Shown: piece by piece, positions 1 through 64,000 of the stretch | Position numbering within the stretch: the stretch's first letter is position 1 | Layout: each line of letters begins with the position of its first letter | From: Paenibacillus guangzhouensis | Lineage (GTDB): Bacteria > Bacillota > Bacilli > Paenibacillales > Paenibacillaceae | DNA length: 64,000 nucleotides | Assembly (NCBI RefSeq): GCF_009363075.1 | Contig: NZ_CP045293.1 | Span: 62,001 to 126,000, forward strand | Reading direction: 5' to 3' | Position numbers and translations under genes: made by a program | The notes under the pieces: generated by a model | The model's database searches: none | What the model saw: only the letters and a program-made list of their open reading frames with translations | Told to the model about the DNA's origin: nothing

Positions 1-1259
1 TAGAATCGGAGTACTGGATGTTCGCGGTAATGCGATCTACATTGTTGTTCGAGCAAGGGATACGCTCCCATCTTGCGTAAGATTCGTGCGATTAGGATAT
101 AGTCCTCGGATTGCTGCGGTGGGGCAGTGGCACACATGTGACTCCATATTTCTTCATCCGGGACTTGCAACTGCTGGAGCGTTTCAACGAGTCCACTCCA
201 TGCGGGTTCATACTTGGGCGACAAACTTAACGCTTGAGTGTAGAGCTGGACGGCGTCTGTGAATTGCAATGAGCGCCTGGATAGATCGCCCATCGCCGTT
301 ATGGAGCGCGTTCGAATACCTGATTCAGATACATAGATGTTGGTTGTCTGCATGGCGGCTTGCTGGTAAGCGAGATAGGCTTCTTCCCACCGTCCCTGCG
401 ACTCGAATACCATGCCGTACAGCGCATGCAGATCGGCATATTCGGAATAGCGGGTCAGTTCAGCATCCAGCAGCTGGGCGGCCTCTTCGATTCTCTCCAA
501 CTCGATATAAATTTTCGTTAGATCCCGGATTAGCGTCGAGCGATAAGGGGATTGTGGCGGGGCAATGGCGAGTGAACGATGGAACCAGTCTACAGCTTGG
601 GGAAGGTCTCCTTCCTGGCAAGAAGTCACACCAAGATGGTAGAGATAGAAAGGGTCATCTGGCGATTCTTGCAGCGCTAGTTCCAGTATTCTGCGATTGC
701 GTGCGACCTTCTCTTGCTGCTGTAAGAATTGAGGCAAATACCCGTCATGTTGGATGCGCATCGTGGATGGAGCGATGACAGCGTCTGGATGATGAGCGAG
801 AATGGAAGGTCCAATCTGCTCATGGATTCTTCCTTGATAACGTGTTGTCTGTTGATTGCGGAACAATCGGATGGAAGGGTGCGTAATCCGTTGATTGCCC
901 GAAGAATCAAGGACACTCTCGATGAAGAACTCATACGCTTCGATGGATGTATCTTCTTGCTCCTCAATGAGTCTGCGAACGGTCCCCAGCGAACAGAGCA
1001 GCTGCTCGTCGGCATCTAAGGTGAGGATCCAGTCGGTCGTAGCCGCCTCGAGCCCGGCATTCCGCGCGGCTGCGAAATCATCGATCCAGGGGAAATCGAT
1101 GAGCGTTGCGCCATATTGCGCTGCGATGAGTTTGGTATGATCCGTAGAACCTGTGTCTACAAGGATCAGTTCATCGGCTCCTTCGACGGATTGGAGACAG
1201 TTGGGTAACGTATCTGCTTCATTACGAACGATGAGATGTACACCTAGACTTAGGGGCAT
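1..1259 (-). CDS. Family 2 glycosyltransferase with TPR region, 3' end cut by window edge
   Basis: The open frame runs without a stop from an ATG at 1259 to the left edge, giving at least 419 residues. The N-terminus is a GT-A fold of family 2: a first strand (GVHLIVRNEAD), a VDTGSTD nucleotide-binding loop near residues 34-40, and the metal-binding DADE motif at residues 82-85. From about residue 190 the protein turns into leucine/alanine helical pairs typical of tetratricopeptide repeats (for example DDPFYLYHLGV, DLPQAVDWFHRSL). Such proteins transfer a sugar from a nucleotide-sugar donor to an acceptor, often a protein or surface structure. A GGAGGAGG ribosome site lies 6-8 bases before the ATG. 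It follows two DUF6385-type genes on the same strand, which suggests (inference) that it modifies them or the same surface layer. Acceptor and sugar are unknown. Confidence 0.88.
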   Translation of the reverse strand, partial: MPLSLGVHLIVRNEADTLPNCLQSVEGADELILVDTGSTDHTKLIAAQYGATLIDFPWIDDFAAARNAGLEAATTDWILTLDADEQLLCSLGTVRRLIEEQEDTSIEAYEFFIESVLDSSGNQRITHPSIRLFRNQQTTRYQGRIHEQIGPSILAHHPDAVIAPSTMRIQHDGYLPQFLQQQEKVARNRRILELALQESPDDPFYLYHLGVTSCQEGDLPQAVDWFHRSLAIAPPQSPYRSTLIRDLTKIYIELERIEEAAQLLDAELTRYSEYADLHALYGMVFESQGRWEEAYLAYQQAAMQTTNIYVSESGIRTRSITAMGDLSRRSLQFTDAVQLYTQALSLSPKYEPAWSGLVETLQQLQVPDEEIWSHMCATAPPQQSEDYILIARILRKMGAYPLLEQQCRSHYREHPVLRF

Positions 1260-1296
1260 GCGGTTTCCTCCTCCATTCGATGTGTACGCATAGCAA

Positions 1297-1326
1297 AGAG
1301 TACATGACTTACGTTCCATGTACTCT
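1297..1326 (-). terminator. Perfect 10-bp hairpin between the repeat protein and glycosyltransferase genes
   Basis: AGAGTACATG at 1297-1306 pairs with CATGTACTCT at 1317-1326 around a 10-base loop. On the minus strand it is followed by only a short T run (CTCTTTGC), so it could be a weak terminator or a read-through attenuator that lowers glycosyltransferase expression relative to the upstream DUF6385 gene. Confidence 0.5.
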
Positions 1327-1371
1327 AACTGATTATGCTATGGATCATAAGTTGTTTCGAGTGAATCACGT

Positions 1372-2472
1372 TTACGTTCCTTGCGCGTTGAAAATAACAT
1401 CAATCGTCGAGGTGCCTAACGTCGTCTGATAAGCGACACGCGTGTATTTCAGAAATCTTGCGGCGACAAGCACGTCGGTCGAGCCGCTGGCAATGCTTAG
1501 TCCTTGGGAATCGACATAGTAGTTCACGCCATCAGCACTAACCTGAATTTGCGTTAATACCGGATTCGCTCCTTTGTTATAGACGAAGAAGGAGTAGACG
1601 CCGAGGTGGCTTGTTGTAACGGCTGCCATTGGCGTTAGTGCAGTTGTAACAGGATTATTCAGAACTTGGGATTCAATGAAACTCTTTTGCGAGATCGATG
1701 TGACGCTGGAGAGTGTACCTGTGGTAATGGTCGCACCGAGCACGCTGTTGATCGTACCTGATAGGAGCGTTGTTAGAGTCCCTGCTGTGATGGTCGCACC
1801 AAGCACATTATTTACAGTAGTCAATGTACCTGCGGTAATGGTCGCACCGAGCACGCTGTTGATCGTACCCGATAAGAGTGTTGTTATAGTTCCTGCAGTG
1901 ATCGTTGCCCCAAGGACATTATTTACAGTAGTCAAAGTCCCCGCTGTAATGGTTGCCCCAAGCACATTATTTACGGTAGTCAGAGTCCCCGCAGTAATGG
2001 TCGCACCGAGCACGCTGTTGATGGTACCCGATAAGAGTGTTGTTAAAGTTCCCGCAGTGATCGTTGCCCCTAGGACATTATCGACGGTGGTCAATGTACC
2101 TGCGGTAATGGTCGCGCCGAGCACGCTATTTACGGTATTCAGTGTACCTGCGGTAATGGTCGCACCAAGCACATTGTTTACGGTAGTCAACGTACCGGCT
2201 GTAATGGTTGCCCCAAGTACGCTGTTGATGGTACCTGATAAGAGTGTTGTTAAGGTTCCCGCTGTGATGGTCGCGCCGAGCACACTGCTGACGGTTCCAA
2301 TATTGAGGATACTATTGATCGTGCCTACGTTAACGGTCCCGTTAACGACATTCACGTTGAGATTCCCGTTACTATCGGTCGCGATGATATGATTGTTGCC
2401 GACGGAATCTTGTCCATATATCAACGTGCGAAGATTATCGGGATCGGTCTGAAATACATTATAGTTAGGCAC
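1372..2472 (-). CDS. DUF6385-type protein with 11 tandem VLGATITAGTL repeats
   Basis: About 366 residues in three parts. The N-terminus (about 1-63) has the motif QTDPDNLRTLIYG and Asn/Gly-rich strands. The centre (DNA 1696-2283) holds 11 copies of VLGATITAGTL followed by either TTVNN (16-residue unit) or TTLLSGTINS (21-residue unit). The C-terminus (about 105 residues, from SFIESQVLNNPV) is a compact beta-rich domain homologous to the neighbouring 155-residue protein (shared pattern NPxL...V...FLKxTRxxxxT). There is no signal peptide or membrane segment. The regular beta-type repeats suggest a fibre or solenoid, probably on the spore or cell surface (inference). An upstream ATG at 2481 overlaps the AAAGGA site; the GTG at 2472 sits 8 bases after it and is preferred. 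Repeat number could vary by DNA slippage. Confidence 0.8.
   Translation of the reverse strand: MPNYNVFQTDPDNLRTLIYGQDSVGNNHIIATDSNGNLNVNVVNGTVNVGTINSILNIGTVSSVLGATITAGTLTTLLSGTINSVLGATITAGTLTTVNNVLGATITAGTLNTVNSVLGATITAGTLTTVDNVLGATITAGTLTTLLSGTINSVLGATITAGTLTTVNNVLGATITAGTLTTVNNVLGATITAGTITTLLSGTINSVLGATITAGTLTTVNNVLGATITAGTLTTLLSGTINSVLGATITTGTLSSVTSISQKSFIESQVLNNPVTTALTPMAAVTTSHLGVYSFFVYNKGANPVLTQIQVSADGVNYYVDSQGLSIASGSTDVLVAARFLKYTRVAYQTTLGTSTIDVIFNAQGT
1696..2283 (-). repeat. Tandem coding repeat array, 48-bp and 63-bp units, 11 copies
   Basis: The units encode VLGATITAGTLTTVNN (48 bp) or the 63-bp version ending LLSGTINS; the order of unit lengths from the N-terminus is 21, 16, 16, 16, 21, 16, 16, 21, 16, 21, 16 residues. 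Units stay in frame and keep wobble-position differences, so this is a protein repeat and not a CRISPR or non-coding satellite. Confidence 0.92.
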
Positions 2473-2586
2473 ATGAATCATCCTTTCCGGCTGCTTGCAG
2501 CGTCCCTGAAGTTATATCATTATGCTACGCTGTAACAAGGACGAAGTCGTGTGCGGCATCCTATGGATTGCAAAATGTACACTAAC

Positions 2587-3045
2587 CTAGTATTGGGATT
2601 GAAAATAGACATCGGCGGAGCTTGCGCTGCCACCAGATTCAGTGGTCAAGGTAAGCCGCGTCCATTTCAGGAAATGCATCGGATTAATGACCTTCATGGA
2701 GCCTGTGGGTACGGTATATTTTTGATCAATGGCGAATTGAATCGCGTTGGGGCTTACTTCTAATACAGCGAGGATAGGGTTCGGTCCATGATTCATGATG
2801 GCGTAGGATAGGAGTGTGGTTAAGGATGTATTCTGAACGGGGAGGGTAACGCCATTTGCAGTCACCTGCAGCCCTAAGAACTGCTGTTCCGAGAATGTAT
2901 GCTGGCAGGTAGGTTCATTGACGATGCGAATCGCATGTTTGGGTGATTTGGAACCCTTGCGGCGGCCAGATTTCGGCCGCTTACGGACTCTTTTTCGGAC
3001 AGGTGCGCAGGTTGAGCGTATGGATGCATCTTTTTTTGTTGCCAC
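2587..3045 (-). CDS. Small DUF6385-type protein with basic N-terminus
   Basis: About 152 residues. The first 45 are strongly basic (KKDASIRS then RKRVRKRPKSGRRKGSK), possibly a nucleic-acid- or polyanion-binding or cross-linking tail. The remaining ~105 residues match the C-terminal domain of the downstream repeat protein (NPILAVLEV, FLKWTRLTLTT, ADVYFQSQ). It is the first gene of a three-gene minus-strand run ending in the glycosyltransferase. The ATG at 3054 directly abuts AAAGG, whereas the GTG at 3045 has the AAAGGA site 8 bases upstream, the same arrangement as in the next gene, so GTG is chosen. A sigma-K-like promoter lies upstream. The molecular function is unknown; a spore-coat or exosporium role is inference. 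Confidence 0.75.
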   Translation of the reverse strand: MATKKDASIRSTCAPVRKRVRKRPKSGRRKGSKSPKHAIRIVNEPTCQHTFSEQQFLGLQVTANGVTLPVQNTSLTTLLSYAIMNHGPNPILAVLEVSPNAIQFAIDQKYTVPTGSMKVINPMHFLKWTRLTLTTESGGSASSADVYFQSQY

Positions 3046-3077
3046 GGTACCCATCCTTTCAAAGACGATCGCTTCAT

Positions 3078-3105
3078 TACTATATGGAAGTTCCCGATAG
3101 ATGGT
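3078..3105 (-). promoter_or_regulatory. Sigma-K-like (late mother-cell) promoter for the DUF6385 genes
   Basis: On the minus strand the sequence CATATAGTA (3078-3086) fits the CATAnnnTA -10 consensus of sigma-K, with the short -35 element AC at 3104-3105, 17 bases upstream. It sits about 30 bases before the start of the first DUF6385-type gene. The match is short, so it is only a candidate, but it agrees with a spore-surface role. Confidence 0.45.
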
Positions 3106-3123
3106 GACAGTGGCCGTGCATTC

Positions 3124-4047
3124 CTACGCGGTTTGGCTGGGGATCTCGGGGGAGACCTTTGCATCTTTGGTTCGTGTGCTTAATGTATAAATGAGAATTC
3201 CGAACAGGATGACGCAGGAGCCAATCCATTGTTCGAAAGTAAGTTTGTCGCCTAAGATCAGATACGCCAGAATACATGTGCCGACAGGCTCACCCAGAAT
3301 ACTCATCGAGATCGTCGATGCGCTCATCCAACGGATTAGTCCGTTCATTACCGTCTGGCCGAATAGTGTAGGTATGATCGCAAGCCCTAGGAATAGAAGC
3401 CAATCTTGATCCGCATATCCGCTAAAAGATGTACCCAGGGCAGCGCAATAGAGCGCGAGGAAGACGCTGCTGCTCAGATAGACGATGAATGTATAGACCG
3501 GCAGCGAATACACCTGACGAACTGATTTGCCAATGAGGAAATAAATCGTAATGACTGCCGCGCCTAACAACGCGAGTACATCGCCAAGTAGTGCAATCCC
3601 TCCAATACGGAAATCCCCAATGCCGATAATGAAACTCCCGATGATGGACAGAATGCCGCCGATAATGGCCATTTTGCGCAGACGTTCTCCGAATAAGAAA
3701 TAGCTCCCGGCAAAAGCGAATATAGGCTGCAGCGTCACGAGCACCGTCGAGCTGGCGACACTGGTATACCGTAGCGATTCGAACCAGAGCGCGAAATGGA
3801 CACCAAGCAATACACCCGACAGGATCATGGTATAGAGCTCGCGACGTTTCATAGACCGAAACTCAGCTAGGCTGTGTTTATTTAACAAAAGCCAAGGGAG
3901 AATCAATACCGTGGAGAACAGCATGCGATAGAAAGCAACGATCGGCGCGGGAGCAGTCGAAAGTTTCACGAAAATGGCCGAGGTAGATAGAGCAGCAACA
4001 CCAATAAATAGAGCGATATATAAATAAATGGATCGAGGTTTGATCAC
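3124..4047 (-). CDS. EamA/DMT-family transporter
   Basis: About 307 residues with ten hydrophobic segments arranged as two five-helix EamA halves, the usual size of drug/metabolite transporter superfamily members. Family-typical features include the glycine-rich first helix region (GVAALSTSAIFVKL), the proline-containing loop between halves and the second-half motif ILGEPVGTCILAYLILGD. These inner-membrane carriers export metabolites or amino acids; the substrate cannot be read from sequence. The longest frame starts with TTG at 4071, but a GGAGG site lies 9 bases before a GTG at 4047, giving MIKPRSIYLYIALF, so that start is chosen. It ends 78 bases before the first DUF6385-type gene on the same strand and is probably a separate unit. 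Confidence 0.88.
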   Translation of the reverse strand: MIKPRSIYLYIALFIGVAALSTSAIFVKLSTAPAPIVAFYRMLFSTVLILPWLLLNKHSLAEFRSMKRRELYTMILSGVLLGVHFALWFESLRYTSVASSTVLVTLQPIFAFAGSYFLFGERLRKMAIIGGILSIIGSFIIGIGDFRIGGIALLGDVLALLGAAVITIYFLIGKSVRQVYSLPVYTFIVYLSSSVFLALYCAALGTSFSGYADQDWLLFLGLAIIPTLFGQTVMNGLIRWMSASTISMSILGEPVGTCILAYLILGDKLTFEQWIGSCVILFGILIYTLSTRTKDAKVSPEIPSQTA

Positions 4048-4201
4048 GTGCTTAGGCCTCCGATAATTCAAATGTAAATTGCCGTACTCAGTCTATCTTT
4101 TCCCCCGAATCCCGTCAAGCAGGAAGAGACTATGGATGTTCATAGGTTGTTCATATTTTCTTGCTAGACTGATGGAAGAATAGGCGAGAGGGGTATGAAA
4201 G

Positions 4202-5503
4202 ATGAAGAAAAAGATTGGGATCGTTATCATTTCGGTGGTGATCCTCGGGGGACTTATATTCGGTTATAACTTGTATGCGAAGGGTCAAAAAACGGAGCCG
4301 GTCGTTCAGATGTCGGCAAAAGCCTCGAGGACAGACCTTGTTGTGAAAGTGTCCGGTACGGGAACCGTATCGCCTGTCAATCAAGCGACCGTGAAATCCT
4401 CCGACTCGGGCAAAATCAAGAGCATCACATTCAAAACAGGACAAAAGGTCAAGAAGGGTCAGGTTCTGGTCACGTTCGAACAAGATGACATGAGCTCACA
4501 GGTTCGCAAATCCGAGCTGCAAATTCAGCAGAAGCAGATGGATTATGATGCGCTGAAGCAGAAGTTTATGCAGGCTTCTGACGAAGAGCGCGATGCGATG
4601 AAGACGCAGATTGAGCAGAAGAAGTTGGATATCGAGGTTGCGCAGCTGGATTTGAAGGATTTGCAAGCGAAGCAGAAGGAGACGGCGGATGTTGTCTCTC
4701 CAATCGATGGCACGGTTGTTACCAGCGATATTCATGTCTCTGACCAAGTATCGCCGAATACCGTCTTAGCGGAAATCACGGACTATGATCATCTGGAATC
4801 CGTTGTTCAGATCGACGAGCTGGATATCGGCAAGGTCAAGACCGGACAGAGCGTGGAGATGACGCTCGATGCGGTAGCGGATCAAGTGGTGCAAGGGAAG
4901 GTGACCACGGTATCTCAGGAAGGAACCGCACAGAACGGCGTTGCGAGCTTCGACGTCTCCATTGGGCTCGATAAGTCTGATGCAATCAAGGTCGGGATGT
5001 CCCTGCAAGCCGATATTATTGTAGAAAAGAAAGAAAACGCAGTGGTCGTGCCGATCGAAGCCGTTCATCAATTCGGCGGCAAGTCGTATGTGCAGCTGGC
5101 ATCCAGCGGAACACAAGCGCAAAAGGGAGAGTCTGCGGCAGCGAAGGACAACACCAATAATAAGTTCGCGCCACCTGAAGGGAACCAGCCAGGCAGCGGA
5201 GGCGCGAACACAGGCCGAGGCGCGCGCAATGCTGCAATGATGCAGAATATGAAAGAGATTACCGTCGGCATTCATAATGAATCTTATATTGAAGTTCTGA
5301 GCGGACTAAATGAAGGCGAATCCGTGCTGCTTCCTGCCGTCGCGGCTTCGAAGACGGGCGCGGTTCAAATGCAAGGCGGCTTCGGAGGCTTTGGCGGAAT
5401 GGGCGGCATGGGTGGCGGCCAAGGATTCCGTCCGGAAGGCGGCATGGGCGGCGGCACGCGAAGCACACAGCGAATTGGCAGCGGCGGGGGCGGTACGCGA
5501 TGA
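4202..5503 (+). CDS. MacA/YknX-type membrane fusion protein of an ABC efflux pump
   Basis: 433 residues: an N-terminal membrane anchor (IGIVIISVVILGGLIFGY), a biotinyl/lipoyl-like half (GTVSPVNQATVKSS), a helical hairpin rich in Gln/Lys/Asp (about 95-155), the second lipoyl half (VVSPIDGTVVTSDIHVSDQV) and beta-barrel/membrane-proximal domains. In MacAB or YknXYZ systems this subunit links the permease to the exported substrate, usually peptides or toxins. Unusual is the tail: from about residue 385 it is almost pure Gly with Met, Phe and Gln (GGFGGMGGMGGG), plus a low-complexity Asn/Gly insertion near 315-340. It overlaps the ATPase gene by four bases (ATGA), showing translational coupling. 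The substrate is unknown. Confidence 0.9.
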   Translation: MKKKIGIVIISVVILGGLIFGYNLYAKGQKTEPVVQMSAKASRTDLVVKVSGTGTVSPVNQATVKSSDSGKIKSITFKTGQKVKKGQVLVTFEQDDMSSQVRKSELQIQQKQMDYDALKQKFMQASDEERDAMKTQIEQKKLDIEVAQLDLKDLQAKQKETADVVSPIDGTVVTSDIHVSDQVSPNTVLAEITDYDHLESVVQIDELDIGKVKTGQSVEMTLDAVADQVVQGKVTTVSQEGTAQNGVASFDVSIGLDKSDAIKVGMSLQADIIVEKKENAVVVPIEAVHQFGGKSYVQLASSGTQAQKGESAAAKDNTNNKFAPPEGNQPGSGGANTGRGARNAAMMQNMKEITVGIHNESYIEVLSGLNEGESVLLPAVAASKTGAVQMQGGFGGFGGMGGMGGGQGFRPEGGMGGGTRSTQRIGSGGGGTR

Positions 5504-6240
5504 GTTCCACAGTCACTACGCCAGTAACGCAGCGCAAGCCATTATTGAAGCTTGAAGACATATTCAAGCGGTATGTCATGGGCGGCGAAGAGGTAACGAC
5601 GCTCGAAGGCGTCTCGCTTCAAATTCATCAAGGGGAATTTGTGGCCATCGTCGGCCCTTCCGGATCAGGCAAATCGACCCTCATGAATATGATCGGCTGC
5701 CTCGATGTTCCGACGAGCGGTTCGTATTGGATTGACGGCCAAGAGGTCAGCCGAATGAAGGATGGTCAACTCGCCGAAATTCGCAATCAGAAGATCGGCT
5801 TCATTTTTCAGAGCTTCCACTTGCTATCCGCTCTCTCGGCGCTGGAGAACGTCGAACTGCCGCTCGTGTACCGCGGCATGTCGGCTAAGGCGCGCAAGGA
5901 GCAAGCGCAGCAAGCGCTTCGCGAGGTGGGACTCGAGGAGCGCATGCATCACCGTCCCTCCCAATTATCTGGCGGTCAGCAGCAGCGGGTTGCGATTGCT
6001 AGAGCGCTCGCAGGCCAGCCGCCGATTCTGCTCGCCGACGAGCCGACAGGCGCACTCGATACGAAGACGGGGCTCGAAGTGATGCAGATGATTCACAGCC
6101 TTCATCGCAAAGGACACACGATCGTACTCATTACCCATGATCCCCAGATTGCAGCGCAAGCGGAGCGGGTGATTCACATTGTGGATGGTCAAATTTCACA
6201 TATGGAGGTGACGCAGCATGAAGCTGACCCAAGCATTTAA
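5500..6240 (+). CDS. MacB/YknY-type ABC transporter ATP-binding protein
   Basis: 246 residues with a complete nucleotide-binding domain: Walker A GPSGSGKST at 52-60, Q-loop at FQSFHLL, signature LSGGQ at 156-160, Walker B LLADEP at 177-182 and the H-loop His in LITHD. The spacing and the DEPTGALD motif are those of the LolD/MacB/FtsE group. It hydrolyses ATP to drive the adjacent permease. The start codon overlaps the stop of the adaptor gene, and the C-terminal 23 bases overlap the permease gene, so the three are one operon. Confidence 0.95.
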   Translation: MSSTVTTPVTQRKPLLKLEDIFKRYVMGGEEVTTLEGVSLQIHQGEFVAIVGPSGSGKSTLMNMIGCLDVPTSGSYWIDGQEVSRMKDGQLAEIRNQKIGFIFQSFHLLSALSALENVELPLVYRGMSAKARKEQAQQALREVGLEERMHHRPSQLSGGQQQRVAIARALAGQPPILLADEPTGALDTKTGLEVMQMIHSLHRKGHTIVLITHDPQIAAQAERVIHIVDGQISHMEVTQHEADPSI

Positions 6241-7375
6241 GATGGCCTGGAAAAGTATTCTATCGAACAAGACGAGGACATTGCTGACAATGCTGGGCAT
6301 TATTATCGGTGTCTCCTGCGTTATTCTCCTCGTCTCCGTTGGGCAAGGCGCGACGAGTGCCGTCACGGCGCAGGTTCAGGGATTAGGTTCAAATTTGCTC
6401 TCCGTATCCATCAGCGGGCGGGGGGTGCAGACATCGGTGTCCTACGAACAAGCCCAATCCTTTGAAGAGATCGAAGGGGTCAATGCGGTAGCACCGACGG
6501 TGAGTGGCAATGTGCAGGCGAAGAACGGGAATAAGAATGTGAACGTCTCGGTAGAAGGCATCACGGCAGATTATGAAGAGGTCCGCTCGACGAAGGTGCA
6601 GAGCGGGCGGTTCATCCTCCCGATCGACGTGGATTACTCACAGAAGGTCGCACTGATCGGTACGGAGACGGCGACGGATCTGTTCGGCACGAGCGATCCT
6701 GTCGGCTCTTATGTGATGCTGAACGGAATGCGCTTCAAGGTGGTCGGATTACTGGAAGAGAAGAGCACCTCGAACAATACGATCAAGGTTCCGCTCACGT
6801 CTGCACAGCGATTATTGCGTTCCAAAGGAATACGTACAATTTATATGCAGGCCGAGACGGGAGATCTGACGTCTATTGTTAAGGCGCGTACGGAACAGAA
6901 ATTAAGCCAGATCTTCCGATCTACCGATGATAGCTATACGGTAACCGATCAGAAGGAGATGCTCCAGACGGTTAGCTCGATAACGGATACCTTATCCCTT
7001 GCGCTAGGCGGTATTGCAGGAATTTCCTTGATCGTAGGCGGTATCGGAATCATGAACATTATGCTGGTCTCGGTGACCGAGCGAACGCGCGAGATCGGGA
7101 TACGCAAGTCCGTTGGGGCGAAGAGGCGCGATATTCTGCTGCAATTCCTGATCGAGTCGATCGTGATTAGCGGGATCAGTGGCATTATCGGAATTCTCGT
7201 CGGACTTGGCGGCGGGGTGCTCGTAAGTAAGATTACGACGCTTACGGTACAAGCATCGCTCAATATTATTCTGATCTCCTTCGGATTCTCTGTCTTTATC
7301 GGTGTATTCTTCGGCATCTTCCCGGCGAATAAAGCAGCAAATTTGAAACCAGTGGATGCCCTGAGGTACGATTAA
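6218..7375 (+). CDS. MacB/YknZ-type ABC permease
   Basis: 385 residues with the MacB/FtsX layout: one N-terminal membrane helix (TMLGIIIGVSCVILLVSVG), a large extracytoplasmic MacB-PCD domain of about 210 residues, then three membrane helices at the C-terminus (ALGGIAGISLIVGGIG, ISGIIGILVGLGGGVL, IILISFGFSVFIGVFFG). The coupling motif ERTREIGIRKSVGAKRRDI follows the second helix as expected. With the adaptor and ATPase it would form an efflux or mechanotransmission complex for peptides or antibiotics. A GGAGGTG site inside the ATPase gene lies 7 bases before the ATG. The two-component genes begin 45 bases downstream and are likely co-regulated. Confidence 0.93.
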   Translation: MKLTQAFKMAWKSILSNKTRTLLTMLGIIIGVSCVILLVSVGQGATSAVTAQVQGLGSNLLSVSISGRGVQTSVSYEQAQSFEEIEGVNAVAPTVSGNVQAKNGNKNVNVSVEGITADYEEVRSTKVQSGRFILPIDVDYSQKVALIGTETATDLFGTSDPVGSYVMLNGMRFKVVGLLEEKSTSNNTIKVPLTSAQRLLRSKGIRTIYMQAETGDLTSIVKARTEQKLSQIFRSTDDSYTVTDQKEMLQTVSSITDTLSLALGGIAGISLIVGGIGIMNIMLVSVTERTREIGIRKSVGAKRRDILLQFLIESIVISGISGIIGILVGLGGGVLVSKITTLTVQASLNIILISFGFSVFIGVFFGIFPANKAANLKPVDALRYD

Positions 7376-7420
7376 GGGAGTAGGCATATAACGGATCGAA
7401 CATCGAGAAGGGGAAGGGGT

Positions 7421-8110
7421 GTGCGAAAATTGAGACAGCCACGCGTCCTTGTGATTGAGGATGATGAATATATTCGCGATTTACTCTCCTTATATTTGGA
7501 TAAACATCAATTCGATTATGATATGGCGGAGACGGGGAATGAGGGGGTTGAGCTCTTCCTCGCCAATCCGCCTGATATTGTACTTTTGGATATTATGCTG
7601 CCGGAAATGGATGGCTTCGAGGTATGCAGAGAAATTCGCCGGTATAACAATGTGCCGATTCTGATGATCACCGGAAAAGGCGAGAGCTACGATAAACTGA
7701 AAGGCTTTGAGCTCGGTGCAGACGATTATATCGTCAAGCCCTTTGACCCCAAGGAGCTGATCGCACGAATCAAGGCTGTGCTGCGCAGAACGCAAGCAGG
7801 GCTGGTACAAGAAATTATCCAGTATCCGGGTTTAACCATTCGGATGGACGAGAACAAACTTGTGCTAAACCATGCGGAATATATGCTGCCGCCCAAAGAA
7901 ATGGAATTGCTGCATCGGCTCGCGATTCATCCGAATAAGGTGTTCACGCGCGAACAGCTTCTCTATCAGGTCTGGGGGCATGACTATGCGGGTGATTTTC
8001 GCACGGTGGATGTGCATATTAAGCGGCTTCGCGAGAAACTTGGCGAGACCGAGCAGTGGCGGATCGTCACGATTTGGGGTGTCGGGTATAAGTTCGAGGT
8101 GACGATATGA
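7421..8110 (+). CDS. OmpR/PhoB-family response regulator
   Basis: 229 residues: receiver domain (about 9-122) with acidic pair Asp14/Asp15, phospho-acceptor Asp57 (VLLDIMLPEMDG), Thr84 and Lys106 (DYIVKPF), then a winged-helix DNA-binding domain (about 130-227; motif TVDVHIKRLREKL). Phosphorylation by the downstream kinase should control DNA binding. The start is GTG at 7421 with an AAGGGGAAGGGG site just upstream. The gene overlaps the kinase by four bases. Location directly after the MacAB-type pump suggests it controls that operon, as in bacitracin- or peptide-sensing modules, which is inference. Confidence 0.95.
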   Translation: MRKLRQPRVLVIEDDEYIRDLLSLYLDKHQFDYDMAETGNEGVELFLANPPDIVLLDIMLPEMDGFEVCREIRRYNNVPILMITGKGESYDKLKGFELGADDYIVKPFDPKELIARIKAVLRRTQAGLVQEIIQYPGLTIRMDENKLVLNHAEYMLPPKEMELLHRLAIHPNKVFTREQLLYQVWGHDYAGDFRTVDVHIKRLREKLGETEQWRIVTIWGVGYKFEVTI

Positions 8111-9570
8111 TGCGGATGCCGAAGCTGAAGCTGAAGTGGAAGTTCGGAATTTTCGCTAAAATATTGGTCACCATTCTCGGCTTCCTCTTCGTATCGATGC
8201 TAACGCTAGCACTGGTGTTCAACTGGTTCTTCCGCGGTGATCTATTGAATTCGCACCGTGATCAAGATATGCGACAGTTACAAGATATCACCAAATACAT
8301 TGAGCAAGCCTATGCCGAAGGATGGAGCAAAAGCGCGGTCAACGCGGGGTTATCCTTAGTCGTCCCGAAGGAGATGCGTTCACTCTATCTCTTCGATCGG
8401 AAGACTGGGAGAGCCATTCTTCGAATTACGAACCCGCAGCGGCCTGATCTGCAACCGGATCCCTATCTGGTCAGAGAACTTATCAAAGACACGGAAATGA
8501 CACACAGCAAATATATAATCGACAAAGAGGACGGCAAGGTCATGATCGCTGCGGGATCTGTGATGATCGACAACCAACCGAAGTGGACCGTTATGATCAT
8601 CTCGCGGGCCTTCCAAGCGGATTTCTCCAGATCGAATAGCCGGATGGTGCTCGCGATTTGTGTCACCCTCATTGTGTCGTTTATTTTCACGCTGATCTTA
8701 TCCCGGCAGTTGACCCGGCGGGTGAAGCAGCTGACCGCAGCGACACAAGCGATTGCCAAAGGGAATTTTAAACCGTTCATTCCACTGAAGTCCAATGACG
8801 AACTGGGTGAACTTGCGAACACCGTGCAGCAGATGGCACATGATCTGGAAGGCGTTGACCGGATGCGTAAAGACTTCATCGCGAATGTCTCTCACGACCT
8901 GCGTTCCCCGCTCACATCGATGAACGGCTATGTGGAGGCGATTCTGGATGGGACGGTGCCGGAACAGCGAACGAAGCATTATCTGCGTATTGTCAAAGAT
9001 TTGAATACGCGTGTGATTCGATTGGTTAATGACCTGCTCGATATGAGCAAGATTGATCATGGACAGCTAGAGATGCAATTCCGCCCTTTTAACATCACGG
9101 AGACGATTCGCAAGGTGCTCGCAAGTATGGAGTCGCAATTTGTTAATCATCAAGTGATATTCCGCGTCTACCCGAAATCTGGCGCAGCTGTGGAAGGCGA
9201 GACGGAAGACATTGAAGTCTACGGCGATCCCGATCGGATTAAGCAAGTCCTGACGAATTTGATTCAGAACGCGATTGAATTCTCGCCGGATGGCAAGCCG
9301 ATTCTCGTCGATTTAATCGCGGGCGACCAGGCTGTCATTGTCGTGAAGGACCACGGCATCGGCATGGATAAGGAACAGCTGGAACGGATCTGGGACCGAT
9401 TCTATAAAGCTGATCAAGCACGAACAAGACGTAATGGAACCGGCATCGGACTCTCGATCGTCAAGACCATTATCGAACGTCACGGCACGACGATTCAGGC
9501 ATCGAGCGAGCTTGGAGAAGGCACGCAATTTACATTCGCTCTACCGTATGCAAGTCATTCTGATTCATAA
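8107..9570 (+). CDS. Sensor histidine kinase with HAMP domain
   Basis: 487 residues. Two membrane helices (about 17-41 and 180-200) bracket an extracytoplasmic sensor of about 135 residues. A HAMP domain follows (about 200-252), then the HisKA domain with phospho-His263 in NVSHDLRSPLTS, and a HATPase domain with N box (LIQNAIEFS), G1 (VKDHGIGMD) and G2 (GTGIGLSI). The signal is unknown. It is the last gene of the pump/two-component block; only 46 bases separate it from the sigma-factor gene, so read-through is possible. Confidence 0.94.
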   Translation: MMRMPKLKLKWKFGIFAKILVTILGFLFVSMLTLALVFNWFFRGDLLNSHRDQDMRQLQDITKYIEQAYAEGWSKSAVNAGLSLVVPKEMRSLYLFDRKTGRAILRITNPQRPDLQPDPYLVRELIKDTEMTHSKYIIDKEDGKVMIAAGSVMIDNQPKWTVMIISRAFQADFSRSNSRMVLAICVTLIVSFIFTLILSRQLTRRVKQLTAATQAIAKGNFKPFIPLKSNDELGELANTVQQMAHDLEGVDRMRKDFIANVSHDLRSPLTSMNGYVEAILDGTVPEQRTKHYLRIVKDLNTRVIRLVNDLLDMSKIDHGQLEMQFRPFNITETIRKVLASMESQFVNHQVIFRVYPKSGAAVEGETEDIEVYGDPDRIKQVLTNLIQNAIEFSPDGKPILVDLIAGDQAVIVVKDHGIGMDKEQLERIWDRFYKADQARTRRNGTGIGLSIVKTIIERHGTTIQASSELGEGTQFTFALPYASHSDS

Positions 9571-9616
9571 GGCATGAAGAATAGCTTAGGACACGGGATA
9601 AAAGGAGGTACTTAAC

Positions 9617-10243
9617 ATGATGGAAAAGTCAGTCCATTACGATCGAAGCAAGGAGAAGCGAAATCGGGATTTCATGGAGGAAGTGGCGCCGTATCTCGAT
9701 GAGCTGCGCTCATATTGTGCATACGTTGCTGCATCGACTTGGGAAGGGGAAGACCTGTACCAGGAGGTATTGCTCAAAGCGTTCGTCTATCGCGCGAAGG
9801 TAAGCTGCAGTACGGTGCCATTTACGAAAGCGTATCTTTACCGGATGGCACAAAATATCTGGGTGGATATGTATCGTAAGCATCGAGGGCGAATCATCCC
9901 TTGTGAACAGATTGAGTTCAATGGCGTAGACTCGAACCGTTATGTGGAAGTACGCGAGCTGGTAGAGCACGTCGCTGATCAAGTTCCTGAGCACCATGTT
10001 GAGATGCTATTAATGCAGGATGTATTTCGTTATTCGATGGAAGAGATAGCACTTATGAATAATATATCGGTTCCGGCTGTAAAATCAGCGCTTCATCGAA
10101 CACGGACGAAGCTTCGGTCAACGAAGCGATCCTATCACGTGAAGCCAAAAGATGCGAAGCATCCTGCTCGTGTCGAAGGCTGGGTCTACGCCGTATTGAA
10201 GGGGGACCCGAGCCAATTGTTATCGAATGTATCGCAAGGATAA
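9617..10243 (+). CDS. Sigma-70 family (ECF-like) RNA polymerase sigma factor
   Basis: 208 residues. The N-terminal part carries sigma region 2 features (DLYQEVLLKAFVYR for 2.2, AYLYRMAQNIWVDMYRKH for 2.3-2.4); the C-terminal part carries region 4 with a helix-turn-helix (YSMEEIALMNNISVPAVKSALHRTRTKL). About 40 extra residues follow region 4. No anti-sigma gene is adjacent, which is unusual for ECF factors, although the upstream kinase operon could provide control. AAAGGAGG lies 8 bases before the ATG, the strongest ribosome site in this block. Its regulon cannot be inferred here. Confidence 0.85.
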   Translation: MMEKSVHYDRSKEKRNRDFMEEVAPYLDELRSYCAYVAASTWEGEDLYQEVLLKAFVYRAKVSCSTVPFTKAYLYRMAQNIWVDMYRKHRGRIIPCEQIEFNGVDSNRYVEVRELVEHVADQVPEHHVEMLLMQDVFRYSMEEIALMNNISVPAVKSALHRTRTKLRSTKRSYHVKPKDAKHPARVEGWVYAVLKGDPSQLLSNVSQG

Positions 10244-10248
10244 GACCG

Positions 10249-10281
10249 AGAGGGCAGCTTGCATAGGGGCTGCTCTTTTTT
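10249..10281 (+). terminator. Intrinsic terminator after the sigma-factor gene
   Basis: AGAG..CAGC pairs with GCTG..CTCT with a two-base bulge (GG), followed by a T6 run. It lies within 10 bases of the stop codon. Confidence 0.7.
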
Positions 10282-10446
10282 ATGTTCGAACGCAGGCTTT
10301 GATGTTATCGCTGTATTCGCTGGGGATCTTTTTATGTAGAATTTTGAAGAAAAATGGTATACAATGAATCTTGTCGTCTTTTTTAACAATCGTACGGAAT
10401 TCCGCTTGCGGAAGAACCGGTATTAATAATCATTGGAGTGGGCAAC

Positions 10447-10644
10447 ATGAGCAGCAATAATCGAAATCCATTTTTTCCTCGTCTCGATATGGATCGGATC
10501 ATGGGACTGATCGGTCAGATCGAATCCGAAGATGATAGAACCGGTGTAAAGGCAGAGGATCATCGTACGAAGGTAATTGAGCCGAAGAAACGTAGACGTC
10601 CGCAGAGCGTGGATGCGCTGCTGCATAGTGTTTTGAACAACTAA
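10447..10644 (+). CDS. Small hypothetical protein, 65 residues
   Basis: I do not recognise a family. The product starts MSSNNRNPFFPRLDMDRI, is hydrophilic and charged, with an acidic middle (IESEDDR) and a basic patch (KKRRRPQS), and has no membrane segment. The ATG at 10447 has GGAGTG six bases upstream; the GTG nine bases earlier lies inside that site and is rejected. It is a lone transcription unit, followed by a strong bidirectional terminator. The conserved-looking ribosome site and terminator support a real gene. Confidence 0.65.
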   Translation: MSSNNRNPFFPRLDMDRIMGLIGQIESEDDRTGVKAEDHRTKVIEPKKRRRPQSVDALLHSVLNN

Positions 10645-10670
10645 TTGTAGAAGAGAATAAGATGTGGTGA

Positions 10671-10728
10671 AAATAAGCTGCCCAAAGGGTCATATGATAT
10701 GACCTTTTGGACAGCTTATTTCTTTTTG
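10671..10728. terminator. Long bidirectional terminator hairpin
   Basis: A near-perfect 22-bp stem (AAATAAGCTG.CCAAAGGGTCAT against its complement) surrounds a short loop, with A-rich and T-rich flanks on both sides, so it could stop transcription from either direction. It separates the 65-residue gene from ppdK. Confidence 0.9.
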
Positions 10729-10865
10729 TGTGCATGAATGGGCGTTTATTGCGTTATAAATCCACTTTAATAGGTATCATAAATATAAAATAATGCATTA
10801 TATATTGTAATATGAGCATTATTTAGTTATATTTATGACATCATATTTAATTGGGAGGAAATGCG

Positions 10866-13583
10866 ATGAATAGAGCAGTGATGGTGAACCGCAAGTGGGT
10901 ATTTACTTTTCAAGAAGGTCATGCGAAAATGGTTGATTTGCTCGGCGGCAAAGGAGCGAATCTCGCAGAAATGACGCGAGCGGGTCTCGCAGTTCCTCCA
11001 GGATTTACGGTGACGACGGAGGCTTGTCTGACTTACTTCAAGGATGGCAATCGATTAAATGATGTCATGCTACATCAAATTCTAATGGGGTTAGCACAGC
11101 TTGAACGGGAGAAGGGGCAGGTCTTCGGGGAGCGGGATAAGCCGCTGCTCGTCTCGGTTCGCTCTGGTTCGGTTACTTCGATGCCAGGGATGATGGACAC
11201 AATTCTTAATGTTGGGCTGAATGATGAGACAGTGGTAGGGATCAGCGAATTGACAGGCAATCCGCGCTTCGCCTTTGATTGCTATCGTCGATTGATCCAG
11301 ATGTTCGGACATGTGGTGATGGGCGTTGAGTCACATCTGTTCGAACAGCAATTGGATCGAATGAAGACGCGTGAAGGGGTATTGCGAGATGAAGAAATTT
11401 CCGCAGCGGGGTTACAGCAGCTAGTACAGGAATATAAGCTGCTCGTCCTCCTGAAGACAGGCAAAGGTTTCCCTCAGAACGTTGTTGATCAGCTGCGACT
11501 CGCCATCGAAGCCGTATTCAGCTCATGGAATAATGCTAGGGCGCAGGTATACCGGCGAATGCACCGTATTCCGGACGACCAAGGAACGGCTGTGAACATT
11601 CAGAGCATGGTATTTGGGAATATGGGTGAGACATGCGGTACCGGCGTTGTGTTCACACGTAACCCATCGACCGGGGAGAATATACTCTTCGGTGAGTTTT
11701 TGCTTAACGCGCAGGGGGAAGATGTTGTTGCAGGCATTCGGACACCGATGCCCATCGCCATGCTGGAACAAGTCATGCCGGATGCGTATGACGAATTACA
11801 GCGTACCGTGAAGCAATTGGAGTTTCACTATCAGGATATTCAAGATATCGAATTTACGATCGAACATCATAAGCTGTACCTGCTGCAGACACGCAGCGGG
11901 AAGCGAAATGCACAGGCAGCGCTCAAAATTGCAGTGGATCTGGTGCATGAAGGCATCATTACGAAGCGACAGGCCATTGAGCGAATTGATCCGATGCACC
12001 TTGAACAGCTGCTGCATCGAGCCATTCGAGAAGATGCACAGCAAGCAGTGGCGAAGGGACTTCCTGCATCGCCAGGGGCTGCGGTGGGGCAAGTTGCACT
12101 GGATGCCGAGACGGCCGCGTTATGGGGCAAGGAAGGGAAGCGGGTGATTCTCGTTCGACCTGAGACGACACCAGAGGATATCGAAGGCGTCCTGGCCTCC
12201 GAAGGCGTGGCGACGCTCCGGGGCGGCATGACAAGTCATGCTGCGGTTGTGGCGCGGGGAATGGGGAAGCCTTGCGTCTGCGGCTGCGAGACAATCGAAT
12301 TCCTTGCGTCGGAGCGCGGGATTCGAATCGGGTCGCAGACCATTCACGAGGGAGACTGGATGACAATCGACGGGCATCGTGGATTGATATGCCTAGGCGA
12401 GCTCGAACTGAAGGAACCGGAGATGACGGAAGCATTGATGGAATTGTTGGCATGGGCGGATGAGGTTCGTACCCTTCGGATCCTTGCGAACGCCGATCAT
12501 CCGTATGATGCGCAGGTGGCTAGGCAATATGGCGCGGAAGGCATCGGACTCTGCCGTACGGAGCACATGTTCTTCGATAAGGAACGGCTCCCGATCGTAC
12601 AGCGGATGATTCTCGCTGAGCATACGGATGCCAGACGGGATGCCTTGGCACAGCTGCTGCCGATGCAGCAGTCGGATTTCGAAGGCATGCTCGAGGCGAT
12701 GAATGGCCTGCCTGTGACGATACGTCTGCTCGATCCGCCGCTGCACGAGTTTTTGCCGAAGCGGAAGGAACTGCAAGAGCGTCTGCAGCATCTGCGAGGT
12801 CTGCATGGGACGGACCAGGAGATCGCTGGCATCGAAGCGACGATGAAGAAAGTTGAGGCGCTGGAAGAAATAAATCCGATGCTGGGACAGCGCGGTTGCC
12901 GGCTCGGCATCGTCTATCCCGAAGTCTACGATATGCAGATCGAGGCGATCTTCAAAGCGGCAGCAAGCTGCTTGAAGCGCGGAATCGCTGTCCTCCCGGA
13001 GATTATGATTCCACTCGTCGGCCATGTGACGGAGCTGAAGTTCTTCCGCGAACGCATTGAGCAGATTGCAAGCGAGATGCTGAGCAAGAAGCAATTGCAG
13101 CAATGCGCCTACAGAGTCGGCACGATGATCGAGGTGCCGCGCGCAGCATTAACGGCTCATCAAATCGCTGTCCATGCGGATTTCTTCTCGTTCGGAACGA
13201 ATGACCTGACCCAGATGACACTTGGATATAGCCGTGATGATGCGGAAGGAAAATTCATGTCGCAATATTTGGATCGTCGTATTCTTGCGCATAATCCTTT
13301 CCAGGTGCTGGACGAGGAAGGTGTCGGTCAGTTGATTCAGATCGCGAATACGACGGGCAAATCCGTGAAGCCGGAATTAAAGGCAGGCGTCTGCGGGGAA
13401 CATGGCGGCGATCCGCAATCGATTCGCTTCTGCCATGCCATTGGCCTAGAGTATGTCAGCTGTTCGCCATACCGCATCCCACTGGCTCGGATTGCTGCGG
13501 CACAGGCGGTTATTGCGGAGGAACGGCAAGGGGTCGAAGAAGCGATGGCGGAGAGTTTGTTAGCAGAGCGAATGCACGCCTGA
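10866..13583 (+). CDS. ppdK: Pyruvate, phosphate dikinase
   Basis: 905 residues, the family length. It interconverts pyruvate, ATP and phosphate with phosphoenolpyruvate, AMP and diphosphate in the cytoplasm. The three expected modules are visible: an ATP-grasp domain (GGKGANLAEM at the start), a phosphohistidine domain with His458 in GGMTSHAAVVARGMGKPCVCG, and a TIM-barrel PEP/pyruvate domain with Cys843 in GVCGEHGGDP. A TTG 15 bases upstream extends the frame but lies in the GGGAGGAA ribosome site, so ATG 10866 is used. No ppdK regulatory protein gene (DUF299) is adjacent. The gene stands alone, with a 220-base AT-rich upstream region. Confidence 0.96.
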   Translation: MNRAVMVNRKWVFTFQEGHAKMVDLLGGKGANLAEMTRAGLAVPPGFTVTTEACLTYFKDGNRLNDVMLHQILMGLAQLEREKGQVFGERDKPLLVSVRSGSVTSMPGMMDTILNVGLNDETVVGISELTGNPRFAFDCYRRLIQMFGHVVMGVESHLFEQQLDRMKTREGVLRDEEISAAGLQQLVQEYKLLVLLKTGKGFPQNVVDQLRLAIEAVFSSWNNARAQVYRRMHRIPDDQGTAVNIQSMVFGNMGETCGTGVVFTRNPSTGENILFGEFLLNAQGEDVVAGIRTPMPIAMLEQVMPDAYDELQRTVKQLEFHYQDIQDIEFTIEHHKLYLLQTRSGKRNAQAALKIAVDLVHEGIITKRQAIERIDPMHLEQLLHRAIREDAQQAVAKGLPASPGAAVGQVALDAETAALWGKEGKRVILVRPETTPEDIEGVLASEGVATLRGGMTSHAAVVARGMGKPCVCGCETIEFLASERGIRIGSQTIHEGDWMTIDGHRGLICLGELELKEPEMTEALMELLAWADEVRTLRILANADHPYDAQVARQYGAEGIGLCRTEHMFFDKERLPIVQRMILAEHTDARRDALAQLLPMQQSDFEGMLEAMNGLPVTIRLLDPPLHEFLPKRKELQERLQHLRGLHGTDQEIAGIEATMKKVEALEEINPMLGQRGCRLGIVYPEVYDMQIEAIFKAAASCLKRGIAVLPEIMIPLVGHVTELKFFRERIEQIASEMLSKKQLQQCAYRVGTMIEVPRAALTAHQIAVHADFFSFGTNDLTQMTLGYSRDDAEGKFMSQYLDRRILAHNPFQVLDEEGVGQLIQIANTTGKSVKPELKAGVCGEHGGDPQSIRFCHAIGLEYVSCSPYRIPLARIAAAQAVIAEERQGVEEAMAESLLAERMHA

Positions 13584-13628
13584 AGCAAGCCTGAGTGTAA
13601 CGCCGAATTTTAAATATATGCATACGAC

Positions 13629-13671
13629 CTTACTTCGTAATATGTTGCGGGGTAAGGTTGTTTGCTGTACC
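13629..13671 (+). terminator. Weak hairpin after ppdK
   Basis: CGACCTTAC pairs with GTAAGGTTG across an 18-base loop, followed by TTTGC. It may end ppdK transcription, but the loop is large and the T run is poor. Confidence 0.4.
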
Positions 13672-13707
13672 GCATAGCGAAACAGTGATTTAACCCCAAA
13701 AAAAGTG

Positions 13708-13758
13708 TTGTATTAATATGCAACTAACTGTATAATCCACTTAATTAACGTTAATTAA
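13708..13758 (+). promoter_or_regulatory. Promoter with 18-bp palindromic operator of the TetR operon
   Basis: A -35 box TTGTAT (13708-13713), 17-base spacer and perfect TATAAT (13731-13736) place the start of transcription near 13743. The perfect palindrome TTAATTAACGTTAATTAA (13741-13758) overlaps that point, where a bound repressor would block initiation. It is the obvious candidate site for the TetR protein encoded immediately downstream. Confidence 0.75.
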
Positions 13759-13779
13759 ATTTGGAGTGTGAAGTTATTC

Positions 13780-14361
13780 ATGACCAGAATGAAGTTGAAG
13801 GAAGCAGCCATGAGGTTATTCGGAGAGAAAGGCTATGATGGTACAGCGCTCTCTGAAATAGCCAAAGAAGTTGGCGTGAAGACGCCAGCGATCTACGCCT
13901 TTTATGAGAATAAAGAAGATTTGTTCATGACGGTCTTTCGAGACGCCATGCAGTCATACAATCGATTCATTCAACAGCTCTCCGATGAGCAGCAGGTGAG
14001 AAGCACACGGGACAACCTCTACCGGATTCTCACGAGGCAATATGAGTACTACCGGGAGAGCCAGGAGATTAGTCTATTCGCCCTGCGGTACTTGCTATTT
14101 CCGCCGCCTTTTCTGAAAGAAACGATCGATCAGGCTTTCCTGCAGTCGGATGTGCTGTTGACGGAGATTATTCAAGGGATCATGGTGCAAGGCCAACAGA
14201 AGGGTGAAATAAGAGAGCAATCGATTGAGCCCCTCGTGGACGCCTTCCTTAATGTAATGGACGGGTTATGCATGCAATACTTCTATTATTCCTCCAAAGA
14301 AGTCTATGAACGCAAACTGAACAATGCATTTGAGATGTATTGGAACGGTGCGCGCTCCTAA
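13780..14361 (+). CDS. TetR-family transcriptional regulator
   Basis: 193 residues from the ATG at 13780. The N-terminal 50 residues form the TetR helix-turn-helix (AAMRLFGEKGYDGTALSEIAKEVGVKTPAIYAFYENKEDLF). The C-terminal ligand domain is all-helical and divergent. A GTG 12 bases upstream is only one base from GGAG and is unlikely as start. The first gene of an operon with an NCS1 permease, DUF917 and hydantoinase-like proteins; it probably represses its own operon through the palindrome in front of it and responds to a substrate of that pathway (inference). Confidence 0.9.
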   Translation: MTRMKLKEAAMRLFGEKGYDGTALSEIAKEVGVKTPAIYAFYENKEDLFMTVFRDAMQSYNRFIQQLSDEQQVRSTRDNLYRILTRQYEYYRESQEISLFALRYLLFPPPFLKETIDQAFLQSDVLLTEIIQGIMVQGQQKGEIREQSIEPLVDAFLNVMDGLCMQYFYYSSKEVYERKLNNAFEMYWNGARS

Positions 14362-14410
14362 GAAAGTTACACAACAACAAGAAGATTTCAGAGCTGGGGG
14401 ATGAGTAAAA

Positions 14411-15721
14411 ATGAGCGAAGCTAGTCAAGTACAGAATAACGAACCTGTATCACAAGATTTTGAGAGGGAACCCGTTCCCGCGCATTTGCGCAAAAAATGG
14501 CTGCCCATGGCGCTCGTCTGGATTGCCATCGGTATCGATTTATCAGCCATGTTCCTAGGGGCTCAGCTTGGAGCGGGGATGAACCTGGTGGATTCTCTGA
14601 CAGCAACGCTGATCGGCTCGTTAATACTTGGTGTCATCAGTGCTTTATGTGCTTATGTCGGGGCCAAAACAGGCCTGTCGACCGCCATGATCACACGTTT
14701 CTTATTCGGTAATAAAGGCGCGTATATTGTATCGATCGTACTTGGGATTTTCTCGCTCGGATGGTTCGGTGTACAAGCCGGATTCTTCGCTTCAAATATG
14801 CAGACGGCCTTCCAATCATTATGGGGCATTAATCTGTCGTTAGGCTTGCTTTCTTTTATCGGCGGGATGCTGATGATGTCAACGGCAATTTGGGGATACC
14901 GTTCTATCGAACGATTAAGCGTATGGTCTGTGCCGCTGCTTATCATTTTTATCGGGATTGCAATTTTTGCCGCGTTTAAGAGCAAAGGGTCTGCGGCGAT
15001 TTGGGAACCGATCAGCGCAGCTCCGATTCCAATGGGGCTGGCGATATCGCTTGTGATCGGGATTTTCATCGTCGGAACCGTGTTGTCGCCAGACATTGCC
15101 CGTTGGGCGCGTACGCCGAAGCATGCGGTGATTGCGGCGTTTATCGGCTTCTTTGTCGGCAACAGCTTCATGACGGTCATCGCGATCTTCTTATCGCGAC
15201 TGATGGATACTGACGATTTGACGCATATTTTTATCGCGCTTGGACTGGGGCTTCCGGCTATTATTGTCTTAACGCTGGCGCAATGGACGACAAATACGAA
15301 CAACTTGTATTCTGCATCTCTTGGTTTCTCCGTCGTCTTTCGGCATGTACCAAAGAAAATCATTACGATCATTGCGGGTCTGATTGCGACTTCCTTAGCC
15401 GTGTTCGGGATTTATGATAAGTTCTTATCGTTCTTGACCGTGATCACGATGTTCGTATCGCCGATTGGCGGGATCTACACAGCGGAGTATTTGTTTGTCG
15501 ATCGCAAGAAATTTACGTTCGAAGGGCTCGACCGTAATCCGAATTTGATTATCCGTTCTTTGGTGGTATGGGTGGCGGCTACGTTATTTGCTTATATGAC
15601 GACAGACGCGCCGGATGGCTTCGGATTATTCCATCTGACCTATGTGCCGGCACTAGATGCCTTTATTTTCGCATTTGTCGCACAATGGGTGGTCGGCAAA
15701 ATTATGAGTAAGAAAGGATAA
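14411..15721 (+). CDS. Cytosine/purine permease of the NCS1 family
   Basis: 436 residues with about 12 membrane segments, similar to CodB-type cytosine permeases. Family features include the first-helix region IGIDLSAMFLGAQLG, the motif FSLGWFGVQAGFFA in the third helix, and SPDIARWARTPKHA in the loop before helix 7. NCS1 carriers import nucleobases, hydantoins or allantoin with Na+ or H+. Its position before DUF917 and hydantoinase/oxoprolinase genes suggests a cyclic amide or pyrimidine-like substrate. Only four bases separate it from the next gene, so the operon is tight. The exact substrate is not visible. Confidence 0.9.
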   Translation: MSEASQVQNNEPVSQDFEREPVPAHLRKKWLPMALVWIAIGIDLSAMFLGAQLGAGMNLVDSLTATLIGSLILGVISALCAYVGAKTGLSTAMITRFLFGNKGAYIVSIVLGIFSLGWFGVQAGFFASNMQTAFQSLWGINLSLGLLSFIGGMLMMSTAIWGYRSIERLSVWSVPLLIIFIGIAIFAAFKSKGSAAIWEPISAAPIPMGLAISLVIGIFIVGTVLSPDIARWARTPKHAVIAAFIGFFVGNSFMTVIAIFLSRLMDTDDLTHIFIALGLGLPAIIVLTLAQWTTNTNNLYSASLGFSVVFRHVPKKIITIIAGLIATSLAVFGIYDKFLSFLTVITMFVSPIGGIYTAEYLFVDRKKFTFEGLDRNPNLIIRSLVVWVAATLFAYMTTDAPDGFGLFHLTYVPALDAFIFAFVAQWVVGKIMSKKG

Positions 15722-15725
15722 CATC

Positions 15726-16838
15726 ATGACTGACTTCAAGTTGACTGAATTAAATGAACAAGCTGTGGAATATATCGCTGTCGGCGCAGCGGTGCTCGGA
15801 ACCGGCGGAGGCGGCGATCCTCATATCGGTAAACTAATGGCGATTGAAGCCATTCGCAAATACGGACCTGTCCGCGTGGTGAGACCCGAGGCGTTGGCGG
15901 ACGATGATCTCGTCGTTCCGCTCTCGATGATCGGAGCGCCGACGGTCATGAATGAGAAAATTCCTTCGATTGAGCAAATGACAAAGCCGCTTGATTTGAT
16001 GGAAAAAGAGCTAGGCCGCAAAGTGAGCGCACTGATGCCGATTGAGGTCGGCGGCGGCAATTCGCTCGTTCCGGTTATCGCGGCAGCAGAACGCGGTATT
16101 CCGCTGCTCGATGCGGATGCGATGGGACGTGCCTTCCCGGAATCGCAGATGGTGACTTTCCATCTCGACGGCATCGACTGCAGCCCGATTACGATGGCGG
16201 ATGAGCGCGGTAATGCAGTGCTCATGCATGCGATCGACGGCGTCTGGGAGGAACGGATGGCGCGTGCCATCACGATTCAAATGGGTGGATCCGCGTCGAT
16301 CTGCGATTACCCGGTGTCCGGTGCTCAGGCGAAGCAAAGTGTGATTCCTTATACATTGTCGCTGGCTTATGAAATTGGCAAAACGTTATTCGAATCCAAG
16401 GAATTGAAGCAAAATCCGATCGACGCGCTGCTGAAGCAGCTGAACGGGTACGCGTTGTTCCATGGGAAAGCGGTCGATATTCGTAGGCGGACAGAAGGCG
16501 GGTTTACTCGCGGTGAAGCGGTATTCGAAGGGACGGACGCGCAAAAAGGCCGTACGATGAAGCTGTTCTTCCAGAATGAATTCCTGCTCGCAACAGAAGA
16601 CGGCCGTTCGCTTGCTGTTACACCAGATTTGATCTCCTTGCTTGATCAAGATACAGGCATGCCGATCACGACGGAAAACTTGAAATACGGTGCGCGCGTG
16701 ACGGCCGTTGGCTTCCCGTGCGATCCGAGATGGCGGACGCCGAAAGGTCTTGAGACGGTAGGTCCGGACTATTTTGGCTATGATACGCCGTATATTCCAA
16801 TCGAAGAATTAGCATCGAAGAAAGGTGGAGAACTGTAA
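15726..16838 (+). CDS. DUF917 domain protein
   Basis: 370 residues, matching DUF917 across its length: an N-terminal AVLGTGGGGDPHIGK glycine motif, the central VGGGNSLVPVIAAAERGIPLLDADAMGRAFPE segment, and the C-terminal small domain after about residue 260. DUF917 genes commonly accompany hydantoinase/oxoprolinase genes and are thought to act in the same pathway; their reaction is not established. The stop codon overlaps the start of the next gene (TAATG), implying coupled translation. Confidence 0.9.
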   Translation: MTDFKLTELNEQAVEYIAVGAAVLGTGGGGDPHIGKLMAIEAIRKYGPVRVVRPEALADDDLVVPLSMIGAPTVMNEKIPSIEQMTKPLDLMEKELGRKVSALMPIEVGGGNSLVPVIAAAERGIPLLDADAMGRAFPESQMVTFHLDGIDCSPITMADERGNAVLMHAIDGVWEERMARAITIQMGGSASICDYPVSGAQAKQSVIPYTLSLAYEIGKTLFESKELKQNPIDALLKQLNGYALFHGKAVDIRRRTEGGFTRGEAVFEGTDAQKGRTMKLFFQNEFLLATEDGRSLAVTPDLISLLDQDTGMPITTENLKYGARVTAVGFPCDPRWRTPKGLETVGPDYFGYDTPYIPIEELASKKGGEL

Positions 16839-18415
16839 TGGCAGCGACGAAAACGAACAGCGAAGAAGTGTACCGCATCGGGATTGATGTCGGCGGGACG
16901 AATACAGACTCTGCCTTGCTCGATTCTCAGCTGAATACGATTCATACGGTCAAAGTGCATACGACGCGGGATGTCAATGAAGGAATTATCGAGTCGGTGC
17001 GCCGCTTGTTGGCAGAGAGCGGAGTAAACCCTGCGCAGATCCGTTATGCGATGCTCGGTACGACGCATTGCACGAATGCGATCGTGGAGCGCAAGCATCT
17101 TGGCAAGGTGGGCTTGATTCGACTTGGCGCGCCTGCGACGACGGCAGTTCCGCCCCTTGCGGACTGGGACGATACGTTGAAGGCCGCGATCGGTCCTCAT
17201 GCGTATGTGGCGAACGGCGGTTATGAATACGATGGCCGCACGATCGTGGAATTGGATGAGGCTGAGATTATCGGTTACTTCCATCAAATGAAGGGTGAAG
17301 TCGATGCGGTTGCGATTTGCGGTGTGTTCTCCCCTGTGAATACATCGCAAGAGAAGCGTGTCGAACAGCTTGCGAAGGAAGTGCTCGGCGCGAATATGCC
17401 AGTAACCTTGTCTCATGAGATTGGGAGTATCGGACTGTTGGAGCGGGAGAATGCTTCGCTGCTGAACGGTGCCCTGTTGAACGTCATTTCGGGTGTTGTG
17501 AAAGGCTTCGAGCAAGCACTTCAAGGCTTTGGCATTCAGGCGGGCGTATATATCTGCCAGAATGACGGGACGTTAATGCGCAGTGAATATGCACTCCGTT
17601 ATCCGATACTGACGATTGCCTGCGGACCGACGAACTCCATTCGCGGCGCGGCGCATCTATCTGGGCTAAGTCATGCGCTCGTCGTTGATATCGGCGGGAC
17701 GACGACGGATATCGGCGTCTTGGCGCAAGGGTTCCCTCGCCAATCTTCGGCTGCGGTGGAAATCGGCGGCGTACGCACGAACTTCCGGATGCCGGATATT
17801 CTGTCGATCGGGATCGGCGGCGGTACGATTGTGCGTTCGGATGAATCGAACGGTACAGTGACGGTAGGTCCGGATAGCGTAGGTTATGAGCTGCTCAAGC
17901 GCGGTACGATCTTTGGCGGCGACACGCTGACAGCGACGGATGTGGCAGTGAAGCTGGGCCGGTTCGGATGGGAAGGCGCGCTGACGGAGAGTCTCGATGA
18001 GGCCGTATGCCAGAAGGCCGATGCGATCATGACGCGTGACATCGAAGATGCGATCGACCGCATGAAGACGAGTGCAGACCCTGTCGATGTGATTCTGGTC
18101 GGCGGCGGCAGCATTCTTGTCGCGGACAAGCTCGAAGGCGTAGCGCGAATTGTAAGACCGAACCACCACGATGCGGCGAATGCGATCGGTGCCGCGCTGG
18201 GTGAAGTGAGCGGGGAGACTGAACGCATCTACTCGCTGGATGATATGACTTATGATGAAGCGATGACCGATGCGCGTAATCATGCGATCGAACAAGCGGT
18301 GCTTGCGGGTGCGGATCGTTCGACGGTACAGGTCGTGCTGACGGAGGATATTCCGATTGCCTATCTGCCGGGGAACGCCTTACTCGTGAAGGTAAAGGCC
18401 GCAGGTCGATTGTAA
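16838..18415 (+). CDS. Hydantoinase/oxoprolinase family protein (HyuA-like)
   Basis: 525 residues. The N-terminal HydA_N region starts YRIGIDVGGTNTDSALLD, an ASKHA-type phosphate-binding loop; the main Hydantoinase_A domain has a second VDIGGTTTDIGVL motif and GIGGGTIV. The family opens cyclic amides such as 5-oxoproline or N-methylhydantoin with ATP. There is no separate HyuB subunit here; the partner is the DUF917 protein. Together with the permease it suggests uptake and ring opening of a small cyclic amide, controlled by the TetR repressor. The substrate remains unknown. Confidence 0.92.
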   Translation: MAATKTNSEEVYRIGIDVGGTNTDSALLDSQLNTIHTVKVHTTRDVNEGIIESVRRLLAESGVNPAQIRYAMLGTTHCTNAIVERKHLGKVGLIRLGAPATTAVPPLADWDDTLKAAIGPHAYVANGGYEYDGRTIVELDEAEIIGYFHQMKGEVDAVAICGVFSPVNTSQEKRVEQLAKEVLGANMPVTLSHEIGSIGLLERENASLLNGALLNVISGVVKGFEQALQGFGIQAGVYICQNDGTLMRSEYALRYPILTIACGPTNSIRGAAHLSGLSHALVVDIGGTTTDIGVLAQGFPRQSSAAVEIGGVRTNFRMPDILSIGIGGGTIVRSDESNGTVTVGPDSVGYELLKRGTIFGGDTLTATDVAVKLGRFGWEGALTESLDEAVCQKADAIMTRDIEDAIDRMKTSADPVDVILVGGGSILVADKLEGVARIVRPNHHDAANAIGAALGEVSGETERIYSLDDMTYDEAMTDARNHAIEQAVLAGADRSTVQVVLTEDIPIAYLPGNALLVKVKAAGRL

Positions 18416-18434
18416 AGAACATTGAATGAAGTAG

Positions 18435-18486
18435 AAAAGGCTTCTCTCAACGTCAGTGGACGGACGATGAGAGAAGCCTTTTTTGT
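18435..18486 (+). terminator. Terminator of the permease/DUF917/HyuA operon
   Basis: AAAAGGCTTCTCTCA pairs with TGAGAGAAGCCTTTT around an 18-base loop, ending in a T6 run. A-rich sequence on the other side also makes it usable for the opposing XRE gene. Confidence 0.9.
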
Positions 18487-18508
18487 TTGTAGATGCCACG
18501 GGAGTGAT

Positions 18509-18751
18509 TTAGTCGCTGTGATCATTAGGAATCGAGTGAGACGTGGGGAGGATCTCATACAAGTCTCTCACGTCGCATCCGATGGTATCTGCGATGGATA
18601 ACGCCATTTTCAGCGGCATGATGCGCTGGTTCTCGGCGAAGTCAATTAATCGCTCCGGTCGAAGAAGAAGCTGCTGAGCGAGCTGTTCGACCGACATATT
18701 CGTTTCTTCTAGGCGTTCCAGCAGCAGACACCGTCCTAACTCCAGCTTCAT
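18509..18751 (-). CDS. Small XRE-type helix-turn-helix regulator
   Basis: 80 residues with a Cro/C1-like helix-turn-helix (ERLEETNMSVEQLAQQLLLRPERLIDFAEN) followed by a second helix pair (MALSIADTIGCDVRDLYEI) that is typical of the fourth and fifth helices of this fold. It is a single-domain DNA-binding protein. GGGAGG lies upstream of the ATG. It follows purA by 30 bases on the same strand and may be co-transcribed with it. The target is unknown. Confidence 0.82.
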   Translation of the reverse strand: MKLELGRCLLLERLEETNMSVEQLAQQLLLRPERLIDFAENQRIMPLKMALSIADTIGCDVRDLYEILPTSHSIPNDHSD

Positions 18752-18781
18752 CTTCCCTTGCCTCCCATTTGGATTATTTCG

Positions 18782-20062
18782 TTATGCGCGCTCCATCATT
18801 TGTTCGCGGTTCGGACCGACGGAAATGAAGCGAATCGGTACACCGATCAGCTGCTCGAGGTATTCGACGTATTGCTTCGCTTCGGTTGGCAATTCGTCAT
18901 ACGAACGAATATGTGAAATATCGGATTTCCAACCTGGCACCGTCTCAACGACAGGAACCGATTTCTGCAATTGCGGCGTATTCGGGAAATCCTGCGTGAT
19001 CTTATCGTTGCTCTTGTATGCCGTGCAGACAGGGATCTCATCCAGGTAGCCAAGGACATCCAGGTTTGTGAGCGCGACTTCCGTTGCGCCTTGCAGTTTG
19101 CAGCCGTAACGGGTCGCTACAGCGTCGAACCAGCCGACACGGCGTGGTCTCCCTGTTGTCGCTCCGAATTCGCCGGCGTCTCCGCCGCGTCTGCGTAATT
19201 CATTCGCTGGCTCATCGAAAATTTCAGCGACGAATGGACCTTCGCCCACGCAGCTGGAATAGGCTTTGGTGACGGCCACAATGCGTGTCATTGCATAAGG
19301 CGGCACCCCTGCGCCTACCGGAGCGAAGCCGGCTAAGGTCGAAGAGGATGTCACATAGGGGTAGATACCGTGATCCGGGTCGCGTAACGCGCCTAATTGT
19401 CCTTCGACGAGGACCTGCTCGCCACGCTTCAAGGCATCGTGCAATAGCGTTGTCGTATCGCTCACGTAAGGCTTCAGGAAGGCCGCTTGCTCACGCAGTT
19501 CTTGCATCAAGCCTTCAATTTCATAAGCTGGTTGATGGTATAAGTGCTGCAGCAGTACATTCTTCGCTTCCAGCGAACGGAGCAGCTTGGTACGTAAGAG
19601 CTCTTCATCATACAAATCGCTGACTTGTATCCCGAGCTTAATATACTTATCAGAGTAGAACGGTGCAATCCCTTGCTTCGTTGATCCGAACTTGCGATCC
19701 GCGAGACGCTCCTCCTCGAGTTCATCGAACAGAATATGATAGGGAAGAACAACCTGCGCACGATCGGATACATGCAGCTTCGGTGCAGGTACTCCACGGG
19801 AGATTAATTCGTTATATTCTTTTTGCAGGTTGGGGATGTTCAGCGCGACGCCAGGTCCGATCACGTTGCCTACGCCTGGATTGAATACACCCGAAGGCAG
19901 CAAATGAAGCGCGAACTTTCCGTAATGATTAATTATCGTATGTCCTGCATTGCTTCCCCCTTGATAACGGACGACATAGTTCGATTTCGCCGCAAGGACA
20001 TCCGTAATTTTACCTTTTCCTTCATCGCCCCAATTGGCGCCTACGATGGCTGTAACTGTCAT
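18782..20062 (-). CDS. purA: Adenylosuccinate synthase
   Basis: 426 residues, the family length. It joins IMP and aspartate using GTP in AMP synthesis. The GTP loop GANWGDEGKGK is at residues 8-17, QGGSNAGHTI provides the IMP-binding His, and the arginine-rich signature ATTGRPRRVGW is present. The sequence differs from the usual housekeeping copy in places (for example VLPYHILFDELEEERL), and the gene sits alone, divergent from a LysR regulator, not next to purine or dnaC genes, so it may be a second, regulated copy (inference). GGAGTG precedes the ATG. Confidence 0.93.
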   Translation of the reverse strand: MTVTAIVGANWGDEGKGKITDVLAAKSNYVVRYQGGSNAGHTIINHYGKFALHLLPSGVFNPGVGNVIGPGVALNIPNLQKEYNELISRGVPAPKLHVSDRAQVVLPYHILFDELEEERLADRKFGSTKQGIAPFYSDKYIKLGIQVSDLYDEELLRTKLLRSLEAKNVLLQHLYHQPAYEIEGLMQELREQAAFLKPYVSDTTTLLHDALKRGEQVLVEGQLGALRDPDHGIYPYVTSSSTLAGFAPVGAGVPPYAMTRIVAVTKAYSSCVGEGPFVAEIFDEPANELRRRGGDAGEFGATTGRPRRVGWFDAVATRYGCKLQGATEVALTNLDVLGYLDEIPVCTAYKSNDKITQDFPNTPQLQKSVPVVETVPGWKSDISHIRSYDELPTEAKQYVEYLEQLIGVPIRFISVGPNREQMMERA

Positions 20063-20130
20063 GTCTGCACTCCTTCAATGTTGGTATTTCGATCTATCTT
20101 CAGTATAATAAAGATCATCATATTAAAATA

Positions 20131-20158
20131 ATTAATATTTATAATAGTTGATATTAAT
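20131..20158. promoter_or_regulatory. Inverted repeat in the purA-lysR divergent promoter region
   Basis: ATTAATAT (20131-20138) and ATATTAAT (20151-20158) form a perfect inverted repeat with a 12-base spacer in the 126-base AT-rich gap between the divergent genes. Size and position fit a LysR-type binding site, but AT-rich DNA gives such repeats easily. Confidence 0.45.
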
Positions 20159-20188
20159 CACATTTATACTTAGGCGGTGGCATCGGAT

Positions 20189-21067
20189 ATGATCCAGAAT
20201 ATGGAGTTGTACCAGGTGTTCTATATGACGGCCAAGGCAGGCAGTCTGTCCAGAGCAGCGGTGGAGCTGTGCATCACACAACCGGCTGTGACGCATGCGA
20301 TCAAGCAGTTGGAGGCGAAGCTGGGCGTTCAGTTGTTTTTTCGCACGTCCAAAGGGGTTCGATTAACGGTCGATGGCCAAGTCCTCTTCACTTATATTGA
20401 GCAAGCCTACCACTTTATACTCAACGGTGAGCGAAAAATGGCCGAAATTCAGCAACTCGGGGAAGGGGAAGTCAAGATTGGCGCGGGTGACACGTTATGC
20501 CGTCATTACCTGCTGCCGCATCTTCAGACGTTCCACGAAGCCTACCCGCAGATCAAGATCCAAGTGACGAATCGGACCACCAGGGAAATTATCGGCTTGT
20601 TAAAAGAGGGGAAAATCGATATTGGCATCGTCAATCTGCCGATAACGGATCATCAGGTCGAGGTGCAGGAGAGCGTGGTGATTCATGATTGCTTCGTGGC
20701 GGGGGAGGCGTTTAAGCAGTTAGCCGCGTCTCCGATCTCACTCGAATATTTGCTGGAGCACCCGATCATTTTCCTCGAACAGGGGAGCAGTACGCGAGCT
20801 TATGTCGATCAGTTCGTAGCATCGCATGGGCTTGTCATGAAGCCTGAGATTGAACTGGGCAGCGTCGATTTATTGGTGGAATTCGCGCGAAGCGGGTTTG
20901 GGGTAGCTTGCGTCACACGGGAGTTCATTGCTGCGGAATTGTCGAATCAGACGTTATATGAGATTCAGCTCCGGACACCGATCCCCCCAAGGCGGGTGGG
21001 CATCATTAAGCTGCGCAGTACGCCGCTTCCTGCGGCTGCCAAGCAGATCTATGAGATGCTGCTGTGA
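20189..21067 (+). CDS. LysR-family transcriptional regulator
   Basis: 292 residues. The winged helix-turn-helix covers about residues 1-60 (LSRAAVELCITQPAVTHAIKQLEAKLGVQLFFR), followed by the linker helix and a periplasmic-binding-protein-like effector domain (about 90-290). The ATG at 20189 has AGGCGGTGG eight bases upstream; a GTG at 20177 lies inside that site. It is divergent from purA, the standard LysR layout, so purA and the XRE gene are its likely targets. Effector unknown. Confidence 0.92.
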   Translation: MIQNMELYQVFYMTAKAGSLSRAAVELCITQPAVTHAIKQLEAKLGVQLFFRTSKGVRLTVDGQVLFTYIEQAYHFILNGERKMAEIQQLGEGEVKIGAGDTLCRHYLLPHLQTFHEAYPQIKIQVTNRTTREIIGLLKEGKIDIGIVNLPITDHQVEVQESVVIHDCFVAGEAFKQLAASPISLEYLLEHPIIFLEQGSSTRAYVDQFVASHGLVMKPEIELGSVDLLVEFARSGFGVACVTREFIAAELSNQTLYEIQLRTPIPPRRVGIIKLRSTPLPAAAKQIYEMLL

Positions 21068-21075
21068 ATGGGAAC

Positions 21076-21107
21076 GGAAAGAGCCCCGGACTTGTCCGCG
21101 GCTCTTC
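21076..21107. terminator. Hairpin between convergent lysR and ku genes
   Basis: AGAGCC.CGGAC pairs with GTCCG.GGCTCT around a two-base loop, with a single mismatch. It lies between two converging genes, so it can act on both, although the T runs are short. Confidence 0.65.
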
Positions 21108-21115
21108 AATCCATG

Positions 21116-21973
21116 TTAGGAGACAGATTCTTCTGGCGACGATTTCATCGCTTTTTTGCTTACTTTCTTTTTCGTGCTCTTGACCACCTCTACAGCGGAC
21201 TCGGCCGGTTTCGCGGCATCGATGCTCGCCTGCAGTGCTGCCATTAAGTCGAGCACATTGGATTGTGCAGCTGCAGGGGCCACAGTGAACTCTTCGCCTG
21301 CTATTTTTTTCTCGATGAGATCCACGAGCTGATGGCGGTAGTCATCTTTGTACTTCTCCGGTTGAAATGGGCTCGAGAGGTGCTGAATGAGCAGTTGGGC
21401 CATTTCTAGCTCTTTTTCCTGGATGACAGGCTGCGATGGAAGGTTAGGAACCTGTGCGATCGGTCTGATCTCATCCGGATAATAGATCGTCTCCATCACG
21501 ATGCAGTCATCGATGATGCGCAGGGCTGCAAGATTCGTGCGCGAACGAATCACGACATTGCAGATGGCGATTTTGCCGGATCGCTTTAGTGCCTCTACGA
21601 GCAGGCTGTACGCGTTAGCACCCGTCTCCGCGGGAGCGAGATAATAAGACTTTTGAAAAAATAGCGGGTCCACTTCATGAAGGTCCACAAAGTCCAATAC
21701 TTTGATCGCTTTGTTCGCTTCGGGCATTAATCGGTCAAGCTCATCCTTATCGAAAGTAACGTATTTACTCGGTTCATATTCATAGCCGCGAAGGATGCTC
21801 TCCGAGGCGATTTCGGTATTGCATGTCCGACACGTTTTCACATGATTAATCGGTGATCCACAGTCTTTATGTAAGGTTTTCATTGTTATATCTTTTTCTT
21901 CTGTAGCTGAGAACATTTTTACCGGCACATTCACCAGGCCAAAGCTGATTGCGCCTTTCCAGACGGTATGCAT
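21116..21973 (-). CDS. ku: Ku protein (non-homologous end joining)
   Basis: 285 residues. The Ku core begins MHTVWKGAISFGLVNVPVKM and includes the LHKDCGSPINHVKTC region, a DNA-end-binding beta-barrel. The C-terminal 40 residues are Lys/Ser-rich (STKKKVSKKAMKS), a typical bacterial Ku tail that aids DNA binding and ligase recruitment. In spore formers Ku with LigD repairs breaks during spore outgrowth. No ligD is within the window on either side. The frame extends six codons upstream, but GGGAGGGG precedes the ATG at 21973. Confidence 0.94.
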   Translation of the reverse strand: MHTVWKGAISFGLVNVPVKMFSATEEKDITMKTLHKDCGSPINHVKTCRTCNTEIASESILRGYEYEPSKYVTFDKDELDRLMPEANKAIKVLDFVDLHEVDPLFFQKSYYLAPAETGANAYSLLVEALKRSGKIAICNVVIRSRTNLAALRIIDDCIVMETIYYPDEIRPIAQVPNLPSQPVIQEKELEMAQLLIQHLSSPFQPEKYKDDYRHQLVDLIEKKIAGEEFTVAPAAAQSNVLDLMAALQASIDAAKPAESAVEVVKSTKKKVSKKAMKSSPEESVS

Positions 21974-22125
21974 TCGTTTCCCCTCCCACACTCTTTTTAC
22001 TATTTATATCCGCATGGAGAGGGGTTGATACCAAAAAGATCGGCTTACCCCTTCAAAATATAGGGAAGTTGTTCGTTCGTATGTCTCGATGTGGTAAAAT
22101 AATGAAAACGACTGAGGTGATACAT

Positions 22126-22341
22126 ATGCTGGGAACAACGATATTCATTGCACTTATTATCGTATCGATTATAGGTGTGTCGATTTGGATTATGAAAGGG
22201 AATCGAAGATGGCATGATGCGGAGACTGTAGATTGCCCCGTCTGCGGTAATCAATTTAAGCTGATCGGTGGAAGTTTTAAATGTACACAGTGCAGAAAAA
22301 AGATCGTTAAAACTTCTGAGGGGCAAATCAAAGCGGTTTAA
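22126..22341 (+). CDS. Small membrane-anchored zinc-ribbon protein
   Basis: 71 residues: one N-terminal membrane helix (TTIFIALIIVSIIGVSIWIM) then a short zinc ribbon with two CxxC pairs (CPVC and CTQC, 12 residues apart). Function unknown; such proteins often are membrane-linked redox or protein-binding adaptors. The longer open frame (from 21949) overlaps the ku start and lacks a ribosome site; GAGGTGAT lies five bases before the ATG at 22126, so the short form is chosen. Confidence 0.72.
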   Translation: MLGTTIFIALIIVSIIGVSIWIMKGNRRWHDAETVDCPVCGNQFKLIGGSFKCTQCRKKIVKTSEGQIKAV

Positions 22342-22366
22342 AACACCTGTGTTAGGTGTTTTTTTT
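22342..22366 (+). terminator. Terminator after the zinc-ribbon gene
   Basis: AACACCT pairs with AGGTGTT across a five-base loop, followed by T8. It directly follows the stop codon. Confidence 0.85.
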
Positions 22367-22425
22367 ATGGGTCTGATAAGAAAAACGAGCTTGCATTTGC
22401 GCACATCCTAACGAGGAGGTATTAG

Positions 22426-22464
22426 ATGAAGCTGATATTCAGTTCACCCATATTACACCAATGA
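22426..22464 (+). CDS. Possible 12-codon leader peptide upstream of the yjdF riboswitch
   Basis: An ATG with a near-perfect ribosome site (GAGGAGGT, five bases upstream) opens a 12-codon frame, MKLIFSSPILHQ, ending TGA. It lies between a terminator and the yjdF leader. It could be a real small peptide, a leader peptide or the start of a decayed gene; the strong ribosome site is the only evidence. Confidence 0.3.
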   Translation: MKLIFSSPILHQ

Positions 22465-22540
22465 CCTATTTTTGAATATATATCCAATCTAAATGGAGAC
22501 TCCATAGCAATAAGCTGGAATATGTTGTAACATAAAAATA

Positions 22541-22640
22541 GAGCGTAAAAACACAGTCTGGTTGGTAGTCCAGACGAATTGAGATTTTGATCAATCTTCG
22601 ATTCCAGTAGCCTTCCCCCTCGGGATGTCCATCGTTCTAA
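22541..22640 (+). promoter_or_regulatory. Probable yjdF-type riboswitch
   Basis: The leader upstream of the YjdF gene holds two clear stems: GTCTGG (22556-22561) with CCAGAC (22570-22575), and GAATTGAGATT (22576-22586) with AATCTTCGATTC (22593-22604), followed by conserved-looking CCTTCCCCCTCGGGATG. The yjdF motif is known to lie just upstream of yjdF genes and to bind azaaromatic compounds. The assignment is from position and remembered sequence pattern, not from a covariance search. Confidence 0.65.
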
Positions 22641-22664
22641 TTATTTTATTAGAGGGGAATTCAT

Positions 22665-23075
22665 ATGAAGCTTACGGTTTTTTACGATGGTCAGTATTGG
22701 GTAGGTGTTGTAGAAGAGAGTACAGAAGGCAAACTAAGAGCAGGCAGGCTTATTTTTGGGGCTGAGCCAAAAGATCAGGAAATCATCCAATTTATTTACA
22801 CCAAGCTACTGCATTTCATGGATGGGTTATCGGAAGAAGTAGAACTCAGAAATCAATTTACAAGAAAGATGAATCCGAAGAGGTTAGCACGAATGGCTGC
22901 TCGTGAAGTCAACGCCAATGGCGTATCAACTTTCGCCCAAGCAGCAATCCAGTTAGAGTATGAAAAAAGAAAAAAAGAGAAACAAACCCTTACTCGTGAG
23001 AGACGAGAAGAAATGAAAGTATATAAAAGAGACATCAAGGTTCAAAAAGCGAAAGAAAAGCACCGTGGACGGTAA
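22665..23075 (+). CDS. yjdF: YjdF family protein (DUF2992)
   Basis: 136 residues. The N-terminal half is a compact beta domain (KLTVFYDGQYWVGVVEE) and the C-terminal half is a long, very basic helix (EKRKKEKQTLTRERREEMKVYKRDIKVQKAKEK), which is the YjdF family layout. Its biochemical role is unknown; its riboswitch senses toxic aromatic heterocycles, so a role in coping with such compounds is likely. It is a single-gene unit ending at a terminator at 23132. Confidence 0.88.
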   Translation: MKLTVFYDGQYWVGVVEESTEGKLRAGRLIFGAEPKDQEIIQFIYTKLLHFMDGLSEEVELRNQFTRKMNPKRLARMAAREVNANGVSTFAQAAIQLEYEKRKKEKQTLTRERREEMKVYKRDIKVQKAKEKHRGR

Positions 23076-23131
23076 AAGTAGAACAATTGTTGAATCCGTA
23101 TATTTTCGTGCTCAGATGCAAAAATAAGATG

Positions 23132-23158
23132 AACCGCCCATATCATGGGCGGTTTTCA
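23132..23158 (+). terminator. Terminator after yjdF
   Basis: AACCGCCC pairs with GGGCGGTT over a seven-base loop, followed by TTTTC. Confidence 0.75.
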
Positions 23159-23165
23159 ATCTATT

Positions 23166-23276
23166 AAGGATGGTTGCGCTCGTACGCTTGGCCTTAAATC
23201 GGACGGCACGGTGGTGGATGTGGGACGAAATCATGAAGGCCAACACAATGTAAGCGGCTGGCGCGATATCCAATAG
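23166..23276 (+). pseudogene. Relic of an RCC1-repeat protein
   Basis: The frame read from 23166 gives a typical RCC1-type repeat: TLGLKSDGTVV, then GRNHEGQHNVSGW and RDIQ before a TAG at 23274. Related Firmicutes proteins contain many such copies (HTVGLKSDGTVVAVG pattern). Here only about 36 codons remain, with no start codon or ribosome site, right after the yjdF terminator. It is best seen as the last fragment of a deleted gene. Confidence 0.65.
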
Positions 23277-23324
23277 GCCCGATTGCTGAATTGTATGAAC
23301 GCATTTTTAAATGTATAATATGAG

Positions 23325-23367
23325 AAAAAGCCGTAAACCCTTATATATCAAAGGTTTACGGCTTTTT
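23325..23367 (-). terminator. Terminator of the tRNA-Arg gene
   Basis: AAAAAGCCGTAAACC and GGTTTACGGCTTTTT form a perfect 15-bp stem. On the minus strand it ends in T5 and lies 36 bases past the tRNA. Confidence 0.85.
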
Positions 23368-23402
23368 ATGTATACAATCAATCTTCATTAAGTTTGAATA
23401 GA

Positions 23403-23479
<77 letters not shown>

Positions 23480-23489
23480 AACAGAACCT

Positions 23490-23518
23490 ATTGTAACAAA
23501 AGATTTGATCATGTGCAA
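23490..23518 (-). promoter_or_regulatory. Promoter of tRNA-Arg
   Basis: On the minus strand TTGCAC (23513-23518), a 17-base spacer and TACAAT (23490-23495) form a good vegetative promoter 10 bases ahead of the tRNA 5' end. Confidence 0.75.
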
Positions 23519-23587
23519 TAGAAAATTTTAATTTTATTCGGTATAATAAATTTTGATCTGAAAAAGCACGCGCTGCTTACGAGAAAG

Positions 23588-24535
23588 TTGGTGTATCTTA
23601 TTACGAAATCGCATGAGCAAGACACCTATCCGAACAATGTTATTTTATTTCCGAAGATGCTGGATGTGTATCAAATTCAGCTGACGCGCTTTCTGGAGAC
23701 GGAACAATATGGGGAAGCGGTTCGTTTGCTTCAGTTTCTGCTGGGATGTCAGGGCGTTGAACAGCATAAGACTGAATGGCAGGCACTACTAGACTGGCTG
23801 CTTGGAGCTTTTCCGGATGCAGGGGCGAATGTAGGCGTTCCTCTTCATGAAGAGGATGAGAGTGAAGAAAAGATGGCCGAGCAGTATTTTCGTAATAAGG
23901 TGGACCAAGACCCTGATTATGTGAATAAACTCCTCGATAGTATTGTGAATGGACCGTTAACGCCGCAGAAGCTGCTGGGTCTCGAACAACTCACGTATTT
24001 GGATCATCCTGAGATTGACGATGTGCTGCGTACGTGGCTCGTGAATGAACGGCTTCCAGCGCTGATGCAGTTCCACATTCTCCAGACGCTGCGTAAGCGG
24101 GGAGCGAGAGGAACGATTCAATTCCACCGGGGTCAAGATACCGTAGAACTCGAGATCGAGGATACGCCAATCGGTTATGAGGATTTTCCTTCCGCGGTGC
24201 GCAATGTTCCTGAACGTGTTAGGGAACAGACAGAGGTGCAGGACCCGGGTTTATCCTTACTTGCGTTAGATCTGTGGCAGCAATGTGTGATGGCCATGTA
24301 CGGGACGTCTGCCTATCGGAGTATTCTGGCCGATGAAGATGCAACAATTGATATATGGGCGGCAGCGCTGCATATTTGGATGAGGGAGATGTTGTCAGGC
24401 GGCCATGACATCGATGCGGAACGTGTCGAAATTAGGGAATATTATGGGATTACAGACGCGTTAAGATTCCGGATGGAGCAAGCGCATAAGCATCTCAAAA
24501 ACTTAATCGAAAGTCCGTTGTTGCGCATGGAATAG
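23588..24535 (+). CDS. YsoA-like helical-repeat protein
   Basis: About 315 residues, all-alpha with TPR-like helical pairs (EQYGEAVRLLQFLLGCQG, KTEWQALLDWLLGAF), acidic overall, no signal or membrane segment. In Bacillus the gene upstream of tig is ysoA, a TPR-type protein of unknown function; synteny supports the same here. The start is weak: TTG at 23588 or GTG at 23591, with only GAGAAAG upstream, and no ATG is available. A TATAAT at 23542 suggests a promoter with a short leader. Confidence 0.72.
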   Translation: MVYLITKSHEQDTYPNNVILFPKMLDVYQIQLTRFLETEQYGEAVRLLQFLLGCQGVEQHKTEWQALLDWLLGAFPDAGANVGVPLHEEDESEEKMAEQYFRNKVDQDPDYVNKLLDSIVNGPLTPQKLLGLEQLTYLDHPEIDDVLRTWLVNERLPALMQFHILQTLRKRGARGTIQFHRGQDTVELEIEDTPIGYEDFPSAVRNVPERVREQTEVQDPGLSLLALDLWQQCVMAMYGTSAYRSILADEDATIDIWAAALHIWMREMLSGGHDIDAERVEIREYYGITDALRFRMEQAHKHLKNLIESPLLRME

Positions 24536-24586
24536 CGTACTTTTCATAGGAAACGCACTTTAGGCGGTGTCTGTCAAGTCGCATTC

Positions 24587-24615
24587 TTGATTAAAATCGA
24601 GATGTTGTATATAAT
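24587..24615 (+). promoter_or_regulatory. Promoter of tig
   Basis: TTGATT (24587-24592), 17-base spacer, TATAAT (24610-24615): a strong sigma-A promoter with a leader of about 100 bases before trigger factor. Confidence 0.75.
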
Positions 24616-24725
24616 GTAATGGTTGTTTCGAACGTGGACGAGTCATGGGTCTTGCGCATTGAATCAACGAAAACGCTGATCATGTGCATCGAGCCATGTG
24701 AATTTTTTGGAGGGGAAGGCATAAA

Positions 24726-26012
24726 ATGAAAGCAAGCTGGGAAAAAATAGAGAAGAACCTTGGGGTTCTGCAAGTTGAAGTTGACGCGGAGCGCGTTACA
24801 GGTGCCTTGGACAAGGCATTCAAAAAAGTAGTACAGAAAGTAGCTGTGCCTGGATTCCGTAAAGGTAAAGTGCCACGCCCTATTTTCGAAAAAAGATTTG
24901 GTATTGAGAGCTTGTATCAAGATGCAATCGATATTTTGCTTCCTGAAGTGTACACAGAAGCGGTTAATGAGACGAACATCGAGCCAGTAGATCGTCCAGA
25001 AATCGAAGTAGAACAATTCGGTAAAGGCGAGAACTTCGTATTCAAAGCGAAGGTATTGGTTAAGCCAGAAGTTAAACTTGGCGAATACAAAGGTATCTCC
25101 GTTCCTGTTGAGAGCGTAACCGTAACTGATGAAGAAGTAGCTGTTGAACTTGAGAAGCTACAACAACGTCATGCTGAATTGGTTGTTATCGACGAAGATA
25201 CTGCTAAAGAAGGCGACACAGTTATCATCGACTTCGAAGGATTCGTTGATGGCAAAGCATTCGAAGGCGGTAAAGGTGAGCGTTATTCCTTGGAACTTGG
25301 TTCCAAATCGTTCATCCCAGGATTCGAAGAGCAATTGATCGGCCTTGGAACTGGCGACTTCAAAGATGTTGACGTAACATTCCCTGAAGTGTACCACGCT
25401 GAAGAGCTTGCTGGTAAACCAGCGGTATTCAAAGTGAAACTTCATGAAATCAAACGTAAGCAGCTTCCAGTGCTTGATGATGAGTTCGCAAAAGACGTAA
25501 GCGAGTTCGATACACTTGACGAGTTCAAAGCAGATTTGACAAAACAAATCTCCGATCGCAAAGTGAAAGAAAACGAAGCGAAACGCGAAGGCGAAATCGT
25601 TGAGAAAGCAGCAGAAGCGGCAGAAGTTGAAATTCCGCAACCAATGATCGATACAGAAGTAGAAGCAATGGTTCGCGACTTCGACAACCGTCTTCGTGCA
25701 CAAGGAATGAACCTTGACATGTTCATGACATTCTCCGGTCAAACGATCGAAGACATGAAAGGTCAAATGGCAACGGATGCTGAGAAACGCGTTCGTAACA
25801 ACCTTGTTCTTGAGCAAATCGCTAAAGAAGAGAACATCGTAGCGACAGAAGAAGATGTAACGGAAGAACTTTCGAAAATGGCTGAAGCGTACAAACGCTC
25901 CACAGACGAAATCCGCAGCATCTTGAGCGCTAACGGTTCCCTTGCGAACCTTCAAGAGGAAGTTGCAATCCGTAAAACGGTTCAATTCCTAGTTGACAAC
26001 AGCAAGAACTAA
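24726..26012 (+). CDS. tig: Trigger factor
   Basis: 428 residues, the usual length. A ribosome-bound chaperone and peptidyl-prolyl isomerase that meets nascent chains at the exit tunnel. The N-terminal ribosome-binding signature GFRKGKVPRPIFEKRFG is present, the FKBP-like PPIase domain lies around 160-245 (GDTVIIDFEGFVDGKAFEGG), and the C-terminal chaperone arms follow. Codon choice is more biased than in neighbours, matching high expression. The gene has its own promoter and a good terminator. Confidence 0.97.
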   Translation: MKASWEKIEKNLGVLQVEVDAERVTGALDKAFKKVVQKVAVPGFRKGKVPRPIFEKRFGIESLYQDAIDILLPEVYTEAVNETNIEPVDRPEIEVEQFGKGENFVFKAKVLVKPEVKLGEYKGISVPVESVTVTDEEVAVELEKLQQRHAELVVIDEDTAKEGDTVIIDFEGFVDGKAFEGGKGERYSLELGSKSFIPGFEEQLIGLGTGDFKDVDVTFPEVYHAEELAGKPAVFKVKLHEIKRKQLPVLDDEFAKDVSEFDTLDEFKADLTKQISDRKVKENEAKREGEIVEKAAEAAEVEIPQPMIDTEVEAMVRDFDNRLRAQGMNLDMFMTFSGQTIEDMKGQMATDAEKRVRNNLVLEQIAKEENIVATEEDVTEELSKMAEAYKRSTDEIRSILSANGSLANLQEEVAIRKTVQFLVDNSKN

Positions 26013-26030
26013 TCACAACTGAAGCAGGTC

Positions 26031-26064
26031 AATAAGGCACGTATATCACATGCGTGCCTTTATT
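26031..26064 (+). terminator. Terminator of tig
   Basis: AATAAGGCACG pairs with CGTGCCTTTATT with one bulge, followed by an AT-rich tail. Confidence 0.85.
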
Positions 26065-26323
26065 TATACCACTTCAGCCTTTGTTAGACCCGAATACATA
26101 CATAATGAACGGTGAGGTCATTTACTTCGAGTCGCTCATGCAGCCTATGATAGCTTTGCCTTTGCAAGGCTTATAAGTCGTTCGTCTGCGTGGTGGTTTG
26201 ATCGTGATCGAGAAGCGTTCAACCTATTGGTTTTTCTCACATATTGATTCACCCCAAGGTTCGTGCAAGACACAATTTCCACTGCTGCGATACATACAAT
26301 GTAATAGCGTCGTTGCGGAGGAA
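26065..26323. other. Intergenic stretch between tig terminator and clpP promoter
   Basis: About 260 bases with no convincing gene. It contains the small inverted repeat GCCTT..AAGGC near 26158 but no recognisable CtsR tandem heptads or CIRCE element. Confidence 0.5.
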
Positions 26324-26352
26324 ATGACATGGCACCTGGAACGTGATAAAAT
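26324..26352 (+). promoter_or_regulatory. Promoter of clpP
   Basis: ATGACA (26324-26329), 17-base spacer and TAAAAT (26347-26352) give a good sigma-A promoter 42 bases before the ATG. A single GGTCAAA heptad overlaps the ribosome site, but the second half of a CtsR operator is not present. Confidence 0.6.
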
Positions 26353-26393
26353 AACAGTAATTCACTAATTGAAGAGGAAAAGAGGTTGGTCAA

Positions 26394-26984
26394 ATGAATC
26401 TGATACCTATGGTTGTAGAGCAAACAAATCGAGGCGAAAGATCTTACGATATCTACTCGAGACTGCTCAAGGATCGCATTATATTTTTGGGGAGTGCGAT
26501 TGATGATGATGTAGCCAATACAGTCATTGCCCAACTCCTCTTTTTAGCAGCCGAAGATCCGGAGAAGGATATTTCACTATATATTAATTCCCCGGGCGGA
26601 TCGGTGACAGCAGGACTTGGTATTTTGGATACGATGAATTTCATCAAACCGGATGTATCAACGATCTGTGTCGGTCTAGCTGCAAGTATGGGTTCTCTCC
26701 TCTTAACAGCTGGTGCGAAAGGCAAGCGATTCGTATTGCCGAATAGTGAAGTGATGATTCACCAGCCATTAGGCGGTGTGAGAGGTCAAGCGACCGATAT
26801 TAAGATTCATGCGGATTGGATCATTAAGACGAAGCAGAAATTGAATCAAATTTATGTGGATACGACGGGTCAACCCCTTGAGAAGATCGAACGTGATACA
26901 GACCGCGACAATTTTATGAGTGCAGAGGAAGCCGTAGCTTATGGTCTGGTTGACCAAGTTCTCACTCGGCCCATTATGAACTAA
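26394..26984 (+). CDS. clpP: ATP-dependent Clp protease proteolytic subunit
   Basis: 196 residues. The serine protease triad is Ser98 (GLAASMGS), His123 (MIHQPLGG) and Asp172. ClpP forms a tetradecameric barrel that degrades substrates delivered by ClpX or ClpC. Here it sits directly before clpX with an 11-base gap, as in most bacteria but unlike B. subtilis, where clpP is elsewhere. The ribosome site is AGAGG. Confidence 0.97.
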
Positions 26985-26995
26985 GGGGGGATTCC

Positions 26996-28255
26996 ATGTT
27001 TAAGTTTAACGAAGAAAAAGGTCAGCTGAAATGCTCGTTCTGCGGTAAATCGCAAGAACAAGTACGTAAGCTTGTAGCTGGTCCTGGCGTCTATATATGT
27101 GATGAGTGCATCGAGCTGTGCACAGAGATTGTGGAAGAAGAGCTTGGTCACGATGAGGATATCGATCTAAAGGATATCCCGAAACCAATGGAAATCCGCA
27201 ATATTCTGGATCAATACGTGATTGGTCAAGAACAGGCGAAGAAATCGTTGTCCGTCGCGATGTATAACCATTACAAACGGATCAACACACAGAGCAAGAT
27301 TGAAGATGTTGAGCTGCAAAAGAGTAATATTCTACTCGTAGGTCCGACAGGTTCTGGTAAAACATTGCTTGCGCAGACGATGGCTAAAATCCTTAACGTA
27401 CCGTTCGCGATTGCGGATGCAACTTCCTTGACGGAAGCGGGTTACGTGGGTGAAGATGTTGAGAACATTTTGCTGAAGCTGATCCAAGCGGCAGATTACG
27501 ATGTAGAGAAAGCGGAACGCGGCATTATCTATATCGATGAAATCGATAAGGTGGCTCGTAAATCGGAGAATCCTTCGATTACGCGCGACGTGTCTGGCGA
27601 AGGCGTGCAGCAAGCGCTCCTCAAAATTCTCGAAGGTACGGTGGCATCCGTTCCTCCACAAGGTGGACGTAAGCACCCGCATCAAGAATTCATTCAAATC
27701 GATACGACGAACATCTTGTTCATCTGTGGCGGGGCATTTGATGGCCTTGAGCAGCTGATCAAACGCCGGATTGGTAAGAAAGTGATTGGGTTCAACGCAG
27801 CTGGAGACGGCACGAAGGAACTGAAACCGGGCGAATACTTGTCGATGGTATTACCGGAAGACTTGCTCAAATTCGGATTAATTCCTGAGTTTGTGGGTCG
27901 TCTGCCTGTTATCTCTACCCTTGAGCCGCTAGACGAGAGCACACTCGTTCGGATTCTATCCGAGCCGAAGAATGCGCTTGTGAAGCAATATCAGAAGCTG
28001 CTTGAGATGGATAACGTCAAATTGGAGTTCGAACATGCGGCGCTTGAAGCCATCGCCAAAGAAGCGATCAAGCGGAACACCGGTGCGCGCGGTTTGCGTT
28101 CCATTATTGAAGGTGTTATGCTAGATGTAATGTACGAAGTTCCATCGCGCGACGATATTACGAACTGCGTCATTACAGAGAAAGTCATCCAGGAGAAAGT
28201 TGTTCCTGAGTTGACAGCGAAGAAGCCAAGCAAGAAAAAAGAAGAGAGCGCCTAA
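26996..28255 (+). CDS. clpX: ATP-dependent Clp protease ATP-binding subunit ClpX
   Basis: 419 residues. N-terminal zinc-binding domain with Cys13, Cys16, Cys35 and Cys38; AAA+ module with Walker A GPTGSGKT (about 116-123), Walker B YIDEIDK, and sensor residues in RGLRSI. The IGF loop that docks into ClpP (KVIGFN) is present, so it partners the adjacent ClpP. The hexamer unfolds tagged proteins and feeds them to ClpP. Confidence 0.97.
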
Positions 28256-28284
28256 GTCGGCGTAAAGTGAATATATAACACGAC

Positions 28285-28353
28285 TCAAATACTCCACTTG
28301 TTCATTCGGAAATCCGTGCTGGTAGCGCTGGTGGATGACGGGTGGAGTTTTGA
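28285..28353 (+). promoter_or_regulatory. Long stem-loop in the clpX-ispG gap
   Basis: TCAAA.ACTCCAC (28285-28297) pairs with GTGGAGT.TTTGA (28342-28353) with one bulge, enclosing about 44 bases with a CGGA..TCCG mini-hairpin. It could terminate clpX transcription or act as a leader of ispG; the T run is short. Confidence 0.4.
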
Positions 28354-28374
28354 CGTTCTTGGGAGAGAAAAACA

Positions 28375-29478
28375 ATGTTCCATAGAAAGCAGACGCGTCC
28401 GATTAAAGTCGGCAACTTAACGATTGGCGGCAGTAACGAAGTTATTATTCAGAGCATGTGTACGACGAAGACAGCGAATGTCGAAGCGACCGTCGCCGAG
28501 ATCCTTCGTCTGGAAGAAGCCGGTTGTCAGGTGGTCCGCGTGACGGTGAATAATATGGAAGCGGCTGAAGCGATCAAAGAGATCAAGAAGCAGATTCATA
28601 TTCCACTCGTTGCGGATATCCATTTCGATTATCGTCTTGCCCTCGCGGCAATCGAGAACGGGATTGATAAAGTTCGGATAAATCCGGGGAATATCGGTCG
28701 TCGTGAGAAGGTCGAAGCGGTTGTTAAGGCATGTAAGGAGAAGGGAATCCCGATTCGGATCGGCGTAAATGCGGGCTCGCTTGAGAACCATCTGCTTGAG
28801 AAGTATGGGTACCCAACGGCTGAAGCGATGGTAGAGAGCGCGAAGTTCCATATCGGAATCTTGGAAGAGCTTGATTTCCACAATATCATCGTGTCGCTTA
28901 AAGCTTCGGATGTACCGATGGCGATTGAAGCCTACCGGATGGCGTCGGAGAGCTTCGACTATCCGCTACACTTAGGGATTACAGAGGCGGGAACGTTGTT
29001 CACGGGTGCTGTGAAGAGTGCTGCTGGGATCGGTGCGCTATTATCGATGGGTATTGGCTCGACGGTTCGTATCTCCTTGAGTGCGGATCCTGTTGAAGAG
29101 GTGAAGGTTGCGCGTGAAATTCTCAAATCTTTTGGTTTGATCTCGAATGCAGCAACGCTCATTTCTTGTCCAACCTGTGGACGTCTTGATATTGACCTCT
29201 TCACGATTGCGAACGAAGTGGAAGAGTATATCTCGAAAATTAAGGTACCGATCAAAGTATCCGTATTAGGCTGTGCGGTGAATGGTCCGGGTGAAGCCAG
29301 AGAGGCGGATATCGGTATCGCTGGGGCCCGCGGTGAAGGGATGTTGTTCCGTTATGGAGAAATGATCCGGAAGGTACCTGAAGCAGAGCTGCTCAATGAG
29401 TTGAAGAAAGAAATTGATGTGATTGTTGATGTCTATAATCGCACGGGAGAAATCCCGGGACGTAAACAGCACGTTTAA
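28375..29478 (+). CDS. ispG: 4-hydroxy-3-methylbut-2-enyl-diphosphate synthase (IspG)
   Basis: 367 residues. Catalyses the penultimate step of the methylerythritol phosphate isoprenoid pathway, a reductive ring opening using a [4Fe-4S] cluster. Cluster ligands are visible as Cys265, Cys268 (SCPTCGR), Cys300 ([10 protein letters not shown]) and Glu307. The N-terminal TIM barrel starts with [11 protein letters not shown]. Its place between clpX and lonB is not the B. subtilis order. It has its own ribosome site (GGGAGAG) and terminator. Confidence 0.97.
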
Positions 29479-29490
29479 TAGATGATGATT

Positions 29491-29542
29491 AGCATGTCTT
29501 TTGTTTGCATGATGTAATGCAGACGAAGGGCATGCTTTTTTG
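29491..29542 (+). terminator. Terminator of ispG
   Basis: AGCATG pairs with CATGCT, with additional CTT/AAG pairing inside, followed by T6. Confidence 0.75.
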
Positions 29543-29721
29543 TTTGCTTTGAATGGGACGGACAATTATGGCTGTGCGCTTGATTGTATAGTTTGTGGCA
29601 GATCTGCGAAAGGTAAATTTTATATGATGGAAAAGAGATAAAAAAAGTTTTCATTTTCTGAAAATTACGTTAAAATATCTTATGTTAAGAAATGTGACAT
29701 CAAGTTTCGACAGAAGAAGGG

Positions 29722-31155
29722 ATGATAGCTTTCGTGGAGTGGATTCATGAGCAAATCGTATTATTAAATGATTTCGTATGGACTTATATTCTAATCGCGG
29801 TCCTGATCGCATTAGGAGTATACTTCTCGATTCGTTCTCGGTTCGTGCAAGTGACGGCGGTTCGTGAGACGTTGAGATTATTGGTGGAGAAGGAGCCGGG
29901 TGATGCCGAAGGTAAAAAGGGCGTTTCTTCCTTCCAAGCTTTTTGTATAAGCACAGCGTCGCGTGTGGGAACAGGGAATCTTGCGGGTGTCGCGATTGCC
30001 ATTTCGCTCGGTGGACCCGGAGCGGTATTCTGGATGTGGGTCATGGCGATTTTCGGCGCGGCATCTGGCTTTATCGAATCAACGTTAGCGCAAATCTTCA
30101 AAGAACGAGATGGGTCGACCTTCCGGGGCGGACCAGCTTATTATATGGAAAAAGCGTTGAATGCGCGATGGTTAGGCATTATTTTCGCGATATTGATCAC
30201 ATTTAGCTTCGGGTTCGTATTCAATGCGGTGCAAGTCAATACGATGAGCTCAGCTTTTCAAGGGTCCTTCGGATGGGACCCGTTATGGATCGGAATTGTG
30301 CTCGCGATTATGCTCGCGATGACAATCTTCGGCGGTGTGAAGCGAATTGGACAAGTTAGCTCCATCATTGTGCCTATTATGGCCACAGGATACATCTTAT
30401 TAGCGCTGTTCGTTATTATCATGAATTTCACAGCCATTCCAAGTGTGTTCGCATTAATTATTGAGCATGCATTTGGTTGGAAAGAAGCGGCTGCTGGGGG
30501 TCTTGGTACAGCAATTATGATGGGGATCAAGCGCGGACTATTCTCCAATGAAGCTGGGATGGGGAGTGCGCCGAATGCGGCGGCAACCGCTAGTGTAAGT
30601 CATCCGGTGAAGCAAGGAATGATTCAATCGCTGGGTGTATTCGTAGATACACTTCTCGTATGCAGTGCGACGGCATTCATTATTCTATTCTCCGGTGTTC
30701 ATACAAGCGGCACCTATGACGGAATTCAACTGACGCAGCAAGCGTTAGCTTCACAAGTCGGCAGTTGGGCCAATGGGTTCATAGGTCTTGCGATCTTCTT
30801 GTTCGCCTTCAGCTCCTTGATCGGGAACTATTATTACGGTCAGAGCAATATTGAGTTTATTAGCGGCAAAGGTCGCAACACTCGCGTCTGGATGTTCATC
30901 TACCGGTTGATTGTACTCGCGATGGTGATCCTCGGATCGGTTGCGAAGGTCTCTCTAGTATGGGATATGGCGGATCTGTTCATGGGCTTTATGGCGCTCA
31001 TAAACTTGGTTGTTATTGCACTGATCGGCAAATATGCTTTGGCGGCTCTTAAGGATTATCGCGAACAACGGAAGCAGGGGCTGGATCCCGTCTTTACGGC
31101 GGATCGCATCTCTGGGCTGAAGCATGCGGACTGCTGGGAAGTTAAAAGCAATTAA
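29722..31155 (+). CDS. Sodium:alanine/glycine symporter (AGCS family)
   Basis: Up to 477 residues with about 11 membrane helices. The family signature GVSSFQAFCISTASRVGTGNLAGVA is complete, as are FRGGPAYYM and GLFSNEAGMGSAPNAAA. It imports alanine or glycine with Na+. The ATG at 29722 lies one base after AGAAGG; a GTG four codons later (29734) gives MEWIHEQI with more normal spacing and may be the real start. It interrupts the tig-lon block and is followed by repeat element copy A and a terminator. Confidence 0.92.
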   Translation: MIAFVEWIHEQIVLLNDFVWTYILIAVLIALGVYFSIRSRFVQVTAVRETLRLLVEKEPGDAEGKKGVSSFQAFCISTASRVGTGNLAGVAIAISLGGPGAVFWMWVMAIFGAASGFIESTLAQIFKERDGSTFRGGPAYYMEKALNARWLGIIFAILITFSFGFVFNAVQVNTMSSAFQGSFGWDPLWIGIVLAIMLAMTIFGGVKRIGQVSSIIVPIMATGYILLALFVIIMNFTAIPSVFALIIEHAFGWKEAAAGGLGTAIMMGIKRGLFSNEAGMGSAPNAAATASVSHPVKQGMIQSLGVFVDTLLVCSATAFIILFSGVHTSGTYDGIQLTQQALASQVGSWANGFIGLAIFLFAFSSLIGNYYYGQSNIEFISGKGRNTRVWMFIYRLIVLAMVILGSVAKVSLVWDMADLFMGFMALINLVVIALIGKYALAALKDYREQRKQGLDPVFTADRISGLKHADCWEVKSN

Positions 31156-31169
31156 TAAAATATAAAAGA

Positions 31170-31300
31170 TTCATGATGAGATAAATCTTGATCGAAGTTA
31201 TCCAATGATGATCGACCGCGATTAAAGGTTGATTTATTCGCCAATCCGCATGTACACATTCGGATGTGGGCAAAAGATAATTTTTGAATTACCTCTAAGC
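31170..31300 (+). repeat. Structured repeat element, copy A (3' part)
   Basis: This copy keeps the core of the three-copy family: ATAAATC (31181-31187) with GATTTAT (31231-31237), GACCGCG (31214-31220), CCAATC, and the hairpin ATCCGCATG (31244-31252) with CATTCGGAT (31257-31265), then GATGTGGGCAAAAG and TTTTTGAA (31281-31288). The left GTTCAAAA end is missing. A terminator follows 12 bases later. Confidence 0.75.
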
Positions 31301-31311
31301 GGTTAATTGGG

Positions 31312-31359
31312 CCGAGAAAGGGAAATACTATGACGTATTACACTTTCTCGGTTTCTTTG
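31312..31359 (+). terminator. Terminator between repeat copy A and lonB
   Basis: CCGAGAAAG (31312-31320) pairs with CTTTCTCGG (31343-31351), extended inside by AATAC/GTATT, then TTTCTTTG. It can end the symporter transcript or attenuate lonB. Confidence 0.8.
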
Positions 31360-31417
31360 TGTTGTTCAAGAGTTTTGATTCAAGAGATAGCGAGGATGCA
31401 TTGAGGAGGAATGATGG

Positions 31418-33151
31418 ATGGATTTCAGTATGGCGTTAATGTTCATTCAAGTATTTTTTGCGATTATTATCGGCCTTTATTTCTGGAACTTGTTAAGATC
31501 GCAAAAAACGAATCGGACGGCGGTGGATCGCGAATCTAGGAAGGAAATGGATAAACTGCGTAAAATGCGCTCGATTTCCTTAACGAAACCGCTCGCGGAG
31601 AAGACAAGACCGACGACGATGCGGGATATTGTAGGACAGAAGGACGGATTGCGGGCATTGACGGCTGCGCTGTGCAGTGCGAATCCGCAGCACGTTATTA
31701 TATACGGACCACCGGGTGTCGGGAAGACGGCTGCCGCGCGCGTTGTCCTCGAAGAAGCGAAGAAGAACACGAACTCGCCGTTCATGTCTGATGCGAAGTT
31801 TACAGAGATTGATGCAACAACGGCGCGATTCGATGAGCGGGGGATTGCGGACCCGTTGATCGGCTCTGTGCATGATCCGATTTATCAAGGCGCGGGCGCC
31901 ATGGGTGTTGCCGGAATTCCGCAGCCCAAACCAGGTGCGGTGACCAAGGCGCATGGCGGAATCTTGTTTATTGACGAGATTGGGGAATTGCATCCGATTC
32001 AGATGAATAAGCTGTTAAAAGTATTAGAAGATCGTAAAGTGTTCCTTGAGAGTGCCTATTATAATTCCGAGGATACGAATATTCCTGTGTATATTCATGA
32101 TATTTTCCAAAATGGCTTGCCAGCAGATTTCCGTCTGGTCGGGGCTACGACGCGTTCGCCACAAGAAATATCGCCCGCGCTTCGTTCTCGCTGCATGGAG
32201 ATTTTCTTCCGTCCATTGCTGGCGGATGAAATTCGCGTGATTGCCTCGGACGCCGTGCGCAAAATAGGCTTCGAACCGTGCCCTGAAGCGGTAGAAGTGG
32301 TATCGCGCTATGCGACAAATGGCCGGGAGGCTGTGAATGTGATCCAGCTGGCAGCAGGTCTTGCGATGGCTGAGAAACGCAATAGCATCACCGCTGCGGA
32401 TGTGGAGTGGGTCGTGAACAGCAGTCAAATTCCGCCGCGTCCGGATCGCAAAATTCCGCAAGCGCCTAGTATCGGCTTCGTCAATGGTCTTGCTGTCTAT
32501 GGACCGAATATGGGAACACTGCTCGAAATTGAAGTAACGGCGATTCGAACGAAGCAGGGTCAAGGTAAAGTGAATATTACGGGCGTCGTAGATGAAGAAG
32601 AATTGGGCGGCGGCTCTCGTACATTGCGCCGGAAGAGTATGGCGAAGGGATCGATTGAGAACGTCCTTACGGTGCTTCGGACCATTGGCCTGGATCCATA
32701 CAGCTTTGATCTGCATGTGAACTTCCCAGGAGGGACGCCAATCGATGGTCCTTCAGCGGGGATTGCTATGGCGACAGCGATTGCGTCGGCCATGAACCAT
32801 GTGCCGATTGATAATAAGCTTGCAATGACTGGTGAAGTGAGTATTCATGGGAAAGTGAAGCCTATTGGCGGGGTCATTGCCAAGGTCGAGGCGGCATTTC
32901 AAGCGGGGGCAACAACCGTCATTATCCCGCGCGAGAATTGGCAGGAGATTTTCTCTGGCTTGAACGGTCTGAAGGTTATTCCTGTTGACACGATCCAAGA
33001 GGTGTTCCAGCATGTCTTCGGTGAAGCGGTGCAAGAAGTGCTGTTAGAGATTCCACAGGATAAGGACCTGTTCATTTCACCACCGGCGACATCGTTCTTG
33101 CAGGCGAAATCGGTGGATGACGTTCGTTCGACCGAGTCTGGCGGGGCATAA
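31418..33151 (+). CDS. lonB: ATP-dependent protease LonB
   Basis: 577 residues. An N-terminal membrane helix (ALMFIQVFFAIIIGLYFW) distinguishes LonB from LonA. It has an AAA+ domain with Walker [10 protein letters not shown] and Walker B GGILFIDEIGEL, and a C-terminal Lon protease domain with catalytic Ser in DGPSAG and Lys in GGVIAKVEAAF. In B. subtilis LonB acts in the forespore under sigma-F. GAGGAGG lies eight bases before the ATG. The gene is flanked on both sides by copies of the structured repeat. Confidence 0.96.
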   Translation: MDFSMALMFIQVFFAIIIGLYFWNLLRSQKTNRTAVDRESRKEMDKLRKMRSISLTKPLAEKTRPTTMRDIVGQKDGLRALTAALCSANPQHVIIYGPPGVGKTAAARVVLEEAKKNTNSPFMSDAKFTEIDATTARFDERGIADPLIGSVHDPIYQGAGAMGVAGIPQPKPGAVTKAHGGILFIDEIGELHPIQMNKLLKVLEDRKVFLESAYYNSEDTNIPVYIHDIFQNGLPADFRLVGATTRSPQEISPALRSRCMEIFFRPLLADEIRVIASDAVRKIGFEPCPEAVEVVSRYATNGREAVNVIQLAAGLAMAEKRNSITAADVEWVVNSSQIPPRPDRKIPQAPSIGFVNGLAVYGPNMGTLLEIEVTAIRTKQGQGKVNITGVVDEEELGGGSRTLRRKSMAKGSIENVLTVLRTIGLDPYSFDLHVNFPGGTPIDGPSAGIAMATAIASAMNHVPIDNKLAMTGEVSIHGKVKPIGGVIAKVEAAFQAGATTVIIPRENWQEIFSGLNGLKVIPVDTIQEVFQHVFGEAVQEVLLEIPQDKDLFISPPATSFLQAKSVDDVRSTESGGA

Positions 33152-33224
33152 TCGCATGATCGTACCGCGCTTGCAGGCCCATTGGTTTTTTTAAGCAACA
33201 TTTGATAAAATGTTATAAATGCAG

Positions 33225-33523
33225 GTTCAAAAAGCCGACTTTTCAGCACCTGAAAGTTTTCGTAGAAAACTGGCATCGTAAGCGATACTTGGGTTGTATG
33301 AAAATGAAGAAGGAGGAACGGAGTGTAGGCAGTACCTACATGAGTACCGGAGTTCGAAGTTGAATGCAAGATTCGATGCCGAGTTTGCTCCCTGCAATTC
33401 TTCGTGATGAATAAGCCTTTATCGTAGTAAATCCACGATGAACGACCGCGGTATATGGTGGGTTTATTCGCCAATCAGTAAGCATCTAGCTTCCTGATGT
33501 GGGCAAAAGGGGACTTTTTGAAC
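33225..33523 (+). repeat. Structured repeat element, copy B (full length with insert)
   Basis: Bounded by GTTCAAAAAG (33225-33234) and CTTTTTGAAC (33514-33523). The core repeats copy C: AATAAGCC (33410-33417) with GGTTTATT (33461-33468), ATCGT (33421-33425) with ACGAT (33435-33439), GACCGCG, and ATCAGTAAG (33474-33482) with CTTCCTGAT (33490-33498). It carries about 150 bases not in copy C: hairpins TTTCAG/CTGAAA and AGTTTTC/GAAAACT at 33241-33271, and a block at 33280-33402 with GTAGG/CCTAC. It fills the 415-base lonB-lon gap. Confidence 0.8.
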
Positions 33524-33566
33524 TTCCTCTAACATCTTATTGAGAGCCACTGGAGGTGCGTAACAC

Positions 33567-35906
33567 ATGGGCCTAACTAAAGCAAAAGGTCGCCGTATCC
33601 CTCTACTGCCCTTAAGGGGACTGCTTGTCTATCCTAGCATGGTATTGCACTTGGATGTCGGACGGGATAAGTCAGTTAAGGCTTTAGAGCGAGCAATGGT
33701 AGATGACAATATGATTCTGCTGTGTTCTCAATCGGACGTCAACATTGAAGATCCGGGTCAGGATGATATTTACTCGATTGGCACAATCGCCAAAGTCAAA
33801 CATATGCTGAAGCTGCCGAATGGCACAATTCGCGTATTGATTGAAGGCGTCATCCGCGCTGAAATTCTGCAGTATGTGGATAATGAGGAATATTTCGAAG
33901 TTCAAGTGCAGGAGCTGCCGGAACAAGAACTATCCGATGCGGAGACCGATGCGCTGATGCGTACGGTGCTGAGCCAATTTGAATACTACATAAATCTGTC
34001 GAAGAAAGTAACGCCAGAGACCCTCGCAGCCGTAACGGATATTGAGGAGCCGGGGCGTCTAGCGGATGTCATTACAAGCCATTTGTCGCTCAAGATGAAA
34101 GATAAACAAGAAATTCTTGAGACGATAGATGTGACGGAACGGCTGGAGAAGCTGCTCGACATTCTGAATAACGAGCGTGAAGTGCTGGAGCTTGAACGCA
34201 AGATCAGCCAACGCGTGAAGAAGCAGATGGAGAAGACGCAGAAGGAATACTATCTGCGTGAACAGATGAAGGCGATCCAGAAGGAGCTTGGCGAGAAGGA
34301 AGGCCGTCTCGGCGAAGTGGAAGAACTGCGTGCGAAGCTTGCGGATTTGAATGCGCCGGAGTCGGTGCAGGAGAAGATCAACAAGGAAATTGATCGTCTA
34401 GAGAAGACGCCTGCATCTTCCGCAGAAGGCGGAGTCATCCGGAATTATGTTGATTGGTTACTATCTCTGCCTTGGTCGCATAAGACGGATGATCATCTGG
34501 ATATTCAAGAAGCTGAGCGGATCTTAAATGAGGATCATTATGGTCTGGATAAACCGAAGGAACGTGTGCTTGAGTATCTTGCGGTGCAGCAGCTCGTCAA
34601 GCGGTTGAAAGGCCCTATTCTCTGTCTCGTTGGACCGCCTGGGGTGGGGAAGACCTCCTTGGCGCGATCAATCGCAAGATCGCTTGGCCGTCAATTCGTG
34701 CGCATCTCGCTTGGCGGCGTTCGGGATGAAGCAGAAATCCGCGGACACCGACGGACATACGTAGGGGCGATGCCAGGCCGAATCATTCAAGGCATGAAGA
34801 CGGCCGGTTCCATGAATCCGGTGTTCTTGCTCGACGAGATCGACAAGATGGCGTCGGATTTCCGCGGCGACCCATCGGCAGCACTGCTCGAAGTGCTCGA
34901 TCCGGAACAGAACAGCACCTTCAGCGATCATTTTGTCGAGCTGCCGTTCGATTTATCGAATGTCATGTTCGTGACGACGGCGAATGCGGTTCATAATATT
35001 CCAAGACCGCTGCTGGACCGGATGGAGATGCTCTATATCCCAGGCTATACGGAACTGGAGAAGCAGCAAATTGCAACGCAATATTTGGTACCGAAGCAGA
35101 CGAAGGAGCATGGCTTACAGCCGGAACAGATCGAAATTGAGGATGCTGCACTCTTAAAGGTTATTCGAGAATATACCCGGGAATCAGGGGTTCGTAATCT
35201 GGAACAGCAGGTTGCCGCGCTCTGCCGGAAAGCAGCTAAGCAAATCGTTGCTCATGAGCATGAGAAGGTCGTCATTGCTCCGGATGATTTGAAGGATTAC
35301 CTGGGCATTGCGAAATTCCGATATGGTCATGCTGAAGAAGAGAATCAGATCGGTTCGGTGACAGGCCTTGCTTGGACGGAGGTTGGCGGAGAAATGCTGA
35401 AAATCGAAGTCACCGTGATGCCGGGAACCGGGAAGTTGACGCTCACAGGCAAGCTTGGGGATGTCATGAAGGAATCGGCGCAAGCGGCGTTCAGCTATAC
35501 GCGTTCACGCGCGGAAGCGCTGCATCTAGAACCGAATTTCCATGAAAAATATGATGTGCACATTCATATACCAGAAGGCGCGATTCCGAAGGATGGACCA
35601 TCTGCGGGGATTACGATCGCTACAGCGCTGATCTCGGCGCTTACGAACCGCTATGTATCCAAGGATGTAGCTATGACAGGAGAGATCACATTGCGTGGTC
35701 GTGTGCTACCGATTGGCGGACTGAAAGAAAAATCTCTTGCTGCACATCGTGCTGGGATTAAGAAGATCCTCGTTCCGAAGGAGAATGAACGCGATCTGCG
35801 TGATATTCCAGATAGCGTCAAGAATGACGTGACCATCGTCCTCGTCGGACATATGGATCAAGTCCTGGAACACGCGCTTGTAGAACCGATCACGTTATCC
35901 GAATAA
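33567..35906 (+). CDS. lon: ATP-dependent protease La (LonA)
   Basis: 779 residues, full length. N-terminal LAN substrate domain ([17 protein letters not shown]), coiled-coil region (about 190-290), AAA+ domain with Walker A GPPGVGKT at 356-363, and C-terminal protease domain with catalytic Ser679 (GPSAG) and Lys in GGLKEK. A cytoplasmic quality-control and regulatory protease. GGAGGTG precedes the ATG, 27 bases after the end of repeat copy B, so that element would lie in its 5' leader if transcribed from upstream. Confidence 0.97.
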
Positions 35907-35938
35907 AGTTGTTGAACAAGAAAGGAATTACAGACGAC

Positions 35939-36577
35939 ATGAAAGTAACACAAGCAGAATTCATTATAAGCGCTGTAGGACCTGACCAATACCCTGATGA
36001 TGCCTTGCCGGAGATTGCTCTGGCAGGGCGTTCTAATGTTGGCAAGTCCTCGCTTATTAACCGTATGATTAACCGCAAAAATTTGGCGCGGACAAGCTCG
36101 CAGCCCGGCAAGACGCAATGTCTGAACTATTACCGCATTAATGATCTATTATATTTTGTGGATTTTCCGGGGTACGGCTATGCCAAAGTATCGAAGACCC
36201 AGCGTCAGGCGTGGGGAAAGATGATCGAGCGCTATCTGCTGGAACGCGATACGCTTAAATTGGTCCTACAGGTTGTCGATCTGCGTCATCCGCCTTCGAA
36301 GGACGATATCATGATGCGTGAATGGCTGATTCATTATGATATTCCGACCTGTGTCGTGATGACGAAGGCTGATAAACTGCCGAAGAGTCAATGGCATAAG
36401 CATATGAAAGTCATCAAAAATGATCTGCAGTTAACCTCGGAGAATCCGATGGTGATGTTCTCGTCGGAGATTGGCCTCGGCAAGGACGAGCTGTGGGAGA
36501 TTATTAGCCGTTATACCTCCTCTTCAGAAGATTCCGCCTTGGATTCAACAGATGATATAGGGAATCCGCAAAGTTAG
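35939..36577 (+). CDS. ysxC: Ribosome biogenesis GTPase YsxC/EngB
   Basis: 212 residues from the ATG at 35939, where the product begins [19 protein letters not shown] as in other YsxC proteins; an upstream TTG at 35909 is rejected. GTPase motifs are G1 [10 protein letters not shown]3 DFPGYG and G4 TKADK. It assists assembly of the 50S subunit and is usually essential. It follows lon by 32 bases and is probably co-transcribed, as in Bacillus. Confidence 0.95.
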
Positions 36578-36756
36578 TGTAGGAAACAGAGCATCTTCAT
36601 CAAAACCTCAATCTCTTCACGGAAAAATCCGTATTTTTCGTGGAAAATGAAGAAAAATCAAGGCTGGTTAGCAGGAATAATTGTGCTTGATCGTGTATAA
36701 TATCCTTAAGGCATTGAATTTTTGAAGTTGTAAGTTAAAGAATTGAGGAGATTTGT

Positions 36757-37344
36757 ATGGGTCAACGGCTCGCAACAGAGTATGTGAAAGCCAGTTTACA
36801 GTTAACGGAAGCAGAGATGTCCAAGTTTGTGCATAGTTTTGAAGAGCAGCATATTCATTCGTATGTGCTTGTGCTCGATAACGGCAATCAAGAAGTTGTT
36901 CTTGAGGATGGTGCAGGGGAGGAGATTCGGTTACCGTTTCAACGGAAGGCGACGACGTATGTATGTGAAACGTCCTGCCGTCTGGTTAAACCGAAGTTGA
37001 CCAATGCGATGCGTCAAGCGCTAGCAGCGTTTAAAGGAAACGCGATCGTGAATCGAATTTACAGAGGCTACACGATGGAATACAAGTATGATCAAGGGAA
37101 AGTATCTCGAATCGTTGAGCATGTTGATGGTCAAGATCGACTCATTTTCGAGTATAAAGATACACTTGGTCAATTGCAGCAGTTATTTAATCAGTGTCAA
37201 GTGGAGGCTCAGATCGAAGGGATTCAAGAGCGGATCAATTCATTGCTGGATGCAAGGAATCGTGCGAAGAACCTTGAGCAGATCGCCCAAATTGACGCGA
37301 AGCTTAGCAGCTATACGCAGCAATTATTTGTACTTGAAGCGTGA
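36757..37344 (+). CDS. Hypothetical protein, 195 residues
   Basis: I do not recognise a named family. It starts MGQRLATEYVKASLQLTEAEM, has mixed alpha/beta character in the first 130 residues with two Cys (VCETSC), and ends in a helix-rich or coiled-coil segment (EAQIEGIQERINSLLDARNRAKNLEQ). No signal peptide or membrane segment. GAGGAG lies upstream of the ATG, a TATAAT is at 36698, and a strong terminator follows, so it is a single-gene unit between ysxC and speD. Confidence 0.75.
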   Translation: MGQRLATEYVKASLQLTEAEMSKFVHSFEEQHIHSYVLVLDNGNQEVVLEDGAGEEIRLPFQRKATTYVCETSCRLVKPKLTNAMRQALAAFKGNAIVNRIYRGYTMEYKYDQGKVSRIVEHVDGQDRLIFEYKDTLGQLQQLFNQCQVEAQIEGIQERINSLLDARNRAKNLEQIAQIDAKLSSYTQQLFVLEA

Positions 37345-37364
37345 TATCGCGCATTGATACGACG

Positions 37365-37390
37365 AAGGAGTCCGGGAGGACTCCTTTTTT
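37365..37390 (+). terminator. Terminator after the 195-residue hypothetical gene
   Basis: AAGGAGTCC pairs with GGACTCCTT over a GGGA-type four-base loop, followed by T6. Confidence 0.9.
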
Positions 37391-37532
37391 ATGTGGCATG
37401 CTTGGAGCACTTTAAGGAAAAAACTCCACATTGTGGGATTGTTTTGTGCTGACACATATACAGGCGGCGTGCATATGTTGTATACGGGACGAAGGGCTTC
37501 CGTACATTTCAAATATTCACCAAAAAAAAGTA

Positions 37533-37561
37533 TTGCTTTTCTGGGCAGAAGATGTTATTTT
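37533..37561 (+). promoter_or_regulatory. Candidate speD promoter
   Basis: TTGCTT (37533-37538), 17-base spacer, TATTTT (37556-37561). It would give a leader of about 140 bases that includes the stem structure at 37580-37660. Confidence 0.5.
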
Positions 37562-37579
37562 TATTCTCGTTGAAAAGAA

Positions 37580-37662
37580 TATAGGAACCAGGATTCACTC
37601 AGGACATTGTATGTTGCGAGAGAGTTTTCCCTCGGGAAGTGAATGACGTAGGTCCTAGCGGA
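37580..37662 (+). promoter_or_regulatory. Structured leader upstream of speD
   Basis: TAGGA.CC pairs with GGTCCTA and, inside it, ATTCACT pairs with AGTGAAT; the apex contains CGAG..CTCG pairing with a purine-rich loop. The structure spans roughly 80 bases and ends about 45 bases before the speD start. It does not match a riboswitch class I can name. Confidence 0.45.
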
Positions 37663-37707
37663 TGAAATTTTTCAAACATTTTATTCCTAGGAAGGGGGAA
37701 CCGGAAG

Positions 37708-38106
37708 ATGGAATATTCAACTTTCGGAAGACACGTTGCAGTTGACACTTGGGGTGTTGATTTTGAACTCCTAAACAATGCTGAATTTTTGCAAGCTCAA
37801 ATGGTAGAGGCGGCTGAAGCTAGCGGTGCAACCGTACTGTCTGTTCAAGCCAAACAATTCGAACCACAAGGTGCAACGGTATTAGTAATGTTATCTGAGA
37901 GTCATCTCTCGATTCACACGTATCCTGAAAGAGGTTTTGCTGCAATTGATTGTTATACCTGCGGCGAGACAGTAGACCCGCAAGTTGCAATTGACTACCT
38001 GGTATCCGTACTTAAACCGGATAAAACGTATGCGAAGAAATTGGTTCGCGGTATCGGGGAGCTTCAAGTTGAGAACCCTGTGATGAAGCAAGAGCAATTC
38101 GCATAG
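37708..38106 (+). CDS. speD: S-adenosylmethionine decarboxylase proenzyme
   Basis: 132 residues, the short prokaryotic class (SpeH type). It makes decarboxylated AdoMet for spermidine synthesis. The self-cleavage motif LSESHLSIHTYPE is present: cleavage before Ser65 yields the pyruvoyl cofactor, with His70 and Cys85 as supporting catalytic residues. There is no speE next to it. A structured leader precedes it and a strong terminator follows. Confidence 0.95.
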   Translation: MEYSTFGRHVAVDTWGVDFELLNNAEFLQAQMVEAAEASGATVLSVQAKQFEPQGATVLVMLSESHLSIHTYPERGFAAIDCYTCGETVDPQVAIDYLVSVLKPDKTYAKKLVRGIGELQVENPVMKQEQFA

Positions 38107-38125
38107 TACGCCATAGAAGTCAAAG

Positions 38126-38167
38126 ATAACCATGAAGATGAGATTCGTCTTCATGGTTATTTGTTTT
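38126..38167 (+). terminator. Terminator of speD
   Basis: ATAACCATGAAGA pairs perfectly with TCTTCATGGTTAT over a nine-base loop, followed by TTGTTTT. Confidence 0.88.
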
Positions 38168-38294
38168 ATACCGGGGTCCCCGCAAAGTACCTCAATCGAC
38201 TTCGAAGTTTGTGGGCCACTTTTGGGGTTATTTTATCTCAGAACCCCATAGAATGTACAAGGTTGGTTATGTCCATTGCAAAGGGGTTCGGAGG

Positions 38295-38837
38295 ATGCGC
38301 AGAAATCAAAGTCGAAGTTCAGGGAAATGGTTCATTGTCGTTATGATCTTGCTTGTCATTGTCTGGCCGTCGTATCAGATTTATAAGCTGATGGGCGGCA
38401 ATGTGGCGAAGGAAGATGCAGGACGAATGCTCTACGAGGTTGCGGCATTCCAGATGGGACTCGTGCAGAATGCATTGAATGAAGCTTCAACCATGAAGAA
38501 TGCAAGTCAGTTGGATGCTGTTAAGCTCGCGATTTATTCGGCGAATTATACGCATGATCGTCTGGTGAAGGCCTATGACAATGATCATTTGAAAAGGTTA
38601 GCATCCCTCAATAAACTGCTTGAGTTCATTACGAGCGTTCAGATCGCAGGAGACCGTTCACTGCATGAAGAGGAGAAGCGTATACTGCAAGAGGTTCAGA
38701 GGCGTTACGGCGAATTCTACGAGGCCTATGAGCAGCTTGTGACAGGCAGCGGTCAGTTGGTTAGCTCGGAAGCTGTGATAGTATCTGAAGCCGATGAGGC
38801 GATGCAAGAACTGCTGGAGAAGCAAATGAATCCATAA
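38295..38837 (+). CDS. Hypothetical single-pass membrane protein
   Basis: 180 residues from ATG 38295 (MRRNQSRSSGKWF). A basic N-terminus is followed by one membrane helix (WFIVVMILLVIVWPSYQIY) and a mostly helical extracytoplasmic or cytoplasmic domain with many Glu/Lys (EEEKRILQEVQRRYGEFYEAYEQL). The longer frame from 38211 lacks a ribosome site, while AAGGGG lies eight bases before 38295. In Bacillus this position before hemA holds ysxD; no clear similarity is claimed. Confidence 0.68.
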   Translation: MRRNQSRSSGKWFIVVMILLVIVWPSYQIYKLMGGNVAKEDAGRMLYEVAAFQMGLVQNALNEASTMKNASQLDAVKLAIYSANYTHDRLVKAYDNDHLKRLASLNKLLEFITSVQIAGDRSLHEEEKRILQEVQRRYGEFYEAYEQLVTGSGQLVSSEAVIVSEADEAMQELLEKQMNP

Positions 38838-38969
38838 CCATAACCGCAGTAATCGTCTAGGAATCAACGTGATTTTGGTATAAGTGGAAAGGCTTAGGCT
38901 AACACTAATGACGTATGTCTTCCATTTCATAATTTTTTCAAATTTGAGCGTAATGGATTTGTCGAACTG

Positions 38970-38978
38970 TGATATAAT
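38970..38978 (+). promoter_or_regulatory. Extended -10 promoter of the hem operon
   Basis: TGATATAAT (TGn plus TATAAT) lies 36 bases before hemA. No good -35 box is visible, as is common for extended -10 promoters. No PerR box was found. Confidence 0.55.
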
Positions 38979-39013
38979 TTACATCAGATGCGAGAGAGAA
39001 GGCAGGTGACACA

Positions 39014-40420
39014 ATGCACATTTTAGCGGTCGGACTCAATTATCGGACGGCCCCGGTCGAAGTGAGGGAGCGGTTCGCAATTGCCGAGCAAGCTTTACCA
39101 GAGGCGTTACAACAACTGAAGGCAACGAAAAGCGTACTAGAATGTGTGATTGTTGCGACTTGCAATCGGACGGAAATTTACGTTGTTGTTGATCGTCTGC
39201 ACATGTGCGGACATTTTATACGCAGTTTTATGGAGAAATGGTTCCAGATTCCTCGTCAAGAATTTACAAATTATTTATATATTTACGAAGATGATCGTGC
39301 TCTTCATCATTTATTCCAAGTTACAAGCGGACTGGATTCCATGGTCATCGGGGAGACGCAGATCTTAGGGCAGATGAAAGAAGCATTCCTGCTCGCACAA
39401 GAGTACGGTGCAACGGGAACATGGTTCAACATGCTCTTTAAGCAAGCCATTACGATGGCCAAACGTGCTCATGCGGAGACGACGATTGGCGAAGCGGCGG
39501 TATCGGTTAGTTATGCAGCTGTTGAGCTCGGTAAGCGAATCTTTGGTCAATTCACGAAGAAGAAGGTCTTGATCCTCGGGGCTGGTAAAATGAGCGAGTT
39601 AACCGTGAAGCATTTGTATGCGAACGGAGCGGACGAAGTGATCGTTGCGAACCGTACGTTAGCGCGAGCGGAACAGCTGGCATCGAAGTTCAATGGACGG
39701 GCTTGTTCGATTCAAGGCGGTATATCATTGCTGCATGAGGTGGATATCGTTATTAGCTCTACAGGGGCTGACGGCTACGTGCTGGATGCGAAGCAAGTGC
39801 AGGAGAGCATGAAGAAGCGGAAGAATCGACCGATTTTTATGATCGATATTGCGGTGCCGCGCGACTTGGACCCAGCGATTGGTTCGGTACCGAATGTGTT
39901 CTTGTATGATATTGATGATCTTGAGGGGATTGTTGAGAGTAATCTTGAGCTTCGCCGCAAGGAAGCGACGAAGATTGAAGCGATGATCGCGAAGGAGATC
40001 GAAGCGTTCCGCCATTGGCTGAAGACGCTCGGCGTGAGCCCTGTCATCTATGCCTTGCAGCAGAAGTCGGCGCAGATCCATCAAGACACGATGGAGAGTC
40101 TGTTCAAGAAACTGCCTGATCTGGATGAGCGGCAAGCGAAGGTCATTCGAAAATTAACGAAGAGTATTGTTAATCAAATGCTGCATGATCCGATTCTGCG
40201 AATCAAAGAAATGGCTGTTGAGAAGAACGGCGACGAGGCCATCGAGATGTTCACGCAAATTTTCGCGCTCGAGGAGCAGATGGAGAAGGCGGAAGCAGAA
40301 GAGCAGCGTCAGAACAAGGCACATGAGCATAAGCAACCATCATCACCCGAGATGAGAATGAACGAGAGATCGTCTGCCGGATCGAAATCTGGATTTGCAT
40401 GGGCGACCGTAACGGAGTAG
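39014..40420 (+). CDS. hemA: Glutamyl-tRNA reductase
   Basis: 468 residues. First committed step of the C5 heme pathway: reduces glutamyl-tRNA to glutamate-1-semialdehyde with NADPH. Catalytic Cys50 is in ATCNRTE, the NADPH domain has LILGAGKMSEL, and the C-terminal dimerisation helix is present. The last ~35 residues are a charged low-complexity tail (EAEEQRQNKAHEHKQ). The first gene of the hemA-hemX-sirC-hemC-hemD-hemB-hemL operon. Confidence 0.97.
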   Translation: MHILAVGLNYRTAPVEVRERFAIAEQALPEALQQLKATKSVLECVIVATCNRTEIYVVVDRLHMCGHFIRSFMEKWFQIPRQEFTNYLYIYEDDRALHHLFQVTSGLDSMVIGETQILGQMKEAFLLAQEYGATGTWFNMLFKQAITMAKRAHAETTIGEAAVSVSYAAVELGKRIFGQFTKKKVLILGAGKMSELTVKHLYANGADEVIVANRTLARAEQLASKFNGRACSIQGGISLLHEVDIVISSTGADGYVLDAKQVQESMKKRKNRPIFMIDIAVPRDLDPAIGSVPNVFLYDIDDLEGIVESNLELRRKEATKIEAMIAKEIEAFRHWLKTLGVSPVIYALQQKSAQIHQDTMESLFKKLPDLDERQAKVIRKLTKSIVNQMLHDPILRIKEMAVEKNGDEAIEMFTQIFALEEQMEKAEAEEQRQNKAHEHKQPSSPEMRMNERSSAGSKSGFAWATVTE

Positions 40421-40434
40421 GTGGTGAAGGATTG

Positions 40435-41262
40435 ATGTTAACTCAGAATTGGATATATGATGCGATTATTTATATATACGCCCTGAGCCTTCTGTTTTAT
40501 TTCTCTGATTTTGCACAGCCAAATCGGAGTGCGAAGCGGATGGGCACGGGGCTTCTTCTTTTTGTATGGGGCCTGCAGACCATTTTCCTTGCTAGTAAAT
40601 TAATTGAGCAGCCGGCTGTTCCATTATTGTCGGTTCTTGAATTTATGTTTTTATTATCTTGGCTGCTCGTCACGATATCGCTGCTTATTAGTTTCTTTTT
40701 CAAGATTGAATATATCGTGTTTATCGTCAATGTCATTGGGTTTGCCGTCCTCTTACTTAATTTATTTAGCAGTCCGATCGGGGAGCAGCGGCTGGAGCAT
40801 TGGCAGATCGTCAAGGAGATTCTGATTCTGCACGTAGCCTTCGCAATAATCAGCTTCGCTGCATTTACGATCGGTACCATATTCTCGGGTATGTATATGT
40901 ACCTGCATCGGAAATTGAAGGATAAGCAATGGGATGATTCGGTGCGTCGGTTACCGAGCCTTGAGAAGATTGATCGTTATGCGAACCTGTCGATCATGGT
41001 TGGCACGCCGCTCTTGATTCTATCACTCGCTGTCGCGGTCTCATCGATCTATGTGGAGGAGAAGCTGAATCTGCTCCTTGATGTGAAGGTGCTGCTTACA
41101 TTCGTCGCAGCAATTTGTTACGTGTATTATATTATTAAAAGAGTATCGCTTAAAACTACAGGATATCGATTGGCACGTTGGGCGCTGCTTGCGTACGCGC
41201 TCATGGTGCTCAATTTCGCTGTCAATTCGTTCTCGACATTCCATCATTGGATATGGGAGTGA
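40435..41262 (+). CDS. hemX: HemX (cytochrome c assembly-like membrane protein)
   Basis: 275 residues with eight membrane segments, belonging to the CcmC/ResC-like cytochrome c assembly family. In B. subtilis HemX, encoded after hemA, lowers HemA protein levels. The ATG at 40435 lies 14 bases after the hemA stop with GAAGG upstream; the longer frame from 40399 overlaps hemA and is rejected. The ending FSTFHHWIWE resembles other HemX proteins. Confidence 0.9.
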   Translation: MLTQNWIYDAIIYIYALSLLFYFSDFAQPNRSAKRMGTGLLLFVWGLQTIFLASKLIEQPAVPLLSVLEFMFLLSWLLVTISLLISFFFKIEYIVFIVNVIGFAVLLLNLFSSPIGEQRLEHWQIVKEILILHVAFAIISFAAFTIGTIFSGMYMYLHRKLKDKQWDDSVRRLPSLEKIDRYANLSIMVGTPLLILSLAVAVSSIYVEEKLNLLLDVKVLLTFVAAICYVYYIIKRVSLKTTGYRLARWALLAYALMVLNFAVNSFSTFHHWIWE

Positions 41263-41268
41263 TGACGT

Positions 41269-41940
41269 TTGGAAGAAACATCGCATTCGACATATTATCC
41301 CATTTTAATGCAGCTGGAATCAATGCGGTGTGTTGTCATCGGCGGTGGCCGCATTGCAGAACGTAAAATTCGAGGTTTGCTCGAAGCGGGTGCCAAGGTG
41401 CATGTCGTCAGTAAAGTCTACACTTCGCAGATTGATCAATGGATTGCTGGTAATCGAATAACGGGTAGCCTTCGAACCTATCAATCGGAGGATCTTGCAG
41501 GCGCGCAATTGGTGTTCGCGGCGACCGACTCGGAGGAAGTGAACGAGCGCGTCGCAAGCGACGCACATGGGTTGGGTATTCTGGTGAATGTCGCGAGTTC
41601 TTCGCGCAGCAGTAACTTTGTGAATGCAAGCACGTTGCGCAGGGGCAAGCTGATTATTTCCGTATCCACCTCCGGGGCGAGCCCAGAGATGGCCAAACGA
41701 ATTGTATCGAAGCTCGATGAGCAATATGGTGAGGCCTATGAGGTTTATTTGGATATTCTCGCCGAATTGCGACACGTGATTCAAGGGCATATCCCGGATG
41801 CAGGAGTTCGGAGACAGTTGATGCAACGAATGATCGGGATGAATTGGATTGAGCAGATTGAGCAAGGGATGTTTCCGCCGAAGGATTCGGGTTGGATGGA
41901 ACGTTGGATCAATGAACAGATGGCATTGATCGAGGAATAG
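41269..41940 (+). CDS. Precorrin-2 dehydrogenase / sirohydrochlorin ferrochelatase (siroheme synthase N-domain type)
   Basis: 223 residues. The NAD-binding motif VIGGGRIAERKIRGLLEAGA and the SirC/Met8 region VSTSGASPEMAKRI are clear. It oxidises precorrin-2 to sirohydrochlorin and may insert iron to make siroheme. The start is TTG at 41269, six bases after hemX, with GGAGTG upstream in the hemX end. In B. subtilis this function (YlnF) is not in the hem operon, so its place here pairs with the SUMT domain fused to HemD. Confidence 0.92.
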   Translation: MEETSHSTYYPILMQLESMRCVVIGGGRIAERKIRGLLEAGAKVHVVSKVYTSQIDQWIAGNRITGSLRTYQSEDLAGAQLVFAATDSEEVNERVASDAHGLGILVNVASSSRSSNFVNASTLRRGKLIISVSTSGASPEMAKRIVSKLDEQYGEAYEVYLDILAELRHVIQGHIPDAGVRRQLMQRMIGMNWIEQIEQGMFPPKDSGWMERWINEQMALIEE

Positions 41941-41979
41941 ACGATGCAATGGTGGAAGTCAGGACGAGGAGGCAACACG

Positions 41980-42921
41980 ATGCGTAAGATTATCGTAGGA
42001 ACAAGACAGAGCGCGCTTGCGCTAACACAAACAGGACAAGTCATACAACAGTTGGAACAGATTTGTGAGAAGCACGGGCTTCCTTACCAATTCGAGATCC
42101 ATAAGATTGTAACGAAAGGCGATAAAATTCTAGATGTTACGCTCTCGAAAGTCGGAGGTAAAGGATTATTCGTCAAAGAAATTGAGCAAGCCTTAATGGA
42201 CGGGGTTATCGATATGGCCGTCCACAGTATGAAGGATATGCCGTCAGAACTGCCGAAAGGCCTCATGAATGGCGCGATACCGAAGCGAGTAGACCCGAGA
42301 GACAGTCTAATTTCTCGCGAAGGACGCAAGCTGGCTGATCTGCCGATCGGCGCCAAGGTAGGAACGAGCAGTCTGCGTCGGTCATCACAGCTCCAGCATG
42401 CGCGTCCAGATCTGAAGCTGGAGTCCATTCGCGGTAATATCGATTCGCGCCTTCGGAAGCTGGAGACGGAAGGTTTCGATGCGATCATGCTCGCGACAGC
42501 GGGACTAGTTCGGATGGGCTGGGAAGATCGGATTACGGAGCATTTGGCGACGGATGTTTGTCTGCCGGCCGTCGGGCAAGGGGCGCTTGGTATTGAGTGC
42601 CGGGAGAATGATCCTGAGGTTCGGGAACTGCTACAATTATTCAATGACCAGGCAACGGCGTTGACCGTTCGGGCAGAACGTCGCTTCTTAGGGCAGCTCA
42701 ACGGTGGCTGCCAGGTGCCGATCGGTGCATTTGCGACGCTCGTGAATGGTGATATCGAGAATCCCGTGATTGAGTTGACCGGCATGGTCGGTTCAACAGA
42801 TGGGCGTGTTATACTGAAAGAAACGCTTCGCGGGAACAACCCTGAACAGCTTGGGGAACAAGTAGCTAATCAATTGATTGCACAGGGAGCAGACCGAATT
42901 TTGGCGGAATTGAATCAGTAG
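41980..42921 (+). CDS. hemC: Hydroxymethylbilane synthase
   Basis: 313 residues starting [18 protein letters not shown], the family start; GAGGAGG lies eight bases upstream of ATG 41980, so the longer frame from 41944 is rejected. It polymerises four porphobilinogens into hydroxymethylbilane. The dipyrromethane-cofactor Cys lies in [11 protein letters not shown] and catalytic Asp in [11 protein letters not shown]. Confidence 0.97.
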
Positions 42922-42934
42922 GGAGATGGACGGC

Positions 42935-44476
42935 ATGGGGAAAGGAATCGTTTATCTTGTCGGCGCTGGGCCGGGAGATGCCAAACTCATTACATTAAAG
43001 GGTCTGGAGTGCATTCAGAGGTCAGATGTCATCGTCTATGACCGTCTTGCTTCTCCAAGGTTACTCAAATATATGAAGCCGGGCGCGGAGAAGGTTTATG
43101 TCGGCAAACTGCCGGATCGGCACACGATGAAGCAGGAAGACATTAATCAATTGCTTGTAGATCTTGCTCTTCAAGGTAAAGTGGTAACTCGTCTGAAAGG
43201 CGGCGATCCAACCGTGTTCGGGCGTGTTGGGGAAGAAGCTGAATTGCTGCGGCAGCATGATATCGGCTATGAGATCGTACCGGGCATTACTTCGGCGATC
43301 GCGGTCCCTGCTTATGCGGGGATTCCTGTGACCCATCGAGATCTAGCTTCCTCGTTCTCCGTCATCACGGGTCATGAGAGTCCAGATAAACTGGATAAGT
43401 CTATTTATTGGGACAAAGTAACGAATGCGACAGGAACACTCATATTTTTGATGGGCGTCGCTAAAATCGACTACATAAGCGAACAACTCATCAAGCACGG
43501 CAGGCCGCCGGAGACACCCGTTGCGCTTGTCCGCTGGGGAACACGTCCCGAGCAAGAGACGCTGGTTGGGACGCTTGCGACCATCGCTGAGCAGGTACGG
43601 GTGACCCAATTCCAATCTCCAGCGGTTATTGTCGTCGGTGACGTTGTCTTACAGCGTGAGAAATTAAAATGGGTGGAGCAGCAGCCGTTGTTCGGCAAAC
43701 GGGTGCTCGTCACACGTGCAAGATCGCAAGCGAGTGATCTGGTACAGCAAATCGATGATCTGGGCGGGGAACCGGTTGAATTCCCAGTCATCGAGACGAG
43801 AAGAACGTCATCGCCGGATCAGCTGGCTGTCATCCAGGAGACGATGCAGCAGCTGGAATCGTACGATTGGGCTATTTTTACAAGCGTCAATGGCGTCGAG
43901 TGTTTCTTTGAGCATTTGCGTGAGCAGCGGATGGATATTCGGCGGCTAACGCGTGCTCGTGTTGTCGCGGTAGGTCCGAAGACGGCAGAAGCGCTCGAAG
44001 CACGCGGGATCATGACGGAATGCTTGCCGGAAGAGTACCGTGCGGAGGGAATACTCGAAGCCATTCGCGCAGAGCTTAACCCAGGGCAGCGCGTGCTGCT
44101 CCCGCGAGGTGATCTTGCGCGCAAATGGCTGCCAGATGAGCTTCAGAACCTAGGGCTTGACGTGACGGACTTGAAAGTATATGAGACCGTGCAAGTGAAT
44201 GCAGCGGAGGAGAGTCGCGAATTGCTCGAGCAGTTGAAAGAACGAGAAATTCATATGATTACCTTTACGAGCTCCTCGACGGTAACGAATTTCGTTCGCG
44301 CGTTCGAGCAGATTGGTGTTACGAATGTATCGGAATTGCTTGGCGGGGTGGATGTCGCTTGCATCGGACCGCTTACGGCGGAGACCGCGGTAGCAGCAGG
44401 GCTGACCGTATCGGTCATATCCCAAGAGGCAACGATTGAGTCGTTAGTCCACGCGCTATGTGATCTGGCTAGATAA
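42935..44476 (+). CDS. hemD: Fused uroporphyrinogen-III methyltransferase / uroporphyrinogen-III synthase
   Basis: 513 residues in two domains. The first ~245 are SUMT (CobA): VYLVGAGPGDAKLITLKG, GDPTVFGRVGEE, VPGITSAIAVPAYAGIPVTHR. The rest is HemD (VLVTRARSQASDLV, FTSVNGVECFF, TFTSSSTVTNFV). One protein thus closes uroporphyrinogen III and methylates part of it toward precorrin-2 and siroheme. ATG 42926 directly touches GGGAG; ATG 42935 has the same site nine bases upstream and is preferred. Confidence 0.95.
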   Translation: MGKGIVYLVGAGPGDAKLITLKGLECIQRSDVIVYDRLASPRLLKYMKPGAEKVYVGKLPDRHTMKQEDINQLLVDLALQGKVVTRLKGGDPTVFGRVGEEAELLRQHDIGYEIVPGITSAIAVPAYAGIPVTHRDLASSFSVITGHESPDKLDKSIYWDKVTNATGTLIFLMGVAKIDYISEQLIKHGRPPETPVALVRWGTRPEQETLVGTLATIAEQVRVTQFQSPAVIVVGDVVLQREKLKWVEQQPLFGKRVLVTRARSQASDLVQQIDDLGGEPVEFPVIETRRTSSPDQLAVIQETMQQLESYDWAIFTSVNGVECFFEHLREQRMDIRRLTRARVVAVGPKTAEALEARGIMTECLPEEYRAEGILEAIRAELNPGQRVLLPRGDLARKWLPDELQNLGLDVTDLKVYETVQVNAAEESRELLEQLKEREIHMITFTSSSTVTNFVRAFEQIGVTNVSELLGGVDVACIGPLTAETAVAAGLTVSVISQEATIESLVHALCDLAR

Positions 44477-44537
44477 CCCACATTCATGTTCTCATTCCAA
44501 ATGATATAACAGATTTGATTTCTAGGAGGGTACTATA

Positions 44538-45533
44538 ATGAGTTTTCCAATCGTGAGACATCGTCGTCTGCGCCGTACTGCAGGCATTCGCAGCATGGTG
44601 CGTGAGACGGTATTAACGGTAAATGATCTGATCGCACCGATTTTTGTTACTTACGGAACAAATGTCCGTGAAGAAATTCCTTCGATGCCTGGTGTATATC
44701 ACCTGTCCATGGACCAATTGGATGCAGAGATCGATGAGATCGTCAGCTTGAATATTCCAGCGGTACTGCTATTCGGTGTGCCTGAGACCAAAGATGCCGT
44801 AGGCTCATCCGCTTATGCTGAGGACGGTATTGTACAGCAGGCGACGCGGCATATTAAGAAAAGATATCCAGAGCTTGTCGTCGTGGCGGACACATGTTTG
44901 TGCCAGTTCACGGATCATGGACATTGCGGCATGGTGCATGTGGAAGAACGCTGCGGTGAGCTGCATGGTGAAGTGGATAACGATGCTTCGCTTGAATTGC
45001 TTGTGAAGACGGCTGTGTCCCAAGCGGAAGCCGGTGCAGATATAATCGCGCCATCGAACATGATGGATGGATTCGTGCAAGCCATTCGTGCTGGCTTAGA
45101 TGAAGCAGGCTATTCTCATATTGCGATCATGTCTTATTCCGTCAAATACGCATCCGCATTCTACGGACCATTCCGTGAAGCAGCGCATTCGGCGCCGCAA
45201 TTCGGGGACCGCAAGACGTATCAAATGGACCCGGCCAATGCGCAAGAAGCGCTTCGTGAAGCTGAATCGGATGTTCTCGAGGGTGCAGATATGCTCATGG
45301 TGAAACCGGCGCTCGCGTATATGGATATCATTCGTACGCTCAAGGATCAATTTGATCTTCCGCTTGTCGCGTATAACGTGAGTGGGGAATATTCGATGGT
45401 CAAAGCGGCTGCGCTGAACGGCTGGATTGATGAGAAGGGGATTGTACTCGAAACGCTCGTCGGAATGAAGCGTGCGGGCGCTGATCTCATTATTACGTAT
45501 TTTGCCAAAGATGCAGCAAGATGGCTGAAGTAA
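44538..45533 (+). CDS. hemB: Delta-aminolevulinic acid dehydratase (porphobilinogen synthase)
   Basis: 331 residues. It condenses two 5-aminolevulinates to porphobilinogen. The catalytic zinc cysteines Cys120, Cys122 and Cys130 ([13 protein letters not shown]) are all present, so it is the zinc-dependent type. Schiff-base lysines lie in [15 protein letters not shown] and [19 protein letters not shown] lies upstream of the ATG. Confidence 0.97.
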
Positions 45534-45550
45534 AGGAGATAGGAACTGAA

Positions 45551-46849
45551 ATGGACAATCTTCATACACGTAAAGACGACCGTGCAAGAGAGGCATTTGC
45601 AGAAGCAAAAAAATATATTCCGGGTGGCGTGAACAGCCCTGTTCGTGCATTTAAATCGGTAGGCCTTACGCCGGTATATGTTGATCATGCGGCAGGATCT
45701 CGGATTTATGATATCGACGGCAACAGCTTTATCGATTATATCTGTTCCTGGGGACCGCTCATTATGGGGCATGCTCATCCTGAAGTTATTGAAGCCATTC
45801 AAAAGACTGCAGCCAAAGGAACAAGCTTCGGTGCGCCGACAGAAATTGAAACATTGATGGCTAGATTAGTATGTGAACGCGTGCCTTCCGTGGAGATTGT
45901 ACGGATGGTGAATTCAGGGACGGAAGCAACGATGAGCGCAATCCGCCTCGCACGCGGCTATACGGGCCGCAGTAAAGTATTGAAATTCGAAGGGTCTTAT
46001 CATGGCCATGCCGACAGCCTGCTCATTAAAGCGGGTTCCGGCGTAGCGACGCTCGGCCTTCCGGATAGCCCAGGCGTTCCAGAAGGGGTAGCATCCAACA
46101 CTATTACCGTGCCATATAACGATATGGAGTCGGTTCGTCTTGCCTTCGAACGTTATGGCGAAGAGCTTGCTTGCGTGATCGTTGAACCGATCGCAGGAAA
46201 CATGGGTGTGGTACCGCCATTGCCAGGGTTCTTGCAAGGCTTGCGTGATATTACAACACAGTATGGCAGCTTGTTAATCTTCGATGAGGTCATGACAGGA
46301 TTCCGTGTACATATCAATTGTGCTCAAGGCTTGTATGGCATCACGCCTGACTTAACTTGTATGGGCAAAGTGATTGGCGGCGGCCTGCCTGTTGGCGCCT
46401 ATGGCGGTAAACGGGAGATTATGGAGCAGATGGCACCATCCGGTCCAATCTATCAAGCAGGTACGCTAAGCGGTAATCCTCTTGCGATGATTGCAGGGTA
46501 TACAACCTTGAAGCTCTTAACGCAAGATGTATATGAACAGCTAGAACGGCAAGCGGTGAAGCTGCATCTTGGATTTGAGAATAATGCAAAAGAGCTGGGG
46601 GTTCCCGTTACAATTAATCGCGTAGGATCGATGGTCTGTCCGTTCTTCACTGATCAATTCGTGATCAACTATGATACAGCAAAGACAGCGAATTTGGATC
46701 ATTTCCGCCGCTATTTCAGCAATATGTTAAATGCGGGAGTAAGTATCGCGCCATCGCAATTTGAGGGCATGTTCGTCTCAGCGGCGCATAGTGATGCTGA
46801 TATCGATGCGACAATCGAAGCGAACTATACCGCGCTGAAGCAGCTATGA
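45551..46849 (+). CDS. hemL: Glutamate-1-semialdehyde 2,1-aminomutase
   Basis: 432 residues. A PLP enzyme of aminotransferase class III that makes 5-aminolevulinate. Cofactor Lys273 is in [18 protein letters not shown]. The frame extends back over the hemB end, but AAAGGAG lies before the ATG at 45551, whose product starts [16 protein letters not shown]. The gene order hemB-hemL is as in Bacillus; the stop overlaps the next gene. Confidence 0.96.
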
Positions 46850-47724
46850 TTCCAGACAGATATCTTTCTCCTGAACAATGGGTACGCAAAGGGGAATGGC
46901 TCGTGACGACTGCATCGCAGTCGTCTCTTCATATACCGGAGAAGCTCGCGGCGAAGCTCACGCATCAAGGCGATCTTATGAAGACGGGAGATCGTCTGCG
47001 TGTCCGACTATTCCCTGAAGAGACGGATGCCTTCCCAGCGTATTGGACAGAGCTTGAGGTGCTCTACGAAGACGATTTCTGTATGGTGGTGAACAAGCCT
47101 GCTGGCATGCTCGTACATCCCACCGTGCCGGATCAAGTCGAGACGCTTGCGAACGCGGTCGCAAGCTATTACATAGGCTCCGGCCAACAGCATCGAGTTC
47201 GGCATATTCATCGGTTGGATGAGTATACGTCAGGGCCTGTCCTTTATGCGAAAAATGAATTCAGTCAAATTCGGCTTGATGAAGCGATGCGCGAGAAAGC
47301 CGTTGAACGGATCTACGTTGCGTTCGTGCAGGGCATCGTTGATCCGAAGCTTGGCAAGATCGATGCGCCGATCGGCAGAGATCGTCATCACAAGCAGCGA
47401 CGTCGTGTCTCGACCACAGGAGATCACGCCGTGACGTATGTCGAGCTGCTCGAGACTTTCCCGCAGGCAAAAGTAAGCCTAGTACGGCTTCGACTGGAGA
47501 CGGGAAGAACGCATCAGATTCGCGTCCATATGAGCTACGCGGGTCATCCGTTGCTTGGAGACACGCTCTATGGCGGCAGTGATGAGCATGCGGCGTATCA
47601 GGCGCTGCACGGCGAATTGCTGTGCTTCCAGCATCCGATGTACGGAGAGCAGCTTGAGGTAAAAGCGCCATGGACCGTGATGTTCGAGGAGTTGTATGCG
47701 AAGTTCAGCGAATGGAATGCATAA
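46846..47724 (+). CDS. RluA-family RNA pseudouridine synthase
   Basis: 292 residues. The catalytic motif [16 protein letters not shown] contains the nucleophilic Asp, and [14 protein letters not shown] is the family C-terminal motif. It converts uridine to pseudouridine in ribosomal or transfer RNA; which site is unknown. An S4 domain at the N-terminus is short or absent. Start and hemL stop overlap by four bases (ATGA), so it is translated with the hem operon, not its usual context. Confidence 0.92.
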
Positions 47725-47780
47725 ACGTGTTGGATCTGATGATCTAAAAAAAGTAGATGAGAGCACAAAGTAGAACAAAT

Positions 47781-47904
47781 AGGAAGGGGGTACGGGGTGG
47801 AGAAGCGATAGCGTCCGCCTTTGAAATTCGTGTTATAACCGCTAAACTTCATTCAATGAACACGAATTTCAACAGCGGGTGGAACCCCGTACCCCCTCCT
47901 TTCA
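47781..47904. repeat. Nested inverted-repeat element (about 125 bp)
   Basis: The outer arms GGGGGTACGGGGT (47786-47798) and ACCCCGTACCCCC (47884-47896) are perfect complements, and inside them TTGAAATTCGTGTT (47821-47834) and AACACGAATTTCAA (47859-47872) form a second perfect 14-bp stem. The whole folds as a two-tier hairpin. It carries no ORF. The middle block AGAAGCGATAGCGTCCGCC resembles a repeat I associate with Paenibacillus genomes, from memory only. Confidence 0.7.
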
Positions 47905-47930
47905 CATGCTCAAACGTAGCAGTTTCTTGA

Positions 47931-47960
47931 AGGACCTGGCCAACGGCCAGGTTCTTTTTG
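47931..47960 (+). terminator. Terminator of the hem operon
   Basis: ACCTGGCC pairs with GGCCAGGT over a three-base loop, followed by TCTTTTT. Confidence 0.88.
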
Positions 47961-48123
47961 CTAAGATTGATAATCTCCACGAAGATCGCAAACTTTGTCC
48001 CACTTTTCGAAAAATATATGGCATGCTCTTTCCTTCTAGGCATATAGATAAATGTAAGTAGTCATGAGTTCCATCTGACAATGATGGTCATTTAGGTTTA
48101 TATGCAGAAGGGAGGACCTCGTT

Positions 48124-49452
48124 TTGTTTGATCAATCCTATGGTTTGCGATTTGACATTTACGAGCGGGTTCACTTATCAGATGAAGTAGTTGGGATACA
48201 AGAATTAGAAGAGATCGAGCTTGTTCCGAATGTTCAAGTCGTTCCGCATGGAGACCACGCAACGCTGCGCGGCAATCTACTGCTGTCTGGCGTATATAAA
48301 GGCGACGATGAACAGCGATCAACGCTGACCCTCACGCACTTTATCCCTGTGGAAATTACGCTGCCAATGAATCGAGTACAGAGTCTGGACGATATTTCCG
48401 TCGAGATTGAGAATTTCGATGTGGACTTACTGTCGACACGGACGATAAACATTAATGGCGTGCTGTCGCTCAAAGGCATTGAACTCACGCAGCCGGAGCA
48501 ATCCCCATGGATGGCTGAGCAGTTTACTGTTGTGCATCAGACCGAGCCGGCGAAAGTTCAGGCTGGCGCACCGAATGATTTCCGTTCACAATCGAATGAA
48601 GAAGAGAATGATGACGAGGCCATTCAAGCCAGTAAAAATAATGATGCCCTGGATATTCTCGAATCGGTTAGCTTGTATGAACGTGAGCAGCAAATTGAAC
48701 GTGAGCTCGAGCAGAAACAGCAACAACAACAACAACAGCATATTGAGTTCCACCCTGAAGTCATTACTGTACAGCCTGAAGTCGATCCTCGGAGTGAGAT
48801 CCCGCAAGAAGCTGTGGTAACCGCGGAACGAATTGCCGGTGCATCGCCCAGCGAGCCGTTCCAGCAGATAGATTCGCTCGAGACGGACAAGGAACCTCAG
48901 CTGGATTTTACGCAAGAGGAACCAATCGAGCAAGAGAAAGTCTTTATTTCAAGTGCTGACAATGCTGTGGAAGAGTCGTCGCAAGAACCATTCTTTGATT
49001 ACGGATTCGTGGAAGAGCAACCAGCCCCGGATGTGGAGGAGCTCTCCGTCGAAGAACGAATCGCGGAAGAGAAGAAAGAGCTGAAGGTGGCCTTTAACAG
49101 TAAGAAGGATCCTGAACCTGAGAACGTGGGCAATATGGGTCTAAGTGCGCTGCTCTATTCGAGCAAGAATATTAAGGAAATTGAGACACGGCATGCCGTG
49201 GAAGAATTGGAGAAGCAAGCGAAGAAGTTGCGTTCTGATTCGAATGGTGAGGAAGTGGAGTGGAAGAGTCTGTTCTTGAATCATGAAGATGAGAAGAGAG
49301 CCTTCCGCAAATTGAAAATATGTATTGTTCAGCGGGAAGAAACTTTGGATGTGATCGCCGATCGATATAACATGAATCCACGTGAACTTCTGCTCTATAA
49401 TCGGTTGAATGATCATACCATTGCGGAAGGTCAAGTTCTGTATATCCCCTAA
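48124..49452 (+). CDS. spoVID: SpoVID-like spore morphogenesis protein with C-terminal LysM domain
   Basis: 442 residues. The N-terminal ~140 form a beta domain beginning with FDIYERVHLSDEV and VRGN-type strands (ATLRGNLLLSGVY), as in SpoVID. The middle is long, acidic and Gln/Glu-rich with a run of six or more Gln (about residue 200). The C-terminus is a LysM domain (LKICIVQREETLDVIADRYN...YNRLNDHTIAEGQVLYIP) that binds peptidoglycan or lipid II. SpoVID links coat assembly to encasement of the spore. It follows hemL in the same order as Bacillus. The start is TTG at 48124 with GGGAGG upstream. Confidence 0.87.
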   Translation: MFDQSYGLRFDIYERVHLSDEVVGIQELEEIELVPNVQVVPHGDHATLRGNLLLSGVYKGDDEQRSTLTLTHFIPVEITLPMNRVQSLDDISVEIENFDVDLLSTRTININGVLSLKGIELTQPEQSPWMAEQFTVVHQTEPAKVQAGAPNDFRSQSNEEENDDEAIQASKNNDALDILESVSLYEREQQIERELEQKQQQQQQQHIEFHPEVITVQPEVDPRSEIPQEAVVTAERIAGASPSEPFQQIDSLETDKEPQLDFTQEEPIEQEKVFISSADNAVEESSQEPFFDYGFVEEQPAPDVEELSVEERIAEEKKELKVAFNSKKDPEPENVGNMGLSALLYSSKNIKEIETRHAVEELEKQAKKLRSDSNGEEVEWKSLFLNHEDEKRAFRKLKICIVQREETLDVIADRYNMNPRELLLYNRLNDHTIAEGQVLYIP

Positions 49453-49518
49453 TTGAATTGAGTGGAGCAAAATGACATTCGATGAACATGATGTTCAGCT
49501 TGGATCGGATGAGCGAGC

Positions 49519-49573
49519 CCCCTCACCTGTCCCGTACGAGAAAATCTCGATCGGTTCAGGTGAGGGGTTTTTT
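49519..49573 (+). terminator. Terminator after spoVID
   Basis: CCCCTCACCTG pairs with CAGGTGAGGGG; an inner CGAG/CTCG stem extends it. T6 follows. Confidence 0.9.
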
Positions 49574-49608
49574 GCTGTTTTATGAGCGGCTTGCCTGATA
49601 CATGTTAA

Positions 49609-49642
49609 AGAGGCCTTACAGACTACCATCTGCAAAGCCTCC
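49609..49642 (-). terminator. Weak terminator of the 54-residue gene
   Basis: GAGGC.TT and AA.GCCTC pair around a 16-base loop; on the minus strand it is followed by CTCTTTAAC. Confidence 0.45.
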
Positions 49643-49657
49643 TAAACATGATGTATG

Positions 49658-49822
49658 CTAATAGACATTAAATAAAAATCCTAAGTAGATTAAGAACAGC
49701 GCGAACAAGATGAAGACACCAAATCCCGTAGGCAATATAAGCGTATGGACAAATTGAATGCAAATGAGAGGGAAAATGACGCCTTTGACGGCATAGCGGT
49801 TTTTGTACCACCATCGTTCCAC
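49658..49822 (-). CDS. Small two-helix membrane protein, 54 residues
   Basis: GTG start at 49822, with AAGGTGGTGG nine bases upstream. The product starts MERWWYKNRYAVKG and contains two membrane helices (GVIFPLICIQFVHTLIL and GVFILFALFLIYLGFLF) joined by a Pro-Thr-Gly turn. I do not recognise a named family. It is opposite to spoVID and valS, in a gap that would otherwise be 960 bases. The clean ribosome site, hydrophobic pattern and following hairpin support a real gene. Confidence 0.65.
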   Translation of the reverse strand: MERWWYKNRYAVKGVIFPLICIQFVHTLILPTGFGVFILFALFLIYLGFLFNVY

Positions 49823-49910
49823 GTTAGACCACCACCTTATCGTATTTTATGAGGATTGACGAGCCGGTATGACTAGGAAAGCCTTGCTTCTATACATCTA
49901 GCTGCGAAGA

Positions 49911-49939
49911 TTGACGTTGGAGGATTTAAATGATAAAAT
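49911..49939 (+). promoter_or_regulatory. Promoter of valS
   Basis: TTGACG (49911-49916), 17-base spacer, TAAAAT (49934-49939): strong sigma-A promoter just before the T-box leader. Confidence 0.8.
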
Positions 49940-49964
49940 ATTGGATATTCTATATAGGAAAGAC

Positions 49965-50249
49965 ATTGAAAGGGAATAGTAGGCACCGAACCCTTCAGAG
50001 AGTGGAGCTGATTGACGCTGTGAGGCTCCGCAGGATGTAGTTGCTGAAGTCGCCCCGGAGTTGTTTGTTCGAATCCTTCTTAGATTGCAGATGTATCTGC
50101 CGATGCAAGGAAGAGCTAGTGCAAACCGGTTGCAGCCGTTATCTGTTGAGTGTCGCATGCTATAGTGGTTGAAGTTGTTAGCGGTATGCGAAATAAAGGT
50201 GGTACCACGGAAGATAACCTTTCGTCCTTTGCGACGAAGGGTTTTTTTG
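49965..50249 (+). promoter_or_regulatory. T-box leader of valS with terminator
   Basis: A complete T-box leader. The conserved antiterminator sequence AAGGTGGTACCACGG is at 50196-50210. The terminator is AACCTTTCGTC (50216-50226) with GACGAAGGGTT and T7. The likely specifier codon is GTC (Val) at 50049-50051 in the context GAAGTCGCC. Uncharged tRNA-Val would stabilise the antiterminator and let transcription continue into valS. Confidence 0.92.
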
Positions 50250-50420
50250 TTTGGATTTAAAGAATGTGTGAGATCACAATGGTTCTTTGAATTCCGAAGG
50301 AAGAGATGACAAAATCATTCTTCCGGCCTAGCTCCCTAGTTTATTGGTTTTACCTATAGACTTATATGGGGCGAAACGTGTAGGTGTAGACGCTGAATTT
50401 AAATAAATGGAGGGTTACTC

Positions 50421-53090
50421 ATGTCAGAAGCACAGGATACTAAGAACCAGACGTCGATGCCAACGACGTATGATCCAAAAGCGGCAGAGCAGAAATGGTA
50501 TGATTTCTGGATGAAAAATGAATTTTTCAAAGCGGGACAACGTCCGGATGCGCCTAAATATTCGATCGTTATTCCGCCGCCGAACGTCACAGGTATGCTT
50601 CATATTGGGCATGCGCTCGATTTTACCTTGCAAGATATTCTTGTACGCGCGAAGCGGATGCAAGGCTATGATGCACTATGGCTGCCGGGTTCCGACCATG
50701 CGGGAATTGCCACGCAGACGAAGGTGGAGCAGAAGCTGCGTGAAGATGGGGTATCTCGTCATGATCTAGGGCGCGAGAAATTCCTTGAGAAGGTATGGGA
50801 TTGGAAAGAAACGTATGCGAATACGATTCGTGAGCAGTGGGCGAAAATGGGCTTGTCGCTCGATTACTCCCGTGAGCGGTTTACGCTGGACGAGGGTCTA
50901 TCCAAGGCGGTTCGTGAAGTGTTCGTCAAACTCTATGAAAAAGGCTTGATCTATCGCGGCAAATATATCATCAACTGGGATCCAGCAGCACGCACAGCAT
51001 TGTCGGATATCGAAGTAGAGTACAAAGAGGTGCAAGGGCATCTGTACCATTTGGAATATCCGCTCGCGGATGGCAGTGGTTCAATCACGGTTGCGACGAC
51101 ACGTCCTGAGACGATGCTTGGCGATACTGCTGTTGCTGTACACCCAAAAGATGAGCGTTACAAAGATATGATCGGTAAAATGCTGATTCTTCCGATCGTT
51201 GGGCGTGAAATCCCGGTGATTGCAGATGATTATGTTGAGAAGGAATTCGGTAGCGGTGCAGTTAAAATTACACCTGCGCATGACCCGAATGACTTCGAAA
51301 TGGGACTTCGCCATAACTTACCGCAAATCACTGTCATGGATGAATCCGGTGTTATGAACGAGCTTGCTGGTAAATACCAAGGAATCGACCGTGCGGATTG
51401 CCGGAAGCAAATCGTGAAAGATCTGAAAGAGCTTGGTGTATTGATCAAGATCGAAGATCATGTTCATCAAGTTGGACATAGTGAGCGCAGCGGTGCTGTC
51501 GTTGAGCCGTACCTCTCCACACAATGGTTCGTACGGATGAAGCCACTCGCTGAACGTGCGATTGAAGCGCAAAAATCAGGTAAAGGTGTTAATTTTGTTC
51601 CGGATCGGTTCGAGAAAACATACTTGAATTGGATTGAGAATGTTCGTGACTGGTGTATCTCCAGACAGCTCTGGTGGGGACATCGTATTCCAGCTTGGTA
51701 CTGTAATGATTGCGGTGAACTTCATGTCGCGCAGGAAGATGTAACAGCTTGCTGCAAATGCGGAAGTTCGAACCTAAGACAAGACGAGGATGTATTGGAT
51801 ACGTGGTTCAGTTCAGCGTTATGGCCTTTCTCCACACTTGGGTGGCCAGAGAATACAGAAGATTTGAAACGCTACTACCCGGTTGATGTTCTCGTAACAG
51901 GTTACGACATCATTTATTTCTGGGTTGCTCGCATGATCTTCACAGCGCTGGAATTCACGGATGAAATTCCATTCAAAGATGTATTAATGCATGGTCTCGT
52001 TCGCGACTCGGAAGGCCGTAAAATGTCGAAGTCGCTAGGCAATGGGGTTGACCCACTTGATGTCATTGACCAATACGGGACAGACGCAATGCGTTACATG
52101 ATCTCGACGAGCAGTACGCCAGGGCAAGATCTACGTTTCCGTTGGGAGCGGGTAGAGCAAGCGCGGAACTTCGCGAATAAAATTTGGAATGCTTCCCGGT
52201 TTGCACTGATGAATCTTGAAGGTTTTACGGTGGATCAAATCGATATTAGCGGCAATCTCTCCACAGCAGATCGTTGGATTCTGCACCGCTTGAATGAGAC
52301 GGCTCGTGATATTACACGTCTGATGGATTCTTATGAATTTGGTGAGACTGGACGTCTGTTGTATAACTTTATCTGGGATGATCTATGTGATTGGTATATC
52401 GAGTTTGCGAAGCTTAGTCTCTATGGTGAGGATGCCGAAGCGAAACGCACGACACAATCCGTATTATCCTATGTACTTGACCGCACACAGCGGATGATTC
52501 ATCCATTCATGCCTTATATTTCCGAGGAAATATGGCAGCATTTGCCGCATGAAGGCGAGACGATTACACTTGCGGCATGGCCGACTTACGATGCGAAGCT
52601 CGAAGCGCCGGATGCGGTGAAAGAAATGAACTTGTTGATGGATATCATTCGCTCGGTACGTAACGTACGTGCAGAAGTGAACGTTCCGATGAGCAAGAAA
52701 ATTGAGCTGATCATTAAATCGGCTGATGCGCAGAGCGATGCGATTATCCGTAACAATGAAGTCTATATCAAGCGTTTCTGTAACACATCTCAGTTCGAAG
52801 CTTCTATGGACATTGCGGCGCCGGAGAAAGCGATGACTGCGATCGTGACCGGAGCTGAGCTGTATCTTCCGCTAGCAGGTTTGATTGATATTGCACAGGA
52901 AATCGAGCGTCTGGAAAAAGAAGTGAAGCATCTAAGAAGCGAAGTTGAACGTGTGGATAAGAAACTGTCGAACGAAGGTTTCGTGGCCAAAGCACCTGCA
53001 AAAGTCATTGAAGAAGAACGTGCGAAACAGCAGGATTATTCCGATAAGCTTGATAAAGTGCTTGCACGCATTCAAGAGCTGCAAAGCTAA
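50421..53090 (+). CDS. valS: Valyl-tRNA synthetase
   Basis: 889 residues, full length. Class I synthetase with HIGH at 61-64 and KMSKS at 534-538. The editing domain (about 200-380), anticodon domain and the C-terminal coiled coil ([22 protein letters not shown]) are present. A zinc-type Cys cluster (CNDCGE...CCKCGSSN) is visible near 430-455. It charges tRNA-Val and is regulated by the T-box upstream. GGAGGG lies before the ATG. Confidence 0.98.
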
Positions 53091-53110
53091 GAGCGAAGGG
53101 TGAGATCACC

Positions 53111-54490
53111 ATGGCGGACAATCGCGGGGCTGTAACCACAGCCCCTTTTGATGAATATCAACAGGCAGTAGATTGGATTAACGGCCTGATTTCTTTTGGG
53201 ATTAGACCTGGTATGCAGCGCATTGAATTGATGATGGAGCGCCTCGGGCATCCGGAGCGCACGCTGAAATTCATTCATGTTGCGGGGACGAACGGCAAAG
53301 GATCGACGTGTGCGTTTCTTACTTCTGTGCTTCGTCAATCGGGTTATGATGTTGGAACGTTCACATCACCGTATATTACGAAGTTCACAGATCGTTTCCA
53401 GTATAATGGCACGAACATCCCAGAGGAGACTTTGCTGGCGATCACGAATACGTTGCGGCCTCTCGTGAAAGAGATAGCTGCGTCTGAATTGGGATCACCA
53501 ACAATGTTCGAGGTCTCGACGACGATTGCGATTATGTATTATGCGAAGTACGTATTCCCTGACTTTGTCGTCTGGGAGACAGGGCTTGGCGGCCGTATGG
53601 ATGTGACGAATATCGTGACGCCGATCATCTCGATCATTACGAATGTCGGTCACGATCATATGGATATTCTCGGCGATTCGCTCGAAGCTATTGCTCGGGA
53701 AAAGGCAGGGATTATTAAACCTGGCGTACCTGTTGTGAGCTCGGTGGAACAACTGGAAGTGATTGAGGTGCTCCGCAATACGGCGAAAGAGCAGAAATCA
53801 ACCTTGTATTTAATGAATGATCAATATCATTTGACGACGTTATCGAGTGAAGAGAATCAGCAAGTGTTCGCATTCCAAGGACCTTTCCGTACGCTGGATC
53901 AGCTGTCGATTCAGCTGAATGGTGCGCATCAGATCAAAAATGCTGGTGTAACCGTGATGGCGCTGGAAGTGCTGAAGCAGTATTATGCCCTCTTGATTGA
54001 TGACGAGGATTTATTGGAAGGATTGCGCACAGCGGCATGGGCTGGACGGCTTGAGATGATCTCAGAACAGCCGCGCCTACTAATTGATGGAGCCCATAAC
54101 CCGGAAGGTGCTGCAACCCTTGCAGAAGCATTACGAGAGACTTATACGTACGAGCGTGTACATTTGATGATGGGAATGTTATCAACGAAGAATCATACAG
54201 ACTATTTACGGCATATACTACCAATAGTGGATACGCTCATTTTGACCGAGCCTGATTTCCGTAAAAAAATGAATGCGGAGGATCTCTACGCCATCGTACA
54301 GCATGTATTGGCAGAATCACCGCGTCCTGATCTTCAAATCATCATCGAACCGAACTGGAAGGCGGCGCTTGCGAAGCTAGCGTCAATGGCAGCTCCTGCA
54401 GATCTAACCGTTGTCTCCGGTACTTTGTATTTAATCGCAGATGTACGATCTTATATTTTGTATCAAACCGATTCTGAAAAAGGTTGGTGA
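53111..54490 (+). CDS. folC: Bifunctional folylpolyglutamate synthase / dihydrofolate synthase
   Basis: 459 residues, Mur ligase superfamily. The ATP loop is AGTNGKGSTCAFL, followed by the SPYITKFTDRF region and the C-terminal motif DGAHNPEGA. It adds glutamate to dihydropteroate and folates. It follows valS by 20 bases, as in Bacillus, and overlaps nothing; the next gene, murC, begins eight bases after its stop. Confidence 0.96.
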   Translation: MADNRGAVTTAPFDEYQQAVDWINGLISFGIRPGMQRIELMMERLGHPERTLKFIHVAGTNGKGSTCAFLTSVLRQSGYDVGTFTSPYITKFTDRFQYNGTNIPEETLLAITNTLRPLVKEIAASELGSPTMFEVSTTIAIMYYAKYVFPDFVVWETGLGGRMDVTNIVTPIISIITNVGHDHMDILGDSLEAIAREKAGIIKPGVPVVSSVEQLEVIEVLRNTAKEQKSTLYLMNDQYHLTTLSSEENQQVFAFQGPFRTLDQLSIQLNGAHQIKNAGVTVMALEVLKQYYALLIDDEDLLEGLRTAAWAGRLEMISEQPRLLIDGAHNPEGAATLAEALRETYTYERVHLMMGMLSTKNHTDYLRHILPIVDTLILTEPDFRKKMNAEDLYAIVQHVLAESPRPDLQIIIEPNWKAALAKLASMAAPADLTVVSGTLYLIADVRSYILYQTDSEKGW

Positions 54491-54497
54491 GGATTTC

Positions 54498-55877
54498 TTG
54501 AATACGACAGAACATGTTCATTTTATCGGTATTGGCGGCTACGGGATGAGCGCGATTGCACGCGTCATGCTAGAGATGGGGTACACCGTAACGGGCTCCG
54601 ATGTCGCTGCACAGGAATTAACAGAGAAGCTAGCGAAGAAAGGCGCCAAAATATATATTGGCCATACAGCGGATAATGTTGAAGGAGCTGACCTCGTCGT
54701 CTATTCAACAGCTTTATCCAGAGACAATGTGGAACGCGTAAGGGCGGAAACGCTCAATATTCCGGTTCTGCATCGCGCACAGATGTTGGCACGCTTACTG
54801 AATACCCGTAAAGGGGTAGCTGTAGCGGGTGCGCATGGCAAGACAACAACCTCGTCGATGATTGCGCTCGTAATGGAGCAATGCGGTACAGACCCGACTT
54901 ATATTATCGGTGGCGAGATTATGAATATGGGGACCAATGCAAAGGCGGGTAAAGGCGATTATGTCGTCGCGGAAGCCGATGAGAGCGATGGCTCCTTCTT
55001 GCAGTACCATCCACAGCTTGCGATTGTGACGAATATCGAAGCGGATCATCTGGAGAATTATGACGGGGATTATGCGAAGTTGAAACAAGCTTATGTGCGA
55101 TTCCTTAACCAAGTGAAGCCAGGTGGCAAAGCCATCGTGAGCGCCGATGATGAGATTCTGCAAGCCATGATTCCAAATCTGCAGTGTGATGTGCTTACAT
55201 ACGGCATCGACTCGCCGGCGGATTATCGTGCGACAGATATCGTCCTGGGTGATCGCAAGAGCTCGTTCACATTTACGTATCAAGATGTTCCGCTCGGCAG
55301 AGTTGAAATGTCTGTACCTGGGCGCCATAACATTTCAAATGCAATGGCAACGATTATTACGTGTATGCAAGCGGACATTCCATTCTATGCGATTGCTGAA
55401 TCGATCAAGGAATTCCGTGGTGCGAAGCGCCGGTTCCAAGTGCTCGGTGAAGTGAATGATATTCTTGTGATTGATGACTATGCGCATCATCCGACTGAGA
55501 TTCAAGCGACGATCCAAGCGGCAAAGTCCACAGGTAAACGGATTATCGCTGTTTTCCAGCCGCAGCGCTACACGCGGACGTATTTCCTGCTGGAACAGTT
55601 CAGTCAAGCGTTTGGTGATGCGGATGAAGTCATTATTACGGATATCTATTCACCTGCAGGTGAGAAGCAGATCGAAGGCATTTCTTCGTCTAGACTTGTT
55701 GAGATGATCATACAGAACAGCAATCCGAACACGAAGTATATTCCAACGAAGGAAGAAGTATTAGCACAATTGAGCGATTATGTCAGACCTGGCGATCTCG
55801 TCATTACGATGGGTGCAGGCGACATTTGGAAGGCGGCAGACGGACTGGCCAAGACACTGCGTGCCCGTGCCGAATAG
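54498..55877 (+). CDS. murC: UDP-N-acetylmuramate--L-alanine ligase
   Basis: 459 residues from the TTG at 54498 (product MNTTEHVHFIGIGGYGMSAIA). A GTGAGGA site lies a few bases upstream; the longer frame overlaps folC and is rejected. The nucleotide loop GAHGKTTTSS is at about 111-120, EADESDGS and HHPTE motifs follow. It adds L-Ala to UDP-MurNAc, the first peptide step of peptidoglycan. Its place after folC is not that of B. subtilis. Confidence 0.96.
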   Translation: MNTTEHVHFIGIGGYGMSAIARVMLEMGYTVTGSDVAAQELTEKLAKKGAKIYIGHTADNVEGADLVVYSTALSRDNVERVRAETLNIPVLHRAQMLARLLNTRKGVAVAGAHGKTTTSSMIALVMEQCGTDPTYIIGGEIMNMGTNAKAGKGDYVVAEADESDGSFLQYHPQLAIVTNIEADHLENYDGDYAKLKQAYVRFLNQVKPGGKAIVSADDEILQAMIPNLQCDVLTYGIDSPADYRATDIVLGDRKSSFTFTYQDVPLGRVEMSVPGRHNISNAMATIITCMQADIPFYAIAESIKEFRGAKRRFQVLGEVNDILVIDDYAHHPTEIQATIQAAKSTGKRIIAVFQPQRYTRTYFLLEQFSQAFGDADEVIITDIYSPAGEKQIEGISSSRLVEMIIQNSNPNTKYIPTKEEVLAQLSDYVRPGDLVITMGAGDIWKAADGLAKTLRARAE

Positions 55878-55894
55878 ATTTTTGATGAATACAG

Positions 55895-55927
55895 AAACGT
55901 CCAACCCTACCGGGTTGGACGTTTTTT
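55895..55927 (+). terminator. Terminator of the valS-folC-murC operon
   Basis: AACGTCCAACCC pairs with GGGTTGGACGTT over a four-base loop, with T6 at the end. Confidence 0.92.
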
Positions 55928-55953
55928 GGCTTAGCCATGCTTTTGGCATCACA

Positions 55954-56574
55954 TTATGTCTTCCAGGGGAGAGTAACTTCACGCGGGGGTTTCCGATAAC
56001 AGCAAATCCCTGTAGAGACGCCTCCGATCGTAATGGTCAGGATGGATAGGAAAAATGTCCGAGGTGAGAATAAGAGACCGCCAAGCGTAATGATGAGCCC
56101 GTCGAGAATGAAAATTGTGAATCCGACATTGACGGATAATTTGTCCGCGATATATTTGGCGAGTAAATCGGTTCCGCCCGTGCTAATGTTGTTCCGCAGC
56201 ATGATGCCGAACCCGACACCCATGAAGATTCCGCCAATGATAGAGCTGATGATCGGATGGATCTGAAGCGGAGCAAAGCTCATGTGACTTATACGTGAGA
56301 AGATGTCAATGAAAAAGGAGGAGATGAGCATGCCTGGAAAGCTGCTGAAGAAGAAATGACGATATTTGAACCAGGCGAGCAGAAGGATCGGTAAACTGCA
56401 CACAATAAAGGTGATGCCCACATTCGCCTCCCACAAGTAATTAAGGATTAAAGCGATGCCGATAACACCCCCATCGAGCACATTGAAGGGAATAAGGAAG
56501 AGGTTGATTCCGATCGCGAGCAGCATGCTCCCCGCGATCGTAGCAACGATTCTTTTGAACAACTGCACTTTCAT
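55954..56574 (-). CDS. YitT-family membrane protein
   Basis: 206 residues with five to six membrane helices (IVATIAGSMLLAIGINLFLIPF, VGITFIVCSLPILLLAWF) and the family motif NISTGGTDLLAKYI. The usual C-terminal DUF2179 domain is absent, so it is a short YitT form ending after the last helix. Function unknown, likely transport. ATG 56574 is used; the longer frame starts with TTG at 56592. The start lies next to repeat copy C, which separates it from spoVAD. Confidence 0.85.
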   Translation of the reverse strand: MKVQLFKRIVATIAGSMLLAIGINLFLIPFNVLDGGVIGIALILNYLWEANVGITFIVCSLPILLLAWFKYRHFFFSSFPGMLISSFFIDIFSRISHMSFAPLQIHPIISSIIGGIFMGVGFGIMLRNNISTGGTDLLAKYIADKLSVNVGFTIFILDGLIITLGGLLFSPRTFFLSILTITIGGVSTGICCYRKPPREVTLPWKT

Positions 56575-56604
56575 CAGCTCCACTTTTAACAACCGAATAA
56601 AATC

Positions 56605-56778
56605 CTATCTGTGAGAGTTCAAAAGTTGGCATTTCAGCATGGCATCGTGATGTATAAACCTTTATCGAAGTAAATCCTCGATGAGCGACCGCGATCCTGA
56701 TGTAGGTTTAGACGCCAATCAGAAAGAACATCACTTTCTGATGCGGACAAATGATGATTTTTGAACAACCACTATCTG
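56605..56778 (+). repeat. Structured repeat element, copy C with flanking direct repeats
   Basis: Inverted ends GTTCAAAA (56617-56624) and TTTTGAAC (56759-56766) enclose the family core: TAAACC (56655-56660) with GGTTTA (56705-56710), ATCGA (56664-56668) with TCGAT (56678-56682), GACCGCG (56687-56693), and ATCAGAAAG (56718-56726) with CTTTCTGAT (56734-56742). The 7-bp direct repeat CTATCTG flanks the element (56605-56611 and 56772-56778), five bases outside each end. It lies in antisense relative to both neighbouring genes. Confidence 0.8.
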
Positions 56779-56787
56779 ATGTATATG

Positions 56788-57807
56788 CTAGTTTGTCCCG
56801 TCGTATTCAATGGATACGGCATGGGCAATACAAGGAATGCTCTCTCCTTGTTGATAAGAAATTGGAGATAGAAGCGCACCAGTAGCGACGACGAGGATCC
56901 GTCTCCACTTCCCAGCCCGAAGCTGCTTGAGCAGATGCCCATACGTCACGGTTGCAGAGCAACCGCATCCGCTAGCTCCTGCCTGGACCGATTGCTTTTC
57001 GTAGTCGTAGATCATCATGCCGCAATCACGGAAATCCGTCTGGTTCATAGGGATGTGATGCTTCTTCAGCAATTCACTTGCAATCTCATATCCGACTTTC
57101 GCTAAATCACCTGTAACGATTAGATCATAGTGACCAGGTTCAATACGCAGATCTCGGAAATGCGCTTGAATCGTATCCACAGCTGCAGGGGCCATGGCAG
57201 CGCCCATATTGAAAGGGTCTGTAATGCCCATATCTACGACGCGTCCAATGGTTGCAGAGGTGATTAGAGGTCCGTCGCCATGCTTCGAGACGACAGCAGC
57301 GCCAGCGCCCGTGACCGTAAATTGAGCGGTTGGCGGTTTCTGAGATCCATATTCCGTCGGATACCGGAATTGCTTCTCGGCCGTAGCATTGTGGCTCCCC
57401 GTCACCGCTAAGGCATAGTGAGCGGACCCGGAGTTTACGATCATCGAGGCGAGTGCCAGGCTCTCCATCGACGTGGAGCATGCGCCAAATACCCCTAGAT
57501 ATGGGATACCAAGCGTTCTAGCGGCGAAGCTTGTGCTAATAATTTGATTGAGCAAATCGCCGCCGACATAGAATTGGACTTGCTCTTTCGTTAATCCGGA
57601 GCTTTCGATTGCGATTTTGGCTGCTTCCTCAATGAGCTTGTTCTCTGCTTTTTCCCAAGTGCTCTGACCTAACATTAAGTCGCCATGAATGATATCGAAG
57701 TCGTTGGCGAGCGGACCTTGTCCTTCAAAAGGACCTACAACCGTTGCACTGCTGAATATGCGAGGTTTGTTCTCGAATATCCAAGATTGATGTCCCCGAA
57801 GTGTCAT
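56788..57807 (-). CDS. spoVAD: Stage V sporulation protein AD
   Basis: 339 residues with a thiolase/FabH-like fold. It keeps an active-site-like Cys110 in FGACSTSME but is not expected to be an enzyme: SpoVAD binds dipicolinic acid and, with SpoVAC, moves it across the spore inner membrane. The start overlaps the spoVAC stop (TAATG). In complete operons spoVAEb follows; here repeat copy C follows instead, ten bases after the stop. Confidence 0.95.
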   Translation of the reverse strand: MTLRGHQSWIFENKPRIFSSATVVGPFEGQGPLANDFDIIHGDLMLGQSTWEKAENKLIEEAAKIAIESSGLTKEQVQFYVGGDLLNQIISTSFAARTLGIPYLGVFGACSTSMESLALASMIVNSGSAHYALAVTGSHNATAEKQFRYPTEYGSQKPPTAQFTVTGAGAAVVSKHGDGPLITSATIGRVVDMGITDPFNMGAAMAPAAVDTIQAHFRDLRIEPGHYDLIVTGDLAKVGYEIASELLKKHHIPMNQTDFRDCGMMIYDYEKQSVQAGASGCGCSATVTYGHLLKQLRAGKWRRILVVATGALLSPISYQQGESIPCIAHAVSIEYDGTN

Positions 57808-58295
57808 TAGGACGCCCCCGTTCCATTGAACTGAAATATCATATGCACGATCCCGACAATGAAGGCTGCGACCGTACCGAATACGATAACCGGTCCAGCC
57901 ACTTTGAACATTTGGCCGCCTACACCAAGTACAAGGCCTTCACTGCGATGTTCTATCGCTGCGGATGCCATGGAGTTCGCAAATCCTGTAACGGGAACGG
58001 CAGTGCCAGCGCCAGCCCATTGCGCAATTTTATCGTAGACCCCAAAGCTCGTTAAGATCACCGATAAGAGCACCATAATCGCAACAGTAGGGTTTCCGAC
58101 CGTTTTCTCAGTAAACCCGCCCCATGTAATAAAGGCTTTCGAGACACATTCGCCAATAAGACAAATGAAGCCCCCGGAGAGAAATGCGCACACACAATTT
58201 TTAAACGTTGTTCGTTTCGGTTCGATTCGCTTCGCAAGCGCTTGATATTCTTGCTGTACGGGCGTTAATTTCTGTTTCTTCTGTTTTTCTGACAA
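57807..58295 (-). CDS. spoVAC: Stage V sporulation protein AC
   Basis: 162 residues with four membrane segments and the family motif AVPVTGFANSMASAAIEHRSEG. SpoVAC is the mechanosensitive channel for Ca-dipicolinate in the spore inner membrane. The frame could start further up, but AAGGAGG lies exactly eight bases before the TTG at 58295, giving MSEKQKKQKLTP; upstream ATG 58301 and TTG 58313 overlap or nearly touch that site. Confidence 0.95.
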   Translation of the reverse strand: MSEKQKKQKLTPVQQEYQALAKRIEPKRTTFKNCVCAFLSGGFICLIGECVSKAFITWGGFTEKTVGNPTVAIMVLLSVILTSFGVYDKIAQWAGAGTAVPVTGFANSMASAAIEHRSEGLVLGVGGQMFKVAGPVIVFGTVAAFIVGIVHMIFQFNGTGAS

Positions 58296-58334
58296 CCCCA
58301 TAACCTCCTTCAAAATTCATAAATTTCCATGGCT

Positions 58335-59195
58335 TTAGCGGGTAAGTAACGGCCTCATATCGCTGATGACTTGATCCATCTGGTCGACACACTGGGTATA
58401 GACTGCCTTGGCCGTCTCATTTTCTGACGATAATGCGTACATTTCTAAATCTGCCTCGCATTTCTTCAGTGTTGCGAACAATGTTGCTTTCTTCTGCGGT
58501 TCGGGTACTTGAATCTGATCGTCATAGAGGTCGACATAGAGCTGCCCATAGGAATCGACTTGTCCCAAGTAGACGTTCTCGATGGCCACGCCGATCGTCT
58601 CTAGCTCGCGATTCAGCCAGTTTCGGTTGTAACCGAACGCAGCCAATCCTTCATCGAGCAGTTTCCCATCCATAATGACGGCTTCCGGTGCTTTGTCCGG
58701 CGAGACTTTGATGCCAAGATGCTTTGGCGTGAGCGGTTGATTCTCGCGTTTAAGCAGGACATTGAATTCCCCGTTGGATTCCATGATGGCGAATTCCACA
58801 TCCGCGGCATTGAACACATTTCTTTTGCGCAGCTGGGCTAGCAATTCGTCGGAGGTCACGCGTACCTTTTTTAAGTTATCTTCAAGAATTTTGCCGTCCT
58901 TAATGAGGACTTGAGATTTGCTATCAATAAAATCCCGAAGTTTTTTGGTCTTCAACTGCACCATTTCAATGATAAAGGATACACCAACCCACACGGCGAG
59001 CGAGATAATACCAAGCCCCCAGTGCTTCTCTAAATCCATGGAGATATATGCAGCAAGGCTGCCGATCGTAATCCCCGTAATGTACTCGAACAAGGATAGC
59101 TGCGCGACCTGCCGTTTCCCTAATACTTTGGTGAAAAAAAACAGAACCAAAACAGCCACCAGCGTACGAATGGCAGCTTCCAACCATTCAGGCAT
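58335..59195 (-). CDS. DUF421 (YetF-type) membrane protein with C-terminal DUF1657-like domain
   Basis: 286 residues. Three N-terminal membrane helices (TLVAVLVLFFFTKVLGKRQ, ITIGSLAAYI, WGLGIISLAVWVGVSF), then the DUF421 cytoplasmic domains (about 85-225; VIMDGKLL, NRELETIGV). The last ~55 residues (TLFATLKKCEADLEMYALSSENETAK) resemble the separate 68-residue DUF1657 protein encoded divergently, so this is a fusion. Such DUF421-DUF1657 proteins accompany spoVAC and spoVAD in the spoVA-2mob operon of heat-resistant spore formers. First gene of the minus-strand set. Confidence 0.88.
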   Translation of the reverse strand: MPEWLEAAIRTLVAVLVLFFFTKVLGKRQVAQLSLFEYITGITIGSLAAYISMDLEKHWGLGIISLAVWVGVSFIIEMVQLKTKKLRDFIDSKSQVLIKDGKILEDNLKKVRVTSDELLAQLRKRNVFNAADVEFAIMESNGEFNVLLKRENQPLTPKHLGIKVSPDKAPEAVIMDGKLLDEGLAAFGYNRNWLNRELETIGVAIENVYLGQVDSYGQLYVDLYDDQIQVPEPQKKATLFATLKKCEADLEMYALSSENETAKAVYTQCVDQMDQVISDMRPLLTR

Positions 59196-59338
59196 CGTTT
59201 TTTTCGACTCCTTCCCCTTTAATGTTTTGTCAAAAGTTGTGAACAGGATTCATATGAAATGTTCCCTCAACGCGAGAAGAATATTCTGCTGACATTCGGA
59301 CACATTAGAGGGGTATTTGTAAAAAGGAGGTGTGAGAA

Positions 59339-59545
59339 ATGACCGTTGGATCCCAAGTGAAAACTACTTTGGCAAGTTTGAAAAGTGCTCAAGCAAGTCT
59401 AGAGTCCTTCGCGCTTGAAACACAAAATCAAGAAGCGAAAAAAATGTTCGAGTCTGCTGCGCAGACGACGCAAACCGTTGTACAGCAAGTTGAATCTCGT
59501 GTACAGCAGCTCGAAAATGAGGAGCCTCAATTTAAAGGGTTCTAG
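59339..59545 (+). CDS. DUF1657 protein
   Basis: 68 residues, helical and Gln-rich (TTLASLKSAQASLESFALETQNQEAKK), without a membrane segment. DUF1657 proteins are small sporulation-linked proteins found in spoVA-2mob operons, where they are usually in the same direction; here the gene is divergent from the DUF421 gene, sharing a 140-base region. AAAGGAGGTG lies seven bases before the ATG. Confidence 0.88.
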   Translation: MTVGSQVKTTLASLKSAQASLESFALETQNQEAKKMFESAAQTTQTVVQQVESRVQQLENEEPQFKGF

Positions 59546-59791
59546 ACATTTCGATAAGATTGACAGGGGTGGGAAATCTCGATTCTTTGCGAGAGCAGAG
59601 GATCGGGATTTTTTCAAAATAAGTGTTTATATGATTCACGGAAAAACTGTTCTTATATTTCTCGAAGATACGCTTATCGTCCGATAAAGGGCGACGAAGT
59701 GTTTCTTCTTGTTTCATCAATAAGCGGTTATAAATCTCTTAACTCTATCATAGGAATGATAATAGAAGATTGGACAAGGGAGAGGGTAAGC

Positions 59792-61045
59792 ATGAGTAAG
59801 GCCAAAATGACGTTTCGATTCGATGATCCGCCGCGTAAATCAACAACTACGGAGATCATTCCTCATAATGAACCTGTTGAAGGGACAATCGAGCCATCTA
59901 CGATGGGTCAGGTTGTTCCAATCCAGACGTATAGCTCTGATTATGGTGCATGGGACCCATCGTTTGATGAGGAGACGAACCGGATCGAGAAGCTGATTCG
60001 TGGTGAAACCTCTTCCCTACAGCCAGAGATCATCCCGCCAAAGCCTCAGCCGAGGATCGTAGATATCATGCAGGATGCAGAGGAACGTGGAGAGCTATCC
60101 GACTCTGAATTACAATCGGATCAGGAAGAAGGACATCACATTCAATGGACAGAACTGTCTGCTGGTGGATATTATCGTAAAACAAGAAATCCTTCATGGG
60201 TCAAAGTTGTTGCCTCGGTTGCAGGCGCAATTGTGACGGGGGCTGTTTTTGGTTTTGTGGTGTTATCGTTATTCCAAGGGGAAGTGAGTCTACCAGGGGT
60301 TAAGTCGAGTGTTCTTAAGGATGATGTGCGTACGAGCGGCAGTGTTCAGACATCGGGGAAAGTCGTGGATTCCAGTACCAATCAAACGAATCTTCCATCA
60401 GGTGAGGCCGTTAGCGTGACGATTCAACGCGATGCAAAGACGTATTATATGCTGCAGTATGGTGTCTTTAAAGATCAAGCCGGCGTGAACGCCGCGCAGC
60501 AAGAATTGACAGATCGAGGCTTAGCTGCCTTCGGCGACACCTCGGATCAGAATCGGGTGTATGCGGGGATGGCGGCATCGCGGGAAGAGGCTCAGTTGAT
60601 GAAAGCAGAGCTTGCGCTGCAAGGGATTGAACTCTATATTCGAGATATGCAGATGCCAGAGACAACGCAGCTCATGTATGCGGGTGACGCAGCTCAAATG
60701 GAGCAATTCTTCAAGCAGAGTGATCAGGTTGTACAAATTCTATTACAAATGTCTACGGCTCAGCTGGAGCGTAAAGATCCTACTGCCTATACACAGGCAG
60801 AGCTGTTGGCAATTAAGGATGCGCATCAGAAATGGACGGAGCTTGGGGCAGCCGCAGCCAAAGGTCTTCCAACATCATCCAAAGAAGCTTGGGGGAAAAT
60901 GACCCAGTCGATGAACACGGCAATCTTATCGTTAAATGAATACGGCAAACAGTTGTCGACCTCTCATCTCTGGAGCATTCAAGCGGCATTGATGGCTTTC
61001 GTGAAGAGCGAACAAAATCTAATCGCATCGATGCAAGCTGCATGA
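59792..61045 (+). CDS. spoIIB: SpoIIB-like SPOR-domain protein
   Basis: 417 residues from ATG 59792 (GGGAGAGGG upstream). The N-terminal ~130 residues are cytoplasmic and acidic, followed by one membrane helix (VVASVAGAIVTGAVFGFVVLSLF), a linker, a SPOR domain (about 215-290; YYMLQYGVFKDQAGVNAAQQEL) that binds denuded glycan strands, and a long helical C-terminus. In Bacillus spoIIB precedes maf-radC-mreB, exactly as here; it helps septum thinning and engulfment. Sequence identity outside SPOR is not obvious. Confidence 0.83.
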   Translation: MSKAKMTFRFDDPPRKSTTTEIIPHNEPVEGTIEPSTMGQVVPIQTYSSDYGAWDPSFDEETNRIEKLIRGETSSLQPEIIPPKPQPRIVDIMQDAEERGELSDSELQSDQEEGHHIQWTELSAGGYYRKTRNPSWVKVVASVAGAIVTGAVFGFVVLSLFQGEVSLPGVKSSVLKDDVRTSGSVQTSGKVVDSSTNQTNLPSGEAVSVTIQRDAKTYYMLQYGVFKDQAGVNAAQQELTDRGLAAFGDTSDQNRVYAGMAASREEAQLMKAELALQGIELYIRDMQMPETTQLMYAGDAAQMEQFFKQSDQVVQILLQMSTAQLERKDPTAYTQAELLAIKDAHQKWTELGAAAAKGLPTSSKEAWGKMTQSMNTAILSLNEYGKQLSTSHLWSIQAALMAFVKSEQNLIASMQAA

Positions 61046-61058
61046 ACGACCTATATCT

Positions 61059-61098
61059 AACCGATAGGACCTCATTTCCAGGTTCCTGTCGGTTTTTG
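61059..61098 (+). terminator. Terminator of spoIIB
   Basis: AACCGA.AGGA.CT pairs with AG.TCCT.TCGGTT with two bulges, followed by T5. Confidence 0.75.
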
Positions 61099-61167
61099 GT
61101 TTGTGTTACACCGCAAATATAAGTATAATGTGTAAAGGTGTAAAAAAATGGTGAAGGGGAGTCAAAT

Positions 61168-61767
61168 ATGCTGAATAGGGATCAACGTCGCCTCATCTTA
61201 GCTTCTGCATCACCACGAAGACAAGAGCTTATTCGCGTTCTGAATATCCCGTTCGAAATTCGTGTGAGTGATGTCGATGAGACAACTCCGACGTATTGGT
61301 CGCCAGCGCAGGTCGCAGAGCAATTAGCGCTTCGCAAGGCAGAGGCAGTGCATCAGATGCTGCAGGAGGGCGAACAGGGCATAATCATTGGTGCGGACAC
61401 CATTGTTGTGCTTGATTATCGCGTTCTTGGCAAGCCAAAGGATGCAGAAGATGCCGTATCCATGTTGAATTTACTGCAAGGCAAGACCCATCAAGTGTAT
61501 AGCGGTGTCGCCTGCATTGATGCGGAGACAGGGGAGACCCACGTATCGCATCGTGTTACGTATGTCCAAATGAAACATTTAACAGATCAGCAAGTACAGA
61601 GGTATGTCGCAAGCGGAGAACCAATGGATAAGGCGGGCTCCTACGCGATCCAAGGATTAGGTTCAACGATTGTGGAGTCGATCGATGGGTGTTATTTCAA
61701 CGTCGTCGGTTTACCATTATCCTTACTCACCGATATGCTCTCCAAATACGGCATAGAAGTTCTGTAA
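61168..61767 (+). CDS. maf: Maf-type nucleoside triphosphate pyrophosphatase
   Basis: 199 residues. The family start LILASASPRRQELI and the conserved GADTIVVLD and KPKDAEDA motifs are present. It hydrolyses dTTP/UTP or modified nucleotides to monophosphates as housekeeping and is linked to septum inhibition. GGGGAG precedes the ATG. First gene of maf-radC-mreBC. Confidence 0.95.
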   Translation: MLNRDQRRLILASASPRRQELIRVLNIPFEIRVSDVDETTPTYWSPAQVAEQLALRKAEAVHQMLQEGEQGIIIGADTIVVLDYRVLGKPKDAEDAVSMLNLLQGKTHQVYSGVACIDAETGETHVSHRVTYVQMKHLTDQQVQRYVASGEPMDKAGSYAIQGLGSTIVESIDGCYFNVVGLPLSLLTDMLSKYGIEVL

Positions 61768-61815
61768 GGTAATCGACTTATTTAACGCTTATTTATCAAT
61801 GAAAGAGGGGAATTC

Positions 61816-62505
61816 ATGGATTCGCAAGGGCTTGTTCTGCGCGATATCCCCCATGAAGAACGTCCAAGAGAACGCATGATACAGAATGGGGCAAGCGCAC
61901 TTAGTCACGCTGAATTGCTAGCAATTCTTCTTCGCACAGGAACACAGCGAGAATCCGCTGTCCGCGTCGCTGAACGGCTGCTTAAGCAAGTAGGCAACAT
62001 TCGCCATTTGGTTGATATGACCGTCGAGGAAATGACACAAATTAAAGGCATCGGACCTGCGAAGGCCATCCAATTAAAGGCAGGAATTGAACTTGGCCGT
62101 CGCTTATCCAGAGCGACAATGAATGAAAAGATTACCATTCGCAAGCCATCCGATGCAGCAGATTTGCTCATGGAACAAATGCGCTATTTGCAGAAGGAAC
62201 ATTTCGTATGTCTGTTCCTCAATACCAAAAATCATGTGCTCCAACAAGAGACACTGTCGATGGGAAGCTTGAACGCTTCAATCGTACATCCCCGAGAAAT
62301 TTTCAGAGCTGCCATTAAGTGCAGCAGCGCATCGGTAATATGCGCTCACAACCATCCAAGCGGCGATCCAACGCCCAGTCCAGAAGACATTCAGCTTACA
62401 CAGCGCCTCGTTGAGGCCGGCAATATTATTGGCATTGAGGTGCTTGATCACCTCGTTATTGGTGACCAGCGTTACATAAGTTTGAAGGAACAAGGACTTA
62501 TGTAA
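61816..62505 (+). CDS. radC: RadC family protein (JAB/MPN domain)
   Basis: 229 residues: N-terminal helix-hairpin-helix (IKGIGPAKAIQLKAGIELGRR), then a JAMM domain with metal ligands in HNHPSGDPTPSPED. Despite its name its role in DNA repair is not settled. Followed by mreB in Bacillus order. GAGGGG lies upstream. Confidence 0.95.
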   Translation: MDSQGLVLRDIPHEERPRERMIQNGASALSHAELLAILLRTGTQRESAVRVAERLLKQVGNIRHLVDMTVEEMTQIKGIGPAKAIQLKAGIELGRRLSRATMNEKITIRKPSDAADLLMEQMRYLQKEHFVCLFLNTKNHVLQQETLSMGSLNASIVHPREIFRAAIKCSSASVICAHNHPSGDPTPSPEDIQLTQRLVEAGNIIGIEVLDHLVIGDQRYISLKEQGLM

Positions 62506-62578
62506 TATAATATTTAAATTATAAGCACGATATAAGATAAACGATGAAGAGTTACAGGAAAGAAAGGGAGATTACAGC

Positions 62579-63613
62579 ATGTTTGGAAGCTTCACGAAAG
62601 ATTTAGGAATTGATTTAGGAACGGCAAATACACTTGTTTATGTTCGAGGAAAAGGGATCGTTGTTCGCGAACCATCCGTTGTGGCGATCCGTACAGATAC
62701 AAAAAAGATTGAAGCTGTTGGGGAATCCGCAAAGAAGATGATCGGTCGTACGCCAGGGAACATTCGCGCGATCCGTCCAATGAAAGACGGCGTCATCGCG
62801 GATTTCGATACAACAGCAACGATGATCAAATATTTTATTAGACAAGCCCAGAAGCAGCGCTCTGTATTTCCGCGCCATCCGAACGTCATGGTATGTGTAC
62901 CTTCCGGCATTACAGCTGTAGAACAACGTGCTGTTGAAGATGCGACGAAGCAAGCAGGTGCGCGTGAAGCTTATACGATTGAAGAGCCATTTGCTGCGGC
63001 AATTGGTGCTGATCTACCGGTTTGGGAGCCGACAGGCAGCATGGTTGTTGATATTGGCGGCGGGACGACAGAAGTTGCGGTTATTTCGCTTGGCGGTATC
63101 GTAACAAGCCGTTCAGTGCGCGTGGCAGGCGATGAGATGGATGATGCTGTCATTCAATATATCAAACGCATTTATAATCTTATGATTGGTGAACGTACAG
63201 CTGAGCAGATCAAAGTCGATATTGCTTCCGCATTGCCGCTTGATCAAGTTGAGACGGTTGAAATTCGCGGACGTGACCTCGTGTCTGGACTTCCGAAGAC
63301 GCTCACGATTACATCCGACGAGATTACAGAAGCTTTGCAAGATACAGTGAACTCTATCGTTGATGCGGTGAAGGTAACGCTTGAGAAATGTCCTCCAGAG
63401 CTTGCAGCTGACATTATGGACCGCGGTATTGTATTGACAGGTGGCGGCGCGTTGCTGCGCAACCTGGACAAATTGCTAGCGCGTGAGACAGGCATGCCGG
63501 TCATCGTTGCGGAAGATCCTCTTGATTGTGTAGCGAAAGGTACCGGCCGAGCGCTAGAGAACATCCACTTATTTAAATCCAAAAGCAGTACGGCGGTTCG
63601 CTCGAAACGATAA
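62579..63613 (+). CDS. mreB: Rod shape-determining protein MreB
   Basis: 344 residues, actin-like. Phosphate 1 motif [16 protein letters not shown], phosphate 2 [14 protein letters not shown] and adenosine motif [13 protein letters not shown] are all present. It forms membrane-bound filaments that guide lateral wall synthesis. AAGGGAG lies upstream. mreC begins 12 bases after its stop. Confidence 0.98.
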
Positions 63614-63625
63614 GAGGTGTTTAAA

Positions 63626-64000
63626 CTGTTTAAATTATTGGGGAATAAACGATTGTTCATATTGTTGCTCGGCATGATTATATTCATCTCGCTGCTCGGC
63701 TTTACGCTGAGCAACAAGCGAGAGAACTTAACTTGGCCTGAGAAGATGATTAACGATACGTTTGGGTTCGCTCAAAGTTTATTTTACAAGCCCGCTGGCT
63801 TCATAGCGGGCTTGTTTGAAGATATTCGCGACTTAAACCATATCTATGAAGAGAATGAGCAGCTGAAAATCGCAGTCTCGCACTATATTCGTGACAAAGC
63901 TAATTATAACTTTATCGCAGCGGAGAATGAGAGATTACAGAAGCAACTGAATTTTACAGAAGCACAAAAGAAATTGTATAAATATGATTACCGCATTGCT
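63626..64000 (+). CDS. mreC: Cell-shape protein MreC, 3' end beyond window
   Basis: Open to the right edge (125 codons). It has a membrane helix (RLFILLLGMIIFISLLGFTL) and the start of the coiled coil (YEENEQLKIAVSHYIR). MreC is the periplasmic scaffold of the elongasome. The start is odd: AAGAGGTG lies six bases before a CTG at 63626 (product FKLLGNKRLFIL with initial Met), while the GTG at 63617 is inside that site. The family normally starts with this FKLLGNKR sequence, so a CTG start is favoured. Confidence 0.9.
   Translation, partial: MFKLLGNKRLFILLLGMIIFISLLGFTLSNKRENLTWPEKMINDTFGFAQSLFYKPAGFIAGLFEDIRDLNHIYEENEQLKIAVSHYIRDKANYNFIAAENERLQKQLNFTEAQKKLYKYDYRIA
63786..63815 (+). other. Terminator-like hairpin inside mreC
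   Basis: ACAAGCCCGCT (63786-63796) and AGCGGGCTTGT (63805-63815) form a perfect 11-bp stem with an eight-base loop, followed by TTTG, in the reading frame of mreC. It may be a partial attenuator or chance given by the codons for KPAGFIAGLF. Confidence 0.45.

Follow-up and report, generated by a model that had tools for sequence, protein, structure and literature searches.

Hairpins and conserved border bases are features of the REP/RAYT and IS200/IS605-derived repeats. MITEs, as described in the available text of PMC10969869, are short and mostly intergenic, carry inverted ends and target duplications, and fold on transcription; ERIC and Correia elements are mentioned beside them there and in the available text of PMC3049150. 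The bcr1-bcr3 repeats of the Bacillus cereus group appear in the accessible parts of PMC6542083 and PMC3446304 as interspersed, MITE-like elements of high copy number, often situated in UTRs or separating the genes of an operon, with mobility tied to a TTTAT motif. BOX of Streptococcus pneumoniae is composite, with inverted ends, optional modules and nested insertions, and boxB makes few contacts in the predicted RNA fold (PMC3049150, accessible part).

Two families of repeats, herein referred to as families I and II, were identified in Paenibacillus guangzhouensis. Neither is described in the literature searched, the coverage of which excluded most subscription journals. Family I consists of a backbone of about 180 bp with 16-bp inverted ends and 5-bp AT-rich target duplications. 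By description, not by sequence, it resembles bcr1-bcr3 in being interspersed, MITE-like and of high copy number. In contrast to bcr1, which has been reported on plasmids, family I gave only three matches among 72,556 plasmid records (blastn), all from Paenibacillus and none from Bacillus, and the switching of modules at fixed sites observed here finds no mention for bcr1 in the available text of PMC6542083 and PMC3446304. The likeness to BOX, again by description, lies in a composite interspersed repeat with inverted ends, optional internal modules and nested elements; as far as the cited text goes, however, the optional modules of BOX are of a single type, repeated in tandem a variable number of times, while three related modules are found here at three sites and family II at a fourth. 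Like MITEs and the ERIC and Correia elements as outlined in these sources, the elements are short and mostly intergenic, with inverted ends, target duplications and a predicted fold of the transcript. They differ from MITEs in cross-genus covariation and strand bias, which plain decay does not give, and in that no parent insertion sequence was found.

The window (the whole stretch of 64,000 nucleotides analyzed) is likely to contain three members of family I, a MITE-like non-autonomous family in which the structured family II is nested as a module, with the fold under selection and the modules exchanged by recombination. The features are as follows.

33220..33529, plus strand: complete family I element (copy 2), 310 bp, between lonB and lonA, with a site-1 module and a family II module
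33225..33234, plus strand: left inverted end GTTCAAAAAG of copy 2 (inverted repeat I1, 19 nt, 84% complementary)
33251..33291, plus strand: site-1 hairpin module of copy 2, 41 nt, replacing GAGAA of short copies
33409..33503, plus strand: family II module of copy 2 at site 4 (GTGAT^CAAA), the block of the earlier note; R2 match 33406-33508
33514..33529, plus strand: right inverted end CTTTTTGAACTTCCTC of copy 2
31166..31295, plus strand: copy 1, a remnant with the family II module and the right end of family I, backbone deleted; R2 match 31175-31275
56611..56772, plus strand: copy 3, family I with both ends and the family II module, backbone core deleted; R2 match 56649-56752
56606..56610, no strand: left target duplication TATCT of copy 3, read from the sequence in the register given by the duplication count of 156 elements
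56773..56777, no strand: right target duplication TATCT of copy 3, read from the sequence, a perfect duplicate of the left one

The borders of the module at 33409..33503 were taken from its exact presence or absence in loci L008 and L356. The three R2 matches (E 2.4e-20 to 3.6e-25) are matches by construction, as this model of family II was built from 19 copies including the three of the window. Copy 3 matched the backbone model R1 at E 0.99 only. The P. terrigena orthologue of copy 1 retains the backbone and lacks the family II module.

The earlier note had described a structured repeat in three copies, and the common blocks were indeed located at 31170-31300, 33225-33523 and 56605-56778. The shared block is real, but it represents the family II module of about 95 nt within the larger family I element and not the whole element. 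By eye, the stems ATAAATC/GATTTAT, AATAAGCC/GGTTTATT (with one G-U pair) and TAAACC/GGTTTA are all present, as is the exchange of ATCCG/CGGAT for ATCAG/CTGAT; copy 2 has ATCGT/ACGAT where copy 3 has ATCGA/TCGAT, copy 1 having only ATC/GAT. Three copies proved too few a count, since the backbone occupies at least 50 places (R1) and the shared block at least 20 (R2) in this genome, both lower bounds because a limited number of candidates was scored. That note does not mention that the copies are composites of two families, how numerous the copies are, or that modules switch.

Copies are also present in related genomes. Family I gave matches in 31 of 98 genomes and in 34 of 299 genomes of the class, the own genome being counted in both cases, and reaches another order; among the matches listed, the named hosts were almost all Paenibacillus, together with Fontibacillus and Cohnella. 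The phage search gave no match. An exact 20-mer is present in two viral contigs. Family II, which occurs free-standing as well as nested in family I, was detected in at least 59 places in the congener G002 and at least 58 in G071. Nested copies occupy the same part of family I in either orientation. The left border of family II was T in 34 of 34 cases, and no target duplication was detected.

The terminal inverted repeats of family I, GTGCGTGTTCAAAAAG and GAGGTTGTTCAAAAAG from base counts in a set of 156 elements that had been delimited with the inner GTTCAAAAAG/CTTTTTGAAC (end sequence, GNGNNTGTTCAAAAAG), are those expected of a MITE, and so are its target duplications. A perfect 5-bp duplication flanked 38 of the 156 elements, against 4.5 expected from mismatched pairs; this peak is confined to a single register, the other 12 offsets giving 0-4 perfect duplications each. 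The remaining 118 elements without a perfect duplication are expected if old, and equally if some are not insertions. The copy upstream of lonA (33220..33529) has no clean target duplication, but the lonB-lonA gap of P. terrigena (G001) is empty, with an uninterrupted AAATGTTATAAACATC, as predicted for an inserted MITE. In G002, the region upstream of lonB is without the element. The idea of a conserved lonA leader was rejected, as the element is missing from G001 and a different repeat occupies this place in G002. Among long open frames, a stop codon was located within 5 bp of the right border in 38 of 117 reading into the right end and within 5 bp of the left border in 9 of 105. Family I also forms tandem arrays, and ordinary genes surround the single array region read (L108). 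Divergence from their own consensus is 4-15% for nine short copies in this genome, and of 22 delimited copies the two most alike are 95% identical, so that current activity of family I is doubtful.

No transposase-coding element with shared ends was found in searches that covered three transposase families, each in seven genomes, or in the end-pattern sites read. PF01609 was absent from six of the seven genomes, including this one. PF13751 gave matches in four of seven (two above the cut-off) and none in this genome. PF01797 (Y1 transposase) was absent from G001, G002, G007, G059 and G071, present as two fragments in this genome and as one copy with an internal stop in G074; mobilization in the IS200/IS605 manner was set aside because of this lack. 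This genome includes 39 end-pattern sites versus 4 in the control, and the 13 that were read consist of 11 elements or relics and two chance sites (L087, L088), with no transposon. End motifs away from core matches, present in 35 of 262 loci, were read by eye and gave no autonomous partner. Locus L319 shows two end-motif matches. As no transposase partner was found, we use the term MITE-like rather than MITE; a partner may belong to a family other than the three tested.

The fold of family I includes 43 pairs, with 93.5% of cells paired (81.3% after shuffling) and changes on both sides in 29 of the 43 pairs (18.5 after shuffling). The covariation score was 0.356, against 0.138 (sd 0.007) for shuffled and at most 0.081 for slid alignments. 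The claim of covariation beyond chance thus held in the larger alignments, the score being reached by none of 500 shuffles for family I and likewise for family II, although the number of pair types in family II was not unusual (144 of 500 shuffles). G-U cells outnumbered A-C cells 120 to 9 over 31 pairs, and the arm that lacks the nearly fixed G-U pair gave 42 to 9, both counts being biased by a pair list derived from plus-strand folding. The plus strand folded more stably in all 60 short elements sampled from 121. The excess of G-U over A-C indicates that one strand is favored, probably RNA, and we infer that the family I fold probably acts as RNA rather than as single-stranded DNA.

Rfam gave no match over the elements at the gathering score. 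At up to E 10, the region 33150-33566 matched no more than two families, both eukaryotic (E 2.1 and 3.1), and at up to E 5, eleven loci gave over the elements only mir-84 on the L057 array (E 0.63); a sub-threshold glutamine riboswitch match lay outside the L045 array. A small protein in the core (AAGGAGG followed by ATG/GTG past the P5 hairpin) was dropped, frame and stop not being kept (A1, by reading). The GTGCG at the left end of family I resembles the group II intron consensus; this identity was dropped because target duplications are made and Rfam gave no match.

Insertions within family I are found mainly at four positions (212 elements). Sites 1-3 receive related hairpin modules, each adding about 36-40 nt, and site 4 the family II block. 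Nine orthologous sites were compared with P. terrigena, and 6 of them differed by the presence or absence of modules as exact units. Such precision, together with the relatedness of modules from different sites (mean identity 0.62-0.73 versus 0.50 shuffled) and the occurrence of family II both free-standing and nested in either orientation, is what tiny mobile elements inserting and excising precisely at the four sites would produce. This explanation is nevertheless unlikely: the modules of sites 1-3 substitute for a short sequence of the empty copies and do not split it, and for 60 of 61 modules the nearest neighbor came from the same site, a better fit to exchange between copies than to hopping between sites. 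Private backbone variants are kept across a module switch in L074/L328, and exchange would therefore need short conversion tracts.

Two other explanations concern the fold itself. A structured RNA of benefit to the host, either regulatory or 3'-UTR, might have been duplicated and functionally retained at each place, the inverted ends being its closing stem. The fold kept across orders, the G-U bias, and the closing stems of L045/L047/L060 and L337, which differ in sequence yet mostly pair (by eye), agree with such a role, but it is quite unlikely in view of the target duplications and empty site, the decay into end-only relics, the neighbor genes without fixed arrangement, and the variation of presence and module state between congeners. 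We regard as very unlikely that the structure works as single-stranded DNA in transposition or replication, in the manner of IS200/IS605 or REP/RAYT. Family II does share hairpins and conserved border bases with those repeats, its left border is an invariant T, no target duplication of it was detected, and modules occur in either orientation (that of site 2 being the reverse complement of those of sites 1 and 3); in contrast, family I makes 5-bp duplications, G-U exceeds A-C, and the Y1 transposase is absent from five genomes, including G002 and G071, rich in family II.

The preferred reading of a MITE-like family I with family II nested in it rests, on the sequence side, on the inverted ends, duplications, empty site, copy number, arrays, covarying plus-strand fold and modules variable between orthologues. 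A transposase acting in trans, either lost or missed by the searches, would insert family I into T/A-rich sites, often with its right end placed at stop codons. Retention of the interior may reflect a part played by the RNA fold in how family I spreads or is tolerated; the fold could, for example, form a stable and harmless domain of the 3'-UTR type, or the RNA could be required for the element to multiply. Modules would pass between dispersed copies by gene conversion, a form of homologous recombination, over the backbone that these copies have in common, as suggested by the separate module lineage of each site. The earlier note offered four readings: a structure under selection, a novel structured RNA, a modular repeat resembling BOX, and a mobile element ending in hairpins. 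They are jointly compatible with the inverted ends and target duplications, the strand-favoring covarying fold and the fixed-site modules.

Small interspersed repeats are often regarded as a by-product of insertion sequences. In family I, which one group of soil bacteria commonly carries, the interior is under clear structural constraint with strand bias. We propose, only tentatively, that family I is a selfish RNA module, the RNA fold of which is selected across two orders and needed for multiplication or long-term tolerance. It would provide a scaffold whose arms, each at a fixed position, are interchangeable, with family II fitted into it as a second selfish structured RNA, and the copies would constitute a shared pool of arms for each locus. 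The arms of family I vary, present or absent, between close relatives at the same chromosomal site, and orthologous neighborhoods that have no element, a short one, or one bearing from one up to three or more arms offer a natural experiment on the role of the fold. If the arms switch by recombination, short-tract exchange between dispersed repeats of bacteria could be measured in this case.

The earlier note had claimed a block common to three places of the window, and this holds: the block, about 95 nt long, is matched at all three by R2, the covariance model of the family here called II, and is surrounded there by parts of a larger element, family I. The three copies, with neighboring genes named by Pfam, are as follows.

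33220–33529, copy 2, complete family I element with left end GTTCAAAAAG, right end CTTTTTGAAC and a structured interior, between lonB and lonA
56611–56772, copy 3, both ends kept and core lost, flanked by a perfect TATCT duplication, between a YitT-family gene and spoVAD
31166–31295, copy 1, block and right end only, between a sodium:alanine symporter gene and lonB

Of known RNAs, the window contains an azaaromatic (yjdF) riboswitch (22535–22648), a tRNA (23406–23479) and a T-box leader (49957–50232).

Further copies, sought with covariance models as the earlier note had proposed, were detected both in this genome and in its relatives. R1, the model of the family I backbone built on 44 short copies taken from many genomes (alignment A1), identified at least 50 places in the own genome with an E value of 0.01 or lower, among the 150 candidates scored out of 1947, and R2 at least 20. 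With copy 2 as BLAST query, 52 match rows were obtained in the 6.95-Mb genome, some being pieces of one element. The backbone was matched in 31 of 98 genomes and in 34 of a 299-genome sample of the class, the own genome included in each. Six genomes of one genus outside the order gave at least 9 matches each, the left end being the usual GTGTTCAAAAAG in two of three loci read and a variant in the other, and the matches of eight more genomes outside the order were all weak (E 7e-4 to 1e-8). Among the matches listed, an exact core 20-mer was found in named Paenibacillus, Fontibacillus and Cohnella genomes; it also occurred in one metagenome bin labelled Cryptobacteroides (L190), and two viral contigs (L359, L360) contain it. 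Three plasmid records, all from Paenibacillus, gave a match, and the phage search gave none.

Family I elements have inserted in the past. For the 156 of 331 model hits (262 loci) delimitable at both ends, base counts gave a target consensus of about CTWWAAG, lying before RTGCGTGTTC on the left and after GAACWACC on the right. A perfect 5-mer duplication was present at one register in 38 of these 156 elements, whereas mismatched flank pairs predict 4.5 and the other 12 offsets of same-element flanks gave 0–4; the elements are partly non-independent, since tandem copies and related genomes are among them. The lonB-lonA gap of the congener P. terrigena DSM 21567 (G001) carries AAATGTTATAAACATC uninterrupted, with no element. 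Neighboring model hits were spaced by 150–205 bases, mostly 180–188 (element plus duplication), in 28 of the 262 loci, some of which overlap and several of which were fetched as array-bearing. By simple ORF calls, 137 of the 156 elements are flanked by an ORF on each side (-- 49, ++ 47, -+ 28, +- 13) and two lie within an ORF, the remaining 17 having no ORF on one side or repeating another row. In 38 of 117 cases at the right end and 9 of 105 at the left, the stop codon of a long open frame entering the element lay no more than 5 bp from the border, indicating that the stop codon itself is often the target, more so at the right end. End-only relics point to decay through internal deletion; four (L086, L103, L202 and L227) are reduced to little beyond the two inverted ends, forming a short hairpin.

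By description, family I resembles bcr1-type repeats (as portrayed in parts of PMC6542083 and PMC3446304) and BOX repeats (in part of PMC3049150), and it possesses the inverted ends, duplications and empty sites by which MITEs are characterized in part of PMC10969869. What it lacks is a parent transposon. Searches with PF01609, PF13751 and PF01797 in seven genomes each revealed no partner transposase, nor did the end-pattern sites and end motifs read, and nine short copies differ by 4–15% from the consensus, so that present activity is doubtful. The elements would have been moved in trans by a transposase recognizing their ends. Rfam gave no match above chance over the elements (window copies and 11 loci), and sequence strings of both families led to no relevant paper in a literature coverage outside which most subscription journals lie.

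The family I backbone has a covarying fold with strand bias. A1 was taken from loci L001–L060 after ten of them had been set aside manually as long, cut or duplicate forms, along with the surplus copies in the L045 and L051 arrays. RNAalifold on A1 predicted 31 pairs, both partners changing in 19, and adding the closing stem by hand brought the total to 43. In the 43-pair fold, 93.5% of cells were paired (81.3% after shuffling), both-side changes occurred in 29 pairs (18.5), and the covariation score was 0.356, against 0.138 (sd 0.007) for shuffled and at most 0.081 for slid controls; derivation of the structure from A1 itself favors it over the slid controls, and the shuffles ignore relatedness. 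The effect size and the paired changes between genera, such as TTGCG/CGCAA to TCACA/TGTGA, make this covariation hard to dismiss. Two short helices adjoining the closing stem are almost invariant in A1, without covariation support. The closing stem is of other sequence, still mostly pairing by eye, in L045, L047, L060 and L337; L045/L108 and L047/L109 are tandem arrays with such altered stems, and the genes flanking the L108 array are ordinary. Across the 31 pairs, G-U cells outnumbered A-C cells by 120 to 9, or 42 to 9 in the arm without a nearly fixed G-U pair, a count biased upward by a pair list from a fold admitting G-U on the plus strand. The plus strand was more stable in all 60 short elements sampled from 121 (mean folding energy −58.4 versus −47.6). 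The selected molecule is probably RNA. Many core copies carry a Shine-Dalgarno-like AAGGAGG (A1 columns 48–60), the reading frame being not conserved.

Inserts of at least 15 nt, counted in 212 elements aligned to the short consensus, were located mainly at four places of the backbone; the modules sit at fixed sites.

Insert sites of the family I backbone
Site 1, after CAGCACC: 25 inserts
Site 2, around CTGAAG: 29 inserts
Site 3, around TGAGTACC^GGAC: 39 insert events, some modules being split in two by the aligner
Site 4, GTGAT^CAAA: 9 inserts

Fifteen other inserts were single cases or array neighbors, including the reversed family II of L153; inserts of 40–47 nt within or near the P5 hairpin (L258, L257) mark a possible fifth site. 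The net gain at sites 1–3 was 36–40 nt in most cases. Modules of these sites are related (between-site mean identity 0.62–0.73, versus 0.50 for shuffled sequence), that of site 2 being reverse-complemented relative to sites 1 and 3, and the fold places sites 2 and 3 opposite each other across one internal loop. The nearest neighbor of a module was at the same site for 60 of 61 modules, a set that includes one chance match, from L164.

The site-4 block is part of family II, an independent family whose members are about 115–120 nt long. R2 matched 17 of 59 genomes, the own included, with at least 59 places in G002, 58 in G071 and 39 in G074. The 98-genome backbone search detected no family I in G007, G059, G071 and G074 and two matches in G002, indicating that family II is essentially free-standing there. 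Some copies are tandem with a period of 116–121. The base preceding the left border is T in 34 of 34 delimited copies, none of which showed a target duplication, while the right end passes into A-rich sequence. In L153 and L198, family II lies within family I in opposite orientation, adjoining the same GTGATC. Upstream of lonA in G002 (L093/L095), a free-standing copy occupies the point of the own-genome family I composite, where G001 is empty; this may reflect a hot spot or coincidence. Covariation of the closing stem was seen in a larger alignment. In its 46 rows, some one base out of register, the closing stem showed both-side changes in 7 of 9 pairs, and the two-helix structure scored 0.160 versus 0.084 with 74.7% of cells paired versus 70.9%; the number of pair types was unexceptional, being reached or exceeded in 144 of 500 shuffles, and the inner helix was weak (60.9% of cells paired).

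Orthologous elements differ by exact modules. Flanks of own-genome loci were matched to 40 P. terrigena loci, a part of its copies. Ten different places proved to be shared; nine entered the comparison, and L067/L336, with its one-sided match, was left out. The module state differs at six of the nine.

Orthologous places with different modules (this genome/P. terrigena)
L005/L349: site 1
L008/L356: sites 2 and 4
L011/L107: sites 1, 2 and 3, modules only in P. terrigena
L020/L351: sites 1 and 3
L027/L357: site 3
L074/L328: sites 2 and 3

Among the other three places, two are short in both genomes, and the third, as read from flank matches and sequences, is a relic here and full in P. terrigena. 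A further case is the lonB place, occupied by family II plus the right end in the own genome, by a backbone without family II in P. terrigena, and by neither in G002. Such module switching would arise from recombination between dispersed copies.
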